A DNA stretch of 64,000 nt from Minwuiaceae bacterium (lineage in GTDB: Bacteria; Pseudomonadota; Alphaproteobacteria; Minwuiales; Minwuiaceae), in assembly GCA_028278525.1 (NCBI GenBank), contig JANQEE010000045.1:62001-126000 (forward strand), read 5' to 3'. Below are positions 1-64,000 of this stretch, piece after piece (the stretch's first letter is position 1; every line of letters starts with the position of its first letter). Below the pieces are notes generated by a model, which saw only the letters and a list, made by a program, of their open reading frames with translations, was not told the DNA's origin and did no database searches. The position numbers were made by a program, and so were the translations under genes.

Positions 1-896
1 AGCAGATGAATATACTGCAGCGAATTGTGGCCTAGCTCGCCGAGGTCATAGCCGTCCAACAGCGAAAGCATTTGCGCGAGCACCGGCCCCTGGCACCAAG
101 GCCCGCAGGTATAGACATCCGTTCCCTGGAAAGTGACCTTGACCGGCGGCTCGATGCCGACCCGGAACTCGGCCATGTCCTCGGCGGTCATCAGGCCGCC
201 GTTCTCTGCGTGGAACCTGACAATTTCAGATGCCAGATCGCCGCGATAGAAGGCATCGCGCGCCGCGTTAAGGCCGGCGTCGCGCCCGCCCGACGATGCC
301 GCCGCCTCCTGATCCGCCATAAATTGCAACGAGCGTCCAAGGTCTGTCTGCACGAACAGTTCGCCCGGCTGCGGCGGCCGCCCGTCCGGCAGATAGATAG
401 CCGCATTGGTCGGCCATTCTCGATAGGCGTCGATGCAGCTTTCAATGTACTGGGTCATCCAGCGGTGCATGGCGAACCCGTCGCGCGCGAACCGGATCGC
501 CGAAGCGGCGACCTCGCCGAACGACATGGTGCCGTAGCGCTGCAACGCAGTGATCCATGCGTCGGGAGCGGCCGGCACCACGGTCCGCAGAAGCCCGGTC
601 GGGATCGTGCCGCCGTGCTGCTCGACGAACAGTTCCAGGGACGCGGCCTTCGGCCACCAGCCGAGACCGCTGATGGTCAGCACCTCGCCGGTTTCCGCCA
701 GTCGGATCATGATCGGCGCGACACCCGGCACCTGGACGATATCGCTCTGCACCACACCCAGGGCGATCCCCGCCGCGACGCCGGCATCTATGGCGTTGCC
801 GCCCGCCTCCAGGATATCGAATCCGGCCTGCGTCGCCAGATAGTGGCCGGCGCTGATCATATATCGCGTCCCGGCGACGGTCGGTTGGTAGGGCAT
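1..896 (-). CDS. Gamma-glutamyltransferase family protein, N-terminal part (runs off window)
   Basis: The reading frame opens with ATG at 896, preceded by a good GGAGG ribosome site, and stays open to the window edge, giving about 298 residues of a family usually near 530. The N-terminus has the family features GGNAIDA (residues 32-38) and VVPAAPDAW. The expected autocatalytic Thr that starts the small subunit would lie beyond the edge and cannot be seen. Family members cleave gamma-glutamyl bonds such as those in glutathione, or acylate/deacylate related substrates. No obvious signal peptide is visible at the N-terminus, so a cytoplasmic member is likely. It lies 38 bases downstream of a co-directional amidohydrolase gene, suggesting a shared catabolic transcript. 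Substrate is not predictable. Confidence 0.85.
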   Translation of the reverse strand, partial: MPYQPTVAGTRYMISAGHYLATQAGFDILEAGGNAIDAGVAAGIALGVVQSDIVQVPGVAPIMIRLAETGEVLTISGLGWWPKAASLELFVEQHGGTIPTGLLRTVVPAAPDAWITALQRYGTMSFGEVAASAIRFARDGFAMHRWMTQYIESCIDAYREWPTNAAIYLPDGRPPQPGELFVQTDLGRSLQFMADQEAAASSGGRDAGLNAARDAFYRGDLASEIVRFHAENGGLMTAEDMAEFRVGIEPPVKVTFQGTDVYTCGPWCQGPVLAQMLSLLDGYDLGELGHNSLQYIHL

Positions 897-934
897 ATTC
901 GTCCTCCCTGGATGCTGTATGGGCAAGTGTAGCC

Positions 935-1849
935 TCAGCCCGCCAGCCGGTAAAACCGCGCTGCGTTGTCGTGGAACAGCTTCTCCTGATCGCCTCGAAC
1001 AAAACCGGCGACGACGGCCTTGAAGCCGCTGTAAATCGCGTCGAAATCGGCGACCAGGCTATCGACCGGGTAATTGCTGGCGAACATGCAACGGTCGACC
1101 CCGAAGATGTCGATGGTATCCAGAATGACCGTCCGGTAGTTGTCTATCGTCCAGGGCCGACCGGCGACGCCGAGCCCGGATATCTTGATCGCTACATTGG
1201 GCCGGTCCGCCACCATCTGCATCGCTTCGCGCCAGGCCTGGAAGCCGGCCTCGGTCTCGAACACCAGGTCCGACAGAGCGCCGGTATGATTGAGGATGAT
1301 TTGCGTATCGGGAAAGTCGCGCGCCAGGTCGGCCGCTTCCGCCATATGCCAGTAGGGCGTGATCAGATCGAACGACAGGCGGTGCTTGTCCAGCAGCGCG
1401 ATCCCCGCCCGATACGCCGGGTCGTCCATGGTGCCGGGCGCCCCGCGCACCACGGCCTCCGGAGACCGTGCGGGCACCGGCCGATTACGGACACCGCTGA
1501 CCAAGGGGAAGTCGGCCTGCGCCTTCAGAACCTCCGCGATATCGTCGCGCGCGGGCCACGCCTGGGCGACGATCCCGTGCGGATAGCCGCACTTGTCCTT
1601 CACCTGCATCAGCCATCGGGTTTCGCCGACCGGGTCGGCCGGGTTCCAATCTGCCTCCACATGTACGGTCCGAGTCACATTATGACCGGCAATGTCACGA
1701 AAATAGTCCTCGGGCATGTACGTGCGGCGGATCGCCGAATAGTCCCGATACCGGAACGGCACCATCGGGTCGTCGCAAAGCCAAGGATAGTAGTTCTGGC
1801 CGATGTCCCAGAAATGCTGGTGCGGATCGCAGATCTTTATGTCATCCAT
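935..1849 (-). CDS. Amidohydrolase family protein (COG3618-type TIM-barrel hydrolase)
   Basis: The 304-residue protein begins MDDIKICDPHQHFWD, the N-terminal D-x-H-x-H metal motif typical of the COG3618/amidohydrolase_2 family (2-pyrone-4,6-dicarboxylate lactonase, L-rhamnono- and L-fucono-lactonases). Further family signatures are an HTGAL segment near residue 190 and ASNYPVDS near 257. The length fits the family (about 280-320). These enzymes open lactones or cleave C-C or C-N bonds of small carboxylated substrates in the cytoplasm. It is upstream of and co-directional with the gamma-glutamyltransferase-like gene. The precise substrate cannot be read from the sequence. Confidence 0.85.
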   Translation of the reverse strand: MDDIKICDPHQHFWDIGQNYYPWLCDDPMVPFRYRDYSAIRRTYMPEDYFRDIAGHNVTRTVHVEADWNPADPVGETRWLMQVKDKCGYPHGIVAQAWPARDDIAEVLKAQADFPLVSGVRNRPVPARSPEAVVRGAPGTMDDPAYRAGIALLDKHRLSFDLITPYWHMAEAADLARDFPDTQIILNHTGALSDLVFETEAGFQAWREAMQMVADRPNVAIKISGLGVAGRPWTIDNYRTVILDTIDIFGVDRCMFASNYPVDSLVADFDAIYSGFKAVVAGFVRGDQEKLFHDNAARFYRLAG

Positions 1850-1921
1850 TCCCGCCGAACCTCCCTGTTCGAAGCGCCGCCACGCAATGCGGCACGCCGG
1901 GAGTCTACGGGATGGCGCACA

Positions 1922-4159
1922 TCAGCTGAACCTGTTCGACTTGTTAAAGCCGCGCGGCACGATCCTGCCGGCCTGGGCGCGCTTGCCCTGCCAATCACGC
2001 AAATTGGCTTCGGTGTAGGTGCGTCCGGTCGCACTCGTCCAGGTCAGTCCTTCCTTGAGATCGAAGACTTTGACGTCGGACAACTCGGCGTCCTTGTACT
2101 TCTGCATGATGACACCGCGCCCGCGAGTCATCTCCGGCAACTCGGACCGTTCGATAATCAGCAGCTTTCGGTTGGTGCCCACCACCGCGACCGAGTCACC
2201 CTCAGCCGGCGTGCAGACCTGAGCCTCCGCTTTAGCACCGACGTTCAACACCTGTTTGCCGTTACGGGTCTGCGCAACGACCTCGTCCTCCGCGACGATG
2301 AAGCCGCGTCCGTCCGAAGACGCAACAACCAGCTTGCGGCCGGATTGGTGCACCAATGCACCGACCACGTCCTCGTCGGCGCCGATGCCGGCCAGCAGGC
2401 GCACCGGCTCGCCGTGCCCCCGGGCGCTCGGCAGCTTGTCGCAACCCAGCGTGTAGAATCGTCCGTTGGTGGCGAACAGAAGCAACTTATCGGTTGTCTG
2501 CCCATGCAGCGTGAACCGGCCCTTGTCACCTTCCTTGAATTTAAGCTCCGCATCGGGTGCCAGATGTCCCTTGGCCGCTCGGATCCAACCCTTTTCCGAC
2601 AGGATCACGGTGATCGGCTCACGTTCGATCATCGTCTCCAACGGGGCGACGTCGCTACTCGGCGCATCGCCGAAGGCCGTCCGCCGCTTGCCGATCGCCG
2701 GGTTGGCCTGAAGGCTCTTCTTCAGTTCGGTCAGTTCGCCGGAGATTACCTTCCAGCGCCGGTCCTCGTTTTTGAGCAGGCCGCGTAGATCGCGCTGCTC
2801 GGCGCTCAGATCCTTGTGTTCGCTGCGGATCTCCAGTTCTTCCAGTTTACGCAACTGGCGAAGCCGCATGTTCAGGATCGCTTCGGCCTGGACCTCCGTC
2901 AGTTCGAACCGCTCCATCATCACCTGTTTTGGCTCATCCTCCTCGCGGATGATCCGGATCACCTCGTCCAGGTTGAGGAAGGCGATCAGATAGCCTTCCA
3001 GGATCTCCAGACGCCGGGCAATCTTTTCCAGGCGGTGCTTGCTGCGCCGGATCAAGACCTCGTGGCGATGATCCAGGAACGCTTGCAGGACTTCGCGCAG
3101 GTTCATCACCCGCGGGGTCTTGTCGGCGCCCAGAACGTTCATGTTGAAGCCGAAGCGCGTTTCCAGGTCGGTCAGACGGAACATGTGCTCCATCAGCGTC
3201 TCGGCTTCGACGGTGCGGCTGCGCGGTTCTAGAATAAGCCGCACTTCTTCAGTCGATTCATCGCGTACGTCAGCCAGCGCCGGCACTTTGCGGCTCGCGA
3301 TCAGTTCCGCGATCTTCTCGACCAGCTTGCCCTTCTGCACCTGATACGGCATCTCGGTAATGACGATCTGGTAGGTGCCGCGGCCGGTATCCTCTTTCTC
3401 CCATTTCGCGCGCACGCGAAAACCGCCGCGTCCGGTATCGTAGGCCTCCAGAATGCTCTCGGCCGGTTCGACAAGAGTGCCGCCAGTCGGAAAGTCCGGC
3501 CCGGGGATCAGCTCCACCAGTTTGGCCATGCGCGCATTCGGGTGCTTGATCAGATGCAGCAGCGCGTCGCAGATCTCCACCGCGTTGTGCGGCGGTATGC
3601 TCGTCGCCATACCCACCGCGATGCCGGCGGCGCCGTTGGCAAGCAGGTTCGGAAACGCCGACGGCAGGACGATCGGCTCGCTGTCCTCGCCGTCGTAGGT
3701 TTCGCGAAAATCGACGGTATCGGCGTCGATATCCTGAAGCAGCAACTCCGCGATCTCGGTCAGCCGCGCCTCGGTGTAGCGCATGGCCGCGGCGTTATCG
3801 CCGTCGACATTGCCGAAATTTCCCTGCCCTTCGATCAGCGGATAGCGCGCCGCGAATTCCTGAGCCAGGCGGACCAGCGCGTCATAGATCGCCTGATCGC
3901 CGTGCGGATGGTATTTGCCCATCACGTCGCCGACGATGCGCGCGCACTTCTTGAACCCGGCGTTCGGATCCAGGCGCAGTAGCCGCATCGCGTAGAGCAG
4001 GCGGCGATGCACCGGCTTCAGGCCGTCGCGCACATCCGGCAGCGACCGGGCCATGATCGTGGACAGGGCATAGGACAGGTAGCGGTCACCGAGCGCCTTG
4101 GCGAGCGCGACGGGTTCGACCGAACCGGGATCGACGGGAGAAGGAGTCTGTTCGTTCAT
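1922..4159 (-). CDS. parC: DNA topoisomerase IV subunit A
   Basis: This 745-residue protein is the breakage-reunion subunit of topoisomerase IV, which decatenates daughter chromosomes together with ParE. The N-terminal winged-helix/tower domain has the GyrA/ParC signature ([21 protein letters not shown], residues about 33-53) and the catalytic tyrosine in [10 protein letters not shown] at about residue 128. The C-terminal region carries degenerate beta-pinwheel blades rather than the strong GyrA box, as expected for ParC. Length matches alphaproteobacterial ParC (about 740-760). The ATG overlaps the recO stop codon by four bases (ATGA), so recO and parC are translationally coupled at the end of the lepB-rnc-era-recO-parC series. 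Confidence 0.97.
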
Positions 4160-4920
4160 GGCCGCCTTATATCACCAGATGTAGTGTTTTTCCTCGAAAA
4201 ACGCTCTACAAATCGCTGCCGGGCCGGCGGCAGGCCGCCCCGCTCGGCGGGAAACAGATGCCGCTCCAGAAAAAACCCGGTGAGTTCCAGCCCGGCGCGT
4301 ATGTCGGTTTCGATATCGTTGGCTGGAGGCCCGCCGCGCGAACCGGCCAGAAACGACGGCAGGGCGAACAGCCGGTCCCGATAGGGCTCCGCGGCGGCGG
4401 CGGAGACCGCCCTGCCCGTTCGCGGCGACACATGGGTCAGATCCTCGGTCGCACCGGTCGCCGCACAGTGCGTGAGATCGAGGCCGAAGCCCAGTTCGCC
4501 GAGCAACCCCAGCTCCCACCGGACGTAGACGGCCGCCCAGTCTTCCGAACCCTGCATCGCATCCAGCAGGACTTGCAGGCCGCCATAAAGCTGCGGGTGC
4601 GGCTCCCGCTCAGGCAATGCCGCTTCGGTCAGGGCGCAGGCGGCGCTCAATCCGGCCAGCCGGGCCGGATCGTCCATCAAAGTCGCCGCCCGGGCGGTGT
4701 TCAGTTCCACCGTCATAGTGCCGAGATGCTCCGCCAGCCGGCCGCGCCAGGTGACGGAGACGTCGTTGCCGGGCTGCAGCACGCCACGATGCCGCTTCCC
4801 GGCCCCTCCGCGGATCAGGCCCCCATGGCGGCCATGCGCCTTGGTCAGCAGCATTGCGATCATTGCCGATTCGCCATGTTTGCGAGCGTTGAGAACGATG
4901 CCTACGTCAGTCCATTGCAT
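4156..4920 (-). CDS. recO: DNA repair protein RecO
   Basis: The 254-residue protein starts [19 protein letters not shown], the classic RecO OB-fold beginning, followed by the helical C-terminal domain (family length 230-260). RecO works with RecR to load RecA onto SSB-coated single-stranded DNA in the RecFOR gap-repair pathway. The zinc-finger cysteines found in some RecO proteins are not evident here. It lies 20 bases downstream of era and overlaps parC by four bases, the standard alphaproteobacterial order. Confidence 0.95.
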
Positions 4921-4940
4921 CGGTTTGGCTTAACAAATCC

Positions 4941-5837
4941 CTACCGAGGGAAATCCAACCCCATCTCACGGTACCGCTCCGGATCGTCGACCCAGCCTTC
5001 GCGCACCTTCACGAACAGAAACAGGTGCACCCGGCAATCGAAGGCATGCTCCATCTCCTTGCGTGCCTCCGCGCCGATCGCCTTTATCGTCCGCCCGCCC
5101 TTGCCGAGCACGATCGGTTTCTGGGAATCCCGACGGACGTAAACCACCTGTTCAATGCGCAGGCTGCCGTCTTTCTGACTTTGCCAGCTTTCCGTCTCGA
5201 TCGTACTGGCATAGGGCAGTTCCTGATGCAGGCGAAGGAACAGCTTCTCCCGGGTGATCTCGGCCGCAAGCATCCGCTGCGGAATATCGGCCAACTGATC
5301 CGGCGGATAGAGCCAGGGCCCGGACGGCATCAGTTCGGCGATCCGCGCCTTCAGGTCGTCGACCCCGTCTCCGGTCAGCGCCGACAGCATGAAGGTCTCA
5401 GAAAACCGGCCGGTCTCGCCGAGTTCCCCCGCCAGCGTCAGCAGTCGCGCCTTCTTCACCCGATCGATCTTGTTCAACACCAGAATGGCGTCCCGGTCCT
5501 GCGCCGCCAGGCCTTCGACAATCGTCCGGGTATCGTCGTCGACGCCTCTTTCCGCGTCCACCAGCAATACCGCCAGATCGGCGTCCCGGGCGCCCGACCA
5601 GGCGGCTTCCACCATCGCTTTTTCCAACCGGCGGTTCGCCTGAAAGATGCCGGGCGTATCGACGAAAACGATCTGAGTCTGTCCGACCATGCAAATGGCA
5701 CTGATCCGCGCACGGGTCGTCTGAACCTTATGTGTGACAATGGAGACCTTGCTGCCGACCAAACAGTTCAGCAACGTCGACTTGCCGGCGTTCGGCGCGC
5801 CCAGCAGCGCGGCGAAGCCACAGGAGGTTTCCGTCAT
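4941..5837 (-). CDS. era: GTPase Era, 16S rRNA maturation and 30S assembly
   Basis: The 298-residue protein has an N-terminal GTPase domain with Walker A GAPNAGKS (residues about 13-20), switch II DTPG and the guanine-specificity motif NKID, then a C-terminal KH domain with VLGKGGRTIKAIG. Era binds the 3' end of 16S rRNA and checks 30S maturation. The ATG overlaps the rnc stop codon by four bases, giving the conserved rnc-era coupling. Confidence 0.98.
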   Translation of the reverse strand: MTETSCGFAALLGAPNAGKSTLLNCLVGSKVSIVTHKVQTTRARISAICMVGQTQIVFVDTPGIFQANRRLEKAMVEAAWSGARDADLAVLLVDAERGVDDDTRTIVEGLAAQDRDAILVLNKIDRVKKARLLTLAGELGETGRFSETFMLSALTGDGVDDLKARIAELMPSGPWLYPPDQLADIPQRMLAAEITREKLFLRLHQELPYASTIETESWQSQKDGSLRIEQVVYVRRDSQKPIVLGKGGRTIKAIGAEARKEMEHAFDCRVHLFLFVKVREGWVDDPERYREMGLDFPR

Positions 5838-6517
5838 GACAGTGTGTCGAGCATGGCCTGCGCCGCCGCCTGCTCCGCAATGCGTTTCGAGGACCCGACA
5901 CCCCGCGTCGGCGGCAGGCTGTCGATCCGCGCCTCCACCGTGAAGACCGGCTCGTGCGGCGGCCCCTCTTCGGAAACGACCACATAGACGGGCCGTCCCT
6001 TGTCGGCCTTATGCGCCCACTCCTGCAATGCCGTCTTCGCGTCCTTCGGCGCGGCCGCGGGATCTTCCGCCCGGTCCAGCCAATATTTCAGCACGAAATC
6101 GCGGGCGACGTCGAAGCCGCCGTCCAGATACAAAGCCGCGATAACCGCCTCGCAGGAGTCGGCCAGGATTGCCGGCTTATCGGCCCCGCCGGTGTCCCGT
6201 TCGCCGGCAGCCATGATCAGGAACTCGCCCAAACCGAACTCCCTGGCGATCTCCGCCAGCGTCTCGCGGCGCACCAGCGCGTTGTAGCGCCGCGCCATCT
6301 CTCCGGTTTCCGCGTCTGGATATTTCTCGAATAAGAACGCCGCGATGGTCAGTCCCAGGACGCGGTCGCCCAGAAACTCCATCCGCTCGTAGTTGCCACC
6401 GGCACGCTTTGCACTGCGCCCGACCGACGGGTGGGTCAACGCTTCCTGCAACAATTCGGGTCGACTGAAGCGGTGCCCGAGTCGGTCATAGAGCGTCTCG
6501 AACCGCTGTTCCGGCAT
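5834..6517 (-). CDS. rnc: Ribonuclease III
   Basis: RNase III cleaves double-stranded RNA in rRNA precursors and some mRNAs. The signature ERMEFLGDRVLGL lies in the N-terminal endonuclease domain, with a second acidic cluster in ADSCEAVIAALYLDGG; a double-stranded RNA-binding domain fills the C-terminus. I chose ATG at 6517 (MPEQRFETL), which gives 227 residues, close to the family norm, and starts two bases after the lepB stop. An upstream in-frame ATG at 6574 would add 19 residues without homology and overlap lepB. It is coupled to era by a four-base overlap. Confidence 0.96.
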   Translation of the reverse strand: MPEQRFETLYDRLGHRFSRPELLQEALTHPSVGRSAKRAGGNYERMEFLGDRVLGLTIAAFLFEKYPDAETGEMARRYNALVRRETLAEIAREFGLGEFLIMAAGERDTGGADKPAILADSCEAVIAALYLDGGFDVARDFVLKYWLDRAEDPAAAPKDAKTALQEWAHKADKGRPVYVVVSEEGPPHEPVFTVEARIDSLPPTRGVGSSKRIAEQAAAQAMLDTLS

Positions 6518-6519
6518 GG

Positions 6520-7269
6520 CTATTCGATTGACCGGAAGAATCGGCTGAAGCGCGCCGCCTGTATCCATTTCCATGGTTCCCAGATGCGCGCGCTGCCATC
6601 CGTCGAGAAAAACAGGAACTCCGCCCGTCCGACCAGGTTGTCCGCCGGTATGAAGCCCACCCCGCTGCGCCGCGGCGACATTCGGCTGTCCAGCGAATTG
6701 TCCCGGTTGTCGCCCATCGCGAAGTAATGGCCCGGCGGCACGACGAACACCTGGGTGTCGTCGCCGTCGGCATCCGCGTGATGGTCCAGTACGCTATAGG
6801 TTTTGCCGTTAGGCAGGGTTTCGACATAGCGCTCGTATTTGCGCGGCGCGCCGAAACTGTTGGGCGCGCTGAACTCGCCGACCGGTTTGCGGTCAACCAG
6901 TTTGTCGTTGACATACAGCAGCCCCTCGCGAACCTGCACCCTGTCGCCCGGGAGGCCGATGATCCGCTTGATGTAGTCCTGGCTGTTGTCGCGCGGCAGC
7001 TTGAACACCGCGACGTCGCCCCGCTCCGGGATGCTGGCCAGGAAGCGTCCTGAAAACAGCGGTGGGCTGAACGGCAGAGAGTGACGGCTGTATCCGTAGG
7101 AAAATTTGGAAACGAATAAGTAGTCGCCGACCAGCAGAGTCGGCAGCATCGATTCGGACGGGATGTTGAACGGCTCGAACGCGAAGGTCCGAATGGAGAC
7201 CGCAATCAGCCCGGCGTAGAGCGCGGTGCGCCACGTTTCCCCGAACCAAGAATGTTTCTTTTCGGGCAT
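6520..7269 (-). CDS. lepB: Signal peptidase I
   Basis: This 249-residue inner-membrane serine protease removes signal peptides from Sec and Tat substrates. One N-terminal membrane segment (about residues 14-30) is followed by the catalytic serine motif PSESMLPTL (Ser about 40), the catalytic lysine in YIKRIIGLPGDRV (Lys about 101), and the GDNRDNSLDSR box near the C-terminus. Length matches alphaproteobacterial type I signal peptidases. It heads the rnc-era-recO-parC series and is separated from acpS by 95 bases, so a promoter may lie at 7270-7364. Confidence 0.97.
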   Translation of the reverse strand: MPEKKHSWFGETWRTALYAGLIAVSIRTFAFEPFNIPSESMLPTLLVGDYLFVSKFSYGYSRHSLPFSPPLFSGRFLASIPERGDVAVFKLPRDNSQDYIKRIIGLPGDRVQVREGLLYVNDKLVDRKPVGEFSAPNSFGAPRKYERYVETLPNGKTYSVLDHHADADGDDTQVFVVPPGHYFAMGDNRDNSLDSRMSPRRSGVGFIPADNLVGRAEFLFFSTDGSARIWEPWKWIQAARFSRFFRSIE

Positions 7270-7364
7270 TAAATCTTCGGACTAACCAACTGAAAGGGAA
7301 AAGTAAACTTGGCGGTCTCCGGATTCGGGACCATACCGCATAAAGCCGACCGACAACCGCACTG

Positions 7365-7787
7365 TCAAGCTTTCTGCGGTGCCGCTACGCCGTTGGGCAG
7401 AGCCTCGATCAGAACCATGGCCTGGGCCAGCGGCGGATCGTCGGTCATGGTCAGATGGACGACCGCCTCCAGGCCGTTCGGCGTTATCTCTGCCAACCGT
7501 TCCCGGGCGCCGCCGAACAGTTGCAGGATCGGCCGGCCGGACTCGGCGTTGACGACCGCCATATCGCGCCAGAACACGCCGCGGTCGATACCGGTGCCAA
7601 GCGCCTTGGCGCAGGCCTCCTTGGCGGCGAACCGGCGGGCATAGGAAGCGGCCCGGCTGTCGCGGTTGTCGGATTTGCCGCGTTCCGTCGCGGTGAAGAC
7701 CCGGTTGAGGAACCGGTCTCCAAAGCGATTTATGGTCTTCTCAATTCGGCGGATATCGACGATATCGCTGCCGAGGCCGATGATCAT
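7365..7787 (-). CDS. acpS: Holo-[acyl-carrier-protein] synthase
   Basis: AcpS transfers 4'-phosphopantetheine from CoA to apo-ACP. The 140-residue protein begins [16 protein letters not shown] with the magnesium-binding Asp of GxDIVD and has the second motif [16 protein letters not shown]. Length is typical (120-140). It sits 11 bases downstream of pdxJ, an arrangement common in proteobacteria. Confidence 0.96.
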
Positions 7788-7798
7788 GCGGCGGGGCC

Positions 7799-8560
7799 TC
7801 AGGCGCTTTCGGCACCGCTGACGCCGGCCCGCGCCTGATCCATCAGCGCCCGCATCCGCTTGATGCTCGAATCCAACCCTCCGAAGATCGCTTCGCCGAC
7901 CAGGAAATGGCCGATGTTCAGTTCCGCGATCTGCGGAATCGCCGCGACCGGGCCGACGGAATCGAACGCCAGCCCGTGGCCGGCATGGACTTCCAATCCC
8001 AAGTCGTCGGCATAGGCCGCCGCCTCGATCAGACGCTGCAACTCGGCTTCCCGCGCGGCGCCATTTGCCTCGCAGTAGGCGCCGGTATGAAGCTCTACCA
8101 CGGGGGCGCCGAGCGCCTTGGCGACATGCAGTTGCACCGGCGAGGGGTCGATGAACAGCGAAACCCGGATCCCGGCGCCGCCGAGCCGTTCCACATAGGA
8201 CGCCAGATGCCGGTGCTGCGCCGCCACGTCCAGACCGCCCTCGGTGGTCAACTCCTCACGTTTCTCCGGGACCATGCAAACCGCGTGCGGCTTATGGCGC
8301 AGCGCGATCAGCAGCATCTCTTCCGTCGCCGCCATTTCCAGATTGAGCGGCAGGTCGATTTCCCGCGACAGGCGCTCGATGTCTTCGTCGGAGATATGCC
8401 GGCGATCCTCGCGTAAGTGCGCCGTAATGCCGTCTGCGCCCGCCTCCGCGGCCAGCCGGGCCGCCCGCACCGGGTCCGGATGGCGGCCGCCGCGCGCGTT
8501 GCGGATCGTCGCCACGTGATCGATATTCACGCCAAGGCGCAATCTGTTAACCAATGTCAT
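7799..8560 (-). CDS. pdxJ: Pyridoxine 5'-phosphate synthase
   Basis: PdxJ condenses 1-deoxy-D-xylulose 5-phosphate with 3-amino-2-oxopropyl phosphate to form pyridoxine 5'-phosphate, the ring-closing step of DXP-dependent vitamin B6 synthesis. The 253-residue TIM-barrel protein begins [20 protein letters not shown] and contains EVHAGHGL near the C-terminus. I chose ATG at 8560, which overlaps the upstream DUF2062 stop codon by four bases. The frame extends upstream to 8830, but that extension has no PdxJ homology. Confidence 0.97.
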
Positions 8561-9120
8561 CTTTCGGTTCCTTTTTCCCGCAAAGGACCAAATCTGCGGC
8601 GGGCGGACAAGCGCCGTCGCCGGTTCTGCTGATATACGGTGACAAGATAGCGTCCCGGCCAGAAAAACGCCAACCAGGCCAGGATCGAGATCGGCGCCGA
8701 TCCGGCCAGCATCGGCATGAAAAGCCGCCATGGCCGCTCCATCAGCATTTGGAGACTGAGGTCCGGTGGCGGCTCGCCCCCGTGTCCGGTTCCGATCAGC
8801 CAGCCGCCGACACGGTAGGTCAGCAGCCATATCAACGGAAATGTCCAGGGATTGCCGACCGCCGTGCCGATAACCGCCGCGACGACGTTGAACCGGGCGG
8901 CCCAGGCCAGCCCGATAGCCAGCAGGATATGGAGACCGATCAGCGGCGTGAAGGAGACGGCCACACCGAACGCCAAGCCGCCGGCGATGGAATTCGGCGT
9001 TCCCGGCAATCGCGCAAGACGGTGTCCCAAATAGCGCATCGCCCGTCTGACTCCGGTCTTCGGCCAGACGACATGAATCAGGACCTGATGGGGCTTGCGC
9101 TTTTTCCGGCGGCGAAACAT
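8557..9120 (-). CDS. DUF2062 domain membrane protein
   Basis: A 187-residue protein with a basic N-terminus ([10 protein letters not shown]) and two or three hydrophobic segments. The family hallmark [20 protein letters not shown] occurs near residue 38, and [10 protein letters not shown] near 90. DUF2062 proteins are small inner-membrane proteins of unknown biochemical role, often beside pdxJ/acpS or glycosyltransferase genes. Here it lies between pyrE and pdxJ, overlapping pdxJ by four bases. No function can be assigned beyond the family. Confidence 0.9.
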
Positions 9121-9130
9121 CGGACCGCGT

Positions 9131-9718
9131 TCAGCGAAGCCCTCGGCTGCCGGGTTTCACCGCGGGAATGCCGGCCAGTTCGGGTGGCAGTTTGTCGGCC
9201 GCATAGGCCGGCACCGCGAACCCGGTCAGGGCAATCAGCGGAACGTCGAATTCGACCGCCCCGTCCGAGCGGTCGATCAGGCAGGAGGCGGCGACGACCT
9301 GGCCGCCGTTCTCGCGAATGCAGGCGATGCACTCGCGGCTGGATTTGCCGGTGGTCACGATGTCTTCCGCCATCAGCACCCGTGCGCCTTTCGGAATCTC
9401 GAAGCCGCGGCGCAGCGCGAAGCTGCCCTCGACACGCTCGGCGAACATGGCGGGGACCGATAGCTGCCGGCCCATTTCATAGCCGACGACAACCCCGCCC
9501 ATCGCCGGCGACACCACCAGGTCGATCGCGTTCGGGCCGAGCCGCTCTTCGATGCGGTCGGCCAGCGCCCGGCACAGCAAGGCGGCGCGGTCCGGATGCA
9601 TCAGCACCTTGGCGCATTGCAGATAGATCGGACTGTGCAGGCCGGAGGTCAGCAGGAAATGCCCCTCCAATAACGCGCCGGTTTCCCGGAACTGCTGCAA
9701 TACCTCTTGTTTTTCCAC
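9131..9718 (-). CDS. pyrE: Orotate phosphoribosyltransferase
   Basis: PyrE converts orotate and PRPP to orotidine 5'-monophosphate in de novo pyrimidine synthesis. The 195-residue protein has the PRPP-binding signature VLMAEDIVTTGKSS and an N-terminal orotate-binding segment, LTSGLHSPIYLQC. Length fits the short bacterial type. It follows rsh by 17 bases and precedes the DUF2062 gene by 10, suggesting one transcript with rsh. Confidence 0.96.
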   Translation of the reverse strand: MEKQEVLQQFRETGALLEGHFLLTSGLHSPIYLQCAKVLMHPDRAALLCRALADRIEERLGPNAIDLVVSPAMGGVVVGYEMGRQLSVPAMFAERVEGSFALRRGFEIPKGARVLMAEDIVTTGKSSRECIACIRENGGQVVAASCLIDRSDGAVEFDVPLIALTGFAVPAYAADKLPPELAGIPAVKPGSRGLR

Positions 9719-9735
9719 TTTCGCCCCCGACGCCG

Positions 9736-11886
9736 TCAGCCTCGCGCGCGCTCCACCGAACTGATTGCCGGCTCGGCGCGCAGTGCCGCGATAATGTTGA
9801 TCAGATGTTTAACATCCCGGACTTCGATATCGATCGTCATCTCGAAAAAATCCGTCGACCGGTTGGTTATTTTCAGATTGTTGATATTGCCCAGGTTGCG
9901 GGCGATGACCGAGGTCAGACTGGACAGCGCGCCGGGCTCGTTCGCTACGATTGTCGTAATACGTCCCACATGGACGCCGGGATCGTCGTTGCTCACTTCC
10001 CAGGACACATCAACCCAGCGCTCCGGCGTCTCGACGAACTGCTCCAGCGTCTCGCAATCGATGGTGTGGATGGTAATGCCCTTGCCGCTGGTCACGATGC
10101 CGACGATCCGGTCGCCTGGCAACGGGTGGCAGCAACCGGCGAAATGCACCGCCATGCCGGGGATCAGTCCGCGGATCGGCACTGCGTGGCCGCGCCCGAC
10201 AAGCTTGTTGCGGACCCGCGCCAGCGGCACGACCTTGCCGAGGGCAGCCCTCAGGCGCTCGCCCGGGAACACGGCCTCCACCACCTGCCGACCGCTCAGC
10301 ACGCCACTGCCGACCGCGGCATAGAGGTCGGTGACCGACTTCTGTTTCAAAACCTTCAGTGCGGCATCCAGCCCTTTTTCGCTGAGTTCGTGCCCACCGG
10401 ACCGAAACGCCTTGTCGAGAATCTGCTGGCCGAGCTCGACATACTGCGCCCGCTGTTGCTGCCGGACGAAGCGCCGGATGGCCGACCGGGCCTTACCGGT
10501 CACGACGAAATTCTCCCAGGTCGGCGACGGCGTTTGGTTCTCCGACCGCAGGATATCGACCTGATCGCCGTTGTGCAGCGTCGCCCGGAGCGGCACAACC
10601 CGCCCGTTGACCTTGGCGCCGACGCAATGATTGCCCAGTTCGGTGTGCACCATGTAGGCGAAGTCGACAGGCGTCGCGCTGCTCGGCAGGGCGATCAGAT
10701 CGCCTTTCGGCGTAAAACAGAAAACCTGATCCTGGAACATGCTGAGTTTGGTGTGTTCCAGGAATTCCTCGGGGTCCGAGGCGTTCTCCAAAATCTCCAG
10801 CAGTTCCCGCAGCCAGCGATACTGCATGCCGTCGCGCAACGGTCCGTCATCGGTCTGCTTGTAGAGCCAATGCGCGGCGACGCCGTACTCGGCGATCTCG
10901 TGCATCTCGGCGGTTCGGATCTGCATTTCGATCCGCTGGCGCTCCGGCCCGATCACCGTCGTGTGCAAGGACCGGTAATTGTTCCGTTTCGGGGTCGAGA
11001 TGTAGTCCTTGAACAAACCCGGCACCATCGGATAGGCGCCGTGGATAACGCCGAGCGCCTTATAACAAGAGGCGGCATCGTCGACGATGATGCGGAACGC
11101 GATCACGTCGGACAACTGCTCGAACGAGATGTTCTTCAGTTCCATCTTGCGCCAGATGGAAAACGGCCGCTTCTGACGGCCCACCACCGTTGTCTCGATC
11201 CCGGCCGACGATAGCGTGTTTTTCAGCTCGTTCGCGATCCGGTCAATCAGGCCGGTGCCCGACGTGCGCAGGAATTCCAGGCGCTTCAGGATGGAGTCGC
11301 GGGCTTCTGCGTTCAGCACCTGGAAAGACAGGTCTTGCAACTCGTCCTTGATCTCGTGCATGCCGATGCGTTCGGCAAGCGGCGCGTAGATCTCCATGGT
11401 CTCCCGCGCAATGCGCTGGCGCTTCTCCTCGTTCTTGATATGCAACAGGGTCCGCATGTTGTGCAGCCGGTCGGCGAGCTTGACCAGCAGTACCCGGATA
11501 TCGTCGGACATGGCCAAAAGCAGCTTGCGGAAATTCTCCGCCTGCCGCTGCCGGTCCGATTGCAGTTCAAGTTTCGAAAGCTTGGTGACGCCGTCGACCA
11601 ATTTGGCGACGTCCAGTCCGAACTGGCTCTCCAGTTCGTCGTAGGTCGCGACCGTATCTTCCAGCGTGTCGTGCAGCAGCGCCGTGGCGATGGTCGCCGT
11701 ATCCAGCTTGTACTTGGTCAGGATACCGGCGACTTCGATCGGATGGGAAAAGTAGGGATCGCCCGACGCTCGGGTCTGGGTCCCGTGCGCCTTCATGGCG
11801 AACACGTAGGCGCGGTTCAAGAGGTCTTCGTCGGCATCCCGGTCATAGTCGAGCACCCGCTCGACAAGTTCCACCTGCCGCATCAT
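9736..11886 (-). CDS. rsh: Bifunctional (p)ppGpp synthetase/hydrolase, RelA/SpoT family
   Basis: This 716-residue Rsh makes and degrades the stringent-response alarmone. The HD hydrolase domain is intact (YFSHPIEVAGIL near residue 45 and HDTLEDT near 70). The synthetase domain has QKRPFSIWRKM, FRIIVDD and NNYRSLHTTVIG. A TGS domain and a C-terminal ACT domain follow. Both catalytic motifs being present marks it as the single bifunctional alphaproteobacterial enzyme. An adjacent second ATG three bases in (MMRQ) leaves the exact start open. Confidence 0.96.
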   Translation of the reverse strand: MMRQVELVERVLDYDRDADEDLLNRAYVFAMKAHGTQTRASGDPYFSHPIEVAGILTKYKLDTATIATALLHDTLEDTVATYDELESQFGLDVAKLVDGVTKLSKLELQSDRQRQAENFRKLLLAMSDDIRVLLVKLADRLHNMRTLLHIKNEEKRQRIARETMEIYAPLAERIGMHEIKDELQDLSFQVLNAEARDSILKRLEFLRTSGTGLIDRIANELKNTLSSAGIETTVVGRQKRPFSIWRKMELKNISFEQLSDVIAFRIIVDDAASCYKALGVIHGAYPMVPGLFKDYISTPKRNNYRSLHTTVIGPERQRIEMQIRTAEMHEIAEYGVAAHWLYKQTDDGPLRDGMQYRWLRELLEILENASDPEEFLEHTKLSMFQDQVFCFTPKGDLIALPSSATPVDFAYMVHTELGNHCVGAKVNGRVVPLRATLHNGDQVDILRSENQTPSPTWENFVVTGKARSAIRRFVRQQQRAQYVELGQQILDKAFRSGGHELSEKGLDAALKVLKQKSVTDLYAAVGSGVLSGRQVVEAVFPGERLRAALGKVVPLARVRNKLVGRGHAVPIRGLIPGMAVHFAGCCHPLPGDRIVGIVTSGKGITIHTIDCETLEQFVETPERWVDVSWEVSNDDPGVHVGRITTIVANEPGALSSLTSVIARNLGNINNLKITNRSTDFFEMTIDIEVRDVKHLINIIAALRAEPAISSVERARG

Positions 11887-11991
11887 GCCGGCCTACCCGG
11901 CCGCGCGGTTGCGGCATCGAACCTGATTTCGGATTCTAGGGTGAGCGGCTGCCGGCCGACTGGGAGAACGGCTGTTCCGTCGGGTCGCGTG

Positions 11992-12405
11992 CTAAGCGTC
12001 CTCTTTACCTGGTCCATCGGCGTCATCGTCCTCGGCGGCCGGTGCCGCCGGCGCTTCGGCAGCCGCGATCGCGACATCTTCCGGCGACGGCGCCACTTCC
12101 GCGTCCGGCGATGAACTCAAACCGGCCAGTTCGCGGCGCATCAGCAACTCCAGGTCGTCCTCTTCCGGCTCGTCCTGCTCGACATGCCGTTGCAGGCCGC
12201 TGATCATGCTGTTGCGCAGTTCGTCCAGATCGACAGTTGTATCGGCGATCTCGCGCAGGGCAATGACCGGGTTCTTGTCCTTGTCGCGGTCCACCGTAAT
12301 CGGGGCACCGCCGGAAATCTCGCGGGCCCGCTGGGACGCGATCATGACCAATTCGAAGCGGTTCGGGATCTGAACGACGCAGTCCTCAACTGTCACGCGG
12401 GCCAT
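11992..12405 (-). CDS. rpoZ: RNA polymerase omega subunit
   Basis: Omega assists folding of beta-prime and assembly of RNA polymerase. The 137-residue protein starts [21 protein letters not shown], with RAREI and [13 protein letters not shown], the standard omega core (residues 1-75). It is followed by a long acidic, alanine/proline-rich tail typical of alphaproteobacterial RpoZ. Position just upstream of rsh is the conserved rpoZ-spoT arrangement. Confidence 0.96.
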
Positions 12406-12575
12406 TTACCAAAATCTCCATATCTTTCACCGGGTTCCATAAATATGCTCTCAGCCCGCCGAAGGCAAGCATGTCACTGCGCCGGAGGCGAATCCGGCCA
12501 AGTAACTGGACATCTGTCCAAAAATGCGTCTGACGGCGCATTTTCGCGGGCCGGCAGGGCATTCTTGAACAGACA

Positions 12576-13100
12576 CTACGAGACTTGGCTCCCCTTCTCG
12601 GGCAGCAATTCGGCCATCTGGGTCGGGTCCAAGCGGGCAATCATGGTATCCATGCCGATACCCAATCTGGGGTGACGCCAATTCGGTACCAATTCGGCCA
12701 TCGGCAGCAGCACGAAGGCCCGCTGATGCATACGCGGATGCGGCAGCACCAGACCGTCGGCCGAGCCGGCCTCGGGTCGCACTAAGTCATTGAAAGAAAT
12801 CAAATCCAAATCTACTATACGTGGCTCGAGCCTGCGGTGCCGGACGCGGCCGAAACGGGCCTCGACCTCATGCAGCGTGGCAAGAAGGGTCTCCGCAGAA
12901 AGACCCGTGGCGACTTCAGCCACGCCGTTGACGAACCAGGGCTGGTCAGACAGAGGTACCGGTGCCGTGCGATACCAGCGAGAACGCCTGACGACCGAGA
13001 CCCCGTATTCTTCGAGCAGCGCCAAAGCAGCGGACAAGGTCGCGACCGGCGGGCCGAATTTCGGGTGCGGCAAATTGGCGCCCATGGCGACAAATATCAA
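12576..13100 (-). CDS. folK: HPPK, 6-hydroxymethyl-7,8-dihydropterin pyrophosphokinase
   Basis: FolK transfers pyrophosphate from ATP to hydroxymethyl-dihydropterin in folate synthesis. The 174-residue protein has the expected N-terminal MIFVAMGANLP, the central PWFVNGVAEV and the signature RRLEPRIVDLDLISF, then LPHPRMHQRAFVLLPMAEL. Length is normal (150-180). It is separated from rpoZ by 170 bases and faces away from the NYN-domain gene across a 181-base divergent region. Confidence 0.95.
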   Translation of the reverse strand: MIFVAMGANLPHPKFGPPVATLSAALALLEEYGVSVVRRSRWYRTAPVPLSDQPWFVNGVAEVATGLSAETLLATLHEVEARFGRVRHRRLEPRIVDLDLISFNDLVRPEAGSADGLVLPHPRMHQRAFVLLPMAELVPNWRHPRLGIGMDTMIARLDPTQMAELLPEKGSQVS

Positions 13101-13281
13101 TTTATGCCTCTCTGGTCGGGTCTTAGACCTTGTTCGAACGGGCCAGCGAAATAGATTAGAATTACATCAAACGCAAGTTCATTGGCGATGCAGCCGGATT
13201 ACACCGGCCGACCCGGCTCTCCAAAAAATGAAATCTGGCGATTTGAAGCCTAGACCGAGTAGTCACAAGGAGTTTTGAGGG

Positions 13282-13887
13282 ATGATTTTTTATCCGCAGG
13301 AGCGGCTGGCGCTTTTCATAGACGGGTCGAATTTGTACGCGGCGGCCCGCGCGCTGGGATTTGATATCGACTACAAGAAATTGCTCGAAGAGTTTTCTGC
13401 CAAGGGCCATCTGGTTCGCGCCTTCTATTACACCGCCCTGATCGAAGACCAGGAATATTCCCCCATCCGCCCGTTGGTCGACTGGCTCGACTATAACGGC
13501 TACACCATGGTCACCAAGCCGACCAAGGAATACACAGACGCCAGCGGCCGGCGGAAGATCAAAGGAAACATGGACATCGAACTGGCGATCGATGTCATGG
13601 AAATGGTCGAGCATCTGGATCATGTGGTCCTGTTCTCCGGCGACGGCGACTTCCGACGCCTGGTGGAAGCCGTGCAGCGACGCGGCCGTCGGGCCAGCGT
13701 GGTCAGTACCGTTCGATCCCAGCCACCGATGGTCGCCGACGAACTGCGCCGGCAGGCCGACAATTTCCTGGAGTTGCAGGATCTTGCGCCGCGCATCTCG
13801 CGCGACATGCCGCGCGATGCGACGCCGCGCCCGATCTATGACGAAGACGAAGACGACGATCCGCACGGGTACCGGGATACGGCATGA
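13282..13887 (+). CDS. NYN domain (LabA/DUF88-type) protein
   Basis: The 201-residue protein has the PIN-like NYN nuclease fold of the LabA/DUF88 group. Acidic motifs are visible in ALFIDGSNLYAAA (residues about 10-22), NMDIELAIDVMEM and LFSGDGDFRRLV; these Asp residues would bind metal. The tail is acidic (DEDEDDD). NYN proteins are thought to act on RNA, but the biochemical role of this subgroup is unsettled. A likely ribosome site AAGGAG lies just before the ATG. It overlaps the downstream uracil-DNA glycosylase gene by four bases, indicating co-transcription. Confidence 0.92.
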   Translation: MIFYPQERLALFIDGSNLYAAARALGFDIDYKKLLEEFSAKGHLVRAFYYTALIEDQEYSPIRPLVDWLDYNGYTMVTKPTKEYTDASGRRKIKGNMDIELAIDVMEMVEHLDHVVLFSGDGDFRRLVEAVQRRGRRASVVSTVRSQPPMVADELRRQADNFLELQDLAPRISRDMPRDATPRPIYDEDEDDDPHGYRDTA

Positions 13888-14540
13888 CGGCATTATCGGC
13901 GGAGGGCCAACCGCCACTGGATTGCGCCTTGTGCGACCGCCTGGCGGCGTTTCGCAACGATAACCGGAACAAGTTCCCCGAATTCTACAACAGCCCGGTC
14001 CATTCCTTCGGCGATGATCAGGCCCGTCTACTGATCGTCGGCCTGGCCCCGGGCCTGCGTGGCGCCAACCGCACGGGCCGCCCGTTCACCGGCGACTATG
14101 CGGGCGACCTGCTCTATCCGACGCTGGTCGAATTCGGGTTCGCCGACGGCACCTACGGCGCCGACCCGGATGACGGCCTGACCCTGCGCGATTGTCGGAT
14201 TACCAACGCGGTCCGCTGCGTCCCGCCGGAAAACAAACCGACCGGGCCGGAGATAAACACCTGCCGCCCGTTCCTGGCCGCCGAGATTGAGGCGATGCCG
14301 CGCATCACCGCGATACTTGGACTGGGCCTCATCGCCCACAACGCGGTGCTGGCGACGATGGGCGAGAAACGGTCGGCGTATAAATTCGTGCACGGCGCGC
14401 GGCACACTCTCGCATCCGGCGTTACGCTGTTCGACAGCTATCACTGTTCCCGTTACAACGTGAACACTCGCCGACTGACGACGGAAATGTTCCACGATGT
14501 CGTGGGTTCGATCCGCTCGTTCCTCGCTCCCGACGGTTAA
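13884..14540 (+). CDS. Uracil-DNA glycosylase, family 5-like (UDGb), Fe-S type
   Basis: The 218-residue protein has the family 4/5 UDG layout. An N-terminal CALC cysteine pair (about residues 14-17) and a later RCVPPENKPTGPEINTC pair could hold a 4Fe-4S cluster. Motif A is GLAPGLRGANRTGRPF, close to the family 5 form, which lacks the usual catalytic Asp or Asn at this position. Motif B reads SYHCSRYNVNT instead of the common HPS form. It would remove uracil or deaminated bases from DNA. The ATG overlaps the stop of the upstream NYN gene. Confidence 0.88.
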   Translation: MTALSAEGQPPLDCALCDRLAAFRNDNRNKFPEFYNSPVHSFGDDQARLLIVGLAPGLRGANRTGRPFTGDYAGDLLYPTLVEFGFADGTYGADPDDGLTLRDCRITNAVRCVPPENKPTGPEINTCRPFLAAEIEAMPRITAILGLGLIAHNAVLATMGEKRSAYKFVHGARHTLASGVTLFDSYHCSRYNVNTRRLTTEMFHDVVGSIRSFLAPDG

Positions 14541-14561
14541 ATCCGCAGGGCCAGCTTCCCG

Positions 14562-15017
14562 TTAGCCCTTGGCCCGCATCAAACGTTGCTTCTGGCGCTG
14601 CCAGTCGCGATCTTTGATAGTCTGTCGCTTGTCGTGCAGCTTTTTGCCGCGCGCGACGGCGAGTTCCAGCTTGGCGACGCCACGATCGTTGAAATAGAGC
14701 TTGAGCGGCACCAGGGTCATCCCGCCCTGTTTGGCCAGTCCCAGAAAAGTCTCGAGCTGCTTCTTGTGCAGCAGCAGTTTGCGCGGACGGCGCGGTTCAT
14801 GGTTGTACCGGTTGCCGCTCTTGTATTCCGGGATGTGCGCATTGATCAGCCAGAGCTCACCGTCGGCCGGCGCCGCATAAGCTTCGGCGATGTTGGCACG
14901 GCCTTCGCGCAGCGCTTTGACTTCCGTGCCGGTCAGGACCAACCCTGCCTCGACGGATTCCTCGATCGCGTAGTTGAAACGGGCTTTGCGGTTGTCCGCA
15001 ATCAGACGGCGCACCAT
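14562..15017 (-). CDS. smpB: SsrA-binding protein
   Basis: SmpB binds tmRNA and brings it to stalled ribosomes for trans-translation. I chose ATG at 15017 ([20 protein letters not shown]), which gives 151 residues, the family norm; the frame continues upstream without homology. Visible signatures are the N-terminal [22 protein letters not shown], and the basic C-terminal tail [17 protein letters not shown] that enters the decoding site. It is 31 bases downstream of dapA, a frequent alphaproteobacterial pair. Confidence 0.97.
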
Positions 15018-15048
15018 GGTCGACACTTTGCCAGCCGTCTGCGGGCCG

Positions 15049-15924
15049 TCAGTTGAGCAGGCCGGCGGACCGCATCGCGGTTTGGACCGTCTGCTTGGTT
15101 TGTTCTGCAATCGGCGCCAGCGGCAGCCGCGTGTCCGGCGAGCATTTGTCGAGCAGGCTGGCCGCATACTTCACCGGGCCAGGGCTGGACTCGACGAACA
15201 GAGCCTCGTGCAGCGGCATCAACCGGTCCTGATAACTCAGCGCCGTCTTGAAATCGCTCGCCATGCAGGCTTCCTGGAACGCCGCGCAATCCTTCGGCGC
15301 CGCGTTCGCGGTGACCGATATGCAGCCATGTCCGCCATGCGCCATCTGCGCCAGCGCCGTACCATCCTCGCCGGATAGCTGGATGAAGTCCTCGCCGCAG
15401 GCGAGCCGTTGCTGGCTCACTCGGTCAAGCTTCGCCGTGGCGTCCTTGACGCCGACGATGTTCGGCAGCTTGGTCAGGGACGCCATGGTCTCGACCGACA
15501 TGTCGATGACCGACCGCGGCGGAATGTTGTAGATGATCAACGGCAGGTCGACCGCATCGTTGATGGCTTTGTAATGCGCATACAGGCCGGCCTGGGTCGG
15601 CTTGTTGTAGTACGGGGTCACGACCAGCGCGGCATCGGCACCGGCCTGTTTGGCGTGCCGGGTCAGCATGATCGCCTCGTCGGTACTGTTCGATCCGGTA
15701 CCGGCGATCACCGGGACTCTGCCGTTCACGGACTCGATGCACAATTCCACCACGCGCATATGCTCGTCATGGCTCAAAGTCGGCGATTCGCCGGTGGTGC
15801 CGCAAGGCACCACGCCGTGGCTGCCTTCGGTCACCTGCCAATCGACGAAATCCTGGAAAGCCTTCTCGTCGACGCCGCCATCCCGGAATGGCGTGATCAG
15901 TGCCGTGATAGAGCCTTTGAACAT
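15049..15924 (-). CDS. dapA: 4-hydroxy-tetrahydrodipicolinate synthase
   Basis: DapA condenses pyruvate with aspartate semialdehyde in lysine/diaminopimelate synthesis. The 291-residue TIM barrel starts [19 protein letters not shown] at an ATG (15924) with a strong AGGAGG site upstream. Key features are GTTGESPTL, the tyrosine region IIYNIPPRS, and the Schiff-base lysine in NIVGVKDAT. It is divergent from the lytic transglycosylase gene across 182 bases and leads into smpB. Confidence 0.95.
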
Positions 15925-16106
15925 CGAATTCCTCCTAAACCGCAATGGTTTAAGTGCTTATCATAATGTTAGCAGTTTATTGACCATAATCCGGTCAAGC
16001 TGGCGCGACAACTGGCGGGCCCGCGGGGTTTATGTGTTTTGCCAGCCGAACGGGCGCTCCTTATATTACGGAAAAGCTCGCAAAGCTACGGTCTCGGAGA
16101 TTCTGA

Positions 16107-18638
16107 TTGCTGCGATGGAGCGTCTGGTTGGGAGGGTGCATCTCGCTGGCGTGCGTCGCCCTCGCGGCCAGTCCGGATGGGAATCGGCCCGTTCCGATGG
16201 ACGAACGGGTGTTTACTGCGCCGTCGCTGGCCAAACCGGCGACCGCCGACAACGATGTCATAACCGATAGCGACCTGGCGACGTATCCGACGCTGTCTCC
16301 CGCCGCCGGAATCCCATCCGTTTTTCGGCCGCCGCCTATCGACGACCGTCTTTGGACATCGACATCGCTACCGGTGCTCCAACCGACGACTGCTGTTGAC
16401 GATCTGGGGGCCTTAACCGGATCGGAAACACGTCCGCGGACACCCGCTAAATCGATTTCCCGGCCGCCACCGATGGACGACCGCCTGTGGACACAGACCT
16501 TGCCGCCGGTCGACTACTCACCGATGCCGAAATCCAGGCCAATCTGGGATCTGGTCGGCGACGAACCGCTGGTAGCCGCGGAGCGGATACCCAAGCCAAA
16601 GCCCGACATATACCGGGCCAACGACCCGCGCCCTCGCCTGCTGAGCGCCGCGGACCACAAGATCTACGCCAGGGCGTTCAAGGAAACCCGCAACCGCCAC
16701 TATCGCCGCGCCATCGCAATCGCCAAGCGGGCGACGGACCCCCTGCCGGCCAAGGTCATCGCCTGGACCTGGATGACCGACCGGGATTCGGACGCCCCCT
16801 TCGCCAGGGTACGGGATTTCATGTCGGCCAACCCGCATTGGCCGGGCCTTTCCAAACTGCAAACCCGTGCGGAAAAGGCCATAAACAACAAAGTCTCCGA
16901 CGCCGAAGCCCTTGCCTGGTTCAGCGTTCGGCCGCCCAAGACCGGTCCGGGCATGCGCCGGTACGGCGAGGCCCTGCTCCGGTCGGGAGATCGGGAAGCC
17001 GGCCGGCAATGGATCAAGCGCGCCTGGATAGAAGGCAACTTCCCGCGCCGCGACGAAAGCCTGTTCTACCGGCAACACAAGGGGATGCTTGAGCCCGAGG
17101 ATAATGTGGCCCGGCTCGACCGGTTGATCTGGGACCGCCAACGCAGCGCGTCGGCACGCATGCTGCGCCGCGTCGATAAACGGACCAAGGTCCTGGCCGA
17201 GGCGCGCATGAAGCTGATGAACTCGGCAGGCGGCGTCGACGCGGCGATCGAAAAAGTCCCGGCGGACCTGCAGGCCGACCCAGGCCTGATCTACGAACGA
17301 ATTCGCTGGCGGCGGCAGCGGCGCATGCACGACGGCGCGCAGGAACTGCTGCTGGCAACGCCGGCCGAAACGGTCCGCCCCGACAAGTGGTGGCGCGAAC
17401 GCCGGATCCAGGTCCGCAAGCTGCTGCTGCTCGGCCACATCAGCGACGCATACCGCATGGCCAGCAGCCATCATCTCACCCCAGGCAGATACCTCGCGGA
17501 AGCCGAATTCCTATCCGGCTGGATCGCCTTGCGGTTCCTGTCCGACAGCGAGGTGGCTCTGCGCCACTTCCGCCGCCTTTATGAGAATGTCAGCTTCCCG
17601 GTCAGCCGCGCACGCGGCGCCTATTGGTCGGCCCGGGCGGCCGAAACGCAGAACATGCCCCTGGTAGCCGTCGCCTGGTACCGCAAGGCAGCCGAGCATC
17701 CGACAACCTACTACGGCCAACTCGCGTTCCTGCGGCTCGGCTGGGGCGACGCTTTCCAATTGCCCGAGCCGGTACCGGATCCGACTGAGGCGGAGCTTGC
17801 GGCGTTTGAAGACGACGAACTGGTTAGGATCATTCGCCGGCTGACCGAGCTGGATGTCGAAGACCGGGCCAAACCGTTCATTCAGCGACTGGTCGATTTG
17901 TCCAAGAGCCCGACGGACCATCTGATGGTGGCGCAGTTGGCCGGAAACCTGGCGCTGCCGCATATGGCGGTGATGTCGTCCAAACGGTCCGCCCGGCGCG
18001 GCGTTATCCTGGTCAACGAGAGCTATCCCGAGATCCCGGTGCTGCGGCAGGTCAATCCGGCCGCCGAACTGTCTCTGGTCCACGCCCTCGCCCGCCAGGA
18101 GAGCGAGTTCAATCCGAGGGCCAAAAGCCGCGTCGGCGCGCGTGGGCTGATGCAGTTGATGCCGACCACGGCGAAGCGGGTCGCCCGCAGCCTTAGGGTC
18201 GGCTACCGCCGCGACCGCCTGCTGACAGACCCGTTCTACAACGCCCGCCTGGGCAGCCACTATCTCAACGGACTGGTCGAGCGATACGACGGCTCCTACG
18301 CACTGGCGCTTGCCGCCTACAACGCCGGCGAAGGCCGCGTGCGGCGCTGGCTTCGCGATTGGGGCGACCCGCGGAAGGGCGACATCGACCCGGTCGACTG
18401 GGTCGAACTCATCCCGTTCACCGAAACCCGCAACTACGTTCAACGGGTTCTTGAGGGTGTGCAGATCTACCGCCACCGACTTTCGGAGACCGGGAGCATG
18501 CCGCTTAGGCTGGCGGAGGATCTGACAGGCCGGCGGCAGATCGGTATGGCCGACGGGTGCGAGGGGTCGCTAATACCGACCGATGGTGCCCCGATACCCG
18601 ACGACTGCGAAGGCGGACCCGACTCCGCCTCCTACTGA
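16107..18638 (+). CDS. Soluble lytic murein transglycosylase, Slt70-like, with N-terminal repeats
   Basis: An 843-residue periplasmic enzyme that would cleave peptidoglycan, leaving 1,6-anhydro-MurNAc ends. It begins with TTG at 16107, behind a GGAGA site, and a hydrophobic signal peptide (residues about 4-20, with a likely ALA cleavage site). A long helical superhelix like Slt70 fills the middle. The C-terminal SLT domain has ARQESEFNPRAKS with the catalytic Glu near residue 666, GLMQLMPTTA and ALAAYNAGEGRV. The region after the signal peptide holds three copies of a Pro-rich motif, RPxPMDDRLWT-like, at residues 27-37, 74-84 and 119-129, not typical of Slt. It is the first of a plus-strand run, 68 bases before the HAD gene. 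Confidence 0.93.
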   Translation: MLRWSVWLGGCISLACVALAASPDGNRPVPMDERVFTAPSLAKPATADNDVITDSDLATYPTLSPAAGIPSVFRPPPIDDRLWTSTSLPVLQPTTAVDDLGALTGSETRPRTPAKSISRPPPMDDRLWTQTLPPVDYSPMPKSRPIWDLVGDEPLVAAERIPKPKPDIYRANDPRPRLLSAADHKIYARAFKETRNRHYRRAIAIAKRATDPLPAKVIAWTWMTDRDSDAPFARVRDFMSANPHWPGLSKLQTRAEKAINNKVSDAEALAWFSVRPPKTGPGMRRYGEALLRSGDREAGRQWIKRAWIEGNFPRRDESLFYRQHKGMLEPEDNVARLDRLIWDRQRSASARMLRRVDKRTKVLAEARMKLMNSAGGVDAAIEKVPADLQADPGLIYERIRWRRQRRMHDGAQELLLATPAETVRPDKWWRERRIQVRKLLLLGHISDAYRMASSHHLTPGRYLAEAEFLSGWIALRFLSDSEVALRHFRRLYENVSFPVSRARGAYWSARAAETQNMPLVAVAWYRKAAEHPTTYYGQLAFLRLGWGDAFQLPEPVPDPTEAELAAFEDDELVRIIRRLTELDVEDRAKPFIQRLVDLSKSPTDHLMVAQLAGNLALPHMAVMSSKRSARRGVILVNESYPEIPVLRQVNPAAELSLVHALARQESEFNPRAKSRVGARGLMQLMPTTAKRVARSLRVGYRRDRLLTDPFYNARLGSHYLNGLVERYDGSYALALAAYNAGEGRVRRWLRDWGDPRKGDIDPVDWVELIPFTETRNYVQRVLEGVQIYRHRLSETGSMPLRLAEDLTGRRQIGMADGCEGSLIPTDGAPIPDDCEGGPDSASY

Positions 18639-18706
18639 CATCCCGCCCCCGCTGCGCTACGGTCCCGGCAATCGACATCAACACGCGACGGGAACGGTAA
18701 GACGGC

Positions 18707-19396
18707 ATGACCGAAACGCGCCTACCGAACATAGAAGCCTGCGTCTTCGACGCCTACGGGACGCTGTTCGACGTCAACGCCGCGGCGGCGCACAAGGCGG
18801 AACAGCTCGGCGACAAATGGCAGCCGTTGGCCGAACTCTGGCGAGCAAAGCAGTTGCAATACACATGGCTTCGCGCACTGATGGACCGTCATGCCGATTT
18901 CTGGCAGGTCACCGGCGACGCGCTGGATTTCGCGATGAGCAGCCTCGGCATAGAGGACGCGGCCTTACGCGAAGAGCTGATGGAACTCTACCTCCGACTG
19001 GATGCTTATCCGGAAGCGAAGCGAACGCTGGAGACCCTGAAGGCCGGCGGAAAGAAACTTGCCATCCTGTCGAACGGCTCGCCTGCGATGCTGCAGTCGG
19101 CCGTCGAGAATGCCGGGCTTGGGGATGTCCTTGACGCCGTTTACTCGGTCGAAAGCGTCGGCATCTACAAGCCGCACGCCTCCGTCTACGACTTGGCGGT
19201 CAAAGGTCTCGGCCTGGAACCGGACCGCATCTCGTTTCAGTCGTCGAACGCCTGGGACGCCTTCGGCGCCCGCAACTTCGGCTTCCGCGTGGTCTGGATC
19301 AACCGCTTCGGCCAGGCCGCCGAACGCCTGCCGGAAACCCCGGATGCGATGATCTCCGACCTCACGGGGCTGCCGTCCATCGTACTGTCGGACTGA
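18707..19396 (+). CDS. Haloacid dehalogenase type II (HAD superfamily)
   Basis: A 229-residue HAD hydrolase of the (S)-2-haloacid dehalogenase subgroup. The nucleophile motif is CVFDAYGTLFDV (Asp about 15), followed by a helical cap with LWRAKQLQYTWLR, motif II ILSNGSP, the motif III lysine region SVGIYKPH, and SSNAWDAFGA. The FDAYGTLFDV and LRAxQLxYTW features are diagnostic for L-2-haloacid dehalogenases, which hydrolyse 2-haloalkanoic acids to 2-hydroxyacids. It lies directly upstream of a serine/threonine dehydratase gene, three bases apart, suggesting coexpression. Confidence 0.92.
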   Translation: MTETRLPNIEACVFDAYGTLFDVNAAAAHKAEQLGDKWQPLAELWRAKQLQYTWLRALMDRHADFWQVTGDALDFAMSSLGIEDAALREELMELYLRLDAYPEAKRTLETLKAGGKKLAILSNGSPAMLQSAVENAGLGDVLDAVYSVESVGIYKPHASVYDLAVKGLGLEPDRISFQSSNAWDAFGARNFGFRVVWINRFGQAAERLPETPDAMISDLTGLPSIVLSD

Positions 19397-19399
19397 ACG

Positions 19400-20374
19400 G
19401 TGGCGCCGACGATCGACGATATCCGCGATGCCGCGGACCGGCTTCGCGACGTTGCGGTTCGAACCCCGCTGCTTGAATCGTCCCTGGTGAACGAACGCGT
19501 CGGCGGCCGCCTGTTGCTGAAGGCGGAACCGTTGCAGCGCACCGGGTCGTTCAAGTTCCGCGGCGCCTATAATCGGATCAGCAGGCTAAGCCCGGAACAA
19601 CGCCGCCGGGGCGTCGTCGCCTACTCCTCCGGCAACCACGCACAGGGCGTCGCCTATGCCGCCAAGCTGCTCGGCGCGCCGGCCGTCATTGTGATGCCGG
19701 CCGATGCGCCAGAGATCAAGATCGCGAATACCCGCGCTTACGGCGCGGAGGTCGTCACCTACGACCGCAACGGCGAAGACCGTGAAGCAATCGGCCGGCG
19801 GATCCGCGACGAACGCGGCAGCACCCTGGTGCCGCCCTACGACGACCCGCATATCATCGCCGGCCAGGGCACTGTCGGCCTCGAACTGGCCGAACAGCTC
19901 GACGCGGCAAAGGCAAAGGCCGATGTCGTCCTCTGCTGTTGCGGCGGCGGCGGACTGATCGCCGGCGTCTCGACAGCCCTGCGCGCAACGCTTCCCGGCC
20001 TTGAGATCTTTTCTGTGGAGCCGGAAGGCTTCGACGACACTGCCCGCTCCCTGGCCGCCGGCGAGCGCCTCGCCAACGACCCCGAGGCCCGCTCGTTCTG
20101 CGACGCCCTGCTGGCGCCTAAGCCGGGCGAGCTGACCTTTTCGATCAACCGCGAAACCCTCGCCGGCGGCTTCGCCGTGACCGAGGCGGAAGTCGCCGAC
20201 GCCATGCGGGTGGCGTTCCGCGATTACAAACTGGTTGCCGAGCCGGGCGGCGCTGTCGCTTTGGCCGCCGCCCTCGCCGGCAAGGTGGACCTCGCCGGCC
20301 GGACCGTGGCGGCGGTGGTGTCCGGCGGCAACGTGGACCCGGCCCTGATGGCGAAAGTGCTCGCCGGCGATTGA
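19400..20374 (+). CDS. Threonine/serine dehydratase, PLP-dependent (fold type II)
   Basis: A 324-residue enzyme starting with GTG at 19400, three bases after the HAD stop. The PLP lysine lies in RTGSFKFRGAYNR (about residue 54), with SSGNHAQGVAYAAKLLG after it and the glycine-rich phosphate-binding loop CCCGGGGLIAG. It lacks a C-terminal ACT regulatory domain, so it is a short catabolic type (threonine ammonia-lyase, serine racemase/dehydratase or 3-hydroxyaspartate dehydratase-like). It forms 2-oxo acids and ammonia from hydroxy-amino acids. Substrate choice cannot be decided from sequence alone. Confidence 0.93.
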   Translation: MAPTIDDIRDAADRLRDVAVRTPLLESSLVNERVGGRLLLKAEPLQRTGSFKFRGAYNRISRLSPEQRRRGVVAYSSGNHAQGVAYAAKLLGAPAVIVMPADAPEIKIANTRAYGAEVVTYDRNGEDREAIGRRIRDERGSTLVPPYDDPHIIAGQGTVGLELAEQLDAAKAKADVVLCCCGGGGLIAGVSTALRATLPGLEIFSVEPEGFDDTARSLAAGERLANDPEARSFCDALLAPKPGELTFSINRETLAGGFAVTEAEVADAMRVAFRDYKLVAEPGGAVALAAALAGKVDLAGRTVAAVVSGGNVDPALMAKVLAGD

Positions 20375-20424
20375 ACCCCAACGCCGCTTTTCGGCTATCA
20401 TGCGGCCGCAGGATTAGGGAGACC

Positions 20425-21195
20425 ATGGCCATGAGTATTTCGTCGATCGCCGACCGGACCGGTTCGAACCAGGAAGAGATCTGGCAGGCCCGCGTCGACC
20501 TGACGGCCGCGCTGCGTTGGGCCGCGAAGATGGAGCTCAACGAGGGCGTCTGCAACCATTTCAGTCTGGTCGTGCCCGGCGCCACCAACCGCTTTCTGCT
20601 CAACCCCCAAGGTCTGCACTGGTCGGAGATCCGCGCCAGCGACCTAATTGTGGTCGACCCCGACGGTAACGTGGTCGAGGGCAATTACACCGTGGAGCCC
20701 ACGGCCTTCTACATCCACTCACGCATCCACCTGGCCAAGCCGGAGGCCAAGTGCGTCCTGCACACCCACATGCCCTACGCAACGGCGCTCTGCTGCGTGG
20801 AGGGCGGCCGCCTGGAATGGGCCAGCCAGAACGCGCTCCGCTACTACGGCCGCGTCGGCTACGACGACCGCTTCAACGGCGTCGCCCTGGACGCGGCCGA
20901 AGGCGACCGCATGTGCGCCGAGCTGGAAGACAACGATATCCTGTTCCTGGCCAACCACGGCGTCATCGCCGCCGGCAGCGACGTGGCGACCACGTTCGAC
21001 GACCTCTATTACCTGGAACGCGCCTGCCTGCATCAGGTCCTGGCGCAGTCGACCGGCCTGCCGCTCAAGATCGTGCCCCAGGATATATGCGAACTGACCG
21101 TGCGCCAGATCGCCGGCGAAAAACAGCAGGCCTACCTGCATTTCGAATCGCTGAAGCGAATGCTCGAACGGGACGATCCCGACTTCATGACCTAG
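20425..21195 (+). CDS. Class II aldolase/adducin family protein
   Basis: A 256-residue class II aldolase/adducin-domain protein. Metal-binding histidines are visible in the HTHMPYATALC segment and in FLANHGVIAAG, with an N-terminal MELNEGVCNHFSLVVPG substrate loop. The family includes fuculose-phosphate and ribulose-phosphate aldolases/epimerases; this subgroup with an N-terminal extension is often annotated only at the family level. I chose ATG at 20425, behind AGGGAG; a second ATG at 20431 is equally possible. It follows the dehydratase gene by 50 bases. Confidence 0.9.
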   Translation: MAMSISSIADRTGSNQEEIWQARVDLTAALRWAAKMELNEGVCNHFSLVVPGATNRFLLNPQGLHWSEIRASDLIVVDPDGNVVEGNYTVEPTAFYIHSRIHLAKPEAKCVLHTHMPYATALCCVEGGRLEWASQNALRYYGRVGYDDRFNGVALDAAEGDRMCAELEDNDILFLANHGVIAAGSDVATTFDDLYYLERACLHQVLAQSTGLPLKIVPQDICELTVRQIAGEKQQAYLHFESLKRMLERDDPDFMT

Positions 21196-21475
21196 GCTGA
21201 AATCATGCCCCCGGCCGGCGGTCGCGAAAGACCCGAATCCTGGCTTCACAGCGACGCCGAACGGCCCGTTTCCGACATTCCAAGCCGTTTAATAAAACGT
21301 CAATAACTGTCTGGAAGATATGCGTTTTCCGGGCCCGTCCCGGGCGGCCGATCCATGCGGTTGCTGCATATCTGGGATGACTTCCCAGGGCTGGTGACAC
21401 CGCTATCGGCTCCCTATTTGGGCCTGACAAATTGCGGCTCGCCCGGCGACGGTGCGCTGCCTTGGAGATGAGACC

Positions 21476-21709
21476 ATGATGTTCGGCAACGCTTACTCCA
21501 CCTTGCATCAGGCGGGAATTGTCAGGGACACCCGCCGTCAGCTGCACACGCTCAGCGACGGCCAGTTGCTCGACATCGGTTTCACCCGCGACCGGATCGG
21601 CGATGTCGCCGAGGCGATGACAGCTCTGCAGGCGCCGCCGCCTGCGGAGCGCCCGGCCCGCCGGGGCTTCAGCCTGCGCCCACTATTTAGGGCTTTCGCC
21701 AGCCCGTAA
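21476..21709 (+). CDS. DUF1127 domain small protein
   Basis: A 77-residue protein starting with ATG at 21476, preceded by TTGGAGATG. The C-terminal half has the DUF1127 pattern RDTRRQLHTLSDGQLLDIGF followed by TRDRIGDVAEAM. DUF1127 proteins are short, arginine-rich alphaproteobacterial proteins; some members act in phosphate and carbon homeostasis and RNA turnover. The 280 bases upstream (21196-21475) hold no other gene that I can support. Confidence 0.85.
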   Translation: MMFGNAYSTLHQAGIVRDTRRQLHTLSDGQLLDIGFTRDRIGDVAEAMTALQAPPPAERPARRGFSLRPLFRAFASP

Positions 21710-21809
21710 GGAACACTGGCCGGCACTTGCCTCGCGCTGCCATCGTAGAATCGGTGCGCCCGACATCGACGCTTACCGGTCGATTCGACGTAGCCGAGTT
21801 CGGTGTGGA

Positions 21810-21902
21810 TGGCGGAGAGGAAGGGATTCGAACCCTCGAGGGACTTTCTAGGCCCCTACTCCCTTAGCAGGGGAGCGCCTTCGACCACTCGGCCACCTCT
21901 CC
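21810..21902 (-). tRNA. tRNA-Ser (anticodon GCU)
   Basis: The minus strand folds as a 93-base class II tRNA. The acceptor stem pairs GGAGAGG with CCTCTCC, the discriminator is G as usual for serine tRNAs, and CCA is encoded. The D-arm GTGGCCGAGTGGTC, anticodon stem CTCCC/GGGAG with loop CTGCTAA (anticodon GCU), long variable arm and T-arm GAGGGTTCGAATCCCTT are all present. It reads AGC and AGU codons. Confidence 0.97.
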
Positions 21903-22073
21903 GCCGCGGAAAATACGCAGGTTCATGCGGGGTTACAAGGGCCTTTCAAATCGGCCAAGCAGGCGAAGACCGACGCGAAAGTCGGGCTGATCGAGACTGC
22001 CGATCGCCGGCACTGAGAGGGCGCGGCGGGGAAAACCGGGCGCCGCGACTGAAGCGCTTGGCTTGCAACGGGT

Positions 22074-23621
22074 TCAATCGCGCGCCGATTCTTGACATCC
22101 TGTCGACACGCTGGCTTCGACCAATCGATAGCGTTGCAGGATCTTCGACATGCCCCAATGAAATCGGAAACGAAACTTGCTGAGGCCTCTATCGTACCGC
22201 CCGGACGACGGTATAAGGGAGCCGACCGCCCTTTGAAGCCGCCAGGACACCCTGCCCAGCACGGCGCACGCGGTTTGCAGGAGAACGGTCCAGATGCGCA
22301 GAAGACTGAAAGCCGCCGCGCCGCGAATCCGAAGCAAACTGAGATGGGGCGCCACATAGGCTTCGAAATCGCGATATGAAGAATCGCTAAAATACCACCG
22401 GAGCTTATCTTCATAGACAACCCGGCTCATCATCGCCTTGTTTTGGCCGAACCATTCGCGCGGGACGCCGGCCTCTTCCGCAATCCGTCTGGCTATGGGC
22501 CGGTCGTAATCGGTGCCGATGCACCAGGGCGTCATCTCAGGCGAGACGGATATCTTGTGAATATCCGGATGTCCGAGGCATCCGAAAAAAGGGACTGGCG
22601 CCTGGATGAATCCACAGCGCAATCTTATCTCTTCAAGGTCAGCGCCACTCGTATCGCCACGAAGGATATCGGTTCCAACCTTTTTGTTGTCCTTCTCCCA
22701 GACCTTGTCGCCATGAAAACCGGTAATCAATAGGCTGCCTTCAAGCTGCTCTCCGGCGGCAGACAAATAGACGTCCCCGCCACGCGTGCCGAGCGAAAGG
22801 AACTCGGCCTCGGGAAAATCCGCCAGGTGTTTGTAGGCTTCGCGTTCATAAACTGTGACACCAAGGCCGAGCCGCCGCCCGATTTCATCTCCGCAATCGG
22901 ATCGGGGATCGGCCGGGTCGACAAATGTTATCGCTTCCTCGCAATCGATCTGCCGGGAGAGCGCGGCGCAAGCCACGGAGTCATAGCCTTTCGAGATGGT
23001 CGCAAGCGGGCGGTATTTTGCACATCGGCTTGCGTCGTTTGCGTTCTCGGCCAACCCTCTTAAGCCGTTGACCAGGAAGTCGTAATAAGATGCGAAATCT
23101 GTAAATCTGCCTGGCGCCGATTTGGGAACGGTAGATATCCGCAACTCCCGGTCCACCAAAATGTTGCAATGATAAAATAAACTGATTTCATTCCCCGAGG
23201 ACGTTGGAATACGGGTCTTAAGCTTGCTAAGGCCCATGTGCGATGAGTTCAGGTCATCTTCGTAGAAGATGTACTTCTCATCGTACATCTCATTCGACGC
23301 CACGAGCAGAAACGCAAGAGAGTTGGACAGAAACAGCCGGCCGGATTTCCGAACAGACTGAAGATGGCTGAGCGTATGCGTCGGCGTGAAGAACAAAGCA
23401 CCCTCGCCGGAAACCCGGGCGCCGGATGCCGCGCAGATGGTCGCTTCGCCAATTCCCTGAGGATTGTCTATTGCGCCGTCCCAAGCGCCTTCGAAAAAAA
23501 CATCGTTCCCCTGTTCGACCCAGGGTCCGCAATGAACGACAAGCTCATCCGTATCTGCTTCAAGAACGGCGCACCATGCCAGCTTCGGAAGTCTTGATTC
23601 CTTGACTAGTCTTAACTTCAA
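22074..23621 (-). CDS. PP-loop (asparagine-synthetase-like) protein of unknown function
   Basis: A 515-residue protein I cannot assign to a named family. Two features suggest an adenylating PP-loop enzyme related to the asparagine synthetase C-terminal domain: SKGYDS at residues 210-215, like the SGGxDS ATP-binding loop, followed by a VDPADPRSDCGDEIGRRLGL segment, and GFHGDKVW at 301-308, like the GxGGDExF motif. The N-terminal 200 residues lack a Cys at position 2, so no glutamine amidotransferase site is present. The C-terminus (about 420-515) is basic with an aromatic/hydrophobic stretch near 430-460. Its base composition is lower in GC than its neighbours and it stands alone between tRNA-Ser and an AT-rich gap, suggesting transfer. 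Confidence 0.8.
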   Translation of the reverse strand: MKLRLVKESRLPKLAWCAVLEADTDELVVHCGPWVEQGNDVFFEGAWDGAIDNPQGIGEATICAASGARVSGEGALFFTPTHTLSHLQSVRKSGRLFLSNSLAFLLVASNEMYDEKYIFYEDDLNSSHMGLSKLKTRIPTSSGNEISLFYHCNILVDRELRISTVPKSAPGRFTDFASYYDFLVNGLRGLAENANDASRCAKYRPLATISKGYDSVACAALSRQIDCEEAITFVDPADPRSDCGDEIGRRLGLGVTVYEREAYKHLADFPEAEFLSLGTRGGDVYLSAAGEQLEGSLLITGFHGDKVWEKDNKKVGTDILRGDTSGADLEEIRLRCGFIQAPVPFFGCLGHPDIHKISVSPEMTPWCIGTDYDRPIARRIAEEAGVPREWFGQNKAMMSRVVYEDKLRWYFSDSSYRDFEAYVAPHLSLLRIRGAAAFSLLRIWTVLLQTACAVLGRVSWRLQRAVGSLIPSSGRYDRGLSKFRFRFHWGMSKILQRYRLVEASVSTGCQESARD

Positions 23622-24389
23622 AAGTCATACCTAAGTCAAACTATAAGCAGACTTGATCTTGCCTGTGACAAACGAATCACGGACGTTTGTTTGAGGAGCA
23701 GCATAAAGTCCGTAAGTGTCTTGTTCAATATTTTTATACGTCAAATATCTTACATACATTACGCCTATATACATATACATCTAACCCTTTGACTCAGGCT
23801 GACATCAAACGCGACGGTAGTTGCTGTCTTGCCGGCCGCAGCGACATCCGCTCGACGACTTCCCACCTTCGTCGCTTCCTGCCAAAGCAGGTGTGAAGGA
23901 GGCTGGTAAAACACACTGGATGCGCGCATCGTCTTTTGACGGCACCGCAATCGGCTCCGCCTGTGATTTCACGGCAACCATGTATGGCAAAAGGGCATCA
24001 TTGCGCCGTCTGACGGCAATGACTTCTTAGGAAATAAGGCAAAATCGTGACGTAATTAACAGACGGCGGGGTCCACCCGACATGGCTACGCAAGGAATCC
24101 CCGCCTTGCCCCAAGAAAAATCAGCCGCTATGCAAGAAAATAATCTTTTTTCAACTGGAAAACAGGCTAAAAAATAATATTCATGGGTCACTTTGATTTC
24201 ATTTAGCAAATGTACTTATGTATTTTTCAGAATATAATTACAAAACAACACATAGATAACAGAAGTAAACCAAAAGTTAATAAAATACTTCATGGTGTTT
24301 ACCAGTTATTAACGGAGCAAACCCTATTCTGGCCTTGATCAGGGCCAGCGTTCCCGATTGGCCCTCGCAATGCAGTCGGAGATTGGGCC
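23622..24389 (+). other. AT-rich intergenic region, no supported gene
   Basis: These 768 bases are clearly richer in A and T than the rest of the window, with stretches such as 23725-23785 and 24170-24300. Short open frames of 60-70 codons exist on both strands but have no recognisable domains, weak ribosome sites and overlap each other. The region could contain promoters for the divergent genes on either side or a small RNA, but I see no specific structure that proves either. Confidence 0.6.
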
Positions 24390-24707
24390 ATGTTGCGCAA
24401 ATTAGTGATGGGGACCGTTCTGGCCACGTTGATGGCGCTGCCCGCCACGTTCACGGCGTCGCCCGCCATGGCCCAGATGGTCTGCTCGGAACGGGACAAG
24501 TTCCTGAAGCATCTCGGCGATGGCTACAAGGAAGCGCCGGTGGCCATGGGCCTCGCTTCGAACGGTTCGGTTCTGGAAGTCCTCGCCTCGGGCAAGGGCA
24601 CCTGGACGATTATCCTCACCATGCCGAACGGCACCAGCTGCGTCGTCGCTTCCGGCGAGGCGTGGGAGCAGGTCAAAGAGAAGATCGCGCTCGGCCCCAA
24701 GGCCTGA
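24390..24707 (+). CDS. Small secreted protein, unknown function
   Basis: A 105-residue protein with a clear Sec signal peptide: basic MLRKLVMG, a hydrophobic core and a probable cleavage site SPAMAQ near residue 29. The mature part (about 76 residues) is a compact domain with CSERDKFLKHLGDGYKEAP and a C-terminal TWTIILTMPNGTSCVV segment; its two cysteines could form a disulfide. Similar small periplasmic proteins are common in alphaproteobacteria without known function. A terminator-like hairpin follows at 24775. Codon usage returns to the GC-rich norm here. Confidence 0.82.
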   Translation: MLRKLVMGTVLATLMALPATFTASPAMAQMVCSERDKFLKHLGDGYKEAPVAMGLASNGSVLEVLASGKGTWTIILTMPNGTSCVVASGEAWEQVKEKIALGPKA

Positions 24708-24774
24708 GATCGCTGTCGGATTTCGCGAAGGCGGCAGGCATCGGTCTGCCGCCTAATTCGTCGACCTCCCTTCA

Positions 24775-24802
24775 CCGGCCGCCAGGCCGGCTTTCTTCTT
24801 TC
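24775..24802 (+). terminator. Probable intrinsic terminator after the small secreted protein gene
   Basis: A perfect hairpin CCGGCC-GCCA-GGCCGG (24775-24790) is followed by a pyrimidine-rich CTTTCTTCTTTCC tail. A second perfect 8-bp hairpin, GGCGGCAG/CTGCCGCC (24730-24753), lies just before it without a T-run. Together they can end transcription of the 24390-24707 gene. Confidence 0.6.
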
Positions 24803-24897
24803 CAGAAAAAAGAGCGGATAGGCCGGGCCTCGGCCGGCCCAACCGGTTCGTATTTATAGAGTCCCGGTCTAGGGACGCTAAATCCGTTTGCGGGTGC

Positions 24898-25167
24898 TTA
24901 GTGGCTGTGCTTCCACTCTCGGGCCAGCCGCTGCGCTTCGGCAATCTCGGCGGCGCTCATGATTTCCGCCAGCTCCTCGCGCTCCATCCGGGCCCGGTCG
25001 CTGCCGTTCAGCGCGGCCAGATTGAACCATTTGTGGGCATTGATGTAGTCCTGCTGGACCTGCTGGCCGGTGGAGTACATCAGACCCAAATCGAACTGTG
25101 CGTCGGGCTCGCCGCTTTCCGCCCGGGCCTCGACGCGTTTCAATCCCGTATCCCGTTTCCGTAACAT
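24898..25167 (-). CDS. Sel1-like repeat protein, small
   Basis: An 89-residue protein with one clear Sel1/TPR-like repeat: GEPDAQFDLGLMYSTGQQV then QDYINAHKWFNLAALNGS (residues about 18-56). Sel1 repeats mediate protein-protein contacts. There is no signal peptide, so it is probably cytoplasmic. It is monocistronic, with 217 bases of non-coding DNA upstream. No more specific role can be read. Confidence 0.83.
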   Translation of the reverse strand: MLRKRDTGLKRVEARAESGEPDAQFDLGLMYSTGQQVQQDYINAHKWFNLAALNGSDRARMEREELAEIMSAAEIAEAQRLAREWKHSH

Positions 25168-25384
25168 CGCCTACGCCTCAACCGATTAACGGCCGAATTC
25201 GAACCGCCATCTTCCGTGGCAAGCTCGTTTCCCGCCGGAACGATGAAATTATTCGCCGTTAATCGTTAAGAACGGGTTTCGGGAATTTCTTTTGCTTTTA
25301 CAGAGACTTAACCATGATTTCTCAGGCGCGAAAATGACCGGATTCCGTCCTGTTGGCAGGCGTTTCCCAGGCAATTTCTGGACG

Positions 25385-25876
25385 TTATGAAGCAACCGTC
25401 GCATCGGTTTTGGCTCCGGTAATCCGCTTCAAATCCGCGACTGTTGTTGCAAAGACACAGTGAGGGTGTCCCGCGGCGGCGAAGATACGATCGAACCGCT
25501 CCAAGCTGGCATCGATCACCAACGGTATCGGCGCCGGGTGCCCGACGGGTGCGACGCCGCCTATGGAAAAGCCGGTCGCCTCCCGAACCATGTCGGCGTC
25601 GGCGCGGCGCACCTTGCCCTCGAGCCCCAGGGCCCCCGGCAGGGCATCCGTCTCGCATCGCCGGTCGCCGGCAACCAAAACCATGACGGCGCGGCCCTCG
25701 ACGGCGAATACCAGCGATTTCACAATCGCCCCAAGCGGGCAGCCGATCGCGTCCGCGGCGTCCTGCGCGGTCCGCGCCGTTTCCGACAGGGCGATCACCT
25801 CGGCCGGGGAGCCGGCCGCTTCCAGGGCCGCGGCAACCCGTTTCACCGCCGGCCGGGACAGCAGCGCTTCGTTCAT
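25385..25876 (-). CDS. YbaK/EbsC (ProX-like) aminoacyl-tRNA deacylase domain protein
   Basis: A 163-residue stand-alone YbaK-type domain, related to the editing domain of prolyl-tRNA synthetase. Visible family features are the lysine-containing GAIVKSLVFAVEG (the catalytically important Lys), VLVAGDRRC, and the C-terminal GGVAPVGHPAPIPLVID loop. Members hydrolyse mischarged tRNAs such as Ala- or Cys-tRNA(Pro). It overlaps the upstream GST gene by four bases and is therefore coexpressed with it. Confidence 0.9.
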   Translation of the reverse strand: MNEALLSRPAVKRVAAALEAAGSPAEVIALSETARTAQDAADAIGCPLGAIVKSLVFAVEGRAVMVLVAGDRRCETDALPGALGLEGKVRRADADMVREATGFSIGGVAPVGHPAPIPLVIDASLERFDRIFAAAGHPHCVFATTVADLKRITGAKTDATVAS

Positions 25877-26490
25877 GGGACCTCGAAGCCCTTCTGCACC
25901 GCAGGGCGCGCCCAGTTGGCGTCGTACCAGCGTTTCAGGTTAGGAAAGTCGTCCAGGTTCTGGCCCTGCCATTCGTGCCTGGCGATCCAGGGAAAGGTCG
26001 CGATATCGGCGATCGTATAGTCGTCGGCGGCCAGCCATTCGTGATCGGCTACCTGCCTGTCGATCACGCCGTACAGGCGGGCTGTCTCGTTGGTATAGCG
26101 GTCGACCGCATAGGGGATTTGCTCGGGCGCGAACCGGCGGAAATGGTGCGCCTGGCCCAGCATCGGCCCGACACCGCCCATCTGGAACATCAGCCATTGC
26201 ATCACGTCGTAATAGGCCTTCGGCTCCTTCGGCAGGAACCGGTCGGTCTTGTCGGCCAGGTAGATCAGGATCGCACCGGTCTCGAAAACGGAGATCGGTT
26301 CGCCGTTCGGCCCCTCGTGATCGACAATTGCCGGAATCTTGTTGTTCGGCGAGATCTTCAGGAAATCGGGGTCGAACTGCTCATCCTTCATGATGTTGAT
26401 CGGAAAGACATTGTAGGGGAGACCCAGTTCCTCCAGCATGACCGATACCTTGCGTCCGTTCGGCGTGCCCCAGGTGTAAAAGTCGATCAT
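25873..26490 (-). CDS. Glutathione S-transferase, nu-class-like (YfcG/YghU type)
   Basis: A 205-residue GST. The N-terminal thioredoxin-like domain starts MIDFYTWGTPNGRKVSVML, with the TPNGxK motif typical of the YfcG/YghU group, then KIPAIVDHEGPNG and FETGAILIYLADKT for glutathione binding. The C-terminal helical domain has MFQMGGVGPMLGQAHHF. YfcG-type enzymes have disulfide-bond reductase activity with glutathione. A paralogue with the same layout lies at 29512-30207. This gene and the YbaK gene form a two-gene unit. Confidence 0.93.
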   Translation of the reverse strand: MIDFYTWGTPNGRKVSVMLEELGLPYNVFPINIMKDEQFDPDFLKISPNNKIPAIVDHEGPNGEPISVFETGAILIYLADKTDRFLPKEPKAYYDVMQWLMFQMGGVGPMLGQAHHFRRFAPEQIPYAVDRYTNETARLYGVIDRQVADHEWLAADDYTIADIATFPWIARHEWQGQNLDDFPNLKRWYDANWARPAVQKGFEVP

Positions 26491-26645
26491 TTACTATTGC
26501 CCTCCCATGACGGCTTTGGCTGCGGCCTGTAAAGATGGCGAAGTCTATGCGCACCGGGTGGCCCAGGCCAGCCGTTGGACAAACTTTGCGCGTACCGCAT
26601 CCATTGTTATCTTTCGCCGCGCATCGAACCCTGGAATCCGAACCG

Positions 26646-27398
26646 ATGGATGTACGGCAAAGCAACGGCACCGCCCTTGACGTCGAAGCCCTGAACTTTG
26701 GCTTCGATGGCGCGCCGGTGCTGGCGGATGTCACATTCAGCGTAAGGCCCGGCGAATTCACAGTCCTGCTCGGCCCGAATGGCGCCGGCAAAACGACGCT
26801 GTTCTCCCTGATCACCCGGCTCTACGAAAGCCGTGACGGGCGGATCCGGATCAACGGTGTCGGCTTGAGAGAGCAGCCGACCAAGGCCCTCGCCGGCATC
26901 GGGGTTGTTTTCCAGCAACCGACTTTGGACCTCGACCTGACGGTAAAGCAGAACCTGCTCTATCATGGCGCCCTGCACGGTATGAGCGCGGCCGAAACAG
27001 CCAGCCGCGCGGAGGAGGAACTAGGACGGCTCGGCATGCTCGAACGGCAGGCCGAGAAAGTGCGCAAGCTTAACGGCGGGCATCGCCGCCGTGTCGAGAT
27101 TGCCCGCGCATTGCTGCATCGGCCGCGGTTGCTGTTGCTGGACGAACCGACGGTCGGGCTCGACGTGCCGACCCGGCAAAGCATCGTCGATCACATCCAT
27201 GCGCTCTGCCGCGGTCAGGAGATAGCCGTGCTGTGGGCAACGCATCTGATCGACGAGGTCGCGGCCGACGACAGCGTTATCGTCCTGCATAAGGGCGTCA
27301 TACGCGGTCATGGCCCTCTGGACCGGATCAACCGGGACGCGGGCGGCAGCGACTTGGGCGATACCTTCCGCCGTCTCACCCAGGGGAGCGAGCGATGA
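26646..27398 (+). CDS. ABC transporter ATP-binding protein (drug/alcohol-type exporter)
   Basis: A 250-residue ATPase. Walker A GPNGAGKTTLF, the Q-loop FQQPTLDLDL, the signature LNGGHRRRVEIARAL and Walker B LLLLDEPTVGLD are all present. The LNGG signature, instead of LSGG, resembles the ATPase of the ABC-2 system linked to PQQ-dependent alcohol oxidation, an assignment I make by recall of the motif. The ATG at 26646 was chosen; an upstream in-frame ATG (26535) adds residues without homology. It overlaps the permease gene by four bases. Confidence 0.92.
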   Translation: MDVRQSNGTALDVEALNFGFDGAPVLADVTFSVRPGEFTVLLGPNGAGKTTLFSLITRLYESRDGRIRINGVGLREQPTKALAGIGVVFQQPTLDLDLTVKQNLLYHGALHGMSAAETASRAEEELGRLGMLERQAEKVRKLNGGHRRRVEIARALLHRPRLLLLDEPTVGLDVPTRQSIVDHIHALCRGQEIAVLWATHLIDEVAADDSVIVLHKGVIRGHGPLDRINRDAGGSDLGDTFRRLTQGSER

Positions 27399-28207
27399 CG
27401 CCACTGCACTACGGCCGATGCCTTACCGGCATCGTCGCCCGCGAGGGGCTTCGGTTCCTACACCAGCGGGAGCGTTTCGTTGCGGCGCTTGTACGCCCAT
27501 TGGTCTGGCTGGTGGTTTTCGCTGCCGGCTTCCGAACCGTGCTCGGTTTTTCGGTAACGCCGCCGTACCAGACCTTCATTCAGTACGAAGTCTATATTGT
27601 TCCCGGCCTGATCGGCATGGTGCAGCTGTTCAACGGCATGCAGAGTTCGCTGTCGATGGTCTACGACCGCGAGATGGGCAACATGCGAACACTGTTGGTC
27701 AGCCCCCTGCCCCGCTGGTACTTGCTTGTCTGCAAGCTGCTTGCCGGCACTGCCGTATCCATCCTGCAGGTCTATGCGTTCCTTATCATCGCCGCTCTGT
27801 TCGGTGTCGGTCTACCGCTGTTCGGCTATCTAACCATACTGCCGGCGATGGTGCTGACCGGCCTTATGCTCGGTGCCATCGGCCTGTTGCTCTCTTCCTT
27901 CATAAAGCAGCTGGAGAACTTCGCCGGCATCATGAACTTCGTGATCTTCCCGATGTTCTTTCTCTCGTCGGCCCTATACCCGCTGTCGAGGATGAAGGAG
28001 TCAAGCGTACTGCTTTACCAGCTATGCCTGGCGAACCCCTTCACCCATGCCGTGGAGGCAATCCGCTTCGCGGCATATGGGGAGGCCAACGGGCTGTCAC
28101 TCGGCGTCACCGTCGCCGCGTTGGTCGTTTTCCTGGCCGCCGCCATCTACGGCTACAACCCGGCCCGAGGCATGATGAGCCGCAAGGCCGGCGGCCCGGC
28201 CGGCTGA
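27395..28207 (+). CDS. ABC-2 type transporter permease
   Basis: A 270-residue inner-membrane protein with about six hydrophobic segments (for example LVRPLVWLVVFAAGF, ILQVYAFLIIAALFGVGL, ITLPAMVLTGLMLGAIG-like and NFVIFPMFFLSSALYPL). The FPMFFLSSALYPL and NPFTHAVEAIRF segments are hallmark ABC-2 permease elements. It forms an exporter with the overlapping ATPase gene; the pair resembles the putative alcohol/PQQ-associated exporter. No dedicated substrate gene is adjacent. Confidence 0.9.
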   Translation: MTPLHYGRCLTGIVAREGLRFLHQRERFVAALVRPLVWLVVFAAGFRTVLGFSVTPPYQTFIQYEVYIVPGLIGMVQLFNGMQSSLSMVYDREMGNMRTLLVSPLPRWYLLVCKLLAGTAVSILQVYAFLIIAALFGVGLPLFGYLTILPAMVLTGLMLGAIGLLLSSFIKQLENFAGIMNFVIFPMFFLSSALYPLSRMKESSVLLYQLCLANPFTHAVEAIRFAAYGEANGLSLGVTVAALVVFLAAAIYGYNPARGMMSRKAGGPAG

Positions 28208-28245
28208 ACGGGCGCCCGGCAGCAACGGCATCCCTCCCCCGCGCT

Positions 28246-28332
28246 GTCATTGCGAGCGCAGCGAAGCAATCTCGACGGGCCGCGCTCCGTCCTGCCCGAG
28301 ATCGCCACGGCGCTCTGCGCCTCGCGATGACG
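28246..28332. repeat. Palindromic intergenic repeat of the GTCATTGCGAGCG type
   Basis: Non-coding DNA between the ABC permease and a PLP enzyme begins GTCATTGCGAGCGCAGCGAA and ends with its inverted form CCTCGCGATGAC. This motif is a widespread dispersed palindromic element in proteobacterial genomes, and it often marks 3' gene ends. Here it lies between two convergent genes, where its hairpin may also stabilise or end transcripts. Confidence 0.75.
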
Positions 28333-28372
28333 GGCTGGGTGGTTAAGCCTATCGGGCTTCAATTGAGCAGCC

Positions 28373-29515
28373 TCAGAGATTCCGGATCGCCTGTTCGATG
28401 TCGTCGATCAGGTCGCCGGTATCCTCGATCCCGACGGAGAAACGCAACAGATCCGGCGGTACCGGCGAATCCGGGCCTTCGATGCTGGCGCGATGTTCCA
28501 CCAGGCTCTCCACCCCGCCCAGCGACGTCGCCCGCTTGAACACCTTCAGGTTGGCCGCAACTTTCATGGCGGACGCCTCGCCGCCGGTGAAGCGGATCGA
28601 CAGCATGCCGCCGAAGCCGCCCTGCATCTGCCGCATCGCGATCTCATGACCGGGATGGCTCTTAAGCCCCGGGTAAAGCACCGCCTCAATCCGCGGGTGG
28701 CCGTCGAAATGCTCGGCAATCGCCTGTGCCGATGCGCATGCCGTCCGGACACGGATATACAGGGTACGCATGCCGCGAAGCAGCAACCAGCTCTCGAACG
28801 GCCCGAGAACGGCGCCCCCCTTGGCACGGTTCATACAGATGCTTGTCCAGAAGTCGTCCGTGTTGGCGGTCACCAGGGCGCCAGCGACAACGTCGCTATG
28901 GCCATTTAGGTATTTGGTCGCGGAATGCATCACGATATCCGCGCCGAGTTCCAGGGGCCGGGTAACCGCCGGCGTGGCGACCGTGCTGTCGACGGCCAAA
29001 TACGCGCCGGCCGCGTGCGCCGCTTCGGCCACGGCCGCGATGTCCGTGACATCCCAGGTCGGGTTGGCCGGTGTTTCGGCCCACACCAGCTTGGTTCGGC
29101 CCGGTTCCAGCGCCTTGCTCAACGCTCGCATATCGCCCGCAGGCACATAGTCGACCGACAGGCCCCAGGGCACGGCGAACTCGTTCAGCCACTTCCGCAG
29201 CCCCCAATACATGACCTCGGGCGCGACCACATGGTCGCCCGGACGCAACGCCTGGAACACGGCGATCGCGGCCGCCATGCCGGAGCCGAATACCAGCGAT
29301 GCCGCACCGTTTTCCAGAGCGGCCAACACAGCCTCGACCTGCTCGTAGCTCGGATTGGAATCGCGGGAATAGTCCTTGCCGGTTGGGTAAGACCCGTCGG
29401 GCTCCCGTTCGTAGGTGGTCGCCGGGTGAATCGGCGGGGCCAGGCCCTTGAACGGTTCTTCCAGCCACCCGAGCGCTTGCGCAGCCAGGGTTTCCGGCTT
29501 CAGCCTGTCGCTCAC
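28373..29515 (-). CDS. Cys/Met metabolism PLP-dependent enzyme (cystathionine gamma-synthase/beta-lyase family)
   Basis: A 380-residue fold-type I PLP enzyme. GTG at 29515 overlaps the upstream GST stop (GTGA) and begins VSDRLKPETLAAQALGW. Family features are PPIHPATTY near residue 30, the cofactor-binding Tyr/Arg segment, and the PLP lysine in HSATKYLNGHSDVVAGAL near residue 190. The family covers cystathionine gamma-synthase, beta-lyase, gamma-lyase and O-succinylhomoserine sulfhydrylase; which one cannot be fixed by motif alone. It is the last gene of a minus-strand pair with the GST. Confidence 0.9.
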   Translation of the reverse strand: MSDRLKPETLAAQALGWLEEPFKGLAPPIHPATTYEREPDGSYPTGKDYSRDSNPSYEQVEAVLAALENGAASLVFGSGMAAAIAVFQALRPGDHVVAPEVMYWGLRKWLNEFAVPWGLSVDYVPAGDMRALSKALEPGRTKLVWAETPANPTWDVTDIAAVAEAAHAAGAYLAVDSTVATPAVTRPLELGADIVMHSATKYLNGHSDVVAGALVTANTDDFWTSICMNRAKGGAVLGPFESWLLLRGMRTLYIRVRTACASAQAIAEHFDGHPRIEAVLYPGLKSHPGHEIAMRQMQGGFGGMLSIRFTGGEASAMKVAANLKVFKRATSLGGVESLVEHRASIEGPDSPVPPDLLRFSVGIEDTGDLIDDIEQAIRNL

Positions 29516-30207
29516 CGCTTGGCGAACTGTTTTGCGCCGAACATGACGGACCGGGTTTCCTCGTCCATCTCCTCCGGCGGACGGCGCCATTCTTTCTTGT
29601 GGTCGACACCGGCGCGTACGGCAGGCCGCTCCTTCATTCTGTCGATCCAGCGCTGCATATCCGGCGTGTCCTCGAGCTTCTGGCCTTGCCGCTCATAGAG
29701 GATGACCCACGGAAAGATTGCCATGTCGGCAATCGAATAGTCTCCGCAGACGTAGTCCTTGCCCAGCAGTTGTTTGTCGAGCACCCGGTAGAGTCTACCT
29801 ACTTCGTTGGTGTAGCGGTCGACGGCGTAGTCGATCTTTTCCGGCGCGTATTGCCGGAAGTGGTGCGCTTGGCCGCACATCGGTCCGATGCCGCCCATCT
29901 GCCACATCAGCCATTGCAAGACGTCGTAGCGTTTCAGCGGATCTTCCGGCAGGAACTTGCCGGTCTTTTCGGCCAGATAGATCAGGATCGCGCCGGACTC
30001 CATCAGGGAGACCGTCTTGCCGCCCGGTCCGTCGTGATCGACGATCACCGGCATCCGGTTGTTCGGCCCGATCTTCAGAAATTCCGGCTCGAACTGATCG
30101 CCCTTGCCGATGTTTATGGGAATGGTGTTATACGCGAGCCCCGCCTCTTCCAGGAAGATCGAGATCTTCCAGCCGTTCGGGGTGGGCCAGTAATACAGAT
30201 CGATCAT
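29512..30207 (-). CDS. Glutathione S-transferase, nu-class-like (second copy)
   Basis: A 231-residue paralogue of the GST at 25873-26490. It shares the MIDxYxWxTPNGxK start, RMPVIVDHDGPGG, MESGAILIYLAEKT and MWQMGGIGPMCGQAHHFR, plus an extra C-terminal stretch (HKKEWRRPPEEMDEETRSV). I chose ATG at 30207, behind GGGAGCG. Glutathione-dependent disulfide reductase or transferase activity is expected. It is coupled to the downstream PLP enzyme and is divergent from the bicupin gene, so the three may share a regulatory region at 30208-30334. Confidence 0.93.
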   Translation of the reverse strand: MIDLYYWPTPNGWKISIFLEEAGLAYNTIPINIGKGDQFEPEFLKIGPNNRMPVIVDHDGPGGKTVSLMESGAILIYLAEKTGKFLPEDPLKRYDVLQWLMWQMGGIGPMCGQAHHFRQYAPEKIDYAVDRYTNEVGRLYRVLDKQLLGKDYVCGDYSIADMAIFPWVILYERQGQKLEDTPDMQRWIDRMKERPAVRAGVDHKKEWRRPPEEMDEETRSVMFGAKQFAKR

Positions 30208-30334
30208 GCCGCGCTCCCTGCGATTATTTTGCGCACCATTGCGTCCCCGCGCGGTCTTGGCAAGGGGTGGGTTGGCATCGGGCCAAATACCGGTAGATTC
30301 CCCCAATACAGTACCCCAGCGAGGAACAACCGAG

Positions 30335-31009
30335 ATGGTGGATACCGGCCTGAATGACGACTTCACGGCGCAGGTGGTGGTCCATACCGCCGACATGGAG
30401 TGGCAGGCGAGCCCGAGCCCGTCCGTCTGGCGCAAGCGTCTGGACCTTTCCGGACCGGCCGAGGCCGGCCGCGTGACCTCGGTCGTGCGCTACGACGCCG
30501 ACAGCGCGTTTTACGAACACCCCCATCCGGACGGCGAAGAGATCCTGGTACTCGACGGCGTCTTCTCCGACGAGCATGGCGACTACGGGCCAGGCACCTT
30601 CCTGCTCAATCCGGAAGGTTTCAGCCACGCGCCGTTCTCGCGCGAGGGCTGCGTGCTGTTCGTCAAGCTCCGACAGTATCCGGGCCTCACCCGACGGCAG
30701 ATCACCATCCATACAGAAAAGGCGGAATGGCAGCCGCGCATGGTGGACGGCGTAGATGCGATACCGCTTTACGACGAGGACGGTTATCCGGAATCGATCC
30801 GACTGGTCCGCTACGCTGCCGGCGTCACGTTCCCGGCCCACGATCATCCGGGCGGCGAAGAAGTCTTCGTCATCGACGGCACGCTCCAGGACGAATTCGG
30901 CGAATACAAGAAAGGCAGTTGGATCCGTTTCCCGCACGGCAGCCACCACACGCCGTCATCGAAGGACGGCTGCCTTCTCTATGTGAAGACCGGACACCTG
31001 CCGGCGTGA
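30335..31009 (+). CDS. Double cupin (ChrR-like cupin) protein
   Basis: A 224-residue protein made of two cupin domains. The first has EHPHPDGEEILVLDG (residues about 63-77) and the second FPAHDHPGGEEVFVIDGTL (about 165-183), each with the His/Glu metal-binding pattern. The closest architecture is the ChrR cupin domain known from anti-sigma factors, but no N-terminal zinc-binding anti-sigma domain is present. Such stand-alone proteins may be dioxygenases or metal sensors. ATG at 30335 follows GAGGAAC. It overlaps the flavin oxidoreductase gene by four bases, so the two are translationally coupled. Confidence 0.88.
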   Translation: MVDTGLNDDFTAQVVVHTADMEWQASPSPSVWRKRLDLSGPAEAGRVTSVVRYDADSAFYEHPHPDGEEILVLDGVFSDEHGDYGPGTFLLNPEGFSHAPFSREGCVLFVKLRQYPGLTRRQITIHTEKAEWQPRMVDGVDAIPLYDEDGYPESIRLVRYAAGVTFPAHDHPGGEEVFVIDGTLQDEFGEYKKGSWIRFPHGSHHTPSSKDGCLLYVKTGHLPA

Positions 31010-32451
31010 GGGAAACCGGTCTGGAGGCGCTCGAGGCCGGCCTCGCCCGCGACCTCGCCTATCTGAATTACCCGCCCGAGAACTGGGTTCGTCCACAGCA
31101 AAGTACGGATGGGCGCCACGTCTATGACGTCGTCATAGTCGGCGCCGGCATGTGCGGCCTGACCGCCGCGTTCGCCTTGCTGCGGGCCGGCATCGCCAAC
31201 ATCAGAATTGTCGATAACAGCGAGCCGGGCTTTGAGGGACCGTGGGTCACCTACGCCCGGATGAACACGCTCCGCTCGCCGAAGCACCTGACCGGTCCGG
31301 CGATGGGCCTGCCCGCCCTGACCTGCCGCGCCTGGTTCGAAGCCCGGTTCGGCGCGGCGGCTTGGGAAGCACTCGACAAGATCCCACGCACCATGTGGAT
31401 GGATTACCTACGCTGGTACCGGCGCGTGCTTAACCTGCCGGTGGAGAACGACGTAACGGTTCAGACCATCGAACCGTACGGCGATCTGCTCGGCCTCGAA
31501 ATCGACGGCGCCTCCGAACCCTGCCTGACCGGCAAGATCGTGCTGGCCAACGGGCGCGACGGTGTCGGCGGCTTGCGCATACCAGCCTTCGCCAACAACC
31601 TCCCGCGCGCCTGCTGGAACCATTCGAAGGACGACATCGATTTCGACGCGCTGGTCGGCAAACGGGTCGCGGTGCTCGGCGCCAGCGCCTCAGCCTGCGA
31701 CAACGCCGCCGTGGCATTGGAGACCGGCGCCGGTGCGGTTCATATGTTCGTCCGCCGGGCCGACCTGCCTCGCATCAACAAGTTCAAGGGCGTCATCTAC
31801 CCGGGCTTTACCCATGGCTTCCCGACTTTGAACGACGAATGGCGCTGGCGGCTGCTGCACTACGCCCTGGACCAAGGTGTCGCGCCGCCCCAGGATTCCA
31901 TGCTGCGCCTGAAATGCCATCCCAACTTCGCGCTCCATCTCGGAAGCCCCTGGCACCGCGTGGAAACCGTCGGCGACGAGATCGAGATTGAAACGCCGAA
32001 AGGGATCCACCGCTTCGACCACCTGATCCTGGCGACCGGTTTCACCGTCGATGCCGACAAACGAGCTGAGCTTGCCGGCCTCACGGACAAGATCCTGCTC
32101 TGGGGAGACCGGATCGACGCGCCGTCCGATCGCACCTCGCAGGATCTGGCGCGGTTCCCCTACCTCGGTCCCGCCTTCGAGTTCATGGAGACGGAACCCG
32201 GCGCCGCGCCGCACCTGCGGCACATTCACTGCTTCAATTATGCGGCAACGCTCAGCCACGGCGTCGTCAGCGGCGACATCCCGAATGTCAGCGAGGGGGC
32301 GCAGCGTCTGGTGGAAGGTATCGCCCGCGACTTCTTCGCCGCCGACCGGGCGTATCACTTCCAGCAATTGCAGGATTACGACGAGTTGGAACTGCTGGGC
32401 GACGAATGGATCGACGCCGATGCCGTCTTGGAGAAAACGCCTTCCGGTTAG
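31006..32451 (+). CDS. FAD/NAD(P)-binding oxidoreductase (flavin monooxygenase-like)
   Basis: A 481-residue flavoprotein starting with GTG at 31006, inside the GTGA overlap with the cupin stop. The FAD-binding Rossmann motif is [14 protein letters not shown] (about residues 42-55), and a second Rossmann loop, [15 protein letters not shown] (about 220-234), would bind NAD(P)H. Cofactor-dependent motif LILATGF lies near 343. The layout is that of class B flavin monooxygenases or related FAD-dependent oxidoreductases. Coupling to a cupin gene suggests oxidation of a small molecule, with substrate unknown. Confidence 0.88.
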
Positions 32452-33899
32452 CCCAGCAGCTTGGCCTTCAACAGGTCGTTGACCATCTGCGGGTTGGCCT
32501 TGCCCTGGCTCGCCTTCATCACCTGGCCGACGAACCAGCCGATCAGCTTATCCTTGCCCGCCTTGACGTCGGCGACCTTGTCCGGGTTCGCCGCGATCAC
32601 CTCGTCCACCATCGCCTCGATGGCGCCGGTGTCGGTGACCTGTTTCAGGCCCTTCTCTTCGATGATCGCATCCGCCGGCTTGCCGGTCTCGAACATGATC
32701 TCGAAGACCTCCTTGGCGATCCGGCCGGAGATCGTGTTGTCGGTAATCCGTACGATCAGTCCGGCCAGCGCCTCGGCCGAGACCGGGCTGTCGTCGATGC
32801 CGCGCCCGGCCTTGTTCAACGCGCCGAACAGTTCCGTGATCACCCAGTTGGCGGCCAGCTTCGGGTCGGCGGTGGCGACGACCTGCTCGTAGAACTCGGC
32901 ATTCTCCTTCTCGGCCACCAGTACATCGGCGTCGTACGGCGAGAGGCCGAAGTCTTTCTCGAACCGCGCCTTCTTCTGATCCGGCAGTTCGGGCAGGCTC
33001 TGTTTGATGGCCTCGACCCAATTGGGATCGAGTTCCAGGGGCAGCAGATCGGGATCCGGGAAGTAGCGGTAGTCGTGGGCCTCTTCCTTGGTGCGCATCG
33101 CGCGCGTCACGCCACGGTCCGTATCGTAGAGCCGGGTTTCCTGATCGATGGTCCCGCCGTCCTCCAGCACATCGACCTGGCGGCGCGCCTCGTATTCGAT
33201 CGCCTGTTTCACGAAACGGATCGAGTTGACGTTCTTGATCTCGCAGCGCGTGCCAAAGGCCTCGCCCGGCCGGCGCACCGAGACATTGACATCGGCCCGC
33301 ATCGAGCCTTCCTGCATGTTGCCGTCGCAGGTGCCGAGATAGCGCAGAATAGAGCGCAACTTGGCGAGATAAGCGCCCGCCTCCTCCGAACTCCGCATGT
33401 CCGGCTCGCTCACGATCTCCATCAGCGCCACGCCGGAACGGTTGAGGTCGACCATGGTCATGGACGGGTGCTGGTCGTGCAGGCTCTTGCCCGCGTCCTG
33501 CTCCAGATGCAGCCGGGTGATGCCAACTTCGCGTGCTGACCCGTCGGCTAGGTCGACCGTCACCCTGCCCTCACCGACCACCGGCTGCAGATACTGGGAT
33601 ATCTGGTAGCCCTGCGGCAGGTCGGGATAGAAGTAGTTCTTGCGGTCGAACACCGAATAGAGATTGATCTTGGCGTTCAGGCCAAGGCCGGTGCGCACCG
33701 CCTGCTCGACGCATTTGCCGTTTATCACCGGCAGCATGCCGGGCATGGCCGCATCGATGAAGCTGACCTGCGTGTTGGGCTCGGCGCCGAACTCGGTCGA
33801 CGCGCCGGAGAACAGCTTGGCCTTGGAAGAAACCTGGGCATGCACCTCAAGCCCGATCACCACTTCCCAGTCGCCGGTCGCTCCCTGGATCATGCTCAT
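32448..33899 (-). CDS. gatB: Asp/Glu-tRNA amidotransferase subunit B
   Basis: GatB, with GatA and GatC, amidates Glu-tRNA(Gln) and/or Asp-tRNA(Asn). The 483-residue protein starts [20 protein letters not shown] at an ATG overlapping the gatA stop (ATGA). Signatures include [26 protein letters not shown], the kinase-type core [11 protein letters not shown] and the C-terminal YqeY-like tail domain. It is convergent with the flavoprotein gene; the two overlap by four bases. Confidence 0.97.
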
Positions 33900-35377
33900 T
33901 TCGTCGCCCACCAGTTCTCCGGCCGCCTGTCGAAGACAGCCGCCTCTTCCAGCACGCCGGCGACGCGCAGCACCGTCTCCTCGTCGAACGCCCGGCCGAT
34001 CAGCTGCAGGCCGAGCGGCAGCCCGTCGTCCGCGAGACCCGCCGGCACCGAGATGCCCGGCAGCCCTGCCATCGAGGCCGGCACGGTGAAGACGTCGTTT
34101 AAGTACATCGCAATCGGGTCGTCCGACTTTTCGCCGACACCGAACGCCGCCGACGGCGCGGTCGGGGTGAGCAGCACGTCGATCTCCTCGAACGCCGTTT
34201 CGAAGTCGCGCGCGATCAGGGTGCGCAGCTTCTGCGCTTTCAGGTAATAGGCGTCGTAGTAGCCGGCCGACAGCACGTAGGTGCCGATCATGACCCGGCG
34301 CTGCACCTCGGTGCCGAAGCCTTCCGCCCGAGTGTTCTCGTACATCTCGGTCAGGTCGTTACCGGGTATGCGCAGGCCATAGCGGACGCCGTCGTAACGG
34401 GCGAGGTTCGACGACGCCTCCGCCGGCGCGACGATGTAATAGGTCGGCAGGGCGTACTTGGTATGCGGCAGGCTGATATCGCGGATCTCCGCGCCGGCGG
34501 CCTTCAGCCATTCGATACCCTGCTTCCACAAGGCCTCGATCTCGGCCGGCATGCCGTCCATCCGGTATTCCTTCGGGATGCCGACCTTAAGGCCGCTGAT
34601 GTCACCGGTCAGCGCCGCCTCGTAGTCGGGCACGGGCGTGTCGACGCTGGTCGAATCCATCGGATCGAAGCCGGCCATGCCGCGCAGCATGATCGCCGCG
34701 TCGCGCACGGTGCGGGTGATCGGGCCGGGCTGGTCGAGCGACGAAGCGAAGGCAACCGCGCCGAACCGCGAACAGCGGCCGTAGGTGGGCTTCAAACCCA
34801 CCACGCCGGCGAACGAAGCCGGCTGGCGGATCGAGCCGCCGGTGTCGGTGCCGGTGGCACCCAGCGCGATCCTGGCCGCGACCGCCGCGACCGAGCCGCC
34901 GGACGAGCCGCCCGGCACGATCGAGCGGTTGTCGCCCGGCCGCCGCCACGGGTTCTCGACCGGGCCGTAATAGCTTGTCTCGTTGGACGAGCCCATGGCG
35001 AACTCGTCCATGTTGCACTTGCCCAGCATCACGGCGCCTGCCTTCCACAGGTTGGCGGTCACCGTCGACTCATAGGGCGGCACGAAACCGTCGAGGATGT
35101 GCGAGCCGGCCGTGGTCAGCACACCCTTGGTGCAGAACAGGTCCTTGATCCCGACCGGCACCCCCTCCATCACCCCGGCCTCGCCGGACCGGCGGCGGGC
35201 GTCCGACGCCTCGGCCTGGGCCAGCGCCCGCTCCGGCGTCTCGGTTATGAAGGCGTTGAGCGGCCGCGCGGCCTCGACCGCGGCGATGTGGGCCTCGGTC
35301 AGCTCCCGAGCCGACACCTCGCCGGCGGTAAGCTTGTCGCGCGCCTCGGCGATGGTGAGATCGGTCAGGCCGGCCAT
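33896..35377 (-). CDS. gatA: Asp/Glu-tRNA amidotransferase subunit A
   Basis: GatA hydrolyses glutamine to provide ammonia for the GatB step. The 493-residue amidase-signature protein has the Ser-cisSer-Lys triad region: VGIKDLF (Lys about 77) and [20 protein letters not shown] (Ser about 153 and 177), then [11 protein letters not shown] chose ATG at 35377; GTG at 35380 is also possible. It overlaps gatC and gatB by a few bases, forming the gatCAB operon. Confidence 0.97.
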
Positions 35378-35664
35378 CACTCGACCACCTTGGGCACGGC
35401 GAAGAAGCCGTTCTCGCCCTCCGGCGCGTTGGCCAGCACGTCGTCGACCGCGCCGCCGTCGGTGACGTCGTCGTCGCGCCAGCGCAGCTTCATGGAGACC
35501 ACCGAGGTCATCGGCGGCACGTCGTCGGTGTCGACCTCGTTCAACTGCTCGACCCAGCCGAGGATGTTGTTCAGCTCCGCCGCCAGCGGCTCGAGCCGGT
35601 CTTGCCGAACCTTGAGCCGCGCCAGCCGCGCGACCCGGAGCACAGTGGCTTTATCGAGCGACAT
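35377..35664 (-). CDS. gatC: Asp/Glu-tRNA amidotransferase subunit C
   Basis: A 95-residue protein stabilising the GatA-GatB complex. It starts [17 protein letters not shown] at ATG 35664 and contains the family ending FFAVPKVVE. Length is typical. The frame extends upstream into the ruvX-proximal DNA but without homology. It heads the minus-strand gatCAB operon and is divergent from ruvX across 122 bases that must contain both promoters. Confidence 0.95.
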
Positions 35665-35786
35665 GTGCCAACTTCCGCCTGTCCTGAGGGGGGTCCCCGG
35701 GGGGTCCCGCCAAATACGTGAGAAACGAGCCCATGCACCCCGGCTTTTCCGCCCGGGCGTCGGGGCGCCGGAACCTAGCATTCGCC

Positions 35787-36254
35787 ATGCTGCTAAACAA
35801 CCCTGGCCAACTGACCGAGCGGCTGAAGCCCGGCGCCCGCCTGCTGGGACTGGACGTCGGCTCCAAGACCATCGGCCTGGCCTTGAGCGACGGCACACTG
35901 ACCATCGCCAGCCCCTACGACACGATCCGCCGCAGGAAGTTCAGCACCGACGTGGAGATCCTGCGCCAAGCAATTGAAAAGGAAGGCGTCGGCGGCCTGG
36001 TGATCGGCCTGCCGGTGAACATGGACGGCACGGAAGGCCCGCGCTGCCAGTCGACCCGGCAGTTCCAGAAAAACCTGGACCAGCAGATCGACCTGCCGAT
36101 GGCGTTCTGGGACGAGCGGCTCTCGACCGCGGCGGTCGAGCGGGTGCTGATCGACGACGCAGACCTGAGCCGCAAACGGCGGGCGGAAGTGGTCGACAAG
36201 ATGGCCGCCGCCTACATCCTGCAGGGCGCGCTGGACCGGATTAAGGCGGGGTGA
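35787..36254 (+). CDS. ruvX: Putative pre-16S rRNA nuclease / Holliday junction resolvase-like RuvX (YqgF)
   Basis: A 155-residue RNase H-fold protein of the YqgF family, acting in 5' end processing of 16S rRNA. The catalytic Asp is in LLGLDVGSKTIGLALSD (about residues 19-35), followed by GLVIGLPVNMDG, and the last acidic motif KMAAAYILQGALD near the C-terminus. I chose ATG at 35787 (MLLNNPGQL); upstream ATGs add residues without homology. Its last 120 bases (36135-36254) recur, diverged, at 43942-44052 and 51991-52123. The downstream gene pyrB, often next in related genomes, is absent here; module A follows instead. Confidence 0.94.
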   Translation: MLLNNPGQLTERLKPGARLLGLDVGSKTIGLALSDGTLTIASPYDTIRRRKFSTDVEILRQAIEKEGVGGLVIGLPVNMDGTEGPRCQSTRQFQKNLDQQIDLPMAFWDERLSTAAVERVLIDDADLSRKRRAEVVDKMAAAYILQGALDRIKAG

Positions 36255-36267
36255 GCCGGCCGGCGCG

Positions 36268-37557
36268 TCACCGCATCAAGCCGGGCAGGAACAGGGCGAT
36301 GTCCGGGAGCAGTGTCAGGACGACGATTCCACCGAGCATCACGAACCAGAAGGGCAGCGCCGCCGTCGCCGCCTCGGCGAGGCTCACCTCTCCGCGGGTG
36401 ATGCCGGTCAGGACATAGAGGTTCACGCCGACGGGCGGCGTGAGCATGCCGATCTCGATGCAGACCGTGATGATGACGCCGAGCCAGACCGGATCGAAGC
36501 CGAAGCCGACCATCACCGGAAACATGATCGGCACGGTCATCAGCAACAAAGAAAGGCCATCGAAGAAGCAGCCGAGCACGAGGTAGACGGCGACCATGCC
36601 GGCCAGCACCGCATAACGCGACAGCTCCATCCCGGCGAGACCGGCCATGATGTCGCGCGGCAGACCGAGCGCGCTGATCGCCTGCGCCAGGATAAGGGCG
36701 CCGACGCCGACGAACAGGACCGCGCCGAAGGTCGTCGTCGCCTTGAAAAAGGCCTCGACCAACCGGTCCCGGGTGAGGTCGCCCCAGGTGAACCCGATGA
36801 GGATCGCGGCCGCGACGCCGAGGCCTGCGGCCTCCGTCGGCGTGGCCAGCCCGAGATAGATCGTGCCCAGGACCGCGAAGATCAGAATGAGCAGCGGCCA
36901 AATGCCGAGCATCCGCCGCAGCACGACGGGCCAGGTCTCGACCGGCTCGTCCGCCGGCGCCAAGTCGCCGCGCCTGCGCGCCGCGACGGCGATGACGACG
37001 AGAAAGGCGGCCGCAAGCATCAGCCCGGGCCCGATCCCGGCGAGGAAGAGCTGCCCGATCGATACGCCCTGCGTCGCACCGTAGAGCAGCAGCGAAAGAC
37101 TGGGCGGGATCAAAAGACCGAGCGTGCCGCCGGCCGCCAGGGTGCCGACGACGAACGGCCTGTCGTAACCTCTCCGCCGAAGCTCCGGGTAGGCGACGGA
37201 GCCGACGGCGGCGGCGGTCGAGGTGCTGGCGCCGCTGACCGCGCCGAACACGGTGCACACGGCGATGTTGGTATGCAGAAGCTTGCCCGGCACCCGGCGG
37301 AACAGCGGCGTGAGCGCGTTGTAGACCCGCGTGCTGACGCCGCTGATCAGCATGATCTCGCCCATCAGGATATAGAGCGGGACGGCGCTGAGCGTGAACT
37401 CGTTGAACACGTTCCAGACCGCGGTGAAGGCCAGCTCCGTGGCGCCGCCGAGAAAGATGTGCAGGATCGCAAAGCCGGTGAGCGCGAGGCCGACGCCGAG
37501 CGGAGCACCGGTCAGCCCGGTGACGATCAGCCCAGCCGCAAAGACGAGCCAGACCAT
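36268..37557 (-). CDS. dctM: TRAP transporter large membrane subunit (DctM)
   Basis: A 429-residue inner-membrane protein with about twelve hydrophobic segments, the energised channel of a tripartite ATP-independent periplasmic importer. Typical features are GLALTGFAILHIFLGG, SGVSTRVYNAL, GSVAYPELRRRGYD, GGTLGLLIPPSL and, near the C-terminus, GMLTPPVGVNLYVLTG. Its ATG shares a base with the dctQ stop (TAATG), so both are made together. It is the last gene of module A, ending 14 bases before the ruvX stop on the opposite strand. Confidence 0.94.
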   Translation of the reverse strand: MVWLVFAAGLIVTGLTGAPLGVGLALTGFAILHIFLGGATELAFTAVWNVFNEFTLSAVPLYILMGEIMLISGVSTRVYNALTPLFRRVPGKLLHTNIAVCTVFGAVSGASTSTAAAVGSVAYPELRRRGYDRPFVVGTLAAGGTLGLLIPPSLSLLLYGATQGVSIGQLFLAGIGPGLMLAAAFLVVIAVAARRRGDLAPADEPVETWPVVLRRMLGIWPLLILIFAVLGTIYLGLATPTEAAGLGVAAAILIGFTWGDLTRDRLVEAFFKATTTFGAVLFVGVGALILAQAISALGLPRDIMAGLAGMELSRYAVLAGMVAVYLVLGCFFDGLSLLLMTVPIMFPVMVGFGFDPVWLGVIITVCIEIGMLTPPVGVNLYVLTGITRGEVSLAEAATAALPFWFVMLGGIVVLTLLPDIALFLPGLMR

Positions 37558-38060
37558 TACGCGATCGGATCCGACGGTCCGGGTTCATCCGCCTCCGCCC
37601 GGTCCGTTCCCGCCACCTGCCGGACGGCGACGAGCGTCGCCCAGCCGACGGCAAGGACGATGACGCCAACCCAGGGAAACAGCGGGATATCGCCGATGTA
37701 GGTAACCGAGCGGCGTTGGTAGGCGTAGGCCATGTAGTCGTAAGCCTCGAGGCCGAACGCGACGCCGAAGACAATCGTCAAGACCGACGCGGAGAGCCGC
37801 TGCAGCCGGGTCACGCGCGGGCCGAACCGCGCGGTGAGGATGTCGACCTTGATGTGCCGGTTACCGAACTGGACACCCGGAAGAACGAGGAAGACCATGG
37901 CACAGAACAGCAGCCCGACGAGTTCTTCCGTAAAGTGAAACGGCGCGCCGACGGCATAGCGCATCACGGAACTCAACACGACGAAGCCGGCCATGACGGC
38001 CATCAGGAGCACGGCCAGACAGGTCGACAGCCGGCAGACCTTTTCCAACACTCGGGTCAT
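37557..38060 (-). CDS. dctQ: TRAP transporter small membrane subunit (DctQ)
   Basis: A 167-residue inner-membrane protein with four hydrophobic segments, the small subunit that pairs with DctM. The family motif ELVGLLFCAMVFLVLPGVQF with RHIKVDILT lies near the middle. I chose ATG at 38060, behind the strong AAGGGAGGGGG site. A gap of 124 bases separates it from dctP. Confidence 0.9.
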   Translation of the reverse strand: MTRVLEKVCRLSTCLAVLLMAVMAGFVVLSSVMRYAVGAPFHFTEELVGLLFCAMVFLVLPGVQFGNRHIKVDILTARFGPRVTRLQRLSASVLTIVFGVAFGLEAYDYMAYAYQRRSVTYIGDIPLFPWVGVIVLAVGWATLVAVRQVAGTDRAEADEPGPSDPIA

Positions 38061-38184
38061 GGCGACCCCCTCCCTTCCCCGCATTCGATGGCGCGCTGCA
38101 CCGCGCGTCTTATCGAGACAACGGCGGTGCGGACGTTCGGGACGCCACGGAGAGCGGGTCCCGAACGCCGCGCCAATGCCGCCG

Positions 38185-39219
38185 CTATTGCAGGCCTATC
38201 GCCTTCGACACCAGGTTGTAGTCCGCGAGCGCCCGACCGCCCATCTTCTCGGCCTTGCCTTTCCAGACGGCGCGCGCGGCCGACGCGAAAGCCTGACGGT
38301 CGACGTCGCTGTAGTCCGGCATCAGGTTGGCGTCGTCGCCCAGCTTCGCCTCCGCCTCAGCGTCGTACTTCGCAGCCGCATAGGCCTTGAAGCTTCGCGC
38401 GGTGGCTTCGTCCGCCGCCTGCTTCAACGCGCTCTTATGCGCGTCCGACAGAGCCGCGTAGGCCGACCGGGAGACGATGATGTTGAGCGGATGCAGGACA
38501 AAGGGGAAAAGATAGCTGCCGTTCGGCGCGACCTCCTGCAACGAGATCGTCGACACGTACGCCGCGGGATAGACGGCGCAGTCGACCACGCCCGTGCTCA
38601 TCGCCACGTAAAGGTCGTTTTGACCGATGACCTGGGCGGCGACGTCCAGTTTCTCGAAGGTCTCGATCTGGAACGGCTCCCAGACGCGGACCTTCTTCGC
38701 CTTCAAGTCGGCCAGGGAGTTGATGGGATCGCGGCAGAAGATATGCGTCTTGGCGGCCGCGTGACCGATGAAACCCACGAGATCGATTCCCGCCTCGTCA
38801 TAGGTTCGCCGGTAGATCTGCTTCAGCGTCGGCAACAGCTCACCGACGACGGACGGCGTGCTGACCACGCCCGGCGGCAGGGTCAGGGCGTATTCCGGCG
38901 CTTCGCGCGCCAGATAGCCGGGATACATCAGGGCCGCCTGAACCACATTGCCGCGGGGCAGCGTCCTGAGCAGGTCGACATCCTTGATGCCGAGCGACCC
39001 GCCCGCGTAGAGCTCGATGGTGAAGGAGCCGCCGGTCAGTTCCCCGACCCGATCGGCGAACCACTTGGTGTCCTGGATCTCGATGCGCGTGTCGACCGCG
39101 GCGGCGTGCATCTTCCATTTCACGTCCGCCGCCAGCGCGGGTCCGGTGGCGATGGCCACGGCCGCCGCCGCAAATAACCCCGTCGTCCACAACTTTCTTC
39201 GGTTAAGCCACGTTCTCAT
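38185..39219 (-). CDS. dctP: TRAP transporter periplasmic substrate-binding protein (DctP)
   Basis: A 344-residue periplasmic receptor. A Sec signal peptide (MRTWLNRRKLWTTGLFAAAA then cleavage near GPALAADVKW) precedes the mature protein. DctP features include WFADRVGELTGGSFTIELY near residue 55 and the strand LADLKAKKVRVW, plus GVVDCAVYP. ATG 39219 sits behind GAGGAGG, two bases after the hyuB stop. Adjacent hydantoinase genes suggest that it binds a cyclic amide/imide or related carboxylate; the ligand is unknown. Confidence 0.92.
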   Translation of the reverse strand: MRTWLNRRKLWTTGLFAAAAVAIATGPALAADVKWKMHAAAVDTRIEIQDTKWFADRVGELTGGSFTIELYAGGSLGIKDVDLLRTLPRGNVVQAALMYPGYLAREAPEYALTLPPGVVSTPSVVGELLPTLKQIYRRTYDEAGIDLVGFIGHAAAKTHIFCRDPINSLADLKAKKVRVWEPFQIETFEKLDVAAQVIGQNDLYVAMSTGVVDCAVYPAAYVSTISLQEVAPNGSYLFPFVLHPLNIIVSRSAYAALSDAHKSALKQAADEATARSFKAYAAAKYDAEAEAKLGDDANLMPDYSDVDRQAFASAARAVWKGKAEKMGGRALADYNLVSKAIGLQ

Positions 39220-39220
39220 A

Positions 39221-40960
39221 TCAGCCTCCTCTGTCATCTTCTGAGCGAGATGGTTCTTTCCTGGTGGTGCCGCCGCCGCGGTAGAGCGCCGCGGCGGCGC
39301 TTTCGGATACCTTTTCGTCGGCCCGGTCGAGCGCCAAATCGGCGCGCGGGCGCCCGCCGGGATCGCCGTACCCGCCGCCGCCGGCGGTCTCGACAATCAG
39401 CCGGTCGCCGGCGACCAAGTCGGTGACGATCTTCGACGGGACCTCCTCCGTCACGCCGGACCGTCGGTGAATGACGCTGCGGGCGCAGGCGCCCGGCAGG
39501 CCGCCGGCGTACCCCTGGGCGGGATGGAAATGCCGTTCGCCCCGATGGGTCAGCGTCATGCTTCCCTCGAGAAGCTCGAACTCCTTGATCAGCCCGAGGC
39601 CACCGCGCTGGCGTCCCGGGCCGCCGGAATCCGGTTTGAGCGCCGAACGCAGGACGCGAATCGGCGCACCGAGTTCCAAGGTCTCAATCGGGATGTTCGT
39701 GCAGTTCGTGTTGTCGGTTTCGATGACGTCGACGCCGTCGGTCCGCACGCCGGCACCGCTGCCGCCGACGAGAAGCTCTCCGGTGATGTAGCGGGTACGA
39801 TCGTCGCGCAGTCCGGCGAAGATCAGAAGCAGGAGCTGGCCGGCCGAGTCGGCGGGAATGCGGTCCGGCAGCGCATCCCGAAAAGCGCCGAGGATGGCGC
39901 CGGCGATCCGCTTGATGGCGGCCGACCGTGAATTGACCGGCGCCGGTTCGACCGGATTGACGAACGTCCCGCGCGGAAGATGGATCGATATCGGGCGGAA
40001 GCAGCCGCCATTCGACGGTATCTCCGGCCCCGCGATGGCGCGAAGCGCGAAATAGACGCCGGATTGCGACGCCGAAGGCACACAGTTGAGGGGCCCGGTC
40101 AATTGCCTGTCGGTGCCGTCGAAATCGACGTGGACCTCATCGTCCGAAACGTCGATCCGAACCTGAATCCGGACGCGGCGGTCGAGCTCGATCCCGTCAT
40201 TGTCGAAGTGGTCGGTATATCGGTAGGTGCCGTTCGGAATCGCCCGGAACGACTCACGGGTCATGCGTTCCGAGCGGTCCAGGAGGTCATCGAAGATTTG
40301 CTGCAGGTGGTCGGCGTCGAAATCCTCGGCCAGCGCCCGGAGACGGCGCGCGCCGACGGTGCAGGACGCGATCTGGGCGTTGAGGTCGCCCATCAACATG
40401 TCCGGGAAACGGACGTTCTGGCGAATGATCCGGACGAGGGTCTCGTTCTCGACGCCGGCGTCCCTGAGCTTGACCGGCGGGATCCGCAAGCCCTCCTGGT
40501 AGATGTCGGTGGCATTCGTCGGCAGCGAGCCCGGCACCATGCCGCCGAGGTCCTGATGGTGCGTGATCGTGCAGCTCACCGCGATGGGCCGCCCGCCGTG
40601 GAACACGGGAACGGCCATGGCGATGTCCGGTATGTGCGTGCCGCCGAGATAGGGGTCGTTCATGATGTAGATGTCGCCTTCCCTGGCGGCGGCGAGCGGA
40701 AAGGCGTCGAGCAACGCCCGGACGCAGGGGATCGACGCGGACAGGTGACCCGGCACCGACAGCGACAAAGAGAGAACCTCTCCTCCGGTCGTGAACAGGC
40801 TTGCCGCGGCGTCGAATCCCTCCTTCACGAGCGGGGAGAACGACGAGCGAATAAGCTTCAACTGCATCTCGTTCGAGATGCCGTCGAGCTTGTTGCGAAC
40901 CACTTCCACGGTGACGGGGTCGAGCCGCCGATCCGGGCTCATGGCGGGTACGATGTTCAT
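39221..40960 (-). CDS. hyuB: Hydantoinase B/oxoprolinase family protein (HyuB)
   Basis: A 579-residue subunit of an ATP-dependent hydantoinase/oxoprolinase-type enzyme. The N-terminus DPVTVEVVRNKLDGISNEM, the FDAAASLFTTGGEVLS segment, IMNDPYLGGTHIPDI and the GGGGYGDP C-terminal motif are classic for this family. It works with HyuA to open a five-membered ring (hydantoin, 5-oxoproline) or related acetone/acetophenone carboxylation. It starts three bases after hyuA and ends two bases before dctP, so they are one transcript. Confidence 0.94.
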   Translation of the reverse strand: MNIVPAMSPDRRLDPVTVEVVRNKLDGISNEMQLKLIRSSFSPLVKEGFDAAASLFTTGGEVLSLSLSVPGHLSASIPCVRALLDAFPLAAAREGDIYIMNDPYLGGTHIPDIAMAVPVFHGGRPIAVSCTITHHQDLGGMVPGSLPTNATDIYQEGLRIPPVKLRDAGVENETLVRIIRQNVRFPDMLMGDLNAQIASCTVGARRLRALAEDFDADHLQQIFDDLLDRSERMTRESFRAIPNGTYRYTDHFDNDGIELDRRVRIQVRIDVSDDEVHVDFDGTDRQLTGPLNCVPSASQSGVYFALRAIAGPEIPSNGGCFRPISIHLPRGTFVNPVEPAPVNSRSAAIKRIAGAILGAFRDALPDRIPADSAGQLLLLIFAGLRDDRTRYITGELLVGGSGAGVRTDGVDVIETDNTNCTNIPIETLELGAPIRVLRSALKPDSGGPGRQRGGLGLIKEFELLEGSMTLTHRGERHFHPAQGYAGGLPGACARSVIHRRSGVTEEVPSKIVTDLVAGDRLIVETAGGGGYGDPGGRPRADLALDRADEKVSESAAAALYRGGGTTRKEPSRSEDDRGG

Positions 40961-40963
40961 GGC

Positions 40964-43027
40964 TCAGCGATCCGGCAACCGGGCAAGCAGAAGGTTGCCG
41001 CCTTGGTCTACCGCGAACGACCAGGCCGGCGGAACGAGGACCGTCGTGTCTTTCTGTTCGATGACGACCGGCCCGTCGGCCGCGTATCCGGCCGGCAAGG
41101 CGTCGCGCCGCAGCACCGTCGCCAGCATCCTGCCCACGCCGGGAAGAACGACCTCCCGTCCCGCGGCGCCGTCGACGGCAAACGCCGACGGAAGGTCGAT
41201 CCTCGGCGTTCGAGCCGTCACATATGCTTGGCGGACCACACGAAGATTGACCACACGAACCGGGCCGTCATTGCTCTGTCCGAAAACGCGGTCGTGCGTT
41301 TCATGGAACGCCTGCCGAAGCGAGCCGAGCGGATCGGCGTGGTCCAGATCGACCGGCACTTCGAGATGAAACGATTGCCCGTCGTAGCAGAGATCGGCAA
41401 AGCGCTGGAGATCACTATCGCCGAGTTCCTGCCCGTCCGCCCGGGCGGCCTCGATGCAGTCGGCATCCAGTGCAGCGAAGGCATCGGCGAGCGCTTTCGG
41501 GTCGAGCGCCTCGAGGGCTTGCAGCAACGGCCTGGAAAACTCGTGCTCGACGGCGGCAGAGAGCAGGCCGTCGGCAGCCAGGACACCCGGATGATGCGGA
41601 ACCAGGATGCGCCCGATGCCGAGCTGGTCGGCCAGAGCCGTGGCGTGCAGGCCGCCGGCACCGCCCATCGGGACCAGGGCAAAAGCCCGGGGATCGAAAC
41701 CCTGCTTAATGGAAACGAAGCGAACGCCTTCGGCCATCTGGCCGTTGAGCACCCTGTGAATGCCTAGCGCCGCCTCTTCGACGGTCACGCCAAGCGGTCG
41801 GGCGATCTTCTCCTCAACAACCTGGAACGACAGCCGTGGATCGAGCACGAGGCTGCCGCCCGCGAAGTAATCCGGATTTAGGTAGCCAAGCACGATCGAG
41901 GCGTCCGTAACCGTGGCTTCCGCGCCACCCCGGCCGTAGCAGGCCGGTCCCGGCATCGACCCGGCAGACTGGGGCCCGACCTTCAGCCCACCGGCGCTGT
42001 CTATCCACGCGATGCTGCCGCCGCCGGCGCCAATGGCATTGACGTCGACCATGGAGACCCGCACCGGATAACCGGCGACGTCGCCTTCCGGCCGGGTAAT
42101 CGCCTTCCCATCCGCAATCAGGGCGATGTCGCAGCTGGTGCCGCCGATATCGACCGTGATGACGTTGCGATGCCCGCCTGCTTCCGCCGTGGTTTTGCCG
42201 CCAACGATGCCGCCGGCAGGCCCGGAGAGCGTCAACCGTACGGGTCGGCGGCGGGCGCTCTGCACCGAGGCGATACCGCCGCGGGACTGCATGACCTGCA
42301 ACGGGGCACGAATGGCCTTGTCGCGAAGGCCGGCCTCCAGATTGCGGAGGTAGGTGTCGACGACCGGCTTTACATAAGCGTCGAAGGCGGTGGCTACGGT
42401 TCGCTCGTACTCGCGTTCCGCGGGGTCGACCTCGCTTGAAATCGAAACGGCAAGCCCCGGCGCCATCTCGCGAATAATGTCTCGGGTGCGCCGTTCGTGG
42501 CCCGGCATGCGGAACGAGAAGAGGTAGGAAACCGCGATAGCCTCGACATCCCGGCTCAGGAGATCCTGCACCGCGGCGCGAACGGTCGCTTCTTCGAGCG
42601 GAACCAGCACCGTTCCGTCGGCACCGACACGCTCGATCACTTCCTTGCGGAAGCGACGAGGCGCCAGGTACGTCGGCGTCTCCTGCCCGAGTATCAGATC
42701 GTAAAGGCCGCTCCGCATCTGACGGCCGATCTCGAGGATGTCCCTGAACCCCTTGGTCGTCAGCAGACCGAGGCGGGCGCCCTTACGCTCAATAATCGCG
42801 TTGGTGGCGACAGTTGTCCCATGCACGAAACGCGTGATTTCAGCGGGATCGATACGACATTCGGACACGAGCCTATCGACCGCCGTCAGAACGGCGCGGC
42901 TGGGATCGTCAGGCGTGCTCGGCACCTTGGCGAGAAAAGAGAAACCGTCGGGCCCTCGGCAAACCATATCGGTGAAGGTGCCGCCCGTATCGATGCCGAT
43001 CTCAAATCGTGGTGGGTGTGCATTCAT
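40964..43027 (-). CDS. hyuA: Hydantoinase A/oxoprolinase family protein (HyuA)
   Basis: A 687-residue ASKHA-fold subunit. The N-terminal FEIGIDTGGTFTDMVCR phosphate loop, VHGTTVATNAIIERKGARLG, the central TLSGPAGGIVGGK and VDIGGTSCDIALI loops, and GAGGGSIAW are intact, so ATP binding is expected. Together with HyuB it should hydrolyse a cyclic amide in an ATP-dependent way. Transcription appears to start upstream of the TetR gene 54 bases away. Confidence 0.95.
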   Translation of the reverse strand: MNAHPPRFEIGIDTGGTFTDMVCRGPDGFSFLAKVPSTPDDPSRAVLTAVDRLVSECRIDPAEITRFVHGTTVATNAIIERKGARLGLLTTKGFRDILEIGRQMRSGLYDLILGQETPTYLAPRRFRKEVIERVGADGTVLVPLEEATVRAAVQDLLSRDVEAIAVSYLFSFRMPGHERRTRDIIREMAPGLAVSISSEVDPAEREYERTVATAFDAYVKPVVDTYLRNLEAGLRDKAIRAPLQVMQSRGGIASVQSARRRPVRLTLSGPAGGIVGGKTTAEAGGHRNVITVDIGGTSCDIALIADGKAITRPEGDVAGYPVRVSMVDVNAIGAGGGSIAWIDSAGGLKVGPQSAGSMPGPACYGRGGAEATVTDASIVLGYLNPDYFAGGSLVLDPRLSFQVVEEKIARPLGVTVEEAALGIHRVLNGQMAEGVRFVSIKQGFDPRAFALVPMGGAGGLHATALADQLGIGRILVPHHPGVLAADGLLSAAVEHEFSRPLLQALEALDPKALADAFAALDADCIEAARADGQELGDSDLQRFADLCYDGQSFHLEVPVDLDHADPLGSLRQAFHETHDRVFGQSNDGPVRVVNLRVVRQAYVTARTPRIDLPSAFAVDGAAGREVVLPGVGRMLATVLRRDALPAGYAADGPVVIEQKDTTVLVPPAWSFAVDQGGNLLLARLPDR

Positions 43028-43081
43028 GGTCGGATGTCGCGTCGCCCGCCGTTCGGGGCTCCCTCTCCTTTGCCGTGACGC

Positions 43082-43753
43082 CTAGTGCCGTGGCGGTTCG
43101 GCCCGCGCACCCGAACGCAGAGCATCGACGACAAAGGTCTTGAGCAGCGCACGCTGCCGGGCGAAGAAGGCTTCGTCCTTCTCGAACACGCTGTAGAAAG
43201 CGAAGCCGCGCAGCATGGCCAACGTCGTATGCATCACGTCGACGACAACCTGCTCGGAGGCGGCGTCGTCCCTGAAGAAGGACCACCAGAGGTCGGCGAA
43301 GATCCTGAGCGACCGGGAACGATGGGCGACCGCCTCCTCGCGCAGATGCGGCTCGGCGCGGGTGCCGAGAAACAACTCCCAAACGGCGACGTAGCGCGGA
43401 CTGCAATAGACGTCCCACAATCGGGCGACGAGGGTCTCGACCCGGCTTTCGAGGGCCTCGCCCCTCCCGGGATCCATGCTCATCTGCGTCGTCAATTCGA
43501 GCAGCAGCTGATCGAAAGTCTCCATCAGCAGCTCGTCCTTCGAGCCGAAATGATGCTGCATGGCGCCGAGCGAAACGCCCGCGCGCCGGGCGATCCGGGT
43601 CGTCGTCGCGTTAGCGTAGCCGCCTTCGGCAAGCAGGCCGATGGTCGCTTCGATGAGCGCGTTGCGCGTCTCGGCGCGGCGCTCTTCCTGTGTCCGGCGT
43701 CGGGGCTTGTTCGGATGTGCAGGCGCGTTCGCGGCCACAGGTTCATTGTCCAT
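43082..43753 (-). CDS. TetR-family transcriptional regulator
   Basis: A 223-residue regulator. The N-terminal TetR helix-turn-helix is clear: RNALIEATIGLLAEGGYANA, TRIARRAGVSLGAMQHHF and KDELLMETFDQLL (residues about 28-82). The C-terminal ligand domain is helical and typical for the family. It is the first gene of the module A transcript, so it probably represses its own operon; an AT-rich imperfect inverted repeat at 43781-43804 is a candidate operator. Confidence 0.93.
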   Translation of the reverse strand: MDNEPVAANAPAHPNKPRRRTQEERRAETRNALIEATIGLLAEGGYANATTTRIARRAGVSLGAMQHHFGSKDELLMETFDQLLLELTTQMSMDPGRGEALESRVETLVARLWDVYCSPRYVAVWELFLGTRAEPHLREEAVAHRSRSLRIFADLWWSFFRDDAASEQVVVDVMHTTLAMLRGFAFYSVFEKDEAFFARQRALLKTFVVDALRSGARAEPPRH

Positions 43754-43780
43754 CAGCGTATCCCTTTCTCATATATAACA

Positions 43781-43804
43781 TACAATAATTGTTTATTATA
43801 TTGT
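43781..43804. promoter_or_regulatory. Candidate TetR operator/promoter region of module A
   Basis: In the AT-rich 5' region of the tetR-hyuAB-dctPQM transcript, ACAATAATTG at 43782 is followed by an approximate mirror, ATTATATTGT, forming an imperfect inverted repeat. Its position 28 bases upstream of the tetR ATG suits autoregulation. This is a pattern observation, not proof. Confidence 0.4.
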
Positions 43805-43941
43805 CAAGATAATTCGCTGAATGAAATCTCGGGATACCGCCAAGGCTGGCCGGCACGGTTCGGTACGTCATGGAGATCAAGAATTCCGAAAGCCTGAATC
43901 CGCCCGGTTAAGTCACCTTGGATGCTCCAAGATGAGCGACG

Positions 43942-44052
43942 GTCGAGCGGGTGCCGATCGACGACGCGGACCTGAGCCGCAAGCGGCGCGCCGAAGTCGT
44001 CGACAAGATGCCGGCGGCCTACATCCTGCTGGACGGGATTAAGGCGGGGTGA
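43942..44052 (+). pseudogene. Detached 3' end of ruvX (copy 2)
   Basis: The 111 bases translate, in the ruvX frame, as VERVPIDDADLSRKRRAEVV then DKMPAAYILLDGIKAG and a TGA stop, matching the last 40 codons of intact ruvX with a three-codon deletion (9 bases) and scattered substitutions. There is no start or catalytic N-terminus. Upstream homology fades within about 10-20 bases. It lies exactly at the boundary between module A (TetR side) and module B (decarboxylase end), in the same orientation as intact ruvX. Confidence 0.93.
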
Positions 44053-44054
44053 GA

Positions 44055-45326
44055 TCAGCTGCCGTAGCTCGCCTGTCCCCTGCTTCTCGCCAGCTTTCCC
44101 GCTCTGGCCTCGGCGATCGTCGCCTCGAGATCGGCGGCGAATGGATCGACGATTGCGCCGTGGCGGAAGTTTAGAAGCAGGTTCATGCCGGCCGGGTCGA
44201 CCAGGGGCCCGAACCGCCAGCCCTTCGCCGTCATCCCGTCGCGGACCGCGGCCATGTCCGGCACCCCGTCACCGCCGATGCCGAGAATGCCGGCCATCGG
44301 CCGGCCGAGAACGCGAACACCGTCAATACGGTCGACCTCGGCCGTCAAAAGACGCCTGACCTTCAGGATCGTTTCGACGCGGTCGCGGTAGCCCTCGTAG
44401 CCCAGGTAGTTCATCACGGCCCAGGCGGAGGCAACGGCACCGCCCGGCCGCGAGCCCGCGATCGTCATCGTGGTGAACGCGCCGGTCGGCCAATCGTCGA
44501 ACGAGAACCTCTGGAAGTCGCCGAGCGCCCGGTCACGGACCAGTAGTAGCGATGCACCGCGGCTGACGTAGCCGTATTTGTGCAGGTCGACCGACATCGA
44601 GGTAACGCCAGCCAGCGAAAAGTCGAAATCCGGAACCGGCTCGCCAAGGTCGCGCGCGAAAGGCAGAAAGAATCCGCCGACACAGGCATCGACGTGGAGC
44701 CAGAGGCGATGCCGGGCCGCCAAGGCCGCCAGTTCGGCAACCGGATCGACGGAGCCGACCGGATAAGGCGGCGCAGAGCCGACGATCATGACGGTGTTGT
44801 CGTTGATCGCGGCGGCCATCACCGACGGGTCCGCGCGGAAATCCCGGTCGGTCGGCACGCGCACGACCCGCAGGCCGAGCATGTCCGCGGCCTTGTTGAA
44901 GGCAGCATGACCGGTTCGCGCGACCACGATCTCGCCGGGGCCGGTCATCGGCCGCATGGCGCGCGCCTGGTCGCGGGCGGCCTTTACAGCCAGGATGATG
45001 CTTTCGGTTCCGCCCGACGTCATCGTGCCGCCGGCGGCGTCCGGCGCATTCAGCAGTTCGAGCACCATGCCGACGACCTTGTCGGCCATGGCAGGCAGGC
45101 TGGGATAGAGAAGATTGCCGTAGAGAAGGTTGTCCCCGCGGAAAAGCGTGTAGGCCTCCCACGCCACGCGCGCGACGTCCTCGCCCGCATCGTAAGCGGC
45201 CTTGAGATTGCTCAGGTCGTTCCACTCGAGATCGCCAGCACGACGCCGTTGCAACTCGTCCCGCAGATCCGGCCAGGCACGTCCCTGCCGGGCGAACTTC
45301 CGGTTACTCCCCGCGTTGTCCCCCAC
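44055..45326 (-). CDS. PLP-dependent decarboxylase/lyase (group II, sphingosine-phosphate-lyase-like)
   Basis: A 423-residue fold-type I PLP enzyme. The substrate/cofactor region is GGTMTSGGTESIILAVKAAR (residues 99-118), HVDACVGGFF (Asp 213) pairs with the pyridine nitrogen and the Schiff-base lysine is in SVDLHKYGYV (Lys 250). This order fits the aromatic/glutamate decarboxylase-sphingosine phosphate lyase group (also MfnA-like). It would decarboxylate an amino acid or split a phospho-amino alcohol. It ends two bases after the ruvX fragment, on the opposite strand, and is divergent from the ABC importer operon. Confidence 0.92.
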   Translation of the reverse strand: MGDNAGSNRKFARQGRAWPDLRDELQRRRAGDLEWNDLSNLKAAYDAGEDVARVAWEAYTLFRGDNLLYGNLLYPSLPAMADKVVGMVLELLNAPDAAGGTMTSGGTESIILAVKAARDQARAMRPMTGPGEIVVARTGHAAFNKAADMLGLRVVRVPTDRDFRADPSVMAAAINDNTVMIVGSAPPYPVGSVDPVAELAALAARHRLWLHVDACVGGFFLPFARDLGEPVPDFDFSLAGVTSMSVDLHKYGYVSRGASLLLVRDRALGDFQRFSFDDWPTGAFTTMTIAGSRPGGAVASAWAVMNYLGYEGYRDRVETILKVRRLLTAEVDRIDGVRVLGRPMAGILGIGGDGVPDMAAVRDGMTAKGWRFGPLVDPAGMNLLLNFRHGAIVDPFAADLEATIAEARAGKLARSRGQASYGS

Positions 45327-45630
45327 TGTGTCATCTCCCGGCTAACGGCAATCGGTCCTGCGCCTCGGACGGCGTCTCCGTAATTTTGTTATATCAAATA
45401 TAATTGGCTGTCAATGTGGAGGATAACGCCGATAGGACCGGATAGCCAATCGAGTATTCGGCTTTATATATGAATTTAGGCGACCATTGCGATACGGCTG
45501 TAATTTGATTCAAATTTTGCTATAACAAATTTGTTGCCGCAAAATGGGGCGCGTGCTAGTGAATCGGCGATGCCAAGCAACAACGCCACGCATAAGCACG
45601 GCGGATTAAGGGAGCAAACGCGGGAGAGAC
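45327..45630. promoter_or_regulatory. Divergent promoter region with two matching operator-like boxes
   Basis: This AT-rich region separates the decarboxylase gene (minus) from the ABC operon (plus). TTTGTTATATCAAA (45385-45398) and TTTGCTATAACAAA (45516-45529) are 14-base near-palindromes; the reverse complement of the first matches the second at 13 of 14 positions. A related TTTGATTCAAA sits at 45504-45514. One box flanks each gene, as expected for a regulator controlling both directions, possibly the module's GntR protein. Confidence 0.55.
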
Positions 45631-46827
45631 ATGCCGAACAGTCAGCCACTATCGGCAATCGAGACCGCCGGCCCGGAAGCCACGTCGGACCAGCGGGACG
45701 ATGCGCGACCGTCGACAGGCGTAGGCGCCCCCGTCGAGATCCGCGGCCTGTCGAAGCATTTCGGCCGCGTCGTCGCAATCGATGACGTTTCGTTAGACAT
45801 AAATCCGGGCGAGTTCGTCGCCCTGCTCGGGCCAAGCGGGTCGGGCAAGACCACGATATTGATGTCCATCGCCGGCTTCGAGCAACCGACCTCGGGCCGG
45901 ATACGCGTCGCCGGCCGCGACGTCGTACCGCTGCCGGCGAACAAACGAAATATCGGCATGGTGTTCCAGAAGTATGCGCTGTTTCCGCATCTTTCAGTCG
46001 CCGATAACATCTCCTTTCCCCTGGAAATGCGCGGCTGGGCCAAAAGCCGGCGTGCGGAAGCCGTACAACGCGCGCTGGAGACCGTGCGTCTGGAAGGCTA
46101 CGCGGAACGGATGCCGTCCCAGCTCTCCGGCGGTCAGCAGCAGAGGGTCGCGCTGGCCCGCGCCATCGTTTTCGAGCCGCCCGTGCTGTTGATGGACGAG
46201 CCGCTCGGCGCACTCGACAAGAAGCTTCGCGAAGAGCTGCAGCTCGAGATCAAGCGCCTGCAACAGCGACTCGGCATCACCGTGCTGTTCGTAACCCACG
46301 ACCAGGGCGAGGCGCTCGCCATGGCCGACCGCGTGGCCGTCATGAACCAAGGCCGCATCGAGCAGATCGACACGCCACAGGTCCTGTACAACGAGCCGGA
46401 GACGCTGTTCGTCGCGGATTTCGTCGGCGACTCGAACCTCCTGACAGGCGTCATGGCCGATGCCGGCCCGCCGGGCCTCGGGCGTCTGCGACTGACCGCC
46501 GGCGATTGCGTGTCGGGTCGCGTGGCGACGAGCGGCGACGGGAATCCGGCGGCGGGCCGGCCGGCGACGCTGATGGTTCGCCCGGAGAACGTGAGGCTCC
46601 GCCCCGCCGAAACATGGGGGACGAGCGATGGGCCGACCGGCACAGTGCGCGACATCGTCTTCGGCGGCGCAACGAACATGTTCGTGGTGGAGCTTCACGG
46701 TGGGGAACTGCGCGCCCAAATTCCGGCGGGCCCGGGCGGCAACGGCCGGATCGGCGTCGGCGACCGCGTCGAGATTTCGTGGGACGACCGCAACGCCATG
46801 ATTTTCCCGGCCGAGCGGAGCACCTGA
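45631..46827 (+). CDS. ABC importer ATP-binding protein (spermidine/putrescine PotA type)
   Basis: A 398-residue ATPase of the polyamine/opine/phosphonate importer class. Walker A is GPSGSGKTT, the signature LSGGQQQRVALARAI and Walker B LLMDEPLGALD, with the PotA-like KNIGMVFQ-type Q-loop (RNIGMVFQKYALFPHLSV). A C-terminal TOBE domain begins after about residue 280. It starts the four-gene importer operon, with a 3-base gap to the first permease. Confidence 0.94.
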   Translation: MPNSQPLSAIETAGPEATSDQRDDARPSTGVGAPVEIRGLSKHFGRVVAIDDVSLDINPGEFVALLGPSGSGKTTILMSIAGFEQPTSGRIRVAGRDVVPLPANKRNIGMVFQKYALFPHLSVADNISFPLEMRGWAKSRRAEAVQRALETVRLEGYAERMPSQLSGGQQQRVALARAIVFEPPVLLMDEPLGALDKKLREELQLEIKRLQQRLGITVLFVTHDQGEALAMADRVAVMNQGRIEQIDTPQVLYNEPETLFVADFVGDSNLLTGVMADAGPPGLGRLRLTAGDCVSGRVATSGDGNPAAGRPATLMVRPENVRLRPAETWGTSDGPTGTVRDIVFGGATNMFVVELHGGELRAQIPAGPGGNGRIGVGDRVEISWDDRNAMIFPAERST

Positions 46828-46830
46828 TCG

Positions 46831-47742
46831 ATGACCGCCGTCACGGTCGGCAGGACGAAAACCGCTTCCGGAAGCGGCCGGTTCGCCGTGCGGTCGTCGG
46901 GGCGCGAGCTGTCGCCGACAATCAGCTGGCTGATCCTTCTGCCGACCCTGGTCCTGTTTGCCTTCGTCTTCGTCGCACCCGTATTGGGCCTGGTCAAGAC
47001 GAGCCTGTTCGATCCGGACTTCACGTTCCGCCACTACCGCCTGCTGTTCACCGAGGAACTGTTTATCCGGATCATCTGGCGCACGCTTTGGATAAGCGCC
47101 CTAGTCGCGCTGCTCACGCTCCTGCTCGGCTATCCGGTGGCGCTTCTGATGGCGCGGCTCAAGGGCTATGGCGCGCTGATCATCGCCGGCTGCGTCCTGC
47201 TGCCGCTTTGGATCAGCGTCCTTGTCCGCAGCTACGCCTGGGTGGTGCTGTTGGCGAAGAACGGCGTCGTTACGGCGACGTTGCGCGACCTCGGGCTGAT
47301 CGGCGAGAGCACCCGTTTCATGTATACGGACGGCGCCGTAATCGTGGCCATGACCCATGTGCTGCTGCCGTTCATGGTCCTGCCGCTTTACGCCAGCCTG
47401 AACGCCATCTCGGACGACCTGGTGCGGGCGGCGAGAGGATTGGGCGCGAGCGACCTGCGCGCGTTCTTCAGGGTGACCTTGCCGCTCAGCCTGCCCGGCG
47501 TCACTTCCGGCGTGATCCTGGTTTTCGTCATCTCGCTCGGCTTCTTCGTTACCCCTGCCCTGGTCGGCGGCCCGAAGTCGATGATGGCAGCGATGCTGAT
47601 CGGTCAGGAAGCGTCCTACGGCGGCAATTGGGGGCTGGCCGCCGCTCTGTCTGCGGTCCTGTTCATCGGCGCGCTTGCGATCGTCGCGATGTTCGGCCGT
47701 TTCATCCGCCTGGACGGCAGCGCGGCGGGGGGCGGCCGATGA
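46831..47742 (+). CDS. ABC importer permease (PotB type)
   Basis: A 303-residue inner-membrane protein with about six transmembrane segments after a long polar N-terminus (about 35 residues). The EAA loop reads LVRAARGLGASDLRAFFRVT, the contact site for the ATPase. It overlaps the next permease gene by four bases (ATGA). Together they form a polyamine-type transmembrane channel. Confidence 0.93.
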   Translation: MTAVTVGRTKTASGSGRFAVRSSGRELSPTISWLILLPTLVLFAFVFVAPVLGLVKTSLFDPDFTFRHYRLLFTEELFIRIIWRTLWISALVALLTLLLGYPVALLMARLKGYGALIIAGCVLLPLWISVLVRSYAWVVLLAKNGVVTATLRDLGLIGESTRFMYTDGAVIVAMTHVLLPFMVLPLYASLNAISDDLVRAARGLGASDLRAFFRVTLPLSLPGVTSGVILVFVISLGFFVTPALVGGPKSMMAAMLIGQEASYGGNWGLAAALSAVLFIGALAIVAMFGRFIRLDGSAAGGGR

Positions 47743-48566
47743 CTGCGCGGACGGCATATGGGCGAATCGGTCCGGGCGGCGCCCTGGTCATGGCCTTCGC
47801 CTATGCGGTGATCGCTTTCCTGGTGCTGCCGGTCCTGCTGGTCGTGCCGATGAGCTTTTCCGACACCGCCTATCTGTCGTTCCCGCCGCAAGGCTTCACG
47901 CTGAAATGGTACGTCGAGATCTTCACGGAACCGATGTGGATCCGGCCGACGCTGTTCAGCCTGGAGATCGCGCTGCTGGTTTCGGCCTTGTCATCCGTGC
48001 TCGGCACGGCGGCGGCGCTCGCACTGGTGCGCGGTCGGTTTCGCGGCAAGACGGCGGTGCGGCTGCTGATCATCTCACCGATCATCGCGCCGAACGTCGT
48101 TGTCGCGATCGCGATGTTCTTCGCCTTTGTCGAAGTGGGACTGATCGGCAACCTGGGCGCGTTCGTCATGGGCCACTCGGTCCTGAGTATCCCATTCGTA
48201 ATGTTGACCGTATCGGCGGCGTTGCATCGCTTCGACCCGGACCTGGAGCTTGCCGCGATGAACCTGGGAGCGAACCGCTGGACGGCCTTCCGGCGGGTAA
48301 CGCTGCCGATCATCATGCCCGGCGTCGCCAGCGGCGCGATCTTCTCGTTCATCATTTCGTTCGACGAGCCGGTGATCAGCTACTTCGTGTCGAGCGTCCG
48401 ACAAGCGACGCTGCCGCGAATCATGTTCCAGAACATAGAGACAAGCGTGCAGCCCAACGTGGCGGCGATCTCGACGGTGCTGATGCTGTTGTCGGTGCTG
48501 TTGCTGTCGCTGACCTGGCTGTTGCGCCGCGGACAGGCGCAACGCCTGCCGGAAACGTCTCCATGA
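47739..48566 (+). CDS. ABC importer permease (PotC type)
   Basis: A 275-residue inner-membrane protein with about six hydrophobic segments and the EAA loop LELAAMNLGANRWTAFRRVT. ATG at 47739 overlaps the upstream permease stop codon. The open frame extends further upstream in the same frame but within the preceding gene, without homology. Its likely ribosome site is inside that gene, giving coupled translation. Confidence 0.93.
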   Translation: MTARTAYGRIGPGGALVMAFAYAVIAFLVLPVLLVVPMSFSDTAYLSFPPQGFTLKWYVEIFTEPMWIRPTLFSLEIALLVSALSSVLGTAAALALVRGRFRGKTAVRLLIISPIIAPNVVVAIAMFFAFVEVGLIGNLGAFVMGHSVLSIPFVMLTVSAALHRFDPDLELAAMNLGANRWTAFRRVTLPIIMPGVASGAIFSFIISFDEPVISYFVSSVRQATLPRIMFQNIETSVQPNVAAISTVLMLLSVLLLSLTWLLRRGQAQRLPETSP

Positions 48567-48627
48567 AAGGAAGACAAGGCCTGAATGCGGTTGAAGTCGG
48601 CCGCGATAGAACCAAAGGGAGGAAAAA

Positions 48628-49683
48628 ATGGCCAATTTACGAAGACTAGCCGCGGTCCTGTGCAGCGCCGGCGTCCTGATCAGCGGGGTTGCCGCGACCT
48701 CCGCTGCCGAGGAACTCGTCGTCGTCTCGACCGGCGGCAGCTTCGGGGCGGCACTGAAGAAGATTTTCTTCGATCCGTTCACCGCGGAGACGGGAATCGA
48801 GATCATCCACGTTCCGGCCACGGTCCAGCAGCAAAACGGCAAACTGCGGGCCATGCTGAAGGCGGACAACGTCGAATACGATGTGCTGACCACCACAGAC
48901 GACGCGGTGATCGGCGACGCCGAGGTTTACCAGGAGCTCGACTGCGCCAAAGTCCCGAATGCGGCCCAATATGGCGTACCAGGCACATGCAGCGGCCGCA
49001 GCCTTCTGCGCACGGCCGGCGCCAGCATGCTGGTTTACAAAACCGATGCTTTCCCGGCCGGCGGCCCTCGGACCTGGTCGGATTTCTGGAATATCGAGAG
49101 ATTTCCCGGCGCCCGTTGCCTGATCGGCGGGACAACAGAGAACCATATTCCGCTGCTCGCCGCACTGTCGGCAGACGGCGTGCCGCCCGAGGAGCTTTTC
49201 CCAATCGACATGGACCGGGCGGTTCGCAAACTGGAGGAGTTGAAACCGCACGTGGCGGCCTATTGGAGCAGCTATTCCCAAAGCCAGCAGTTGCTGCGCG
49301 ACGGCGAGTGCGTCGCGTCGATCATGACCAACGGCCGGGCGATGTCGCTGAGGAACGAGGGCTTTCCGCTGACCCTGGTTTGGCAGGGAGCGTTCAGCAA
49401 CTCGGCGGGCTGGGGGATCGCTGCGAAGGCGCCGAACCGGGAGGCGGCATACAAATTTCTGGATTACTGGATGAAACGGCCGGAGGCACATCTGGCGTTC
49501 TACAGGAAATTCTTCTATGGCACCGCCAACCGGGATGTCCTTAAGCTGCTCAGCGCCGAGGAGCAGGCAGACTACTACGCGCATCCGGAAAACTTCGTCG
49601 GCCAGATTGCGCTGGACACGAAGTGGATCGGCGAGAATCTCGATACGATCCGGCGCCGCTACGCGGACTTCCTGTCTCGGTAG
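48628..49683 (+). CDS. ABC importer periplasmic substrate-binding protein (PotD-like)
   Basis: A 351-residue solute receptor with a Sec signal peptide (MANLRRLAAVLCSAGVLISG, cleaved after an ATSAA-type site near residue 27). The mature N-terminus LVVVSTGGSFGAALKKIF and later FLDYWMKRPEAHLAFYR are typical for the spermidine/putrescine or opine receptor group. A good GGGAGG-type site lies just upstream of the ATG. The presence of an amidase and a PLP decarboxylase in the same module suggests an amide or amine ligand. Confidence 0.92.
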   Translation: MANLRRLAAVLCSAGVLISGVAATSAAEELVVVSTGGSFGAALKKIFFDPFTAETGIEIIHVPATVQQQNGKLRAMLKADNVEYDVLTTTDDAVIGDAEVYQELDCAKVPNAAQYGVPGTCSGRSLLRTAGASMLVYKTDAFPAGGPRTWSDFWNIERFPGARCLIGGTTENHIPLLAALSADGVPPEELFPIDMDRAVRKLEELKPHVAAYWSSYSQSQQLLRDGECVASIMTNGRAMSLRNEGFPLTLVWQGAFSNSAGWGIAAKAPNREAAYKFLDYWMKRPEAHLAFYRKFFYGTANRDVLKLLSAEEQADYYAHPENFVGQIALDTKWIGENLDTIRRRYADFLSR

Positions 49684-49714
49684 CGCGGGATGCGGCAAGA
49701 TCGACTTGTCTATC

Positions 49715-49743
49715 GGGCACGCCGACGCCGCGTCGGCGTGCCC
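49715..49743 (+). terminator. Strong hairpin after the ABC importer operon
   Basis: A perfect 13-bp stem with three-base loop: GGGCACGCCGACG (49715-49727), CCG, then CGTCGGCGTGCCC (49731-49743). Only GGCCCTT follows, so the T-run is weak. It lies between the receptor gene and the GntR gene and probably ends or attenuates the importer transcript. Confidence 0.6.
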
Positions 49744-49785
49744 GGCCCTTAAACAATGTGACCGTCAAGCGTTTGGATTGAAGCT

Positions 49786-50490
49786 ATGGACGATGTTCTG
49801 ACCGCACCCGAGCTGCAGCCACTGACAGACAAAAAGACCCTGACCGAGCGCGTCTATCGTCAACTGAAGCGCGCCCTCAAGTCAGGCTCGTTCGAGCCGG
49901 GCCAGAGAATCACCAACCGGGCCGTGGCCGGCGCCCTGGATGTCAGCATGACGCCGGCCCGCGAAGCGCTTTGGCGGCTGGTTGCGGAAGGCGCTTTGGA
50001 TGTCGTCGGCCCGAAGACCATCATCGTGCCCGTCCTGTCGCCGAAGCGGTACGACGAGATAATCGGGATTCGGCTGGCGCTCGAAGGCATGGCGGCCGAG
50101 GCGGCCGCCGGGAATGCCGACATCGCCTTTATCGAGGAACTGGAAGCGATCCAGGTGGCTTTCGCGTCCCTCCGCACGAAGCGGGACTATCGCGCGGCGC
50201 TGGAGATGAACGAGAGATTTCATTTCACCCTGTATGAAAGAGCCGACCAGCCAAGGCTGCTGGCCATGATCGAGAGCCTATGGGTATCGTTCGGTCCGTC
50301 CCTGCGCCTGCTCTACCCGCGATTCGAGCGACGCGAAGACGGCGTCCGGCCCCACCAGGACGTGATCCGAGGGCTCCGGGCCGGCGATGCCCAGAGGGTC
50401 AGGGCGGCGATCGAGGAAGACCTCAGAGTCGGTCGAGACAAGATCATTCCGATGTTGGCGGCACGCGGCGGCGGTCGGCAAGGCAAGTAA
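49786..50490 (+). CDS. GntR-family regulator with FCD ligand domain
   Basis: A 234-residue regulator. The winged helix-turn-helix (about residues 18-80) has TERVYRQLKRALKSGSF and SMTPAREALWRLVAEGAL. The C-terminal FCD domain (about 90-225) is alpha-helical with histidines near FHFTLYERAD and RPHQDVIRGL that can bind a metal and carboxylate effector. It sits inside module B, between the importer and the amidase, so it is the likely specific regulator; candidate operators lie at 45385 and 45516. Confidence 0.93.
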   Translation: MDDVLTAPELQPLTDKKTLTERVYRQLKRALKSGSFEPGQRITNRAVAGALDVSMTPAREALWRLVAEGALDVVGPKTIIVPVLSPKRYDEIIGIRLALEGMAAEAAAGNADIAFIEELEAIQVAFASLRTKRDYRAALEMNERFHFTLYERADQPRLLAMIESLWVSFGPSLRLLYPRFERREDGVRPHQDVIRGLRAGDAQRVRAAIEEDLRVGRDKIIPMLAARGGGRQGK

Positions 50491-50517
50491 CCGCGCCACC
50501 GACAAAGAGATACCCGC

Positions 50518-51960
50518 ATGTCCGACGAACTGGCCCTGCTTTCCGCAACCGAATTGCTGCGGCACTATCGCAACAAGACCGCCTCCCCAGTCGAGGCGAC
50601 CAAAGCGGCGCTCGACCGCATCGACAAGTACGATCAGGCGTTGAACGCGTTCCGTTTTGTGGCCCATGACGATGCCCTGGCCGCCGCCAAGGACGCCGAG
50701 GCGCGATGGATGCGCGGCGAACCGCAAGGCCTTGTCGACGGCGTGCCGACGACGATCAAAGACAGCCATCCCGTCAAAGGATGGTCCACCCTGCACGGCT
50801 CCCGCACCGTCTCCGAGCCAGGCCCCGAGGCGGCGGACGCCCCGCATGTCGCCCGCCTGCGCGAGCATGGCGCCGTCTTCCTGGGCAAGACCACGCTTTG
50901 CGAATTCGGCTGGAAATGCGTGACCGACAGTCCTTTGACCGGCATCAGCCGCAACCCGTGGGACCCGGCGAAAACCTGCGGCGGCAGCAGCGGCGGCGCC
51001 GCGATTGCCGCCGCGACCGGCATGGGCGCCCTGCATCTCGGCGGCGACGGCGGCGGATCGATCAGGGCGCCGGCGGCCTTGTGCGGTCTGTTCGGCATCA
51101 AGGCCACTTACGGCCGCGTACCGCGATATCCTGCCGAATCCTTCATCGCCTGTGCCCATTTCGGCCCTCTGACCAGAACCGTCGGCGACGCCGCCCTCGC
51201 CATGACGGTCATCACCGAACCCGACTATCGCGACGCCTTTGCGTTGGCTTACGACAACCGCGACTATCGCGTTGGACTGAGCGACGGGGTGAAGGGTCTT
51301 CGCATCGGCTATAGCGCGGACCTCGGACATGCGGCGGTCGATCCGGAAGTCGCGGCAATCGTCGCCAACGCCGTCGCCGTATTCGAGGAACTTGGCGCGA
51401 CCGTCGAGGCGGTCGATCCCGGTCTCGGCAATACCTTCGAGGCTTACAAAGTCATGAACGCCGCCTATCAGGTGCCCAAGATCCGGGACAAGGCCGAAGA
51501 GCAGATCGCCGTGATGGATCCGACCCTGGTCGCAAACGCCCGGTTCGGCGAGACCCTGTCGGCGTTCGACCTGCTGGAAGCCGGCAAGGTTCGAGCGGAT
51601 ATGGCGTTCAAGATGGCCGAATTCCATCAGACCTACGATCTCCTTATCACGCCGACGCTGCCGGTCGCCGCTTTTGACGCGGGCCACAACAATCCGCCCG
51701 CGTTGGAAGAGGCAGCCAGCGCCGAGGACAGCCTGTTTTGCCTGTTCAACAATTTTCTGTATCAGGTCAACTACACGCATCAGCCCGCGGCGAGCGTGCC
51801 CTGCGGTTTCACCGACGCCGGGCTACCTGTCGGTTTCCAGATCATTGGTCCGCGTTTCTCGGACCAACAGGTTTTGTCGGCCGGTCAGGCGTTCGAGGCA
51901 GTGCATCCGTTCACGATGCCAAGCGCCGGGCAACTGCCCTGCCTGGACGAGGCCGACTGA
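50518..51960 (+). CDS. Amidase (amidase-signature family)
   Basis: A 480-residue amidase. The Ser-cisSer-Lys triad is visible: TTIKDSHPV (Lys about 80), CGGSSGGAAIAAATGMGAL (Ser about 156) and LGGDGGGSIRAPAA (Ser about 180). This family hydrolyses aryl/alkyl amides to acids. It is 27 bases downstream of the GntR gene and shares orientation with the importer, so it may process an imported amide, feeding the decarboxylase. It is the last gene of module B. Confidence 0.92.
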   Translation: MSDELALLSATELLRHYRNKTASPVEATKAALDRIDKYDQALNAFRFVAHDDALAAAKDAEARWMRGEPQGLVDGVPTTIKDSHPVKGWSTLHGSRTVSEPGPEAADAPHVARLREHGAVFLGKTTLCEFGWKCVTDSPLTGISRNPWDPAKTCGGSSGGAAIAAATGMGALHLGGDGGGSIRAPAALCGLFGIKATYGRVPRYPAESFIACAHFGPLTRTVGDAALAMTVITEPDYRDAFALAYDNRDYRVGLSDGVKGLRIGYSADLGHAAVDPEVAAIVANAVAVFEELGATVEAVDPGLGNTFEAYKVMNAAYQVPKIRDKAEEQIAVMDPTLVANARFGETLSAFDLLEAGKVRADMAFKMAEFHQTYDLLITPTLPVAAFDAGHNNPPALEEAASAEDSLFCLFNNFLYQVNYTHQPAASVPCGFTDAGLPVGFQIIGPRFSDQQVLSAGQAFEAVHPFTMPSAGQLPCLDEAD

Positions 51961-51990
51961 CGCGAAGCGACCGTTCCCAGTTCGGCTAAG

Positions 51991-52123
51991 GCGACGGCCG
52001 CCCGTGCAGCGGCTGTTGATCGGCGACGCGGACCTAAGCCGCAAACGGCGGGCGCAAGTCGTCGACAAGATGGCCGCCGCCTACATCCTGCGGGGCGCGC
52101 TGGACCGGATGAAGGCGGGATGA
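51991..52123 (+). pseudogene. Detached 3' end of ruvX (copy 3)
   Basis: From 52004 the frame reads VQRLLIGDADLSRKRRAQVV then DKMAAAYILRGALDRMKAG and TGA, matching the last 40 ruvX codons with no deletion. A few codons more (S-T-A-A) can be matched upstream to about 51991 after one extra base. It lies directly after the amidase of module B and 12 bases before a tRNA 3' fragment. No start or catalytic N-terminus is present. Confidence 0.94.
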
Positions 52124-52135
52124 AGCGATGGACCG

Positions 52136-52169
52136 GGGTTCGTAGGTTCAAATCCTGCCCCCGCAGCCA
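52136..52169 (+). other. 3'-terminal tRNA fragment (initiator-tRNA-like)
   Basis: GTAGGTTCAAATCCTGC (T-arm, one wobble pair) is followed by CCCCGCA, G and CCA. This is the last ~34 bases of a tRNA and closely resembles the 3' end of initiator tRNA-fMet, but with discriminator G. The 5' half (D-arm, anticodon) is missing. It is fused 12 bases after the ruvX fragment stop and followed by its own terminator. Confidence 0.75.
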
Positions 52170-52191
52170 ACTCTGTAGACTCTTCAGTGAG

Positions 52192-52221
52192 GCCCTCCCC
52201 ACCGGAGGGCTTCGCCTTTTG
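52192..52221 (+). terminator. Intrinsic terminator downstream of the tRNA fragment
   Basis: A perfect stem GCCCTCC (52192-52198) and GGAGGGC (52204-52210) with a five-base loop is followed by TTCGCCTTTTG. It is placed where a tRNA terminator would be, so the tRNA fragment seems to carry its original downstream sequence. Confidence 0.7.
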
Positions 52222-52327
52222 CGTCGCCAGCGAAAGAGTGCCCGCCAGCTTGCCTTCCCGTACGTGGCGGAGCCTTGCCAACGGCCCAGACCGGGCATCA
52301 CGCGCTAGCGGAGCCAGCCAGCCGCAG

Positions 52328-53365
52328 ATGGTACTCAAGCTTGCCGGGCCACAGGCTCGGATGCAAGATGGTACCCGTCTGACCATGCGCTACGACATCG
52401 ACACATATCACGACCATGCCCGCCCATTTTTTGGCGTAAAGCTGCTCACGCCCAGAGAGGAGTTCCTGGCAGACGTTACATTTCTGCTGCACGCCAATCT
52501 GATCGCGACGGACGTCAAGTTCTCCAACCAAATAATGGATCGGAATCCAAAGCGGATCACCGAATTCGACACTGAGTATGTCCTGCTCGAGACCTATTCG
52601 CGCGGGCACACGCGCGGTCTCTCCGACGGGCAGCACATGACACTCGTCAACCCCGGCGTCGTCCACCTGATAGACTGGTCGCGGAGCTATATCGGTGTTA
52701 CCAACAACGCTGAGGGCTTTGGCGTTCAGATTCCCCATTCTGTACTTGACTACGACCCCTCAAAACATCCCGCTTATCTAGCGCTCCCGATGGAATCAAA
52801 CCGCGGCCGGCTACTGTCCCTCAGCCTGCAGCTATTTGTCGAGGCGTTGCGCCGCGGCCCGTCGCGGGATGCGGAGATGCTCGGAACGGCCGTCATCGGG
52901 CTGGTTCGCACTTGCCTGTTGCGAGAGCGCGACTGGGATCGGGACCCGGCGCAGGACAAGTCCCGACGCGCCCTGATCGAAGAGCATATTCGGCGCAATC
53001 TCGGTCCCGGACCCCTCGACATCGACCGGGTTTGCCGTGATCTCGGCATGTCGCGGGCCACCCTCTACCGTACCCTTGGCGGCGGCATCGAACGGTTCGT
53101 CAAAAGCGAGCGGCTGAACAAATGTTTCACTGAGCTTGCCAGAGGCAAGAGGGAGGTCGGCGCCGTGCGCCGGGTGGCGGAGCGTTGGGGGTTCTACGAT
53201 CCAGGCCATTTCCGCCGCAGTTTTCGGGCGTCGTTCGGTATTTCGCCGTCCGATTGCCTGGACGGCCCGCGGTCGCAGGACGGCCGCCATGCTTCAAACG
53301 CCGTCGATCACCCGGTCATGCAGATTCTCCGCGATCGCCGGACGGCGACCGAAACGCTTCGGTAG
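52328..53365 (+). CDS. AraC-family transcriptional regulator
   Basis: A 345-residue regulator. The C-terminal AraC helix-turn-helix (about residues 240-330) has LDIDRVCRDLGMSRATLYR and a second helix pair ending in WGFYDPGHFRRSFRASFGIS. The N-terminal 230 residues have the AraC-binding-domain-like layout (LLETYSRGHTRGL). I placed the start at ATG 52328; other in-frame starts exist at 52187 and 52361. It lies alone behind the tRNA fragment with no obvious partner. Confidence 0.85.
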   Translation: MVLKLAGPQARMQDGTRLTMRYDIDTYHDHARPFFGVKLLTPREEFLADVTFLLHANLIATDVKFSNQIMDRNPKRITEFDTEYVLLETYSRGHTRGLSDGQHMTLVNPGVVHLIDWSRSYIGVTNNAEGFGVQIPHSVLDYDPSKHPAYLALPMESNRGRLLSLSLQLFVEALRRGPSRDAEMLGTAVIGLVRTCLLRERDWDRDPAQDKSRRALIEEHIRRNLGPGPLDIDRVCRDLGMSRATLYRTLGGGIERFVKSERLNKCFTELARGKREVGAVRRVAERWGFYDPGHFRRSFRASFGISPSDCLDGPRSQDGRHASNAVDHPVMQILRDRRTATETLR

Positions 53366-53628
53366 CGATGGTCCGTTGCCAACGCCCCCGCGAGACCCGA
53401 CTCGCCTGAGGAAGCGCGGGGCTTCGCCCGACTGACCATCCCCGCCGGCATCGGCGTGAGACGCAGAGACTACAAACTTGAGACGCTCAGCCCTTGGCGA
53501 GGGGTACACCCCGGCTACAGTAGAAACTGGGCGGCCAGCGTGAAACGCCCGAAGAAAATTGCGTTTTCCTTCGATAGATAGTCATCAGACGCTGATCGCG
53601 TCATTTAGTTGTTTGGGAGGATACCTCG

Positions 53629-54267
53629 GTGCGTAATTTGATTGGGAGATCGATACCGGTTTTGACGGCCTTGGCTGCCTTATTTGTTGCGACATTTGCA
53701 ACGCCCGCGCACGCAACGCTTGTACAGATCAATGTCACGGCACAGAACAATACGGGTGATGCACTTCTCAACATGGCGATCCCCGACGCAGAAATCGTCA
53801 GTTTCAGCATGCTGGCGGATGTACCTCCAGGTGTGCCGATCGCAGTCAGTTTCTTTAACTCGGCGTCCGGCGCGACCACTTGGAACAATGGAGGGCCGCA
53901 GTCCATGGCGATCACAGGAGGCGCTCTAGCCGGGATCGTCTCGACTGGTCTTGCGGACATTATCAGTGTCAGTACACCACAGTTTTTCGGATCTACTGAA
54001 CTCCGGGGGTTCTTTGTCGAGATCGATATAGGCGTCAATCCGTTTTCGACCTCGGAGGAATTCGCAGATCTGCTTTTGACCAGTACTGTCGTTCGTTTCT
54101 TCGCGGCTAGAGGGAGTAGTAGCAATACAGGCGGCGGCCCCATCGAACTGGACATTCTTGCCTTTGACATAGCACCAGGTGTGGCGAATAACGTTCCGGC
54201 CCCAGCCTCTTCATTAGCATTTTTGATCTTGGGTGCCGCTGTTTTGGGACTTTGGCGTCGGACATAA
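53629..54267 (+). CDS. PEP-CTERM sorting-domain protein (secreted, unknown function)
   Basis: A 212-residue protein starting with GTG at 53629 behind GGGAGG. It has a Sec signal peptide (RNLIGRSIPVLTALAALFV then cleavage near THAHA-like PAHATLV) and ends with VPAPASSLAFLILGA followed by a hydrophobic helix and WRRT, the PEP-CTERM signal recognised by exosortase. The mature part is beta-rich and low in charge, typical of exopolysaccharide-associated surface proteins. No exosortase gene is in the window. Its codon use is lower in GC than the neighbours. Confidence 0.88.
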   Translation: MRNLIGRSIPVLTALAALFVATFATPAHATLVQINVTAQNNTGDALLNMAIPDAEIVSFSMLADVPPGVPIAVSFFNSASGATTWNNGGPQSMAITGGALAGIVSTGLADIISVSTPQFFGSTELRGFFVEIDIGVNPFSTSEEFADLLLTSTVVRFFAARGSSSNTGGGPIELDILAFDIAPGVANNVPAPASSLAFLILGAAVLGLWRRT

Positions 54268-54322
54268 GAGAGAACGGGTGTCGACGGCTTGGCGCTGCAT
54301 TCCATGAGCATAGAGCGCAGCA

Positions 54323-54436
54323 ATGGAAAGCACCCAAGTTATCGCCCGTCACTGGTCCGACCAGGACTTCAAGGCGCAGTTGTTGAGTGACCCAATGACA
54401 TACCGCGCCTGTGCAGTTGCCAAGATATCGATTTAG
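54323..54436 (+). pseudogene. Mini-ORF resembling a nitrile-hydratase-alpha/NHLP leader start
   Basis: A 37-codon ATG-to-TAG frame reads MESTQVIARHWSDQDFKAQL then LSDPMTYRAC. The WSDxxFKAxLLSDP pattern is typical of nitrile hydratase alpha subunits and of NHLP-type RiPP leader peptides. Nothing after residue 30 matches. It is more likely a remnant than a functional peptide, since no maturase or export genes are near. Confidence 0.4.
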
Positions 54437-54595
54437 CTAACTGGGCGCCGATGCCGCTTTTGGCCGATTTGGAGGCAAGAAGATGCCTGAGGCCAATGCC
54501 AAGCGGTGGGAGGCGTTCAGGCCGCAAACGTGGCAAAGGCCTTGATAGCGAAATTGCATCGCTGGCCTGCAGATGAGCAAACTCTGGAGGAACTA

Positions 54596-55138
54596 ATGCT
54601 CAAATATTGTGTTCGTGTATGCCTACTCTCAGCCTTCTTTGCTTTGAGCGGAACAGCCCAAGCTGCACTGATGCGGGTGGATTTTAGCGGATCTACATCG
54701 CTGTCGGGCGCTTATGATGGGCATTTTATATTTGATATCAGCGGATTTGATCCCAATGCCCTTACCTTTAGGCCGGTGCCCGGTCCGGAGGTCGAGTTGC
54801 AGTTTCGCCTCAACGGATTTGAGTTGTTCGATGAGACCTCAGCATCGCTCTTTGCCGTGGAAATCAGGGGAGGCAGTTTGATAGATTGGCTGATAGGGGG
54901 GGATCTCTCTGGAAGTGCCTTCAGCTCGTTTGCATTGCCCGATTTCGATGTGCAATCCACTAACGGCGGGGCCTTCCAGGACACACCCGGTGTAATCGAA
55001 AGACTCGGAAGCCCTGAATGGCGTATTTCCACTATTGTTGAAGTACCCGATGAAGAAGTACCCGGGCCCAATACACTCGCCCTTTTCGCTATTGGCCTGG
55101 CCGGCCTTGGCTTTGCGGTGAGGCGCAGGAAGGGATAG
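54596..55138 (+). CDS. PEP-CTERM sorting-domain protein (second)
   Basis: A 180-residue protein starting at ATG 54596 behind GGAGGAAC. A signal peptide (MLKYCVRVCLLSAFFALSG, cleavage near TAQAAL) and C-terminal VPGPNTLALFAIGLAGLGF with RRRKG form the secretion and exosortase-type sorting signals. The mature beta-rich domain (residues about 22-150) has no recognised fold. It and the 53629 gene lie in the same lower-GC segment, probably acquired together. Confidence 0.88.
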   Translation: MLKYCVRVCLLSAFFALSGTAQAALMRVDFSGSTSLSGAYDGHFIFDISGFDPNALTFRPVPGPEVELQFRLNGFELFDETSASLFAVEIRGGSLIDWLIGGDLSGSAFSSFALPDFDVQSTNGGAFQDTPGVIERLGSPEWRISTIVEVPDEEVPGPNTLALFAIGLAGLGFAVRRRKG

Positions 55139-55296
55139 TTCTACCTTCTCAAGCCGTACCGGTCCTGGCGGCGCAGTGGCATGCCTCAATCCGCTTGATG
55201 TCTCCAAAAAAGGTCCTCGAGCGCGGTTTCTGATGGGTCGCTGTCATCCTTGCGATTCGCATGCCACTGCGCTAGCCCCAGGAGACAGTCCAGCCC

Positions 55297-55695
55297 TTAC
55301 CATTGATGGATCTTGTCGAACAGTTCCCGACGGCCAATCGGTTGAGCAACGAAGTCGCTAAACAACGATTCGTCATCCATGGCCAGAAGCTCGCATTCCA
55401 AGGTGGCGAAGAAGCTCTCGCACATGGCGTTGTCGTAGGTATCCCCGACGGATCCCATGGACAGGCGGACCCGTTTGCCGGGCGTGGTCGTTCGAGCGGC
55501 CTTGCGGCAGCTCACGCCTTTGAGGCCGGCTGCTCTCATCAAGTCGCTCAACGCGCCTACGGTAGATCCGAAGCTCTTTTCGCGGCTTGTCAAATCGACT
55601 AAGAATGAATTCTTGTTTGCCTGAACTGCCCTCAAGTCGTTGAAAAACTGAGACTTTGAGGAAGTTTTAGACCCATCGCTGAAAAAATGTCGCAA
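55297..55695 (-). pseudogene. IS3-family transposase OrfB, internally deleted remnant
   Basis: The frame joins two separated parts of an IS3-type OrfB. LMRAAGLKGVSCRKAARTTT matches the N-terminal HTH_21 region. RLSMGSVGDTYDNAMCESFF then ATLECELL matches the end of the integrase core and its downstream helix. The central DDE core (first two acidic residues) is missing, so it cannot be active. OrfA and intact ends are not recognisable. Confidence 0.8.
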
Positions 55696-55766
55696 AGTAC
55701 AAATCCTGCCCAGACGACCAGCCTTCAGACATTCTTTCTCACTGGAAGCCTGTCAATGCGAAAGAG

Positions 55767-55797
55767 TCTGTGTAGTCCAAATCCCGCCCCCGCAACC
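55767..55797 (+). other. 3'-terminal tRNA fragment (second)
   Basis: GTAGTCCAAATCCCGC followed by CCCCGCA, A and CCA looks like a degraded tRNA T-arm with an intact acceptor 3' strand; the acceptor/CCA part matches initiator tRNA exactly. The 5' half is absent. It lies between the IS3 remnant and a terminator. A weaker, similar segment (TACAAATCCTGCCCAGACG then ACCA) occurs at 55697-55719. Confidence 0.6.
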
Positions 55798-55828
55798 AAA
55801 CTATCCCAATGAATTCAATGAATTAGAA

Positions 55829-55860
55829 GAAAGGCTCGCTTGTTTCTAAGCGAGCCTTTC
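55829..55860 (+). terminator. Intrinsic terminator hairpin
   Basis: GAAAGGCTCGCTT (55829-55841) pairs perfectly over 13 bases with AAGCGAGCCTTTC (55848-55860), with a six-base loop. The T-rich arm makes it bidirectionally plausible. It lies 31 bases after the tRNA fragment, as a native tRNA terminator would, and also separates it from pyrC. The rest of 55861-56029 shows no gene that I can support. Confidence 0.8.
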
Positions 55861-56029
55861 GAAGTTTATAGCATATTTATAGCAGGTGGTGATGAAGCCC
55901 CGAGTGGGCAAAGTGCGACAGCGTGCGTTTTGGGACCGGCCCCAAGACGTTCAAGCCGAGCGCAGAACGGGACGACCGCGCGATCGCCTGCGTTCCGTCA
56001 CATGCGTGGTCGCCAGGCTGGCTGTTCGT

Positions 56030-57115
56030 TCACAATAGATCGTCATCCGCCGTCTGATCGGTTCGGCCGGCAAACCGCCACGCCAGGGTTTCGCTCGCGT
56101 GGAAGGGGACAACGCGCACAGTTTCATCGCCCATCAGCTCGGGCACGTCCTGCGGCTCTCGCCGCAGCGCGACCGTTCCCTCGTTGAGCGGGAGGCCGTA
56201 AAAGCGCGAGCCGAACTCCGATGCGAAAGCCTCCAGCCGGTCAAGAGCGCCTTCCTCTTCGAACGTCTGGGCATAACTCTCGAGCGCCGTCGGCGCGCTG
56301 AAGATCCCGGCGCAGCCGCAGGCGCTTTCCTTTTCATGCTTCTGGTGGGGCGCTGAGTCGGTCCCGAGGAAGAATTTGGGATTGCCCGATGTCGCCGCCT
56401 TGCGCAACGCCTCCTTGTGACGGCGGCGCTTGGCAACGGGTAGACAGTATGCATGCGGACGCAGCCCGCCTTCGAACATGGCGTTGCGGTCGATCCGCAG
56501 ATGGTGCGCCGTTATCGTCGCCGCCAGGTTCGATCCCGCCGCCTCGACGAAGCGAACCGAATCTTCGGTGGTGATATGCTCCAGCACCACCTTGAGGCCT
56601 GAAAAGTCTGCCAGCACCGGCGTCAGAACCTTCTCAAGGAACACGGCCTCGCGGTCGAAGATGTCGATATCCGGCGACACCACTTCGCCATGCACCAAGA
56701 GCGGCATGCCGATGGCCTCCATGCGCTCCAGCACCGGCCAGATCTTGCGCACATCCGTGACGCCATCCGCGGAATTGGTCGTGGCCCCCGCCGGATAGAG
56801 TTTGCATGCCGTAAAGACGCCGTCCTTGAACCCTGTCGCGATCTCTTCCGGATCGATCTCATCGGTGAGGTAAGCCGTCATCAGCGGCGTGAAGCGGCAT
56901 CCTTCGGGGAGCGTGTCCAGAATGCGCGTTCGATAGGCCTCGGCCGCTGAGGCCGTCGTCACTGGCGGGACCAGGTTCGGCATCACGATGGCGCGGGCAA
57001 ACTGCCGCGCGGTGTAGTTGGCGGCGAAGGTTAACATGGCGCCATCACGGAAATGCACGTGCCAATCGTCCGGCTGGCGAAGCATCAAAACGTCATCAGT
57101 ATGTTGGGGCGGCAT
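56030..57115 (-). CDS. pyrC: Dihydroorotase, class II (E. coli PyrC type)
   Basis: A 361-residue amidohydrolase cyclising carbamoyl aspartate to dihydroorotate. Metal ligands are all present: DDWHVHFRDG (His19, His21), the carboxylated lysine region TACKLYPAGAT (Lys104), VHGEVV (His141), LEHITT (His179) and GTDSAPH (Asp252). The type differs from the class I dihydroorotases common in alphaproteobacteria, so it may be an extra copy. It is minus-strand and alone, near the Zur locus; extra pyrC genes are known from Zur regulons, but I find no Zur box upstream. The start codon lies inside a GC hairpin. Confidence 0.93.
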   Translation of the reverse strand: MPPQHTDDVLMLRQPDDWHVHFRDGAMLTFAANYTARQFARAIVMPNLVPPVTTASAAEAYRTRILDTLPEGCRFTPLMTAYLTDEIDPEEIATGFKDGVFTACKLYPAGATTNSADGVTDVRKIWPVLERMEAIGMPLLVHGEVVSPDIDIFDREAVFLEKVLTPVLADFSGLKVVLEHITTEDSVRFVEAAGSNLAATITAHHLRIDRNAMFEGGLRPHAYCLPVAKRRRHKEALRKAATSGNPKFFLGTDSAPHQKHEKESACGCAGIFSAPTALESYAQTFEEEGALDRLEAFASEFGSRFYGLPLNEGTVALRREPQDVPELMGDETVRVVPFHASETLAWRFAGRTDQTADDDLL

Positions 57116-57394
57116 CTTGCCGCCATCATCTTCGGCTATGGCTTAATCTCCTTGATTACGGACTTGCACCCTTTCATCGCTTTTACACCGATGCGGTCAG
57201 TCTTATCGAGTTTTCAGATGGACAAAGTGTCGCCTGAGATCAAGTAATAAAGAACCGCACCGGCACTACAAATTTCAGCCGTTCCTTATTCACGTCATCC
57301 GGAATTGGTGGAAACGGCTGCGCGCGCATCCTCGCAATGGTCCTGACGTGCCCCCAGAACTGGTCATTCAGCCTGAGAGTTCGACTGCTTGAGT
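57116..57394. other. Intergenic region upstream of pyrC, no gene seen
   Basis: About 280 bases with lower GC and no supported coding sequence. It must hold the pyrC promoter on the minus strand. I looked for a palindrome like the 63754 Zur box and found none. The pyrC start is in a hairpin formed by GGCGGCA (57108-57114) and TGCCGCC (57118-57124). Confidence 0.5.
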
Positions 57395-57704
57395 TTGTCC
57401 TTTGCGGGCGCGTTTCCGGTTGAAGTCGTGGAGATGGAGAAGAACCGCCGCATCATCCTGCAGTGGGCGGCCGACGACGGCGCCGATGATCCGGCCGGCG
57501 CTTATAGCACGACCGTCACGATGCGGTTCGAGTCGCTGGACGATGGGTGAACGCTCGTCTCCATCGCTGAGGAGGGTTGGCGCAAGACGGACGTCGGCCT
57601 TGAATCTTCCTAATGGCAATTGCGGCGGCTGGATGCAGATGCTCTGCGCCATGAAGGCCTGGCTGGAGCATGGGGTGAACCTGCGCGAGGGCATGTTCAA
57701 GTAA
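57395..57704 (+). pseudogene. SRPBCC/AHSA1-domain gene fragment with stop and frameshift
   Basis: From 57395 the frame encodes FAGAFPVEVVEMEKNRRIIL then AYSTTVTMRFESLDDG, followed by an in-frame TGA at 57548-57550. The same frame continues TLVSIAEEGWRKTDVGLESS, then homology shifts frame and ends NCGGWMQMLCAMKAWLEHGV plus NLREGMFK and TAA. This is an AHSA1-like domain with one stop and one frameshift, and no proper start. It lies convergent to an ArsR gene, beside an intact SRPBCC gene. Confidence 0.82.
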
Positions 57705-57729
57705 AGCAGCGCTCGTGGCGAGGCGCTCT

Positions 57730-58068
57730 TCAATCCCTTTGCCGGCGTTTCCGCTTCCCCCTTGCGATCTCTGTGGCGAGTGCTTCGAACTTCGGTTCCC
57801 AGAACCGCCGGAATGGGGCGAGCCAGTGGTCGACTTCTTCAAGGCCTGAGGCGTTGAGGGCGTAGATGCGGCGAGTGCCCTCCTCGGTCACCGTCGCGAA
57901 CCCGTTCTCTCGCAACGTCCTGAGATGCTGCGAAACGGCCGGCTGGGTGATCCCGAATTCCCCACCCACGATCTCAACAATCGCACCGGAGGAAAGTTCG
58001 TGATCGCACAGCAGTTCGAGGATACGCCTGCGCACCGGATCGCCAAGTACATCAAAAGCGTGCATCAC
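57730..58068 (-). CDS. ArsR-family winged-helix regulator
   Basis: A 112-residue regulator. The ArsR fold is clear: AFDVLGDPVRRRILELLCDH, the recognition helix ITQPAVSQHLRTLRENGF and a beta wing GTRRIYALN. No CxC metal-binding motif is present, so it is not a classic metal sensor. It overlaps the SRPBCC gene by four bases; ArsR-SRPBCC pairs are frequent and probably respond to a small molecule. Confidence 0.93.
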   Translation of the reverse strand: MMHAFDVLGDPVRRRILELLCDHELSSGAIVEIVGGEFGITQPAVSQHLRTLRENGFATVTEEGTRRIYALNASGLEEVDHWLAPFRRFWEPKFEALATEIARGKRKRRQRD

Positions 58069-58706
58069 TTGCCCACATAAGCCGCACCCGTGCGCGCCGC
58101 CATGGCGCGCGCGACGTCGGGTGCTTCACCAGCCGCGATGTGCGCTGCCCCCCAAGCGTCAGCGCAGGCGCGCATGAACGCCTTGCCCGCATCCGAAGCC
58201 ATCCAGGCGTCGTTGGCTTCGCGGTCGATCGGCGCGCCGCCGCTGTCCAGGTGAAGGGCCAGGCCGAGGAACGACAGGTCCCAGCCGACGCCGGTCGCGC
58301 CGGGGCCGAATTGCGTCCAGTGCTCTTCGCCGGCTTCGTCCTTCAACATTGTATGTTCAAGCGTCAGGCGCGTGCCGTGCCCGTCAAACGCGAGCCGGAC
58401 GGTCACCCAGCTCACATGCCCGCCGAATTCCCAGGTCGCGTCCAGCGCCTCGGGTGGGTCGCATCGGGTAATCTCACCTGCGGCATTGCCCTCCAACTGA
58501 TATCGGCCGCCGAGCCGGAGATCCCCTGTGATCGGCAGGAACCAGCGGGGAATGCGTTCGATATTGGTGAGCGCGTCCCAAAGGTCGTCCGGATCGGTGG
58601 CGTAGGTGCGCGCGCCGCTCACGACACGAACTGGTTTGCCGTCATATGTGGCGCCCCTAACCTCACGAAACTCGGCGCCGAGCGCGTCGCTGTAGTCCAT
58701 TGCCAT
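58065..58706 (-). CDS. SRPBCC (AHSA1) family protein
   Basis: A 213-residue START/AHSA1-fold protein. Characteristic segments are VSGARTYATDPDDLWDALTN at residues about 29-48, RIPRWFLPITGDLRLGGRYQ and VSWVTVRLAFDGHGTRLTLE then a C-terminal WMASDAGKAFMRACADAWG helix. This family binds hydrophobic ligands in a deep pocket. It is coupled to the ArsR gene by a four-base overlap; the pair is a single transcript. Confidence 0.92.
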   Translation of the reverse strand: MAMDYSDALGAEFREVRGATYDGKPVRVVSGARTYATDPDDLWDALTNIERIPRWFLPITGDLRLGGRYQLEGNAAGEITRCDPPEALDATWEFGGHVSWVTVRLAFDGHGTRLTLEHTMLKDEAGEEHWTQFGPGATGVGWDLSFLGLALHLDSGGAPIDREANDAWMASDAGKAFMRACADAWGAAHIAAGEAPDVARAMAARTGAAYVGK

Positions 58707-58834
58707 ATTTCGACTCTTCGTATAAGGAAAGACTAATATAAACTATCACTTATATCAAGTTGATTGATGACAGCCCTGTTGGGATTGCGGCTAGACATTA
58801 CCGATTGCTTGCGGACGCGCCACCGACCGATGTG

Positions 58835-58884
58835 GGCCAGAGAACGGACCGCTCTCTCCCGCGAGAGCGGTCCGTTCTCCGGCC
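58835..58884. repeat. Long inverted repeat in non-coding DNA
   Basis: GAGAACGGACCGCTCTC (58840-58856) pairs perfectly with its inverse (58863-58879) around a six-base loop; GGCC on both outer sides extends each arm to 22 bases with one mismatch. No T-run follows, so it is not a typical terminator. The region 58707-59145 shows no supported gene. Confidence 0.75.
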
Positions 58885-59002
58885 GATTGCAGCCGTTGCC
58901 ATGCTGATACTGTGATTGTGGGCCAGTCTACTCGTCCGAAGGCGTCCTATCGACGACCTTGGACCACTATGCCGCCGTTTGGAAAAGACCCTGCTGCTGT
59001 CG

Positions 59003-59024
59003 ACGGGTGCGGGCCCCCGCAACC
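59003..59024 (+). other. Short tRNA 3'-end-like segment (third)
   Basis: GCGGGCCCCCGCAACCA repeats the last 12-13 bases of the two other tRNA fragments (GCCCCCGCA then ACCA). No T-arm is recognisable before it, so this is the weakest copy. It lies about 120 bases downstream of the DUF1826 stop codon. Confidence 0.4.
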
Positions 59025-59145
59025 AGTTAAGTCAGTAACTTAGAATAGCTACGGGACTTTCTGTTTTGACGATAGATAGAGACTGTCGCAACGCGCTTTC
59101 CAGCAACGCGCGCATACCGAAATGGTCGGCAGCTCAATTTTCATG

Positions 59146-59835
59146 CTAGCGGCGTCTCGAGTTGAAGACCTTCGGCCACGGCTCCGAAGATGTCGCCGAT
59201 CGCGTGTTGAGGCAGAGCAGCAATCGCGTTTGGCCGGTCCCCGCGATCGGCGGCGACCGGTGCACGATTCCGCTGCCCGACCCGGCGCAGCTTCCCTTGA
59301 ACATCGCCACATCGTGTGTGCGGAGGCGCTCCAACGGTCCTTTGAACCGCTTCTGCTCACGCAATGCCCGCGCGGCGTCATGCGGCTGGACCCACTCGGT
59401 CGCGGGGCCGCGGTACGTCGTCAGCAGGCGCGCGTCTACGCAGTCGCGGTGGAACTTCCAGCAGGCGTTGTTGCCGACGCGCTCCAGCCGAACATCGACG
59501 AGATCACTTCGGGTGATATCAGCAAAAGCCGAGACGAGATTATGGACGTCGCCGATCAGCAGGTCTCGCATGTCGCCCGGCGGCATACCGCAGTCATCCA
59601 AATGCGGTTCCACCGCCCGTCGAAGGTCGCTCGGTCGGACAAGAACCCGTATGTCAGGAAGACACGAGGCGTCCATGTCTTCGAGCCACGTCCTCAAGCG
59701 AAGGGGAGGCACGCGCCGCCAGATCACGAGTTCCAGGTCGGGTCTTTCGATGTCCGCGAGGCCTTCCACCGAGCCGCATGTCACAACGCCTCCGGCTAGT
59801 CGGGCCGATGTCTCGGTGACCTCAATCGCCGCCAT
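59146..59835 (-). CDS. DUF1826 domain protein
   Basis: A 229-residue protein of the DUF1826 family. The core is WKFHRDCVDARLLTTYRGPA then TEWVQPHDAARALREQKRF, followed by a STVHRSPPIAG-like segment (GIVHRSPPIAGTGQTRLLLC). Conserved His, Cys and Asp residues suggest metal binding. DUF1826 genes occur beside COG0523 GTPases in other bacteria, which supports a zinc-homeostasis role. It is the last gene of the minus-strand operon, one base after the alcohol dehydrogenase gene. Confidence 0.88.
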   Translation of the reverse strand: MAAIEVTETSARLAGGVVTCGSVEGLADIERPDLELVIWRRVPPLRLRTWLEDMDASCLPDIRVLVRPSDLRRAVEPHLDDCGMPPGDMRDLLIGDVHNLVSAFADITRSDLVDVRLERVGNNACWKFHRDCVDARLLTTYRGPATEWVQPHDAARALREQKRFKGPLERLRTHDVAMFKGSCAGSGSGIVHRSPPIAGTGQTRLLLCLNTRSATSSEPWPKVFNSRRR

Positions 59836-59836
59836 A

Positions 59837-60964
59837 TCAGAGCGACTCCCTGATCATGGCCTCAAAGTCATCCTCCGCCGCCCTGCGCGGATTGGTCAGG
59901 GCAGACAGATCTTTCTTCGCATACGTGATCAGGTCGGGAATGTCTTCCTCCTGAACGCCCATAGCGCTCAGGCCCGACGGCAGACCGATGTCGGCGTTCA
60001 TGGCGGACACCGCGTCGGCAATGTCGGCACCGGGCGCCAATCCCATGGCTTGGCGGAGGCGATCATATTTCTCACCGCAATCAGGAGCATTGAAGCGCAG
60101 CACCGCAGGCAGGAAAACCGCGTTCAGGGTGCCGTGATGGAGATTCAAGCGCTCGATACGTCCCGCGGCATGGCTCAGGGCGTGAACCGCACCCAGGCCC
60201 TTAATGAACGACATCGCCCCTTCCGTCGAGCACATCATCATCTGCCAGCGGGCCTCGCGATCCTTGCCGTCCCTCACCGCTTTCGGCAGGTAGCGCCAAC
60301 CCCGCCACAGACCGTCCAGAGCCACGCCATCGGCGGGCGGGTTGATCGTCGGAGTCAGGAGCGCCTCGATGCAATGTGTGATGGCATCCATGCCGGTTGC
60401 CGCCGTCATTGTCTCGGGCAAACCCAAAGTCAGTTCGGGATCGCAGATGGCTGCTTTGGGAAGGAAGAGCGGGCTTGCGAAGGTCAGCTTGCGCCCGTCG
60501 TCCAGAATGATGACGAACCCGACGGAAACCTCACTGCCCGTTCCGGCCGTGGTTGGCACGGCAACCAAGGGCGCGACCGACTTGATAAGCTTTCCACCGC
60601 CGGCCAGGGGATCGAATTGTGCGAGCGGGCCTCCGCTGCCAGCAAGCAGCGCGACAGCCTTGCCCAGATCCATCGCGGACCCGCCACCGACGGCGAGAAC
60701 GCCATCACACCCGTCAGACGTATACTGATCGAGTGCCTTCAGGACGGCGGCTTCAGTTGGATTTCCGGGCGTACCGTCGAAGAGCGAGGTCGGTACATCC
60801 GCCTCAAGCGCGCTCGTTACTCTTTCGACAAGTCCCGCTGCCCTGACGCCCGCGTCCGTGGCGATGAACGGCTTGGAGATCCCCGCTTTGCGCAGCTCGG
60901 CCGGGACTTGCTGCACGGCTCCGAAATCGAAGTGGGTCGTCGTCAAATATGTCAGCGTTGCCAT
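59837..60964 (-). CDS. Iron-containing alcohol dehydrogenase (group III/maleylacetate-reductase-like)
   Basis: A 375-residue Fe-ADH-fold enzyme. The nucleotide-binding motif is GVLAVGGGSAMDLGKAVALL (about residues 87-106). Metal ligands lie in GMDAITHCIEA (Asp, His), HALSHAAG (His) and NLHHGTLN (His). PTTAGTGSEV occurs mid-domain. It would reduce an aldehyde or maleylacetate-type ketone with NAD(P)H. It is the second-last gene of the zinc-starvation operon, 22 bases after the 77-residue gene. An iron enzyme in that place suggests replacement of a zinc alcohol dehydrogenase (inference). Confidence 0.9.
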   Translation of the reverse strand: MATLTYLTTTHFDFGAVQQVPAELRKAGISKPFIATDAGVRAAGLVERVTSALEADVPTSLFDGTPGNPTEAAVLKALDQYTSDGCDGVLAVGGGSAMDLGKAVALLAGSGGPLAQFDPLAGGGKLIKSVAPLVAVPTTAGTGSEVSVGFVIILDDGRKLTFASPLFLPKAAICDPELTLGLPETMTAATGMDAITHCIEALLTPTINPPADGVALDGLWRGWRYLPKAVRDGKDREARWQMMMCSTEGAMSFIKGLGAVHALSHAAGRIERLNLHHGTLNAVFLPAVLRFNAPDCGEKYDRLRQAMGLAPGADIADAVSAMNADIGLPSGLSAMGVQEEDIPDLITYAKKDLSALTNPRRAAEDDFEAMIRESL

Positions 60965-60986
60965 GACGGTTCCAAGTCTCTCTTGA

Positions 60987-61220
60987 CTAGTGAGGACGCG
61001 CTTGCGTGTGTGTGATCAGCGCAGCAACGCGCATGAGATGCGTGGCGGCCTGAGTCGCGTGTCCATAGCGCCCCGCCATTTCAATCAACTCCAGCGTCAG
61101 TGCATCGATAACGGCATCGGACGGGATCCATGCTTCGCCCGCTTGAGTGATGGCGCCCCGGAGAAATTGCCGGGCCTTTTCTACGTCCTTCGTATGGACC
61201 GCTGCGATTAAGTCGCTCAT
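60987..61220 (-). CDS. Small conserved-looking protein, unknown (77 residues)
   Basis: [20 protein letters not shown] begins a mostly helical protein with no membrane segments, few cysteines and a His-rich tail (THTQARPH). It overlaps the COG0523 stop by four bases and ends 22 bases before the Fe-ADH start, so it is firmly in the operon. I do not recognise the family. A partner or assembly role in zinc economy is possible but unproven. Confidence 0.7.
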
Positions 61221-62452
61221 TCCGCCGCCTCCGGGCCGCTCCGCCAGATCGGGAACGGATCGCTCAGCTTTTTCCAGGCAGCGGGCTGCACTGTCTTGGC
61301 GTTGGCGTCGCCGACAAGGCAGGCGTCCAGGCGGCGACGGATCGCGGCTTCGTCCATGTCGGTACCGATGAAGACGATTTCCTGGCGGCGGTCTCCGTAG
61401 ACGGGATCCCAGGATTTAGCCATGTGCTCGCGCCATTCCGGGTGATCGGGCCAACGCTCCTGGGGGACGATCGCCCACCAGAAGCCCATGGCCTCGTGGC
61501 GAACCAGCGCACCGGCCTGGCTCAGCTCGCCGACCCATTCGGGGCGGGTGGCGAGCCAGAAGTGCCCTTTGGCGCGAATGACGCCGGGCCAGGATGAATT
61601 GATGAATGCGTAGAACTTCTCCGGGTGGAACGGACGCCGTGCGCGATACACGAAGCTGCGCACCCCATACTCTTCCGTCTCAGGTTTGTGCTCCGCGAAA
61701 CCATACAACTCCTTGAACCACAGCGGATGTTCCTCGGCCTTGTCGTGGTCGAACCGGCCGGTGTCGAGCACCTTGTCCAAAGGCACACGCGACATGCTGG
61801 TTTCGATGAGGTCCGCGTCGGGATTAAGCGAGCGGATGATCTTGCGCGCGGCATCGATCTCCTCGGGCGTGGCCGCGTCGATCTTGTTGAGAATGATAAC
61901 GTCGGCGAACTCGATCTGATCGACGAGCAAGTTGACCAGCGTACGGGTGTCCTCCTCGCCCAGCGCCTCGCCACGATCCTTGAGGAAATCCGTGGAGGCG
62001 TAGTCGCGCAGGAGATTTGCCGCATCGACCACCGTCACCATCGTATCGAGGCGCGAGACGTCCTCGAGGCTCTCGCCCTCTTCCGTCCGGAAGTTAAAGG
62101 TGGCCGCCACGGGCAGCGGCTCGGAAACGCCGGTCGATTCGATGAGAAGGTAGTCGAACCGGCCATCCTCCGCGAGCCGACGCACCTCTTTGAGAAGATC
62201 ATCGCGCAAGGTGCAGCAGATGCAGCCATTGGTCATTTCGACCAGCGTCTCTTCGGTGCGGCTCAGGTCTGCGCCGCCGTCGCGAATGAGATCGGCGTCG
62301 ATGTTCACCTCGCTCATGTCGTTGACGATGACCGCGACGCGCTTGCCTTCGCGGTTGTTGAGGATGTGGTTCATCAGCGTGGTCTTACCGGCGCCAAGGA
62401 AGCCGGAAAGTACGGTGACGGGTAGGCTCGGTCGTTCCAGGGGCTGGGTCAT
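61217..62452 (-). CDS. COG0523 metallochaperone GTPase (ZigA/ZagA/YciC-like)
   Basis: A 411-residue G3E-family GTPase. Walker A is GFLGAGKTT (residues 17-25), the metal-binding CxCC motif is GCICC (76-80), the NKID specificity motif is near 190, and a long C-terminal CobW_C domain follows. In zinc starvation such proteins are thought to deliver zinc to priority enzymes. It is the third gene of the operon after folE and hisI, matching the known COG0523/zinc-paralogue cluster. The gap after hisI is 89 bases, so a secondary promoter is possible. Confidence 0.95.
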
Positions 62453-62541
62453 GGCAAGCCTTCAAAGTGTGAGGACGAAGTCGGGGATGTCGAGTGCGAG
62501 CAGATCTTGCGTTGGAAGCATGAAGGGCATCTCACCCTGCC

Positions 62542-63045
62542 TCAAAGCTGCGTCGGGTTCGGCGCGTCGCCATAGACGGCCTTTGGATCGAAGGATTTCC
62601 GCGACTCCGTGAACACGAGCCGGGCAGGTCCACCGGAAGGGCCGCCGAGCTCCACCGATCGATAGAAACAGGAGCGGTAGCCGACGTGACAACTGGCGCC
62701 CGATCCAGCGACCCTGACGCGCAGCCAGACGGCGTCCTGGTCGTCGTCGATGCGCATCTCGACAACCTGTTGGACGAGGCCACTGGTCGAGCCCTTGCGC
62801 CAGAGGCACTGGCGGCTTCGGCTCCAGTAGTGCGCCTCGCCGGTCGCGATGGTTCGCTGTAGAGCCTCGCCATTCATGTAGCCCAGCATCAGCACGTCGC
62901 CCGTGTTGGCGTCGGTCGTGATGCAGGGGATCAGTCCGTCGGCATCGAACTTAGGCGCCAGGGAGAGGCCCTCCTCGACTTGCTCAACCGACATGCGTGC
63001 CGCGAAGGATGTCGAAGCCGCCGGGTCGGTGGGTTCAGCTCTCAT
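62542..63045 (-). CDS. hisI: Phosphoribosyl-AMP cyclohydrolase, atypical HisI
   Basis: A 167-residue HisI. The core [20 protein letters not shown] and [16 protein letters not shown] are conserved. The usual DCDxD motif reads DDDQD ([11 protein letters not shown]), so the first of three zinc-binding cysteines is aspartate; the two in SCHVGYRSC remain. HisI opens the purine ring of PR-AMP in histidine synthesis. It overlaps folE by 11 bases, has an AGGAGCG site, and lies in the Zur-controlled operon, so it is probably a zinc-sparing copy and not the housekeeping enzyme. Confidence 0.92.
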
Positions 63046-63688
63046 GCGGAGCGCTCCTGGGGCTTCCGATCATCGCGAGAAACTCCCGCCGGGTCGTCGG
63101 GTCGTCGCGAAAGGCGCCGAGCATGCGGCTGGTCACCATGCTGACCCCCGGCTTGCGGATACCGCGCGTGGTCATGCATTGGTGCGCCGCCTCGATGACG
63201 ACGGCGACACCGCGCGGCTTCAGCACCTCCTGGATGGTGTCCGCGATCTGCGACGTCAGCGCCTCCTGGATCTGCATCCGCTTGGCGAACACCTCGACCA
63301 GGCGCGCAAGCTTGGAAATTCCGACAACCCGTCCAGACGGCAGGTAGCCGATATGCGCCTTACCCAGGATGGGCACGATGTGGTGCTCGCAGTGCGATTC
63401 GAGGCGGATGTCGCGCAAGACGATCATCTCGTCGTAGGCGGCCGTCTCCTCAAATGTCTTCGCGAGCAGCGCGACCGGATCTTCGCTGTATCCGGCGAAG
63501 AACTCCTCATAGGCCCGCACCACGCGCTCGGGCGTGCCTGCGAGCCCTTCCCGGTCCGGGTCGTCGCCGGCCCATTCGATCAGCGTCCGCACCGCCGCTT
63601 CCGCCTCTGCCTGGCTGGGCCGCCGGCGCATCGTCGATGCGGAGCGGACTGAATTGTCCGGCCGGCTCCCGACCGTCGCTATATCCAT
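63035..63688 (-). CDS. folE: GTP cyclohydrolase I (FolE, type IA)
   Basis: A 217-residue enzyme opening GTP to dihydroneopterin triphosphate. I chose ATG at 63688, behind AGGAAAGGA; an ATG at 63730 is in frame but weakly supported. The catalytic core [20 protein letters not shown] and the [14 protein letters not shown] region hold Cys, His and Cys zinc ligands, so the protein is a canonical zinc enzyme, not a type IB one. It is the first gene of the zinc-starvation operon. Function as a copy under Zur control is an inference. Confidence 0.94.
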
Positions 63689-63753
63689 GTCGAATCCTTT
63701 CCTGCGGCCCCGCCCGGCTTCCGGGGGCATTCGTTCTTGTAATCATTAAATGC

Positions 63754-63767
63754 AATGTTATAACATT
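63754..63767. promoter_or_regulatory. Zur-box candidate
   Basis: AATGTTATAACATT is a perfect 14-base palindrome in the divergent space between folE (minus, 66 bases away) and the zur-like gene (plus, 31 bases away). The flanks TGC and ACA add two more pairs. ATGTTATAACAT-type palindromes are the known Zur operator class in proteobacteria. It could control both directions. Confidence 0.8.
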
Positions 63768-63798
63768 ACATAAATGAAGCGCAAGAAGGGATAAGGCC

Positions 63799-64000
63799 AT
63801 GGCGCTCATGTCGATCCAGCCCCGGCCCTGCACCGATCCCAACTGTCGTGGGCAGCATGCGCCGGCTGAACGGGTTGCGCTGGCGGTGTCTCTCTGCGGC
63901 GCGCGCGGGGCGCAGCTTACAACGCTGCGCCGCAAGATACTGGAGTTGCTCTGGGAGAGCGGTCGCCCGACGGGCGCCTACGAACTGGTCGAAGTCCTGA
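63799..64000 (+). CDS. zur: Fur/Zur-family transcriptional regulator, N-terminal part (runs off window)
   Basis: ATG at 63799 (AAGGGATAAGG upstream) opens a frame, MALMSIQPRPCTDPNCRGQH then LTTLRRKILELLWESGRPTG, to the window end (67 residues). The LTxxRRxxLELLW and PxGAYELVEVL patterns are the Fur-family winged helix, specifically the Zur group, and the extra N-terminal CTDPNC cysteines are seen in some Zur proteins. Its own gene lies 31 bases from the Zur box. It should be the zinc-responsive repressor of the adjacent operon. Confidence 0.88.
   Translation, partial: MALMSIQPRPCTDPNCRGQHAPAERVALAVSLCGARGAQLTTLRRKILELLWESGRPTGAYELVEVL

Follow-up and report, generated by a model that had tools for sequence, protein, structure and literature searches.

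The 3' end of ruvX in this Minwuiaceae bacterium has recorded at least three insertions. The window (the whole stretch of DNA that was analysed, 64,000 nucleotides of contig C17) covers the intact ruvX gene and two displaced copies of its 3' end. A fourth, decayed ruvX end was found 20.9 kb beyond the window end. The original prediction had counted two events for three tails, but four ruvX ends imply at least three. It had also referred to the interval between ruvX and pyrB, the conserved right neighbour; this gene is not near but at C17:202680, with 104 kb of the same contig between it and ruvX. The observation is thus confirmed and is larger than first noted. Our preferred reading, to which we give a probability of about one half, is that ruvX and pyrB flank a hotspot of insertion, which in this lineage has expanded to 104 kb by the uptake of relatives' DNA. 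Homology in ruvX would have anchored one end of this DNA, and the far end would have been joined without homology.

The intact gene (35787-36254, plus strand) codes for a protein of 155 aa from the RuvX/YqgF family (Pfam PF03652, E 4e-42), and its 3' end is referred to as copy 1. A repeat search and BLAST identified two displaced ends on the same strand. Copy 2 (43936-44052) corresponds to ruvX 36129-36254 with 84% identity (E 2.5e-35) and has the in-frame deletion of 9 bases that had been described for it. Copy 3 (52008-52123) corresponds to ruvX 36139-36254 with 91% identity (E 2.2e-42). Its left edge is fuzzy, being placed at 52008 by BLAST, at 51993 by a profile and at 51914 by gapped local alignment. 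Both copies have open reading frames and end, like ruvX, in TGA. The fourth end (C17:146908-146984, which is 84908-84984 on the window scale) consists of 31 bp at 97% and 52 bp at 83% identity, with about 55 bp missing between them. All displaced ends are on the same strand as ruvX, and each reaches the ruvX stop codon. The gaps between the ends are 7.68 kb, 7.96 kb (the first two as anticipated) and 33 kb. When 184 kb of the contig were compared with themselves, 15 matches were obtained at E<=1e-8. Among those that are no longer than 700 bp and at least 78% identical, there are only copies 1-3 paired with each other (three matches) and a single repeat of 316 bp, so that the similarity of the tails is far beyond chance. 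The concern that the tails might be unrelated is thus removed by the alignments. Sequences to the right of the stop codons (copies 1 and 2; copies 2 and 4) were also compared. Their similarity beat that of shuffled sequences, but 300-bp pairs drawn at random from this contig are as similar (within their 95% range), and it was rejected.

Module A (36268-43753) is encoded entirely on the minus strand and comprises a TRAP transporter (DctM, DctQ, DctP), HyuB and HyuA of the hydantoinase/oxoprolinase type and a TetR regulator. Module B (44055-51960) is mostly on the plus strand, with a PLP-dependent decarboxylase (minus) followed by a polyamine-type ABC transporter, a GntR regulator and an amidase (plus). 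Functions are based on Pfam/NCBIfam, and the orientations are as originally described. Module C runs past the window up to the fourth ruvX end. Its left part (52187-64000) codes for an AraC regulator, a PEP-CTERM protein, an amidohydrolase, ArsR and cobW/hisI/folE-type genes, and it contains a weak transposase-core remnant (55297-55695; PF13683, 20.1 bits, below the cut-off of 26.5 bits). Sixteen bases behind copy 3, a stretch of 31 nt (52140-52170, plus strand) matches with 94% the 3' end of a tRNA-Met (CAT) gene, which is on contig C6. The tRNA-Ser at 21810-21902, which had first been suspected as the source of the fragment, was therefore dropped. In 100 loci, no tRNA gene was found in the 4 kb that follow ruvX, and an Rfam search over 34000-64000 resulted in one match, below its gathering score. 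Between the fourth tail and pyrB, 14 of the 43 predicted genes were scanned against Pfam. No ruvX tail is detectable in the last 56 kb before pyrB. A match at 124473-124557 (window scale) was attributed to chance, because it joins two unrelated parts of ruvX and its frame is methyltransferase-like.

The flanks of the interval are conserved (gatBA/ruvX on one side, pyrB-pyrC-plsY-dprA-topA on the other) and its content is variable, as is typical for transfer hotspots devoid of mobile elements. In 86 distinct alphaproteobacterial loci, ruvX and pyrB are separated by about 0 to 8.9 kb (median 1.4 kb), a range that is limited by the requirement that pyrB is inside the DNA examined, usually 10-20 kb. 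Two Hwanghaeella genomes have distances of about 10.0 and 14.8 kb. When the surroundings of ruvX and pyrB in 160 loci were searched (E<=1e-20, half the length), only 17 of the 92 predicted interval genes, mostly from common families, had any homologue there, and no cluster or module of the interval was found whole, which speaks against the modules being ancestral at this place. Small gene pairs do have distant counterparts. Those of the hisI, Zur-like and transporter ATPase genes (35-50% alike) are on the gat side of ruvX in a genome of the same family (G001), and those of an ABC pair and an iron-transporter-like pair (38-46% alike) are upstream of pyrB in three g3 genomes. As these counterparts lie in the wider surroundings of the site, some of the cargo may have been here longer than the stack suggests.

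An independent small case was found in Hwanghaeella grinnelliae. There, ruvX is followed by a 2.1-kb insert and then by a displaced ruvX tail of 59 bp. The insert is absent in a sister genome, and the H. grinnelliae sequence from +3041 corresponds to that which starts at +38 behind ruvX in the sister. The pre-insertion step is seen between two Hwanghaeella genomes, that is, outside the genus of the window. The displaced tail matches the ruvX of the sister with 93% over 44 bp. At three sites it is closer to the sister than is the intact tail, but its first bases are less close, so that this signal is weak. Displaced tails are rare. By DNA comparison, one was found in 144 loci; by protein comparison, there was none among the 259 other genomes in which RuvX was matched. 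In locus L134, an apparent second tail of ruvX (30 bp, E 3e-4) was rejected as a chance match inside overlapping ORFs. Weak second matches (E 2.5e-5 to 5e-4) were also observed in genomes G004, G024, G036 and G051. RuvX homologues occur in 27 phage and 53 plasmid records. In four phage/plasmid loci (L200-L203; Azospirillum twice, Tistrella and Sinorhizobium), no second tail was detected at E<=0.001.

In the preferred reading, DNA fragments from close relatives would carry the relative's ruvX 3' end together with whatever followed it. Such homology-facilitated illegitimate recombination would use homology within ruvX on one side of the incoming fragment and a join without homology on the other, close to where the resident ruvX tail starts. 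With every event, ruvX would be rebuilt with the incoming tail, a module would be inserted and the old tail would move one place further, and the nearest tail would be the youngest. Because each successive addition leaves an old ruvX end, the order of arrival may still be readable, and ordered ruvX relics between the acquired modules are indeed what is observed. If congener strains show the individual steps, a direct test of the mechanism, be it one-sided homology or a hidden recombinase, becomes possible. The suggestion that the incoming tails stem from other alleles is supported by copies 1 and 2, whose differences comprise 6 synonymous and 3 nonsynonymous codons, with 7 of 10 changes in third positions. 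It is not supported by copies 1 and 3 (5 synonymous and 6 nonsynonymous; 5 of 11 in third positions), which lack a coding bias. This absence of bias argues against one-sided homology, as does the fact that the nearest tail (copy 2) is less similar to ruvX than copy 3. Further points against it are the tail-free last 56 kb, the distant gene-pair counterparts nearby and the narrow range in which the tails start.

The BLAST starts of the three tails on ruvX (36117, 36129 and 36139) span only about 23 bp. Random joins give so narrow a span with p of about 0.007, a post hoc value that is affected by the fuzzy edge of copy 3. At this position, ruvX has a perfect inverted repeat of 9 bp with a 1-nt spacer (36122-36140), one of 18 listed in 184 kb. 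The clustered starts and the inverted repeat favour a specific site. They are the main argument for a rather unlikely alternative, in which a recombinase of mobile elements recognised this inverted repeat, three insertions each restored ruvX with their own tail, and the recombinase was lost or acts in trans. The anatomy of the displaced tails is that of integration at a gene 3' end, and the tRNA-Met fragment behind copy 3 also fits, as a tRNA gene 3' fragment is a usual footprint of a tRNA-targeting island. However, tyrosine or serine recombinases were not found on the contig. In the whole genome, Phage_integrase matches at four places and Resolvase at one, none of them on C17, in agreement with the absence that had been noted from the neighbourhood. 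A phmmer search with the four integrases of the genome itself also found none on C17, nor any in the DNA examined downstream of ruvX at 144 loci. No sequence common to the module ends was found, and the Hwanghaeella break is about 60 bp from the ruvX stop, while the displaced tails start 116-138 bp from it. A query with the 57 aa of the tail against viral contigs resulted in 33 pattern matches, none of which was confirmed, and no relative was found. Of the originally proposed integration at a gene 3' end, the successive insertions that displace tails are thus supported, while a site-specific nature is considered rather unlikely.

Exchange by RecA is a different scenario, which we consider improbable. 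After one founding event, the tails of about 120 bp would have served as homology handles by which modules were lost, circularised and swapped between strains. Copies 1-3 are mutually 79-91% identical, are directly oriented and surround complete clusters, and copies 2 and 3 have open frames. Repeats so short and diverged are, however, expected to recombine poorly, and the sequences left of the tails have no common founder end. It is very improbable that the ruvX end was merely copied several times within the genome, with other genes entering between the copies later. All ruvX-end copies of the genome are on one contig and are alike, as such local duplication would have it, but the gap clusters are not found at this place in relatives, the third-position bias between copies 1 and 2 argues against it, and the Hwanghaeella sister has no insert. 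As a doubtful extension of one-sided homology, a stack of metabolic modules might have built up without a recombinase on ruvX as its fixed anchor, with the newest nearest, a short hot segment of ruvX (the inverted repeat at the tail start) might be the joining point that relatives' DNA uses repeatedly, and the tails might permit the exchange of modules between strains.

In the open-licence literature, we found no report of ruvX/yqgF as an integration site, island site or hotspot, and none of ruvX-pyrB insertions. Integrative elements at the 3' end of a protein-coding gene (SXT/prfC, SGI1/trmE and the dusA elements) carry an integrase and a defined core site. As in these, the incoming tail restores the gene and the old tail is at the far end, and tandem accretion is possible: ruvX is intact, and a displaced copy of its 3' end is at the far side. 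They have an integrase, whereas the inserted DNA at ruvX has no recombinase gene that could be found. Chromosomal integrons are ordered stacks with the newest piece nearest to a fixed anchor, an arrangement that the ruvX locus would share. In contrast to integrons, it has no IntI beside the array, there is no Phage_integrase match on the contig, and the modules are multi-gene.

Transfer hotspots without mobile elements are common and have conserved core flanks, variable cargo and no recombinase (Oliveira et al. 2017, PMC5635113); ruvX has such flanks and cargo, and no recombinase was found on its contig. If DNA entered by a double crossover at both flanks of a hotspot, no displaced gene tails should be left behind, while at ruvX the tails record the insertions. 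Entry of DNA into such hotspots is mostly inferred from statistics, and each displaced gene end physically documents one insertion event, here with a housekeeping anchor and metabolic cargo. For the type VI effector-immunity arrays of Vibrio cholerae, a mechanism akin to homology-facilitated illegitimate recombination was proposed; modules enter beside a conserved anchor, older pieces shift downstream and there is no evidence for an integrase, all of which resembles the ruvX locus (Kirchberger et al. 2017, PMC5361080). The anchor of those arrays, as described there, is the conserved upstream part of the module itself, and the relic is an immunity gene. At ruvX, an unrelated housekeeping gene serves as the anchor and is restored, and metabolic and transport clusters form the cargo.

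The intact ruvX gene (35787-36254, plus strand; Pfam RuvX, E 4e-42) is followed, on its own strand, by displaced copies of its 3' end at 43936-44052 (copy 2, 84% over 126 columns) and 52008-52123 (copy 3, 91% over 116). A fourth copy, in two adjoining pieces, is found 20.9 kb past the window (C17:146908-146984, on the scale of the whole contig); its preserved parts are 31 bases (97%) and 52 bases (83%) long, with about 55 absent between them. When the final 155 bases of ruvX were searched against the genome as a whole (71 contigs, 5.95 Mb), five matches reached E<=0.001, and every one is on C17: ruvX itself, the two tails and the two pieces of copy 4. Comparison of 184 kb with itself yielded 15 matches (E<=1e-8). 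If length is limited to 700 bp and identity to 78% or more, what remains is the three pairings of copies 1-3 (copy 1 being the end of the intact gene) and one 316-bp repeat. The ruvX-end repeats lie far beyond chance. No further ruvX tail was detected between copy 4 and pyrB.

Such tails are uncommon. When the ruvX end of each of 144 fetched ruvX loci was used as its own query, a clear second tail was obtained in one, from Hwanghaeella grinnelliae. It consists of the last 59 bases to the stop codon (85%, E 4e-14), 2.08 kb downstream. The insert holds two ORFs, a methyltransferase and one without a Pfam match. The sequence at +3041 in H. grinnelliae starts at +38 behind ruvX in a sister genome of the genus; over 44 bases, the displaced tail is 93% identical to ruvX of that sister. 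The whole H. grinnelliae genome has no additional tail at E<=0.01. The next-best hits among the loci (E 2e-5 and weaker) were rejected: they lie on either strand and on either side of ruvX, do not run to the stop as a displaced tail would, and resemble background. At the protein level, the 57-residue RuvX end matched more than once in one of 260 genomes with a match (289 searched), namely that of the window; the full protein again singled out this genome (91 of 96 with a match), these protein searches being blind to tails as short as that of Hwanghaeella. Thus, long displaced tails are rare.

In Sinorhizobium meliloti, the gene order is gatB ... gatC / ruvX, AEC transporter, pyrB, pyrC, plsY, dprA, topA, and this gatB-to-topA chain was found again in related loci. 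The 144 ruvX loci include 136 distinct ones; in 86 of these, the fetched DNA reaches a same-strand pyrB downstream of ruvX. Their ruvX-pyrB distance has a median of 1.4 kb and a maximum of 8.9 kb, and is at least 1.5 kb in 41; the fetched DNA is mostly 10-20 kb long (median about 10 kb), so that longer intervals would escape. In the other 50, pyrB is absent from the fetched stretch or differently oriented. In the window's genome, pyrB (C17:202680, identity backed by Pfam) is on the strand of ruvX, 104 kb away. The genes are also far apart in the two single-contig genomes (G003 and G005) of g3, a genus of the same family, and on separate contigs in the other five. From roughly 1 kb behind ruvX onward, two Azospirillum brasilense strains diverge in content, without a displaced tail, which is another instance of variation in this interval.

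A mechanical gene list has 92 genes from ruvX to pyrB, of which the four successive gaps contain 6, 7, 36 and 43. In gap A, a TRAP transporter and a TetR regulator are found together with HyuA and HyuB of the hydantoinase/oxoprolinase type (closest curated models caprolactamase, with scores far below the cut-offs). In gap B, a PLP decarboxylase is accompanied by an amidase, a polyamine-type ABC transporter and a GntR regulator. Part of the 36 genes of gap C (33 kb) was scanned, revealing an AraC regulator, a PEP-CTERM protein, a weak transposase-core remnant, a peptide transporter and a dipeptidase. Gap C also has a set (59146-64000, continuing in the adjoining stretch L007:1-7750) of DUF1826, an iron-type alcohol dehydrogenase, two cobW, hisI-type and folE-type genes, cysteinyl-tRNA synthetase, ZnuA with a transporter ATPase, and DUF1007, which we take to be zinc-starvation genes. 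Among the 14 of 43 genes scanned between the fourth tail and pyrB are iron-uptake, efflux, redox and regulatory families.

Some further features were observed. The 316-bp direct repeat (82%; 121312-121627 and 123911-124226, window scale, L192/L193) is located between two adjacent genes, the first coding for a 1599-residue cyclase/AAA/TPR regulator. At 52140-52170, 16 bases behind copy 3, 31 nt match the end (3') of a tRNA-Met (CAT) gene at 94% and are followed by hairpin-like sequence and a T-run; this is possibly the edge of an island formerly seated in a tRNA gene. ARAGORN found a single tRNA gene in 184 kb of C17, the tRNA-Ser of the window. Beside it is a 515-residue ORF (22074-23621) with low third-position GC, no Pfam match and an AT-rich upstream region, a possible foreign insertion.

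With thresholds of E<=1e-20 and half the length, 17 of the 92 genes have a homolog in one or more of 160 fetched loci, mainly in widespread families, for example ABC ATPases and amidases. In G001, a genome of the window's family, hisI-like, Zur-like and transporter-ATPase genes (50, 43 and 35%) are grouped 7-9 kb from ruvX on the gat side. G005 and G006 have counterparts (42-46%) of the module B ATPase/permease pair at 14-18 kb upstream of pyrB, and G003 has, 8-11 kb upstream of pyrB, adjoining counterparts (46 and 38%) of the final two genes of gap C. In G059, a Zur-like/cobW pair (48 and 70%) occurs about 17 kb downstream of ruvX, beyond pyrB. These counterparts speak against a clean picture: none amounts to a whole module at a ruvX end, but some of the cargo may have long belonged to this neighborhood. 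The DUF2927 gene beside pyrB, common to the pyrB neighborhoods of five g3 genomes, is probably old at this place.

The modules could have entered by one-sided insertion anchored by homology, or by a site-specific recombinase, since lost or acting in trans. Of 10 base changes counted between copies 1 and 2, 7 fall at third positions (6 codons synonymous, 3 nonsynonymous), and copies 2 and 3 keep the reading frame; this fits tails that built up their differences while they were functional ruvX ends in related strains. The bias is absent between copies 1 and 3 (5 of 11), and the nearest tail, copy 2, is not the most similar to ruvX. Phage_integrase (four places in the genome) and Resolvase (one) have no match on C17, nor did phmmer with the four integrases of the genome find any there; in the 144 loci it gave four candidates, each upstream of ruvX. 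According to BLAST, the three tails start on ruvX at 36117, 36129 and 36139 (span p 0.007 for three uniform draws over the gene, post hoc), and this segment has a 9-bp inverted repeat of a kind seen 18 times in 184 kb (also post hoc). The clustered starts and the repeat count, post hoc, against one-sided insertion with a purely random join. Homology does not extend significantly to the left in copies 2 and 3 (shuffles: 409 and 973 of 1000); in copy 4 the extension is marginal (51 of 1000). A gapped alignment of copy 3 does continue to 36042. The Hwanghaeella break is at another ruvX position. Taking these points together, our first choice is one-sided homologous insertion, and our second a recombinase that was lost or acts in trans.

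Searches of an open-licence library turned up no paper that describes ruvX or yqgF as such an insertion site. The locus differs from integrative elements in that no recombinase was found on its contig. In PMC5361080, modules are displaced one after another, and homology-facilitated illegitimate recombination is proposed without integrase evidence. The ruvX locus is like those displacement arrays in its way of working, and like the mobile-element-free transfer hotspots of PMC5635113 in the kind of place.
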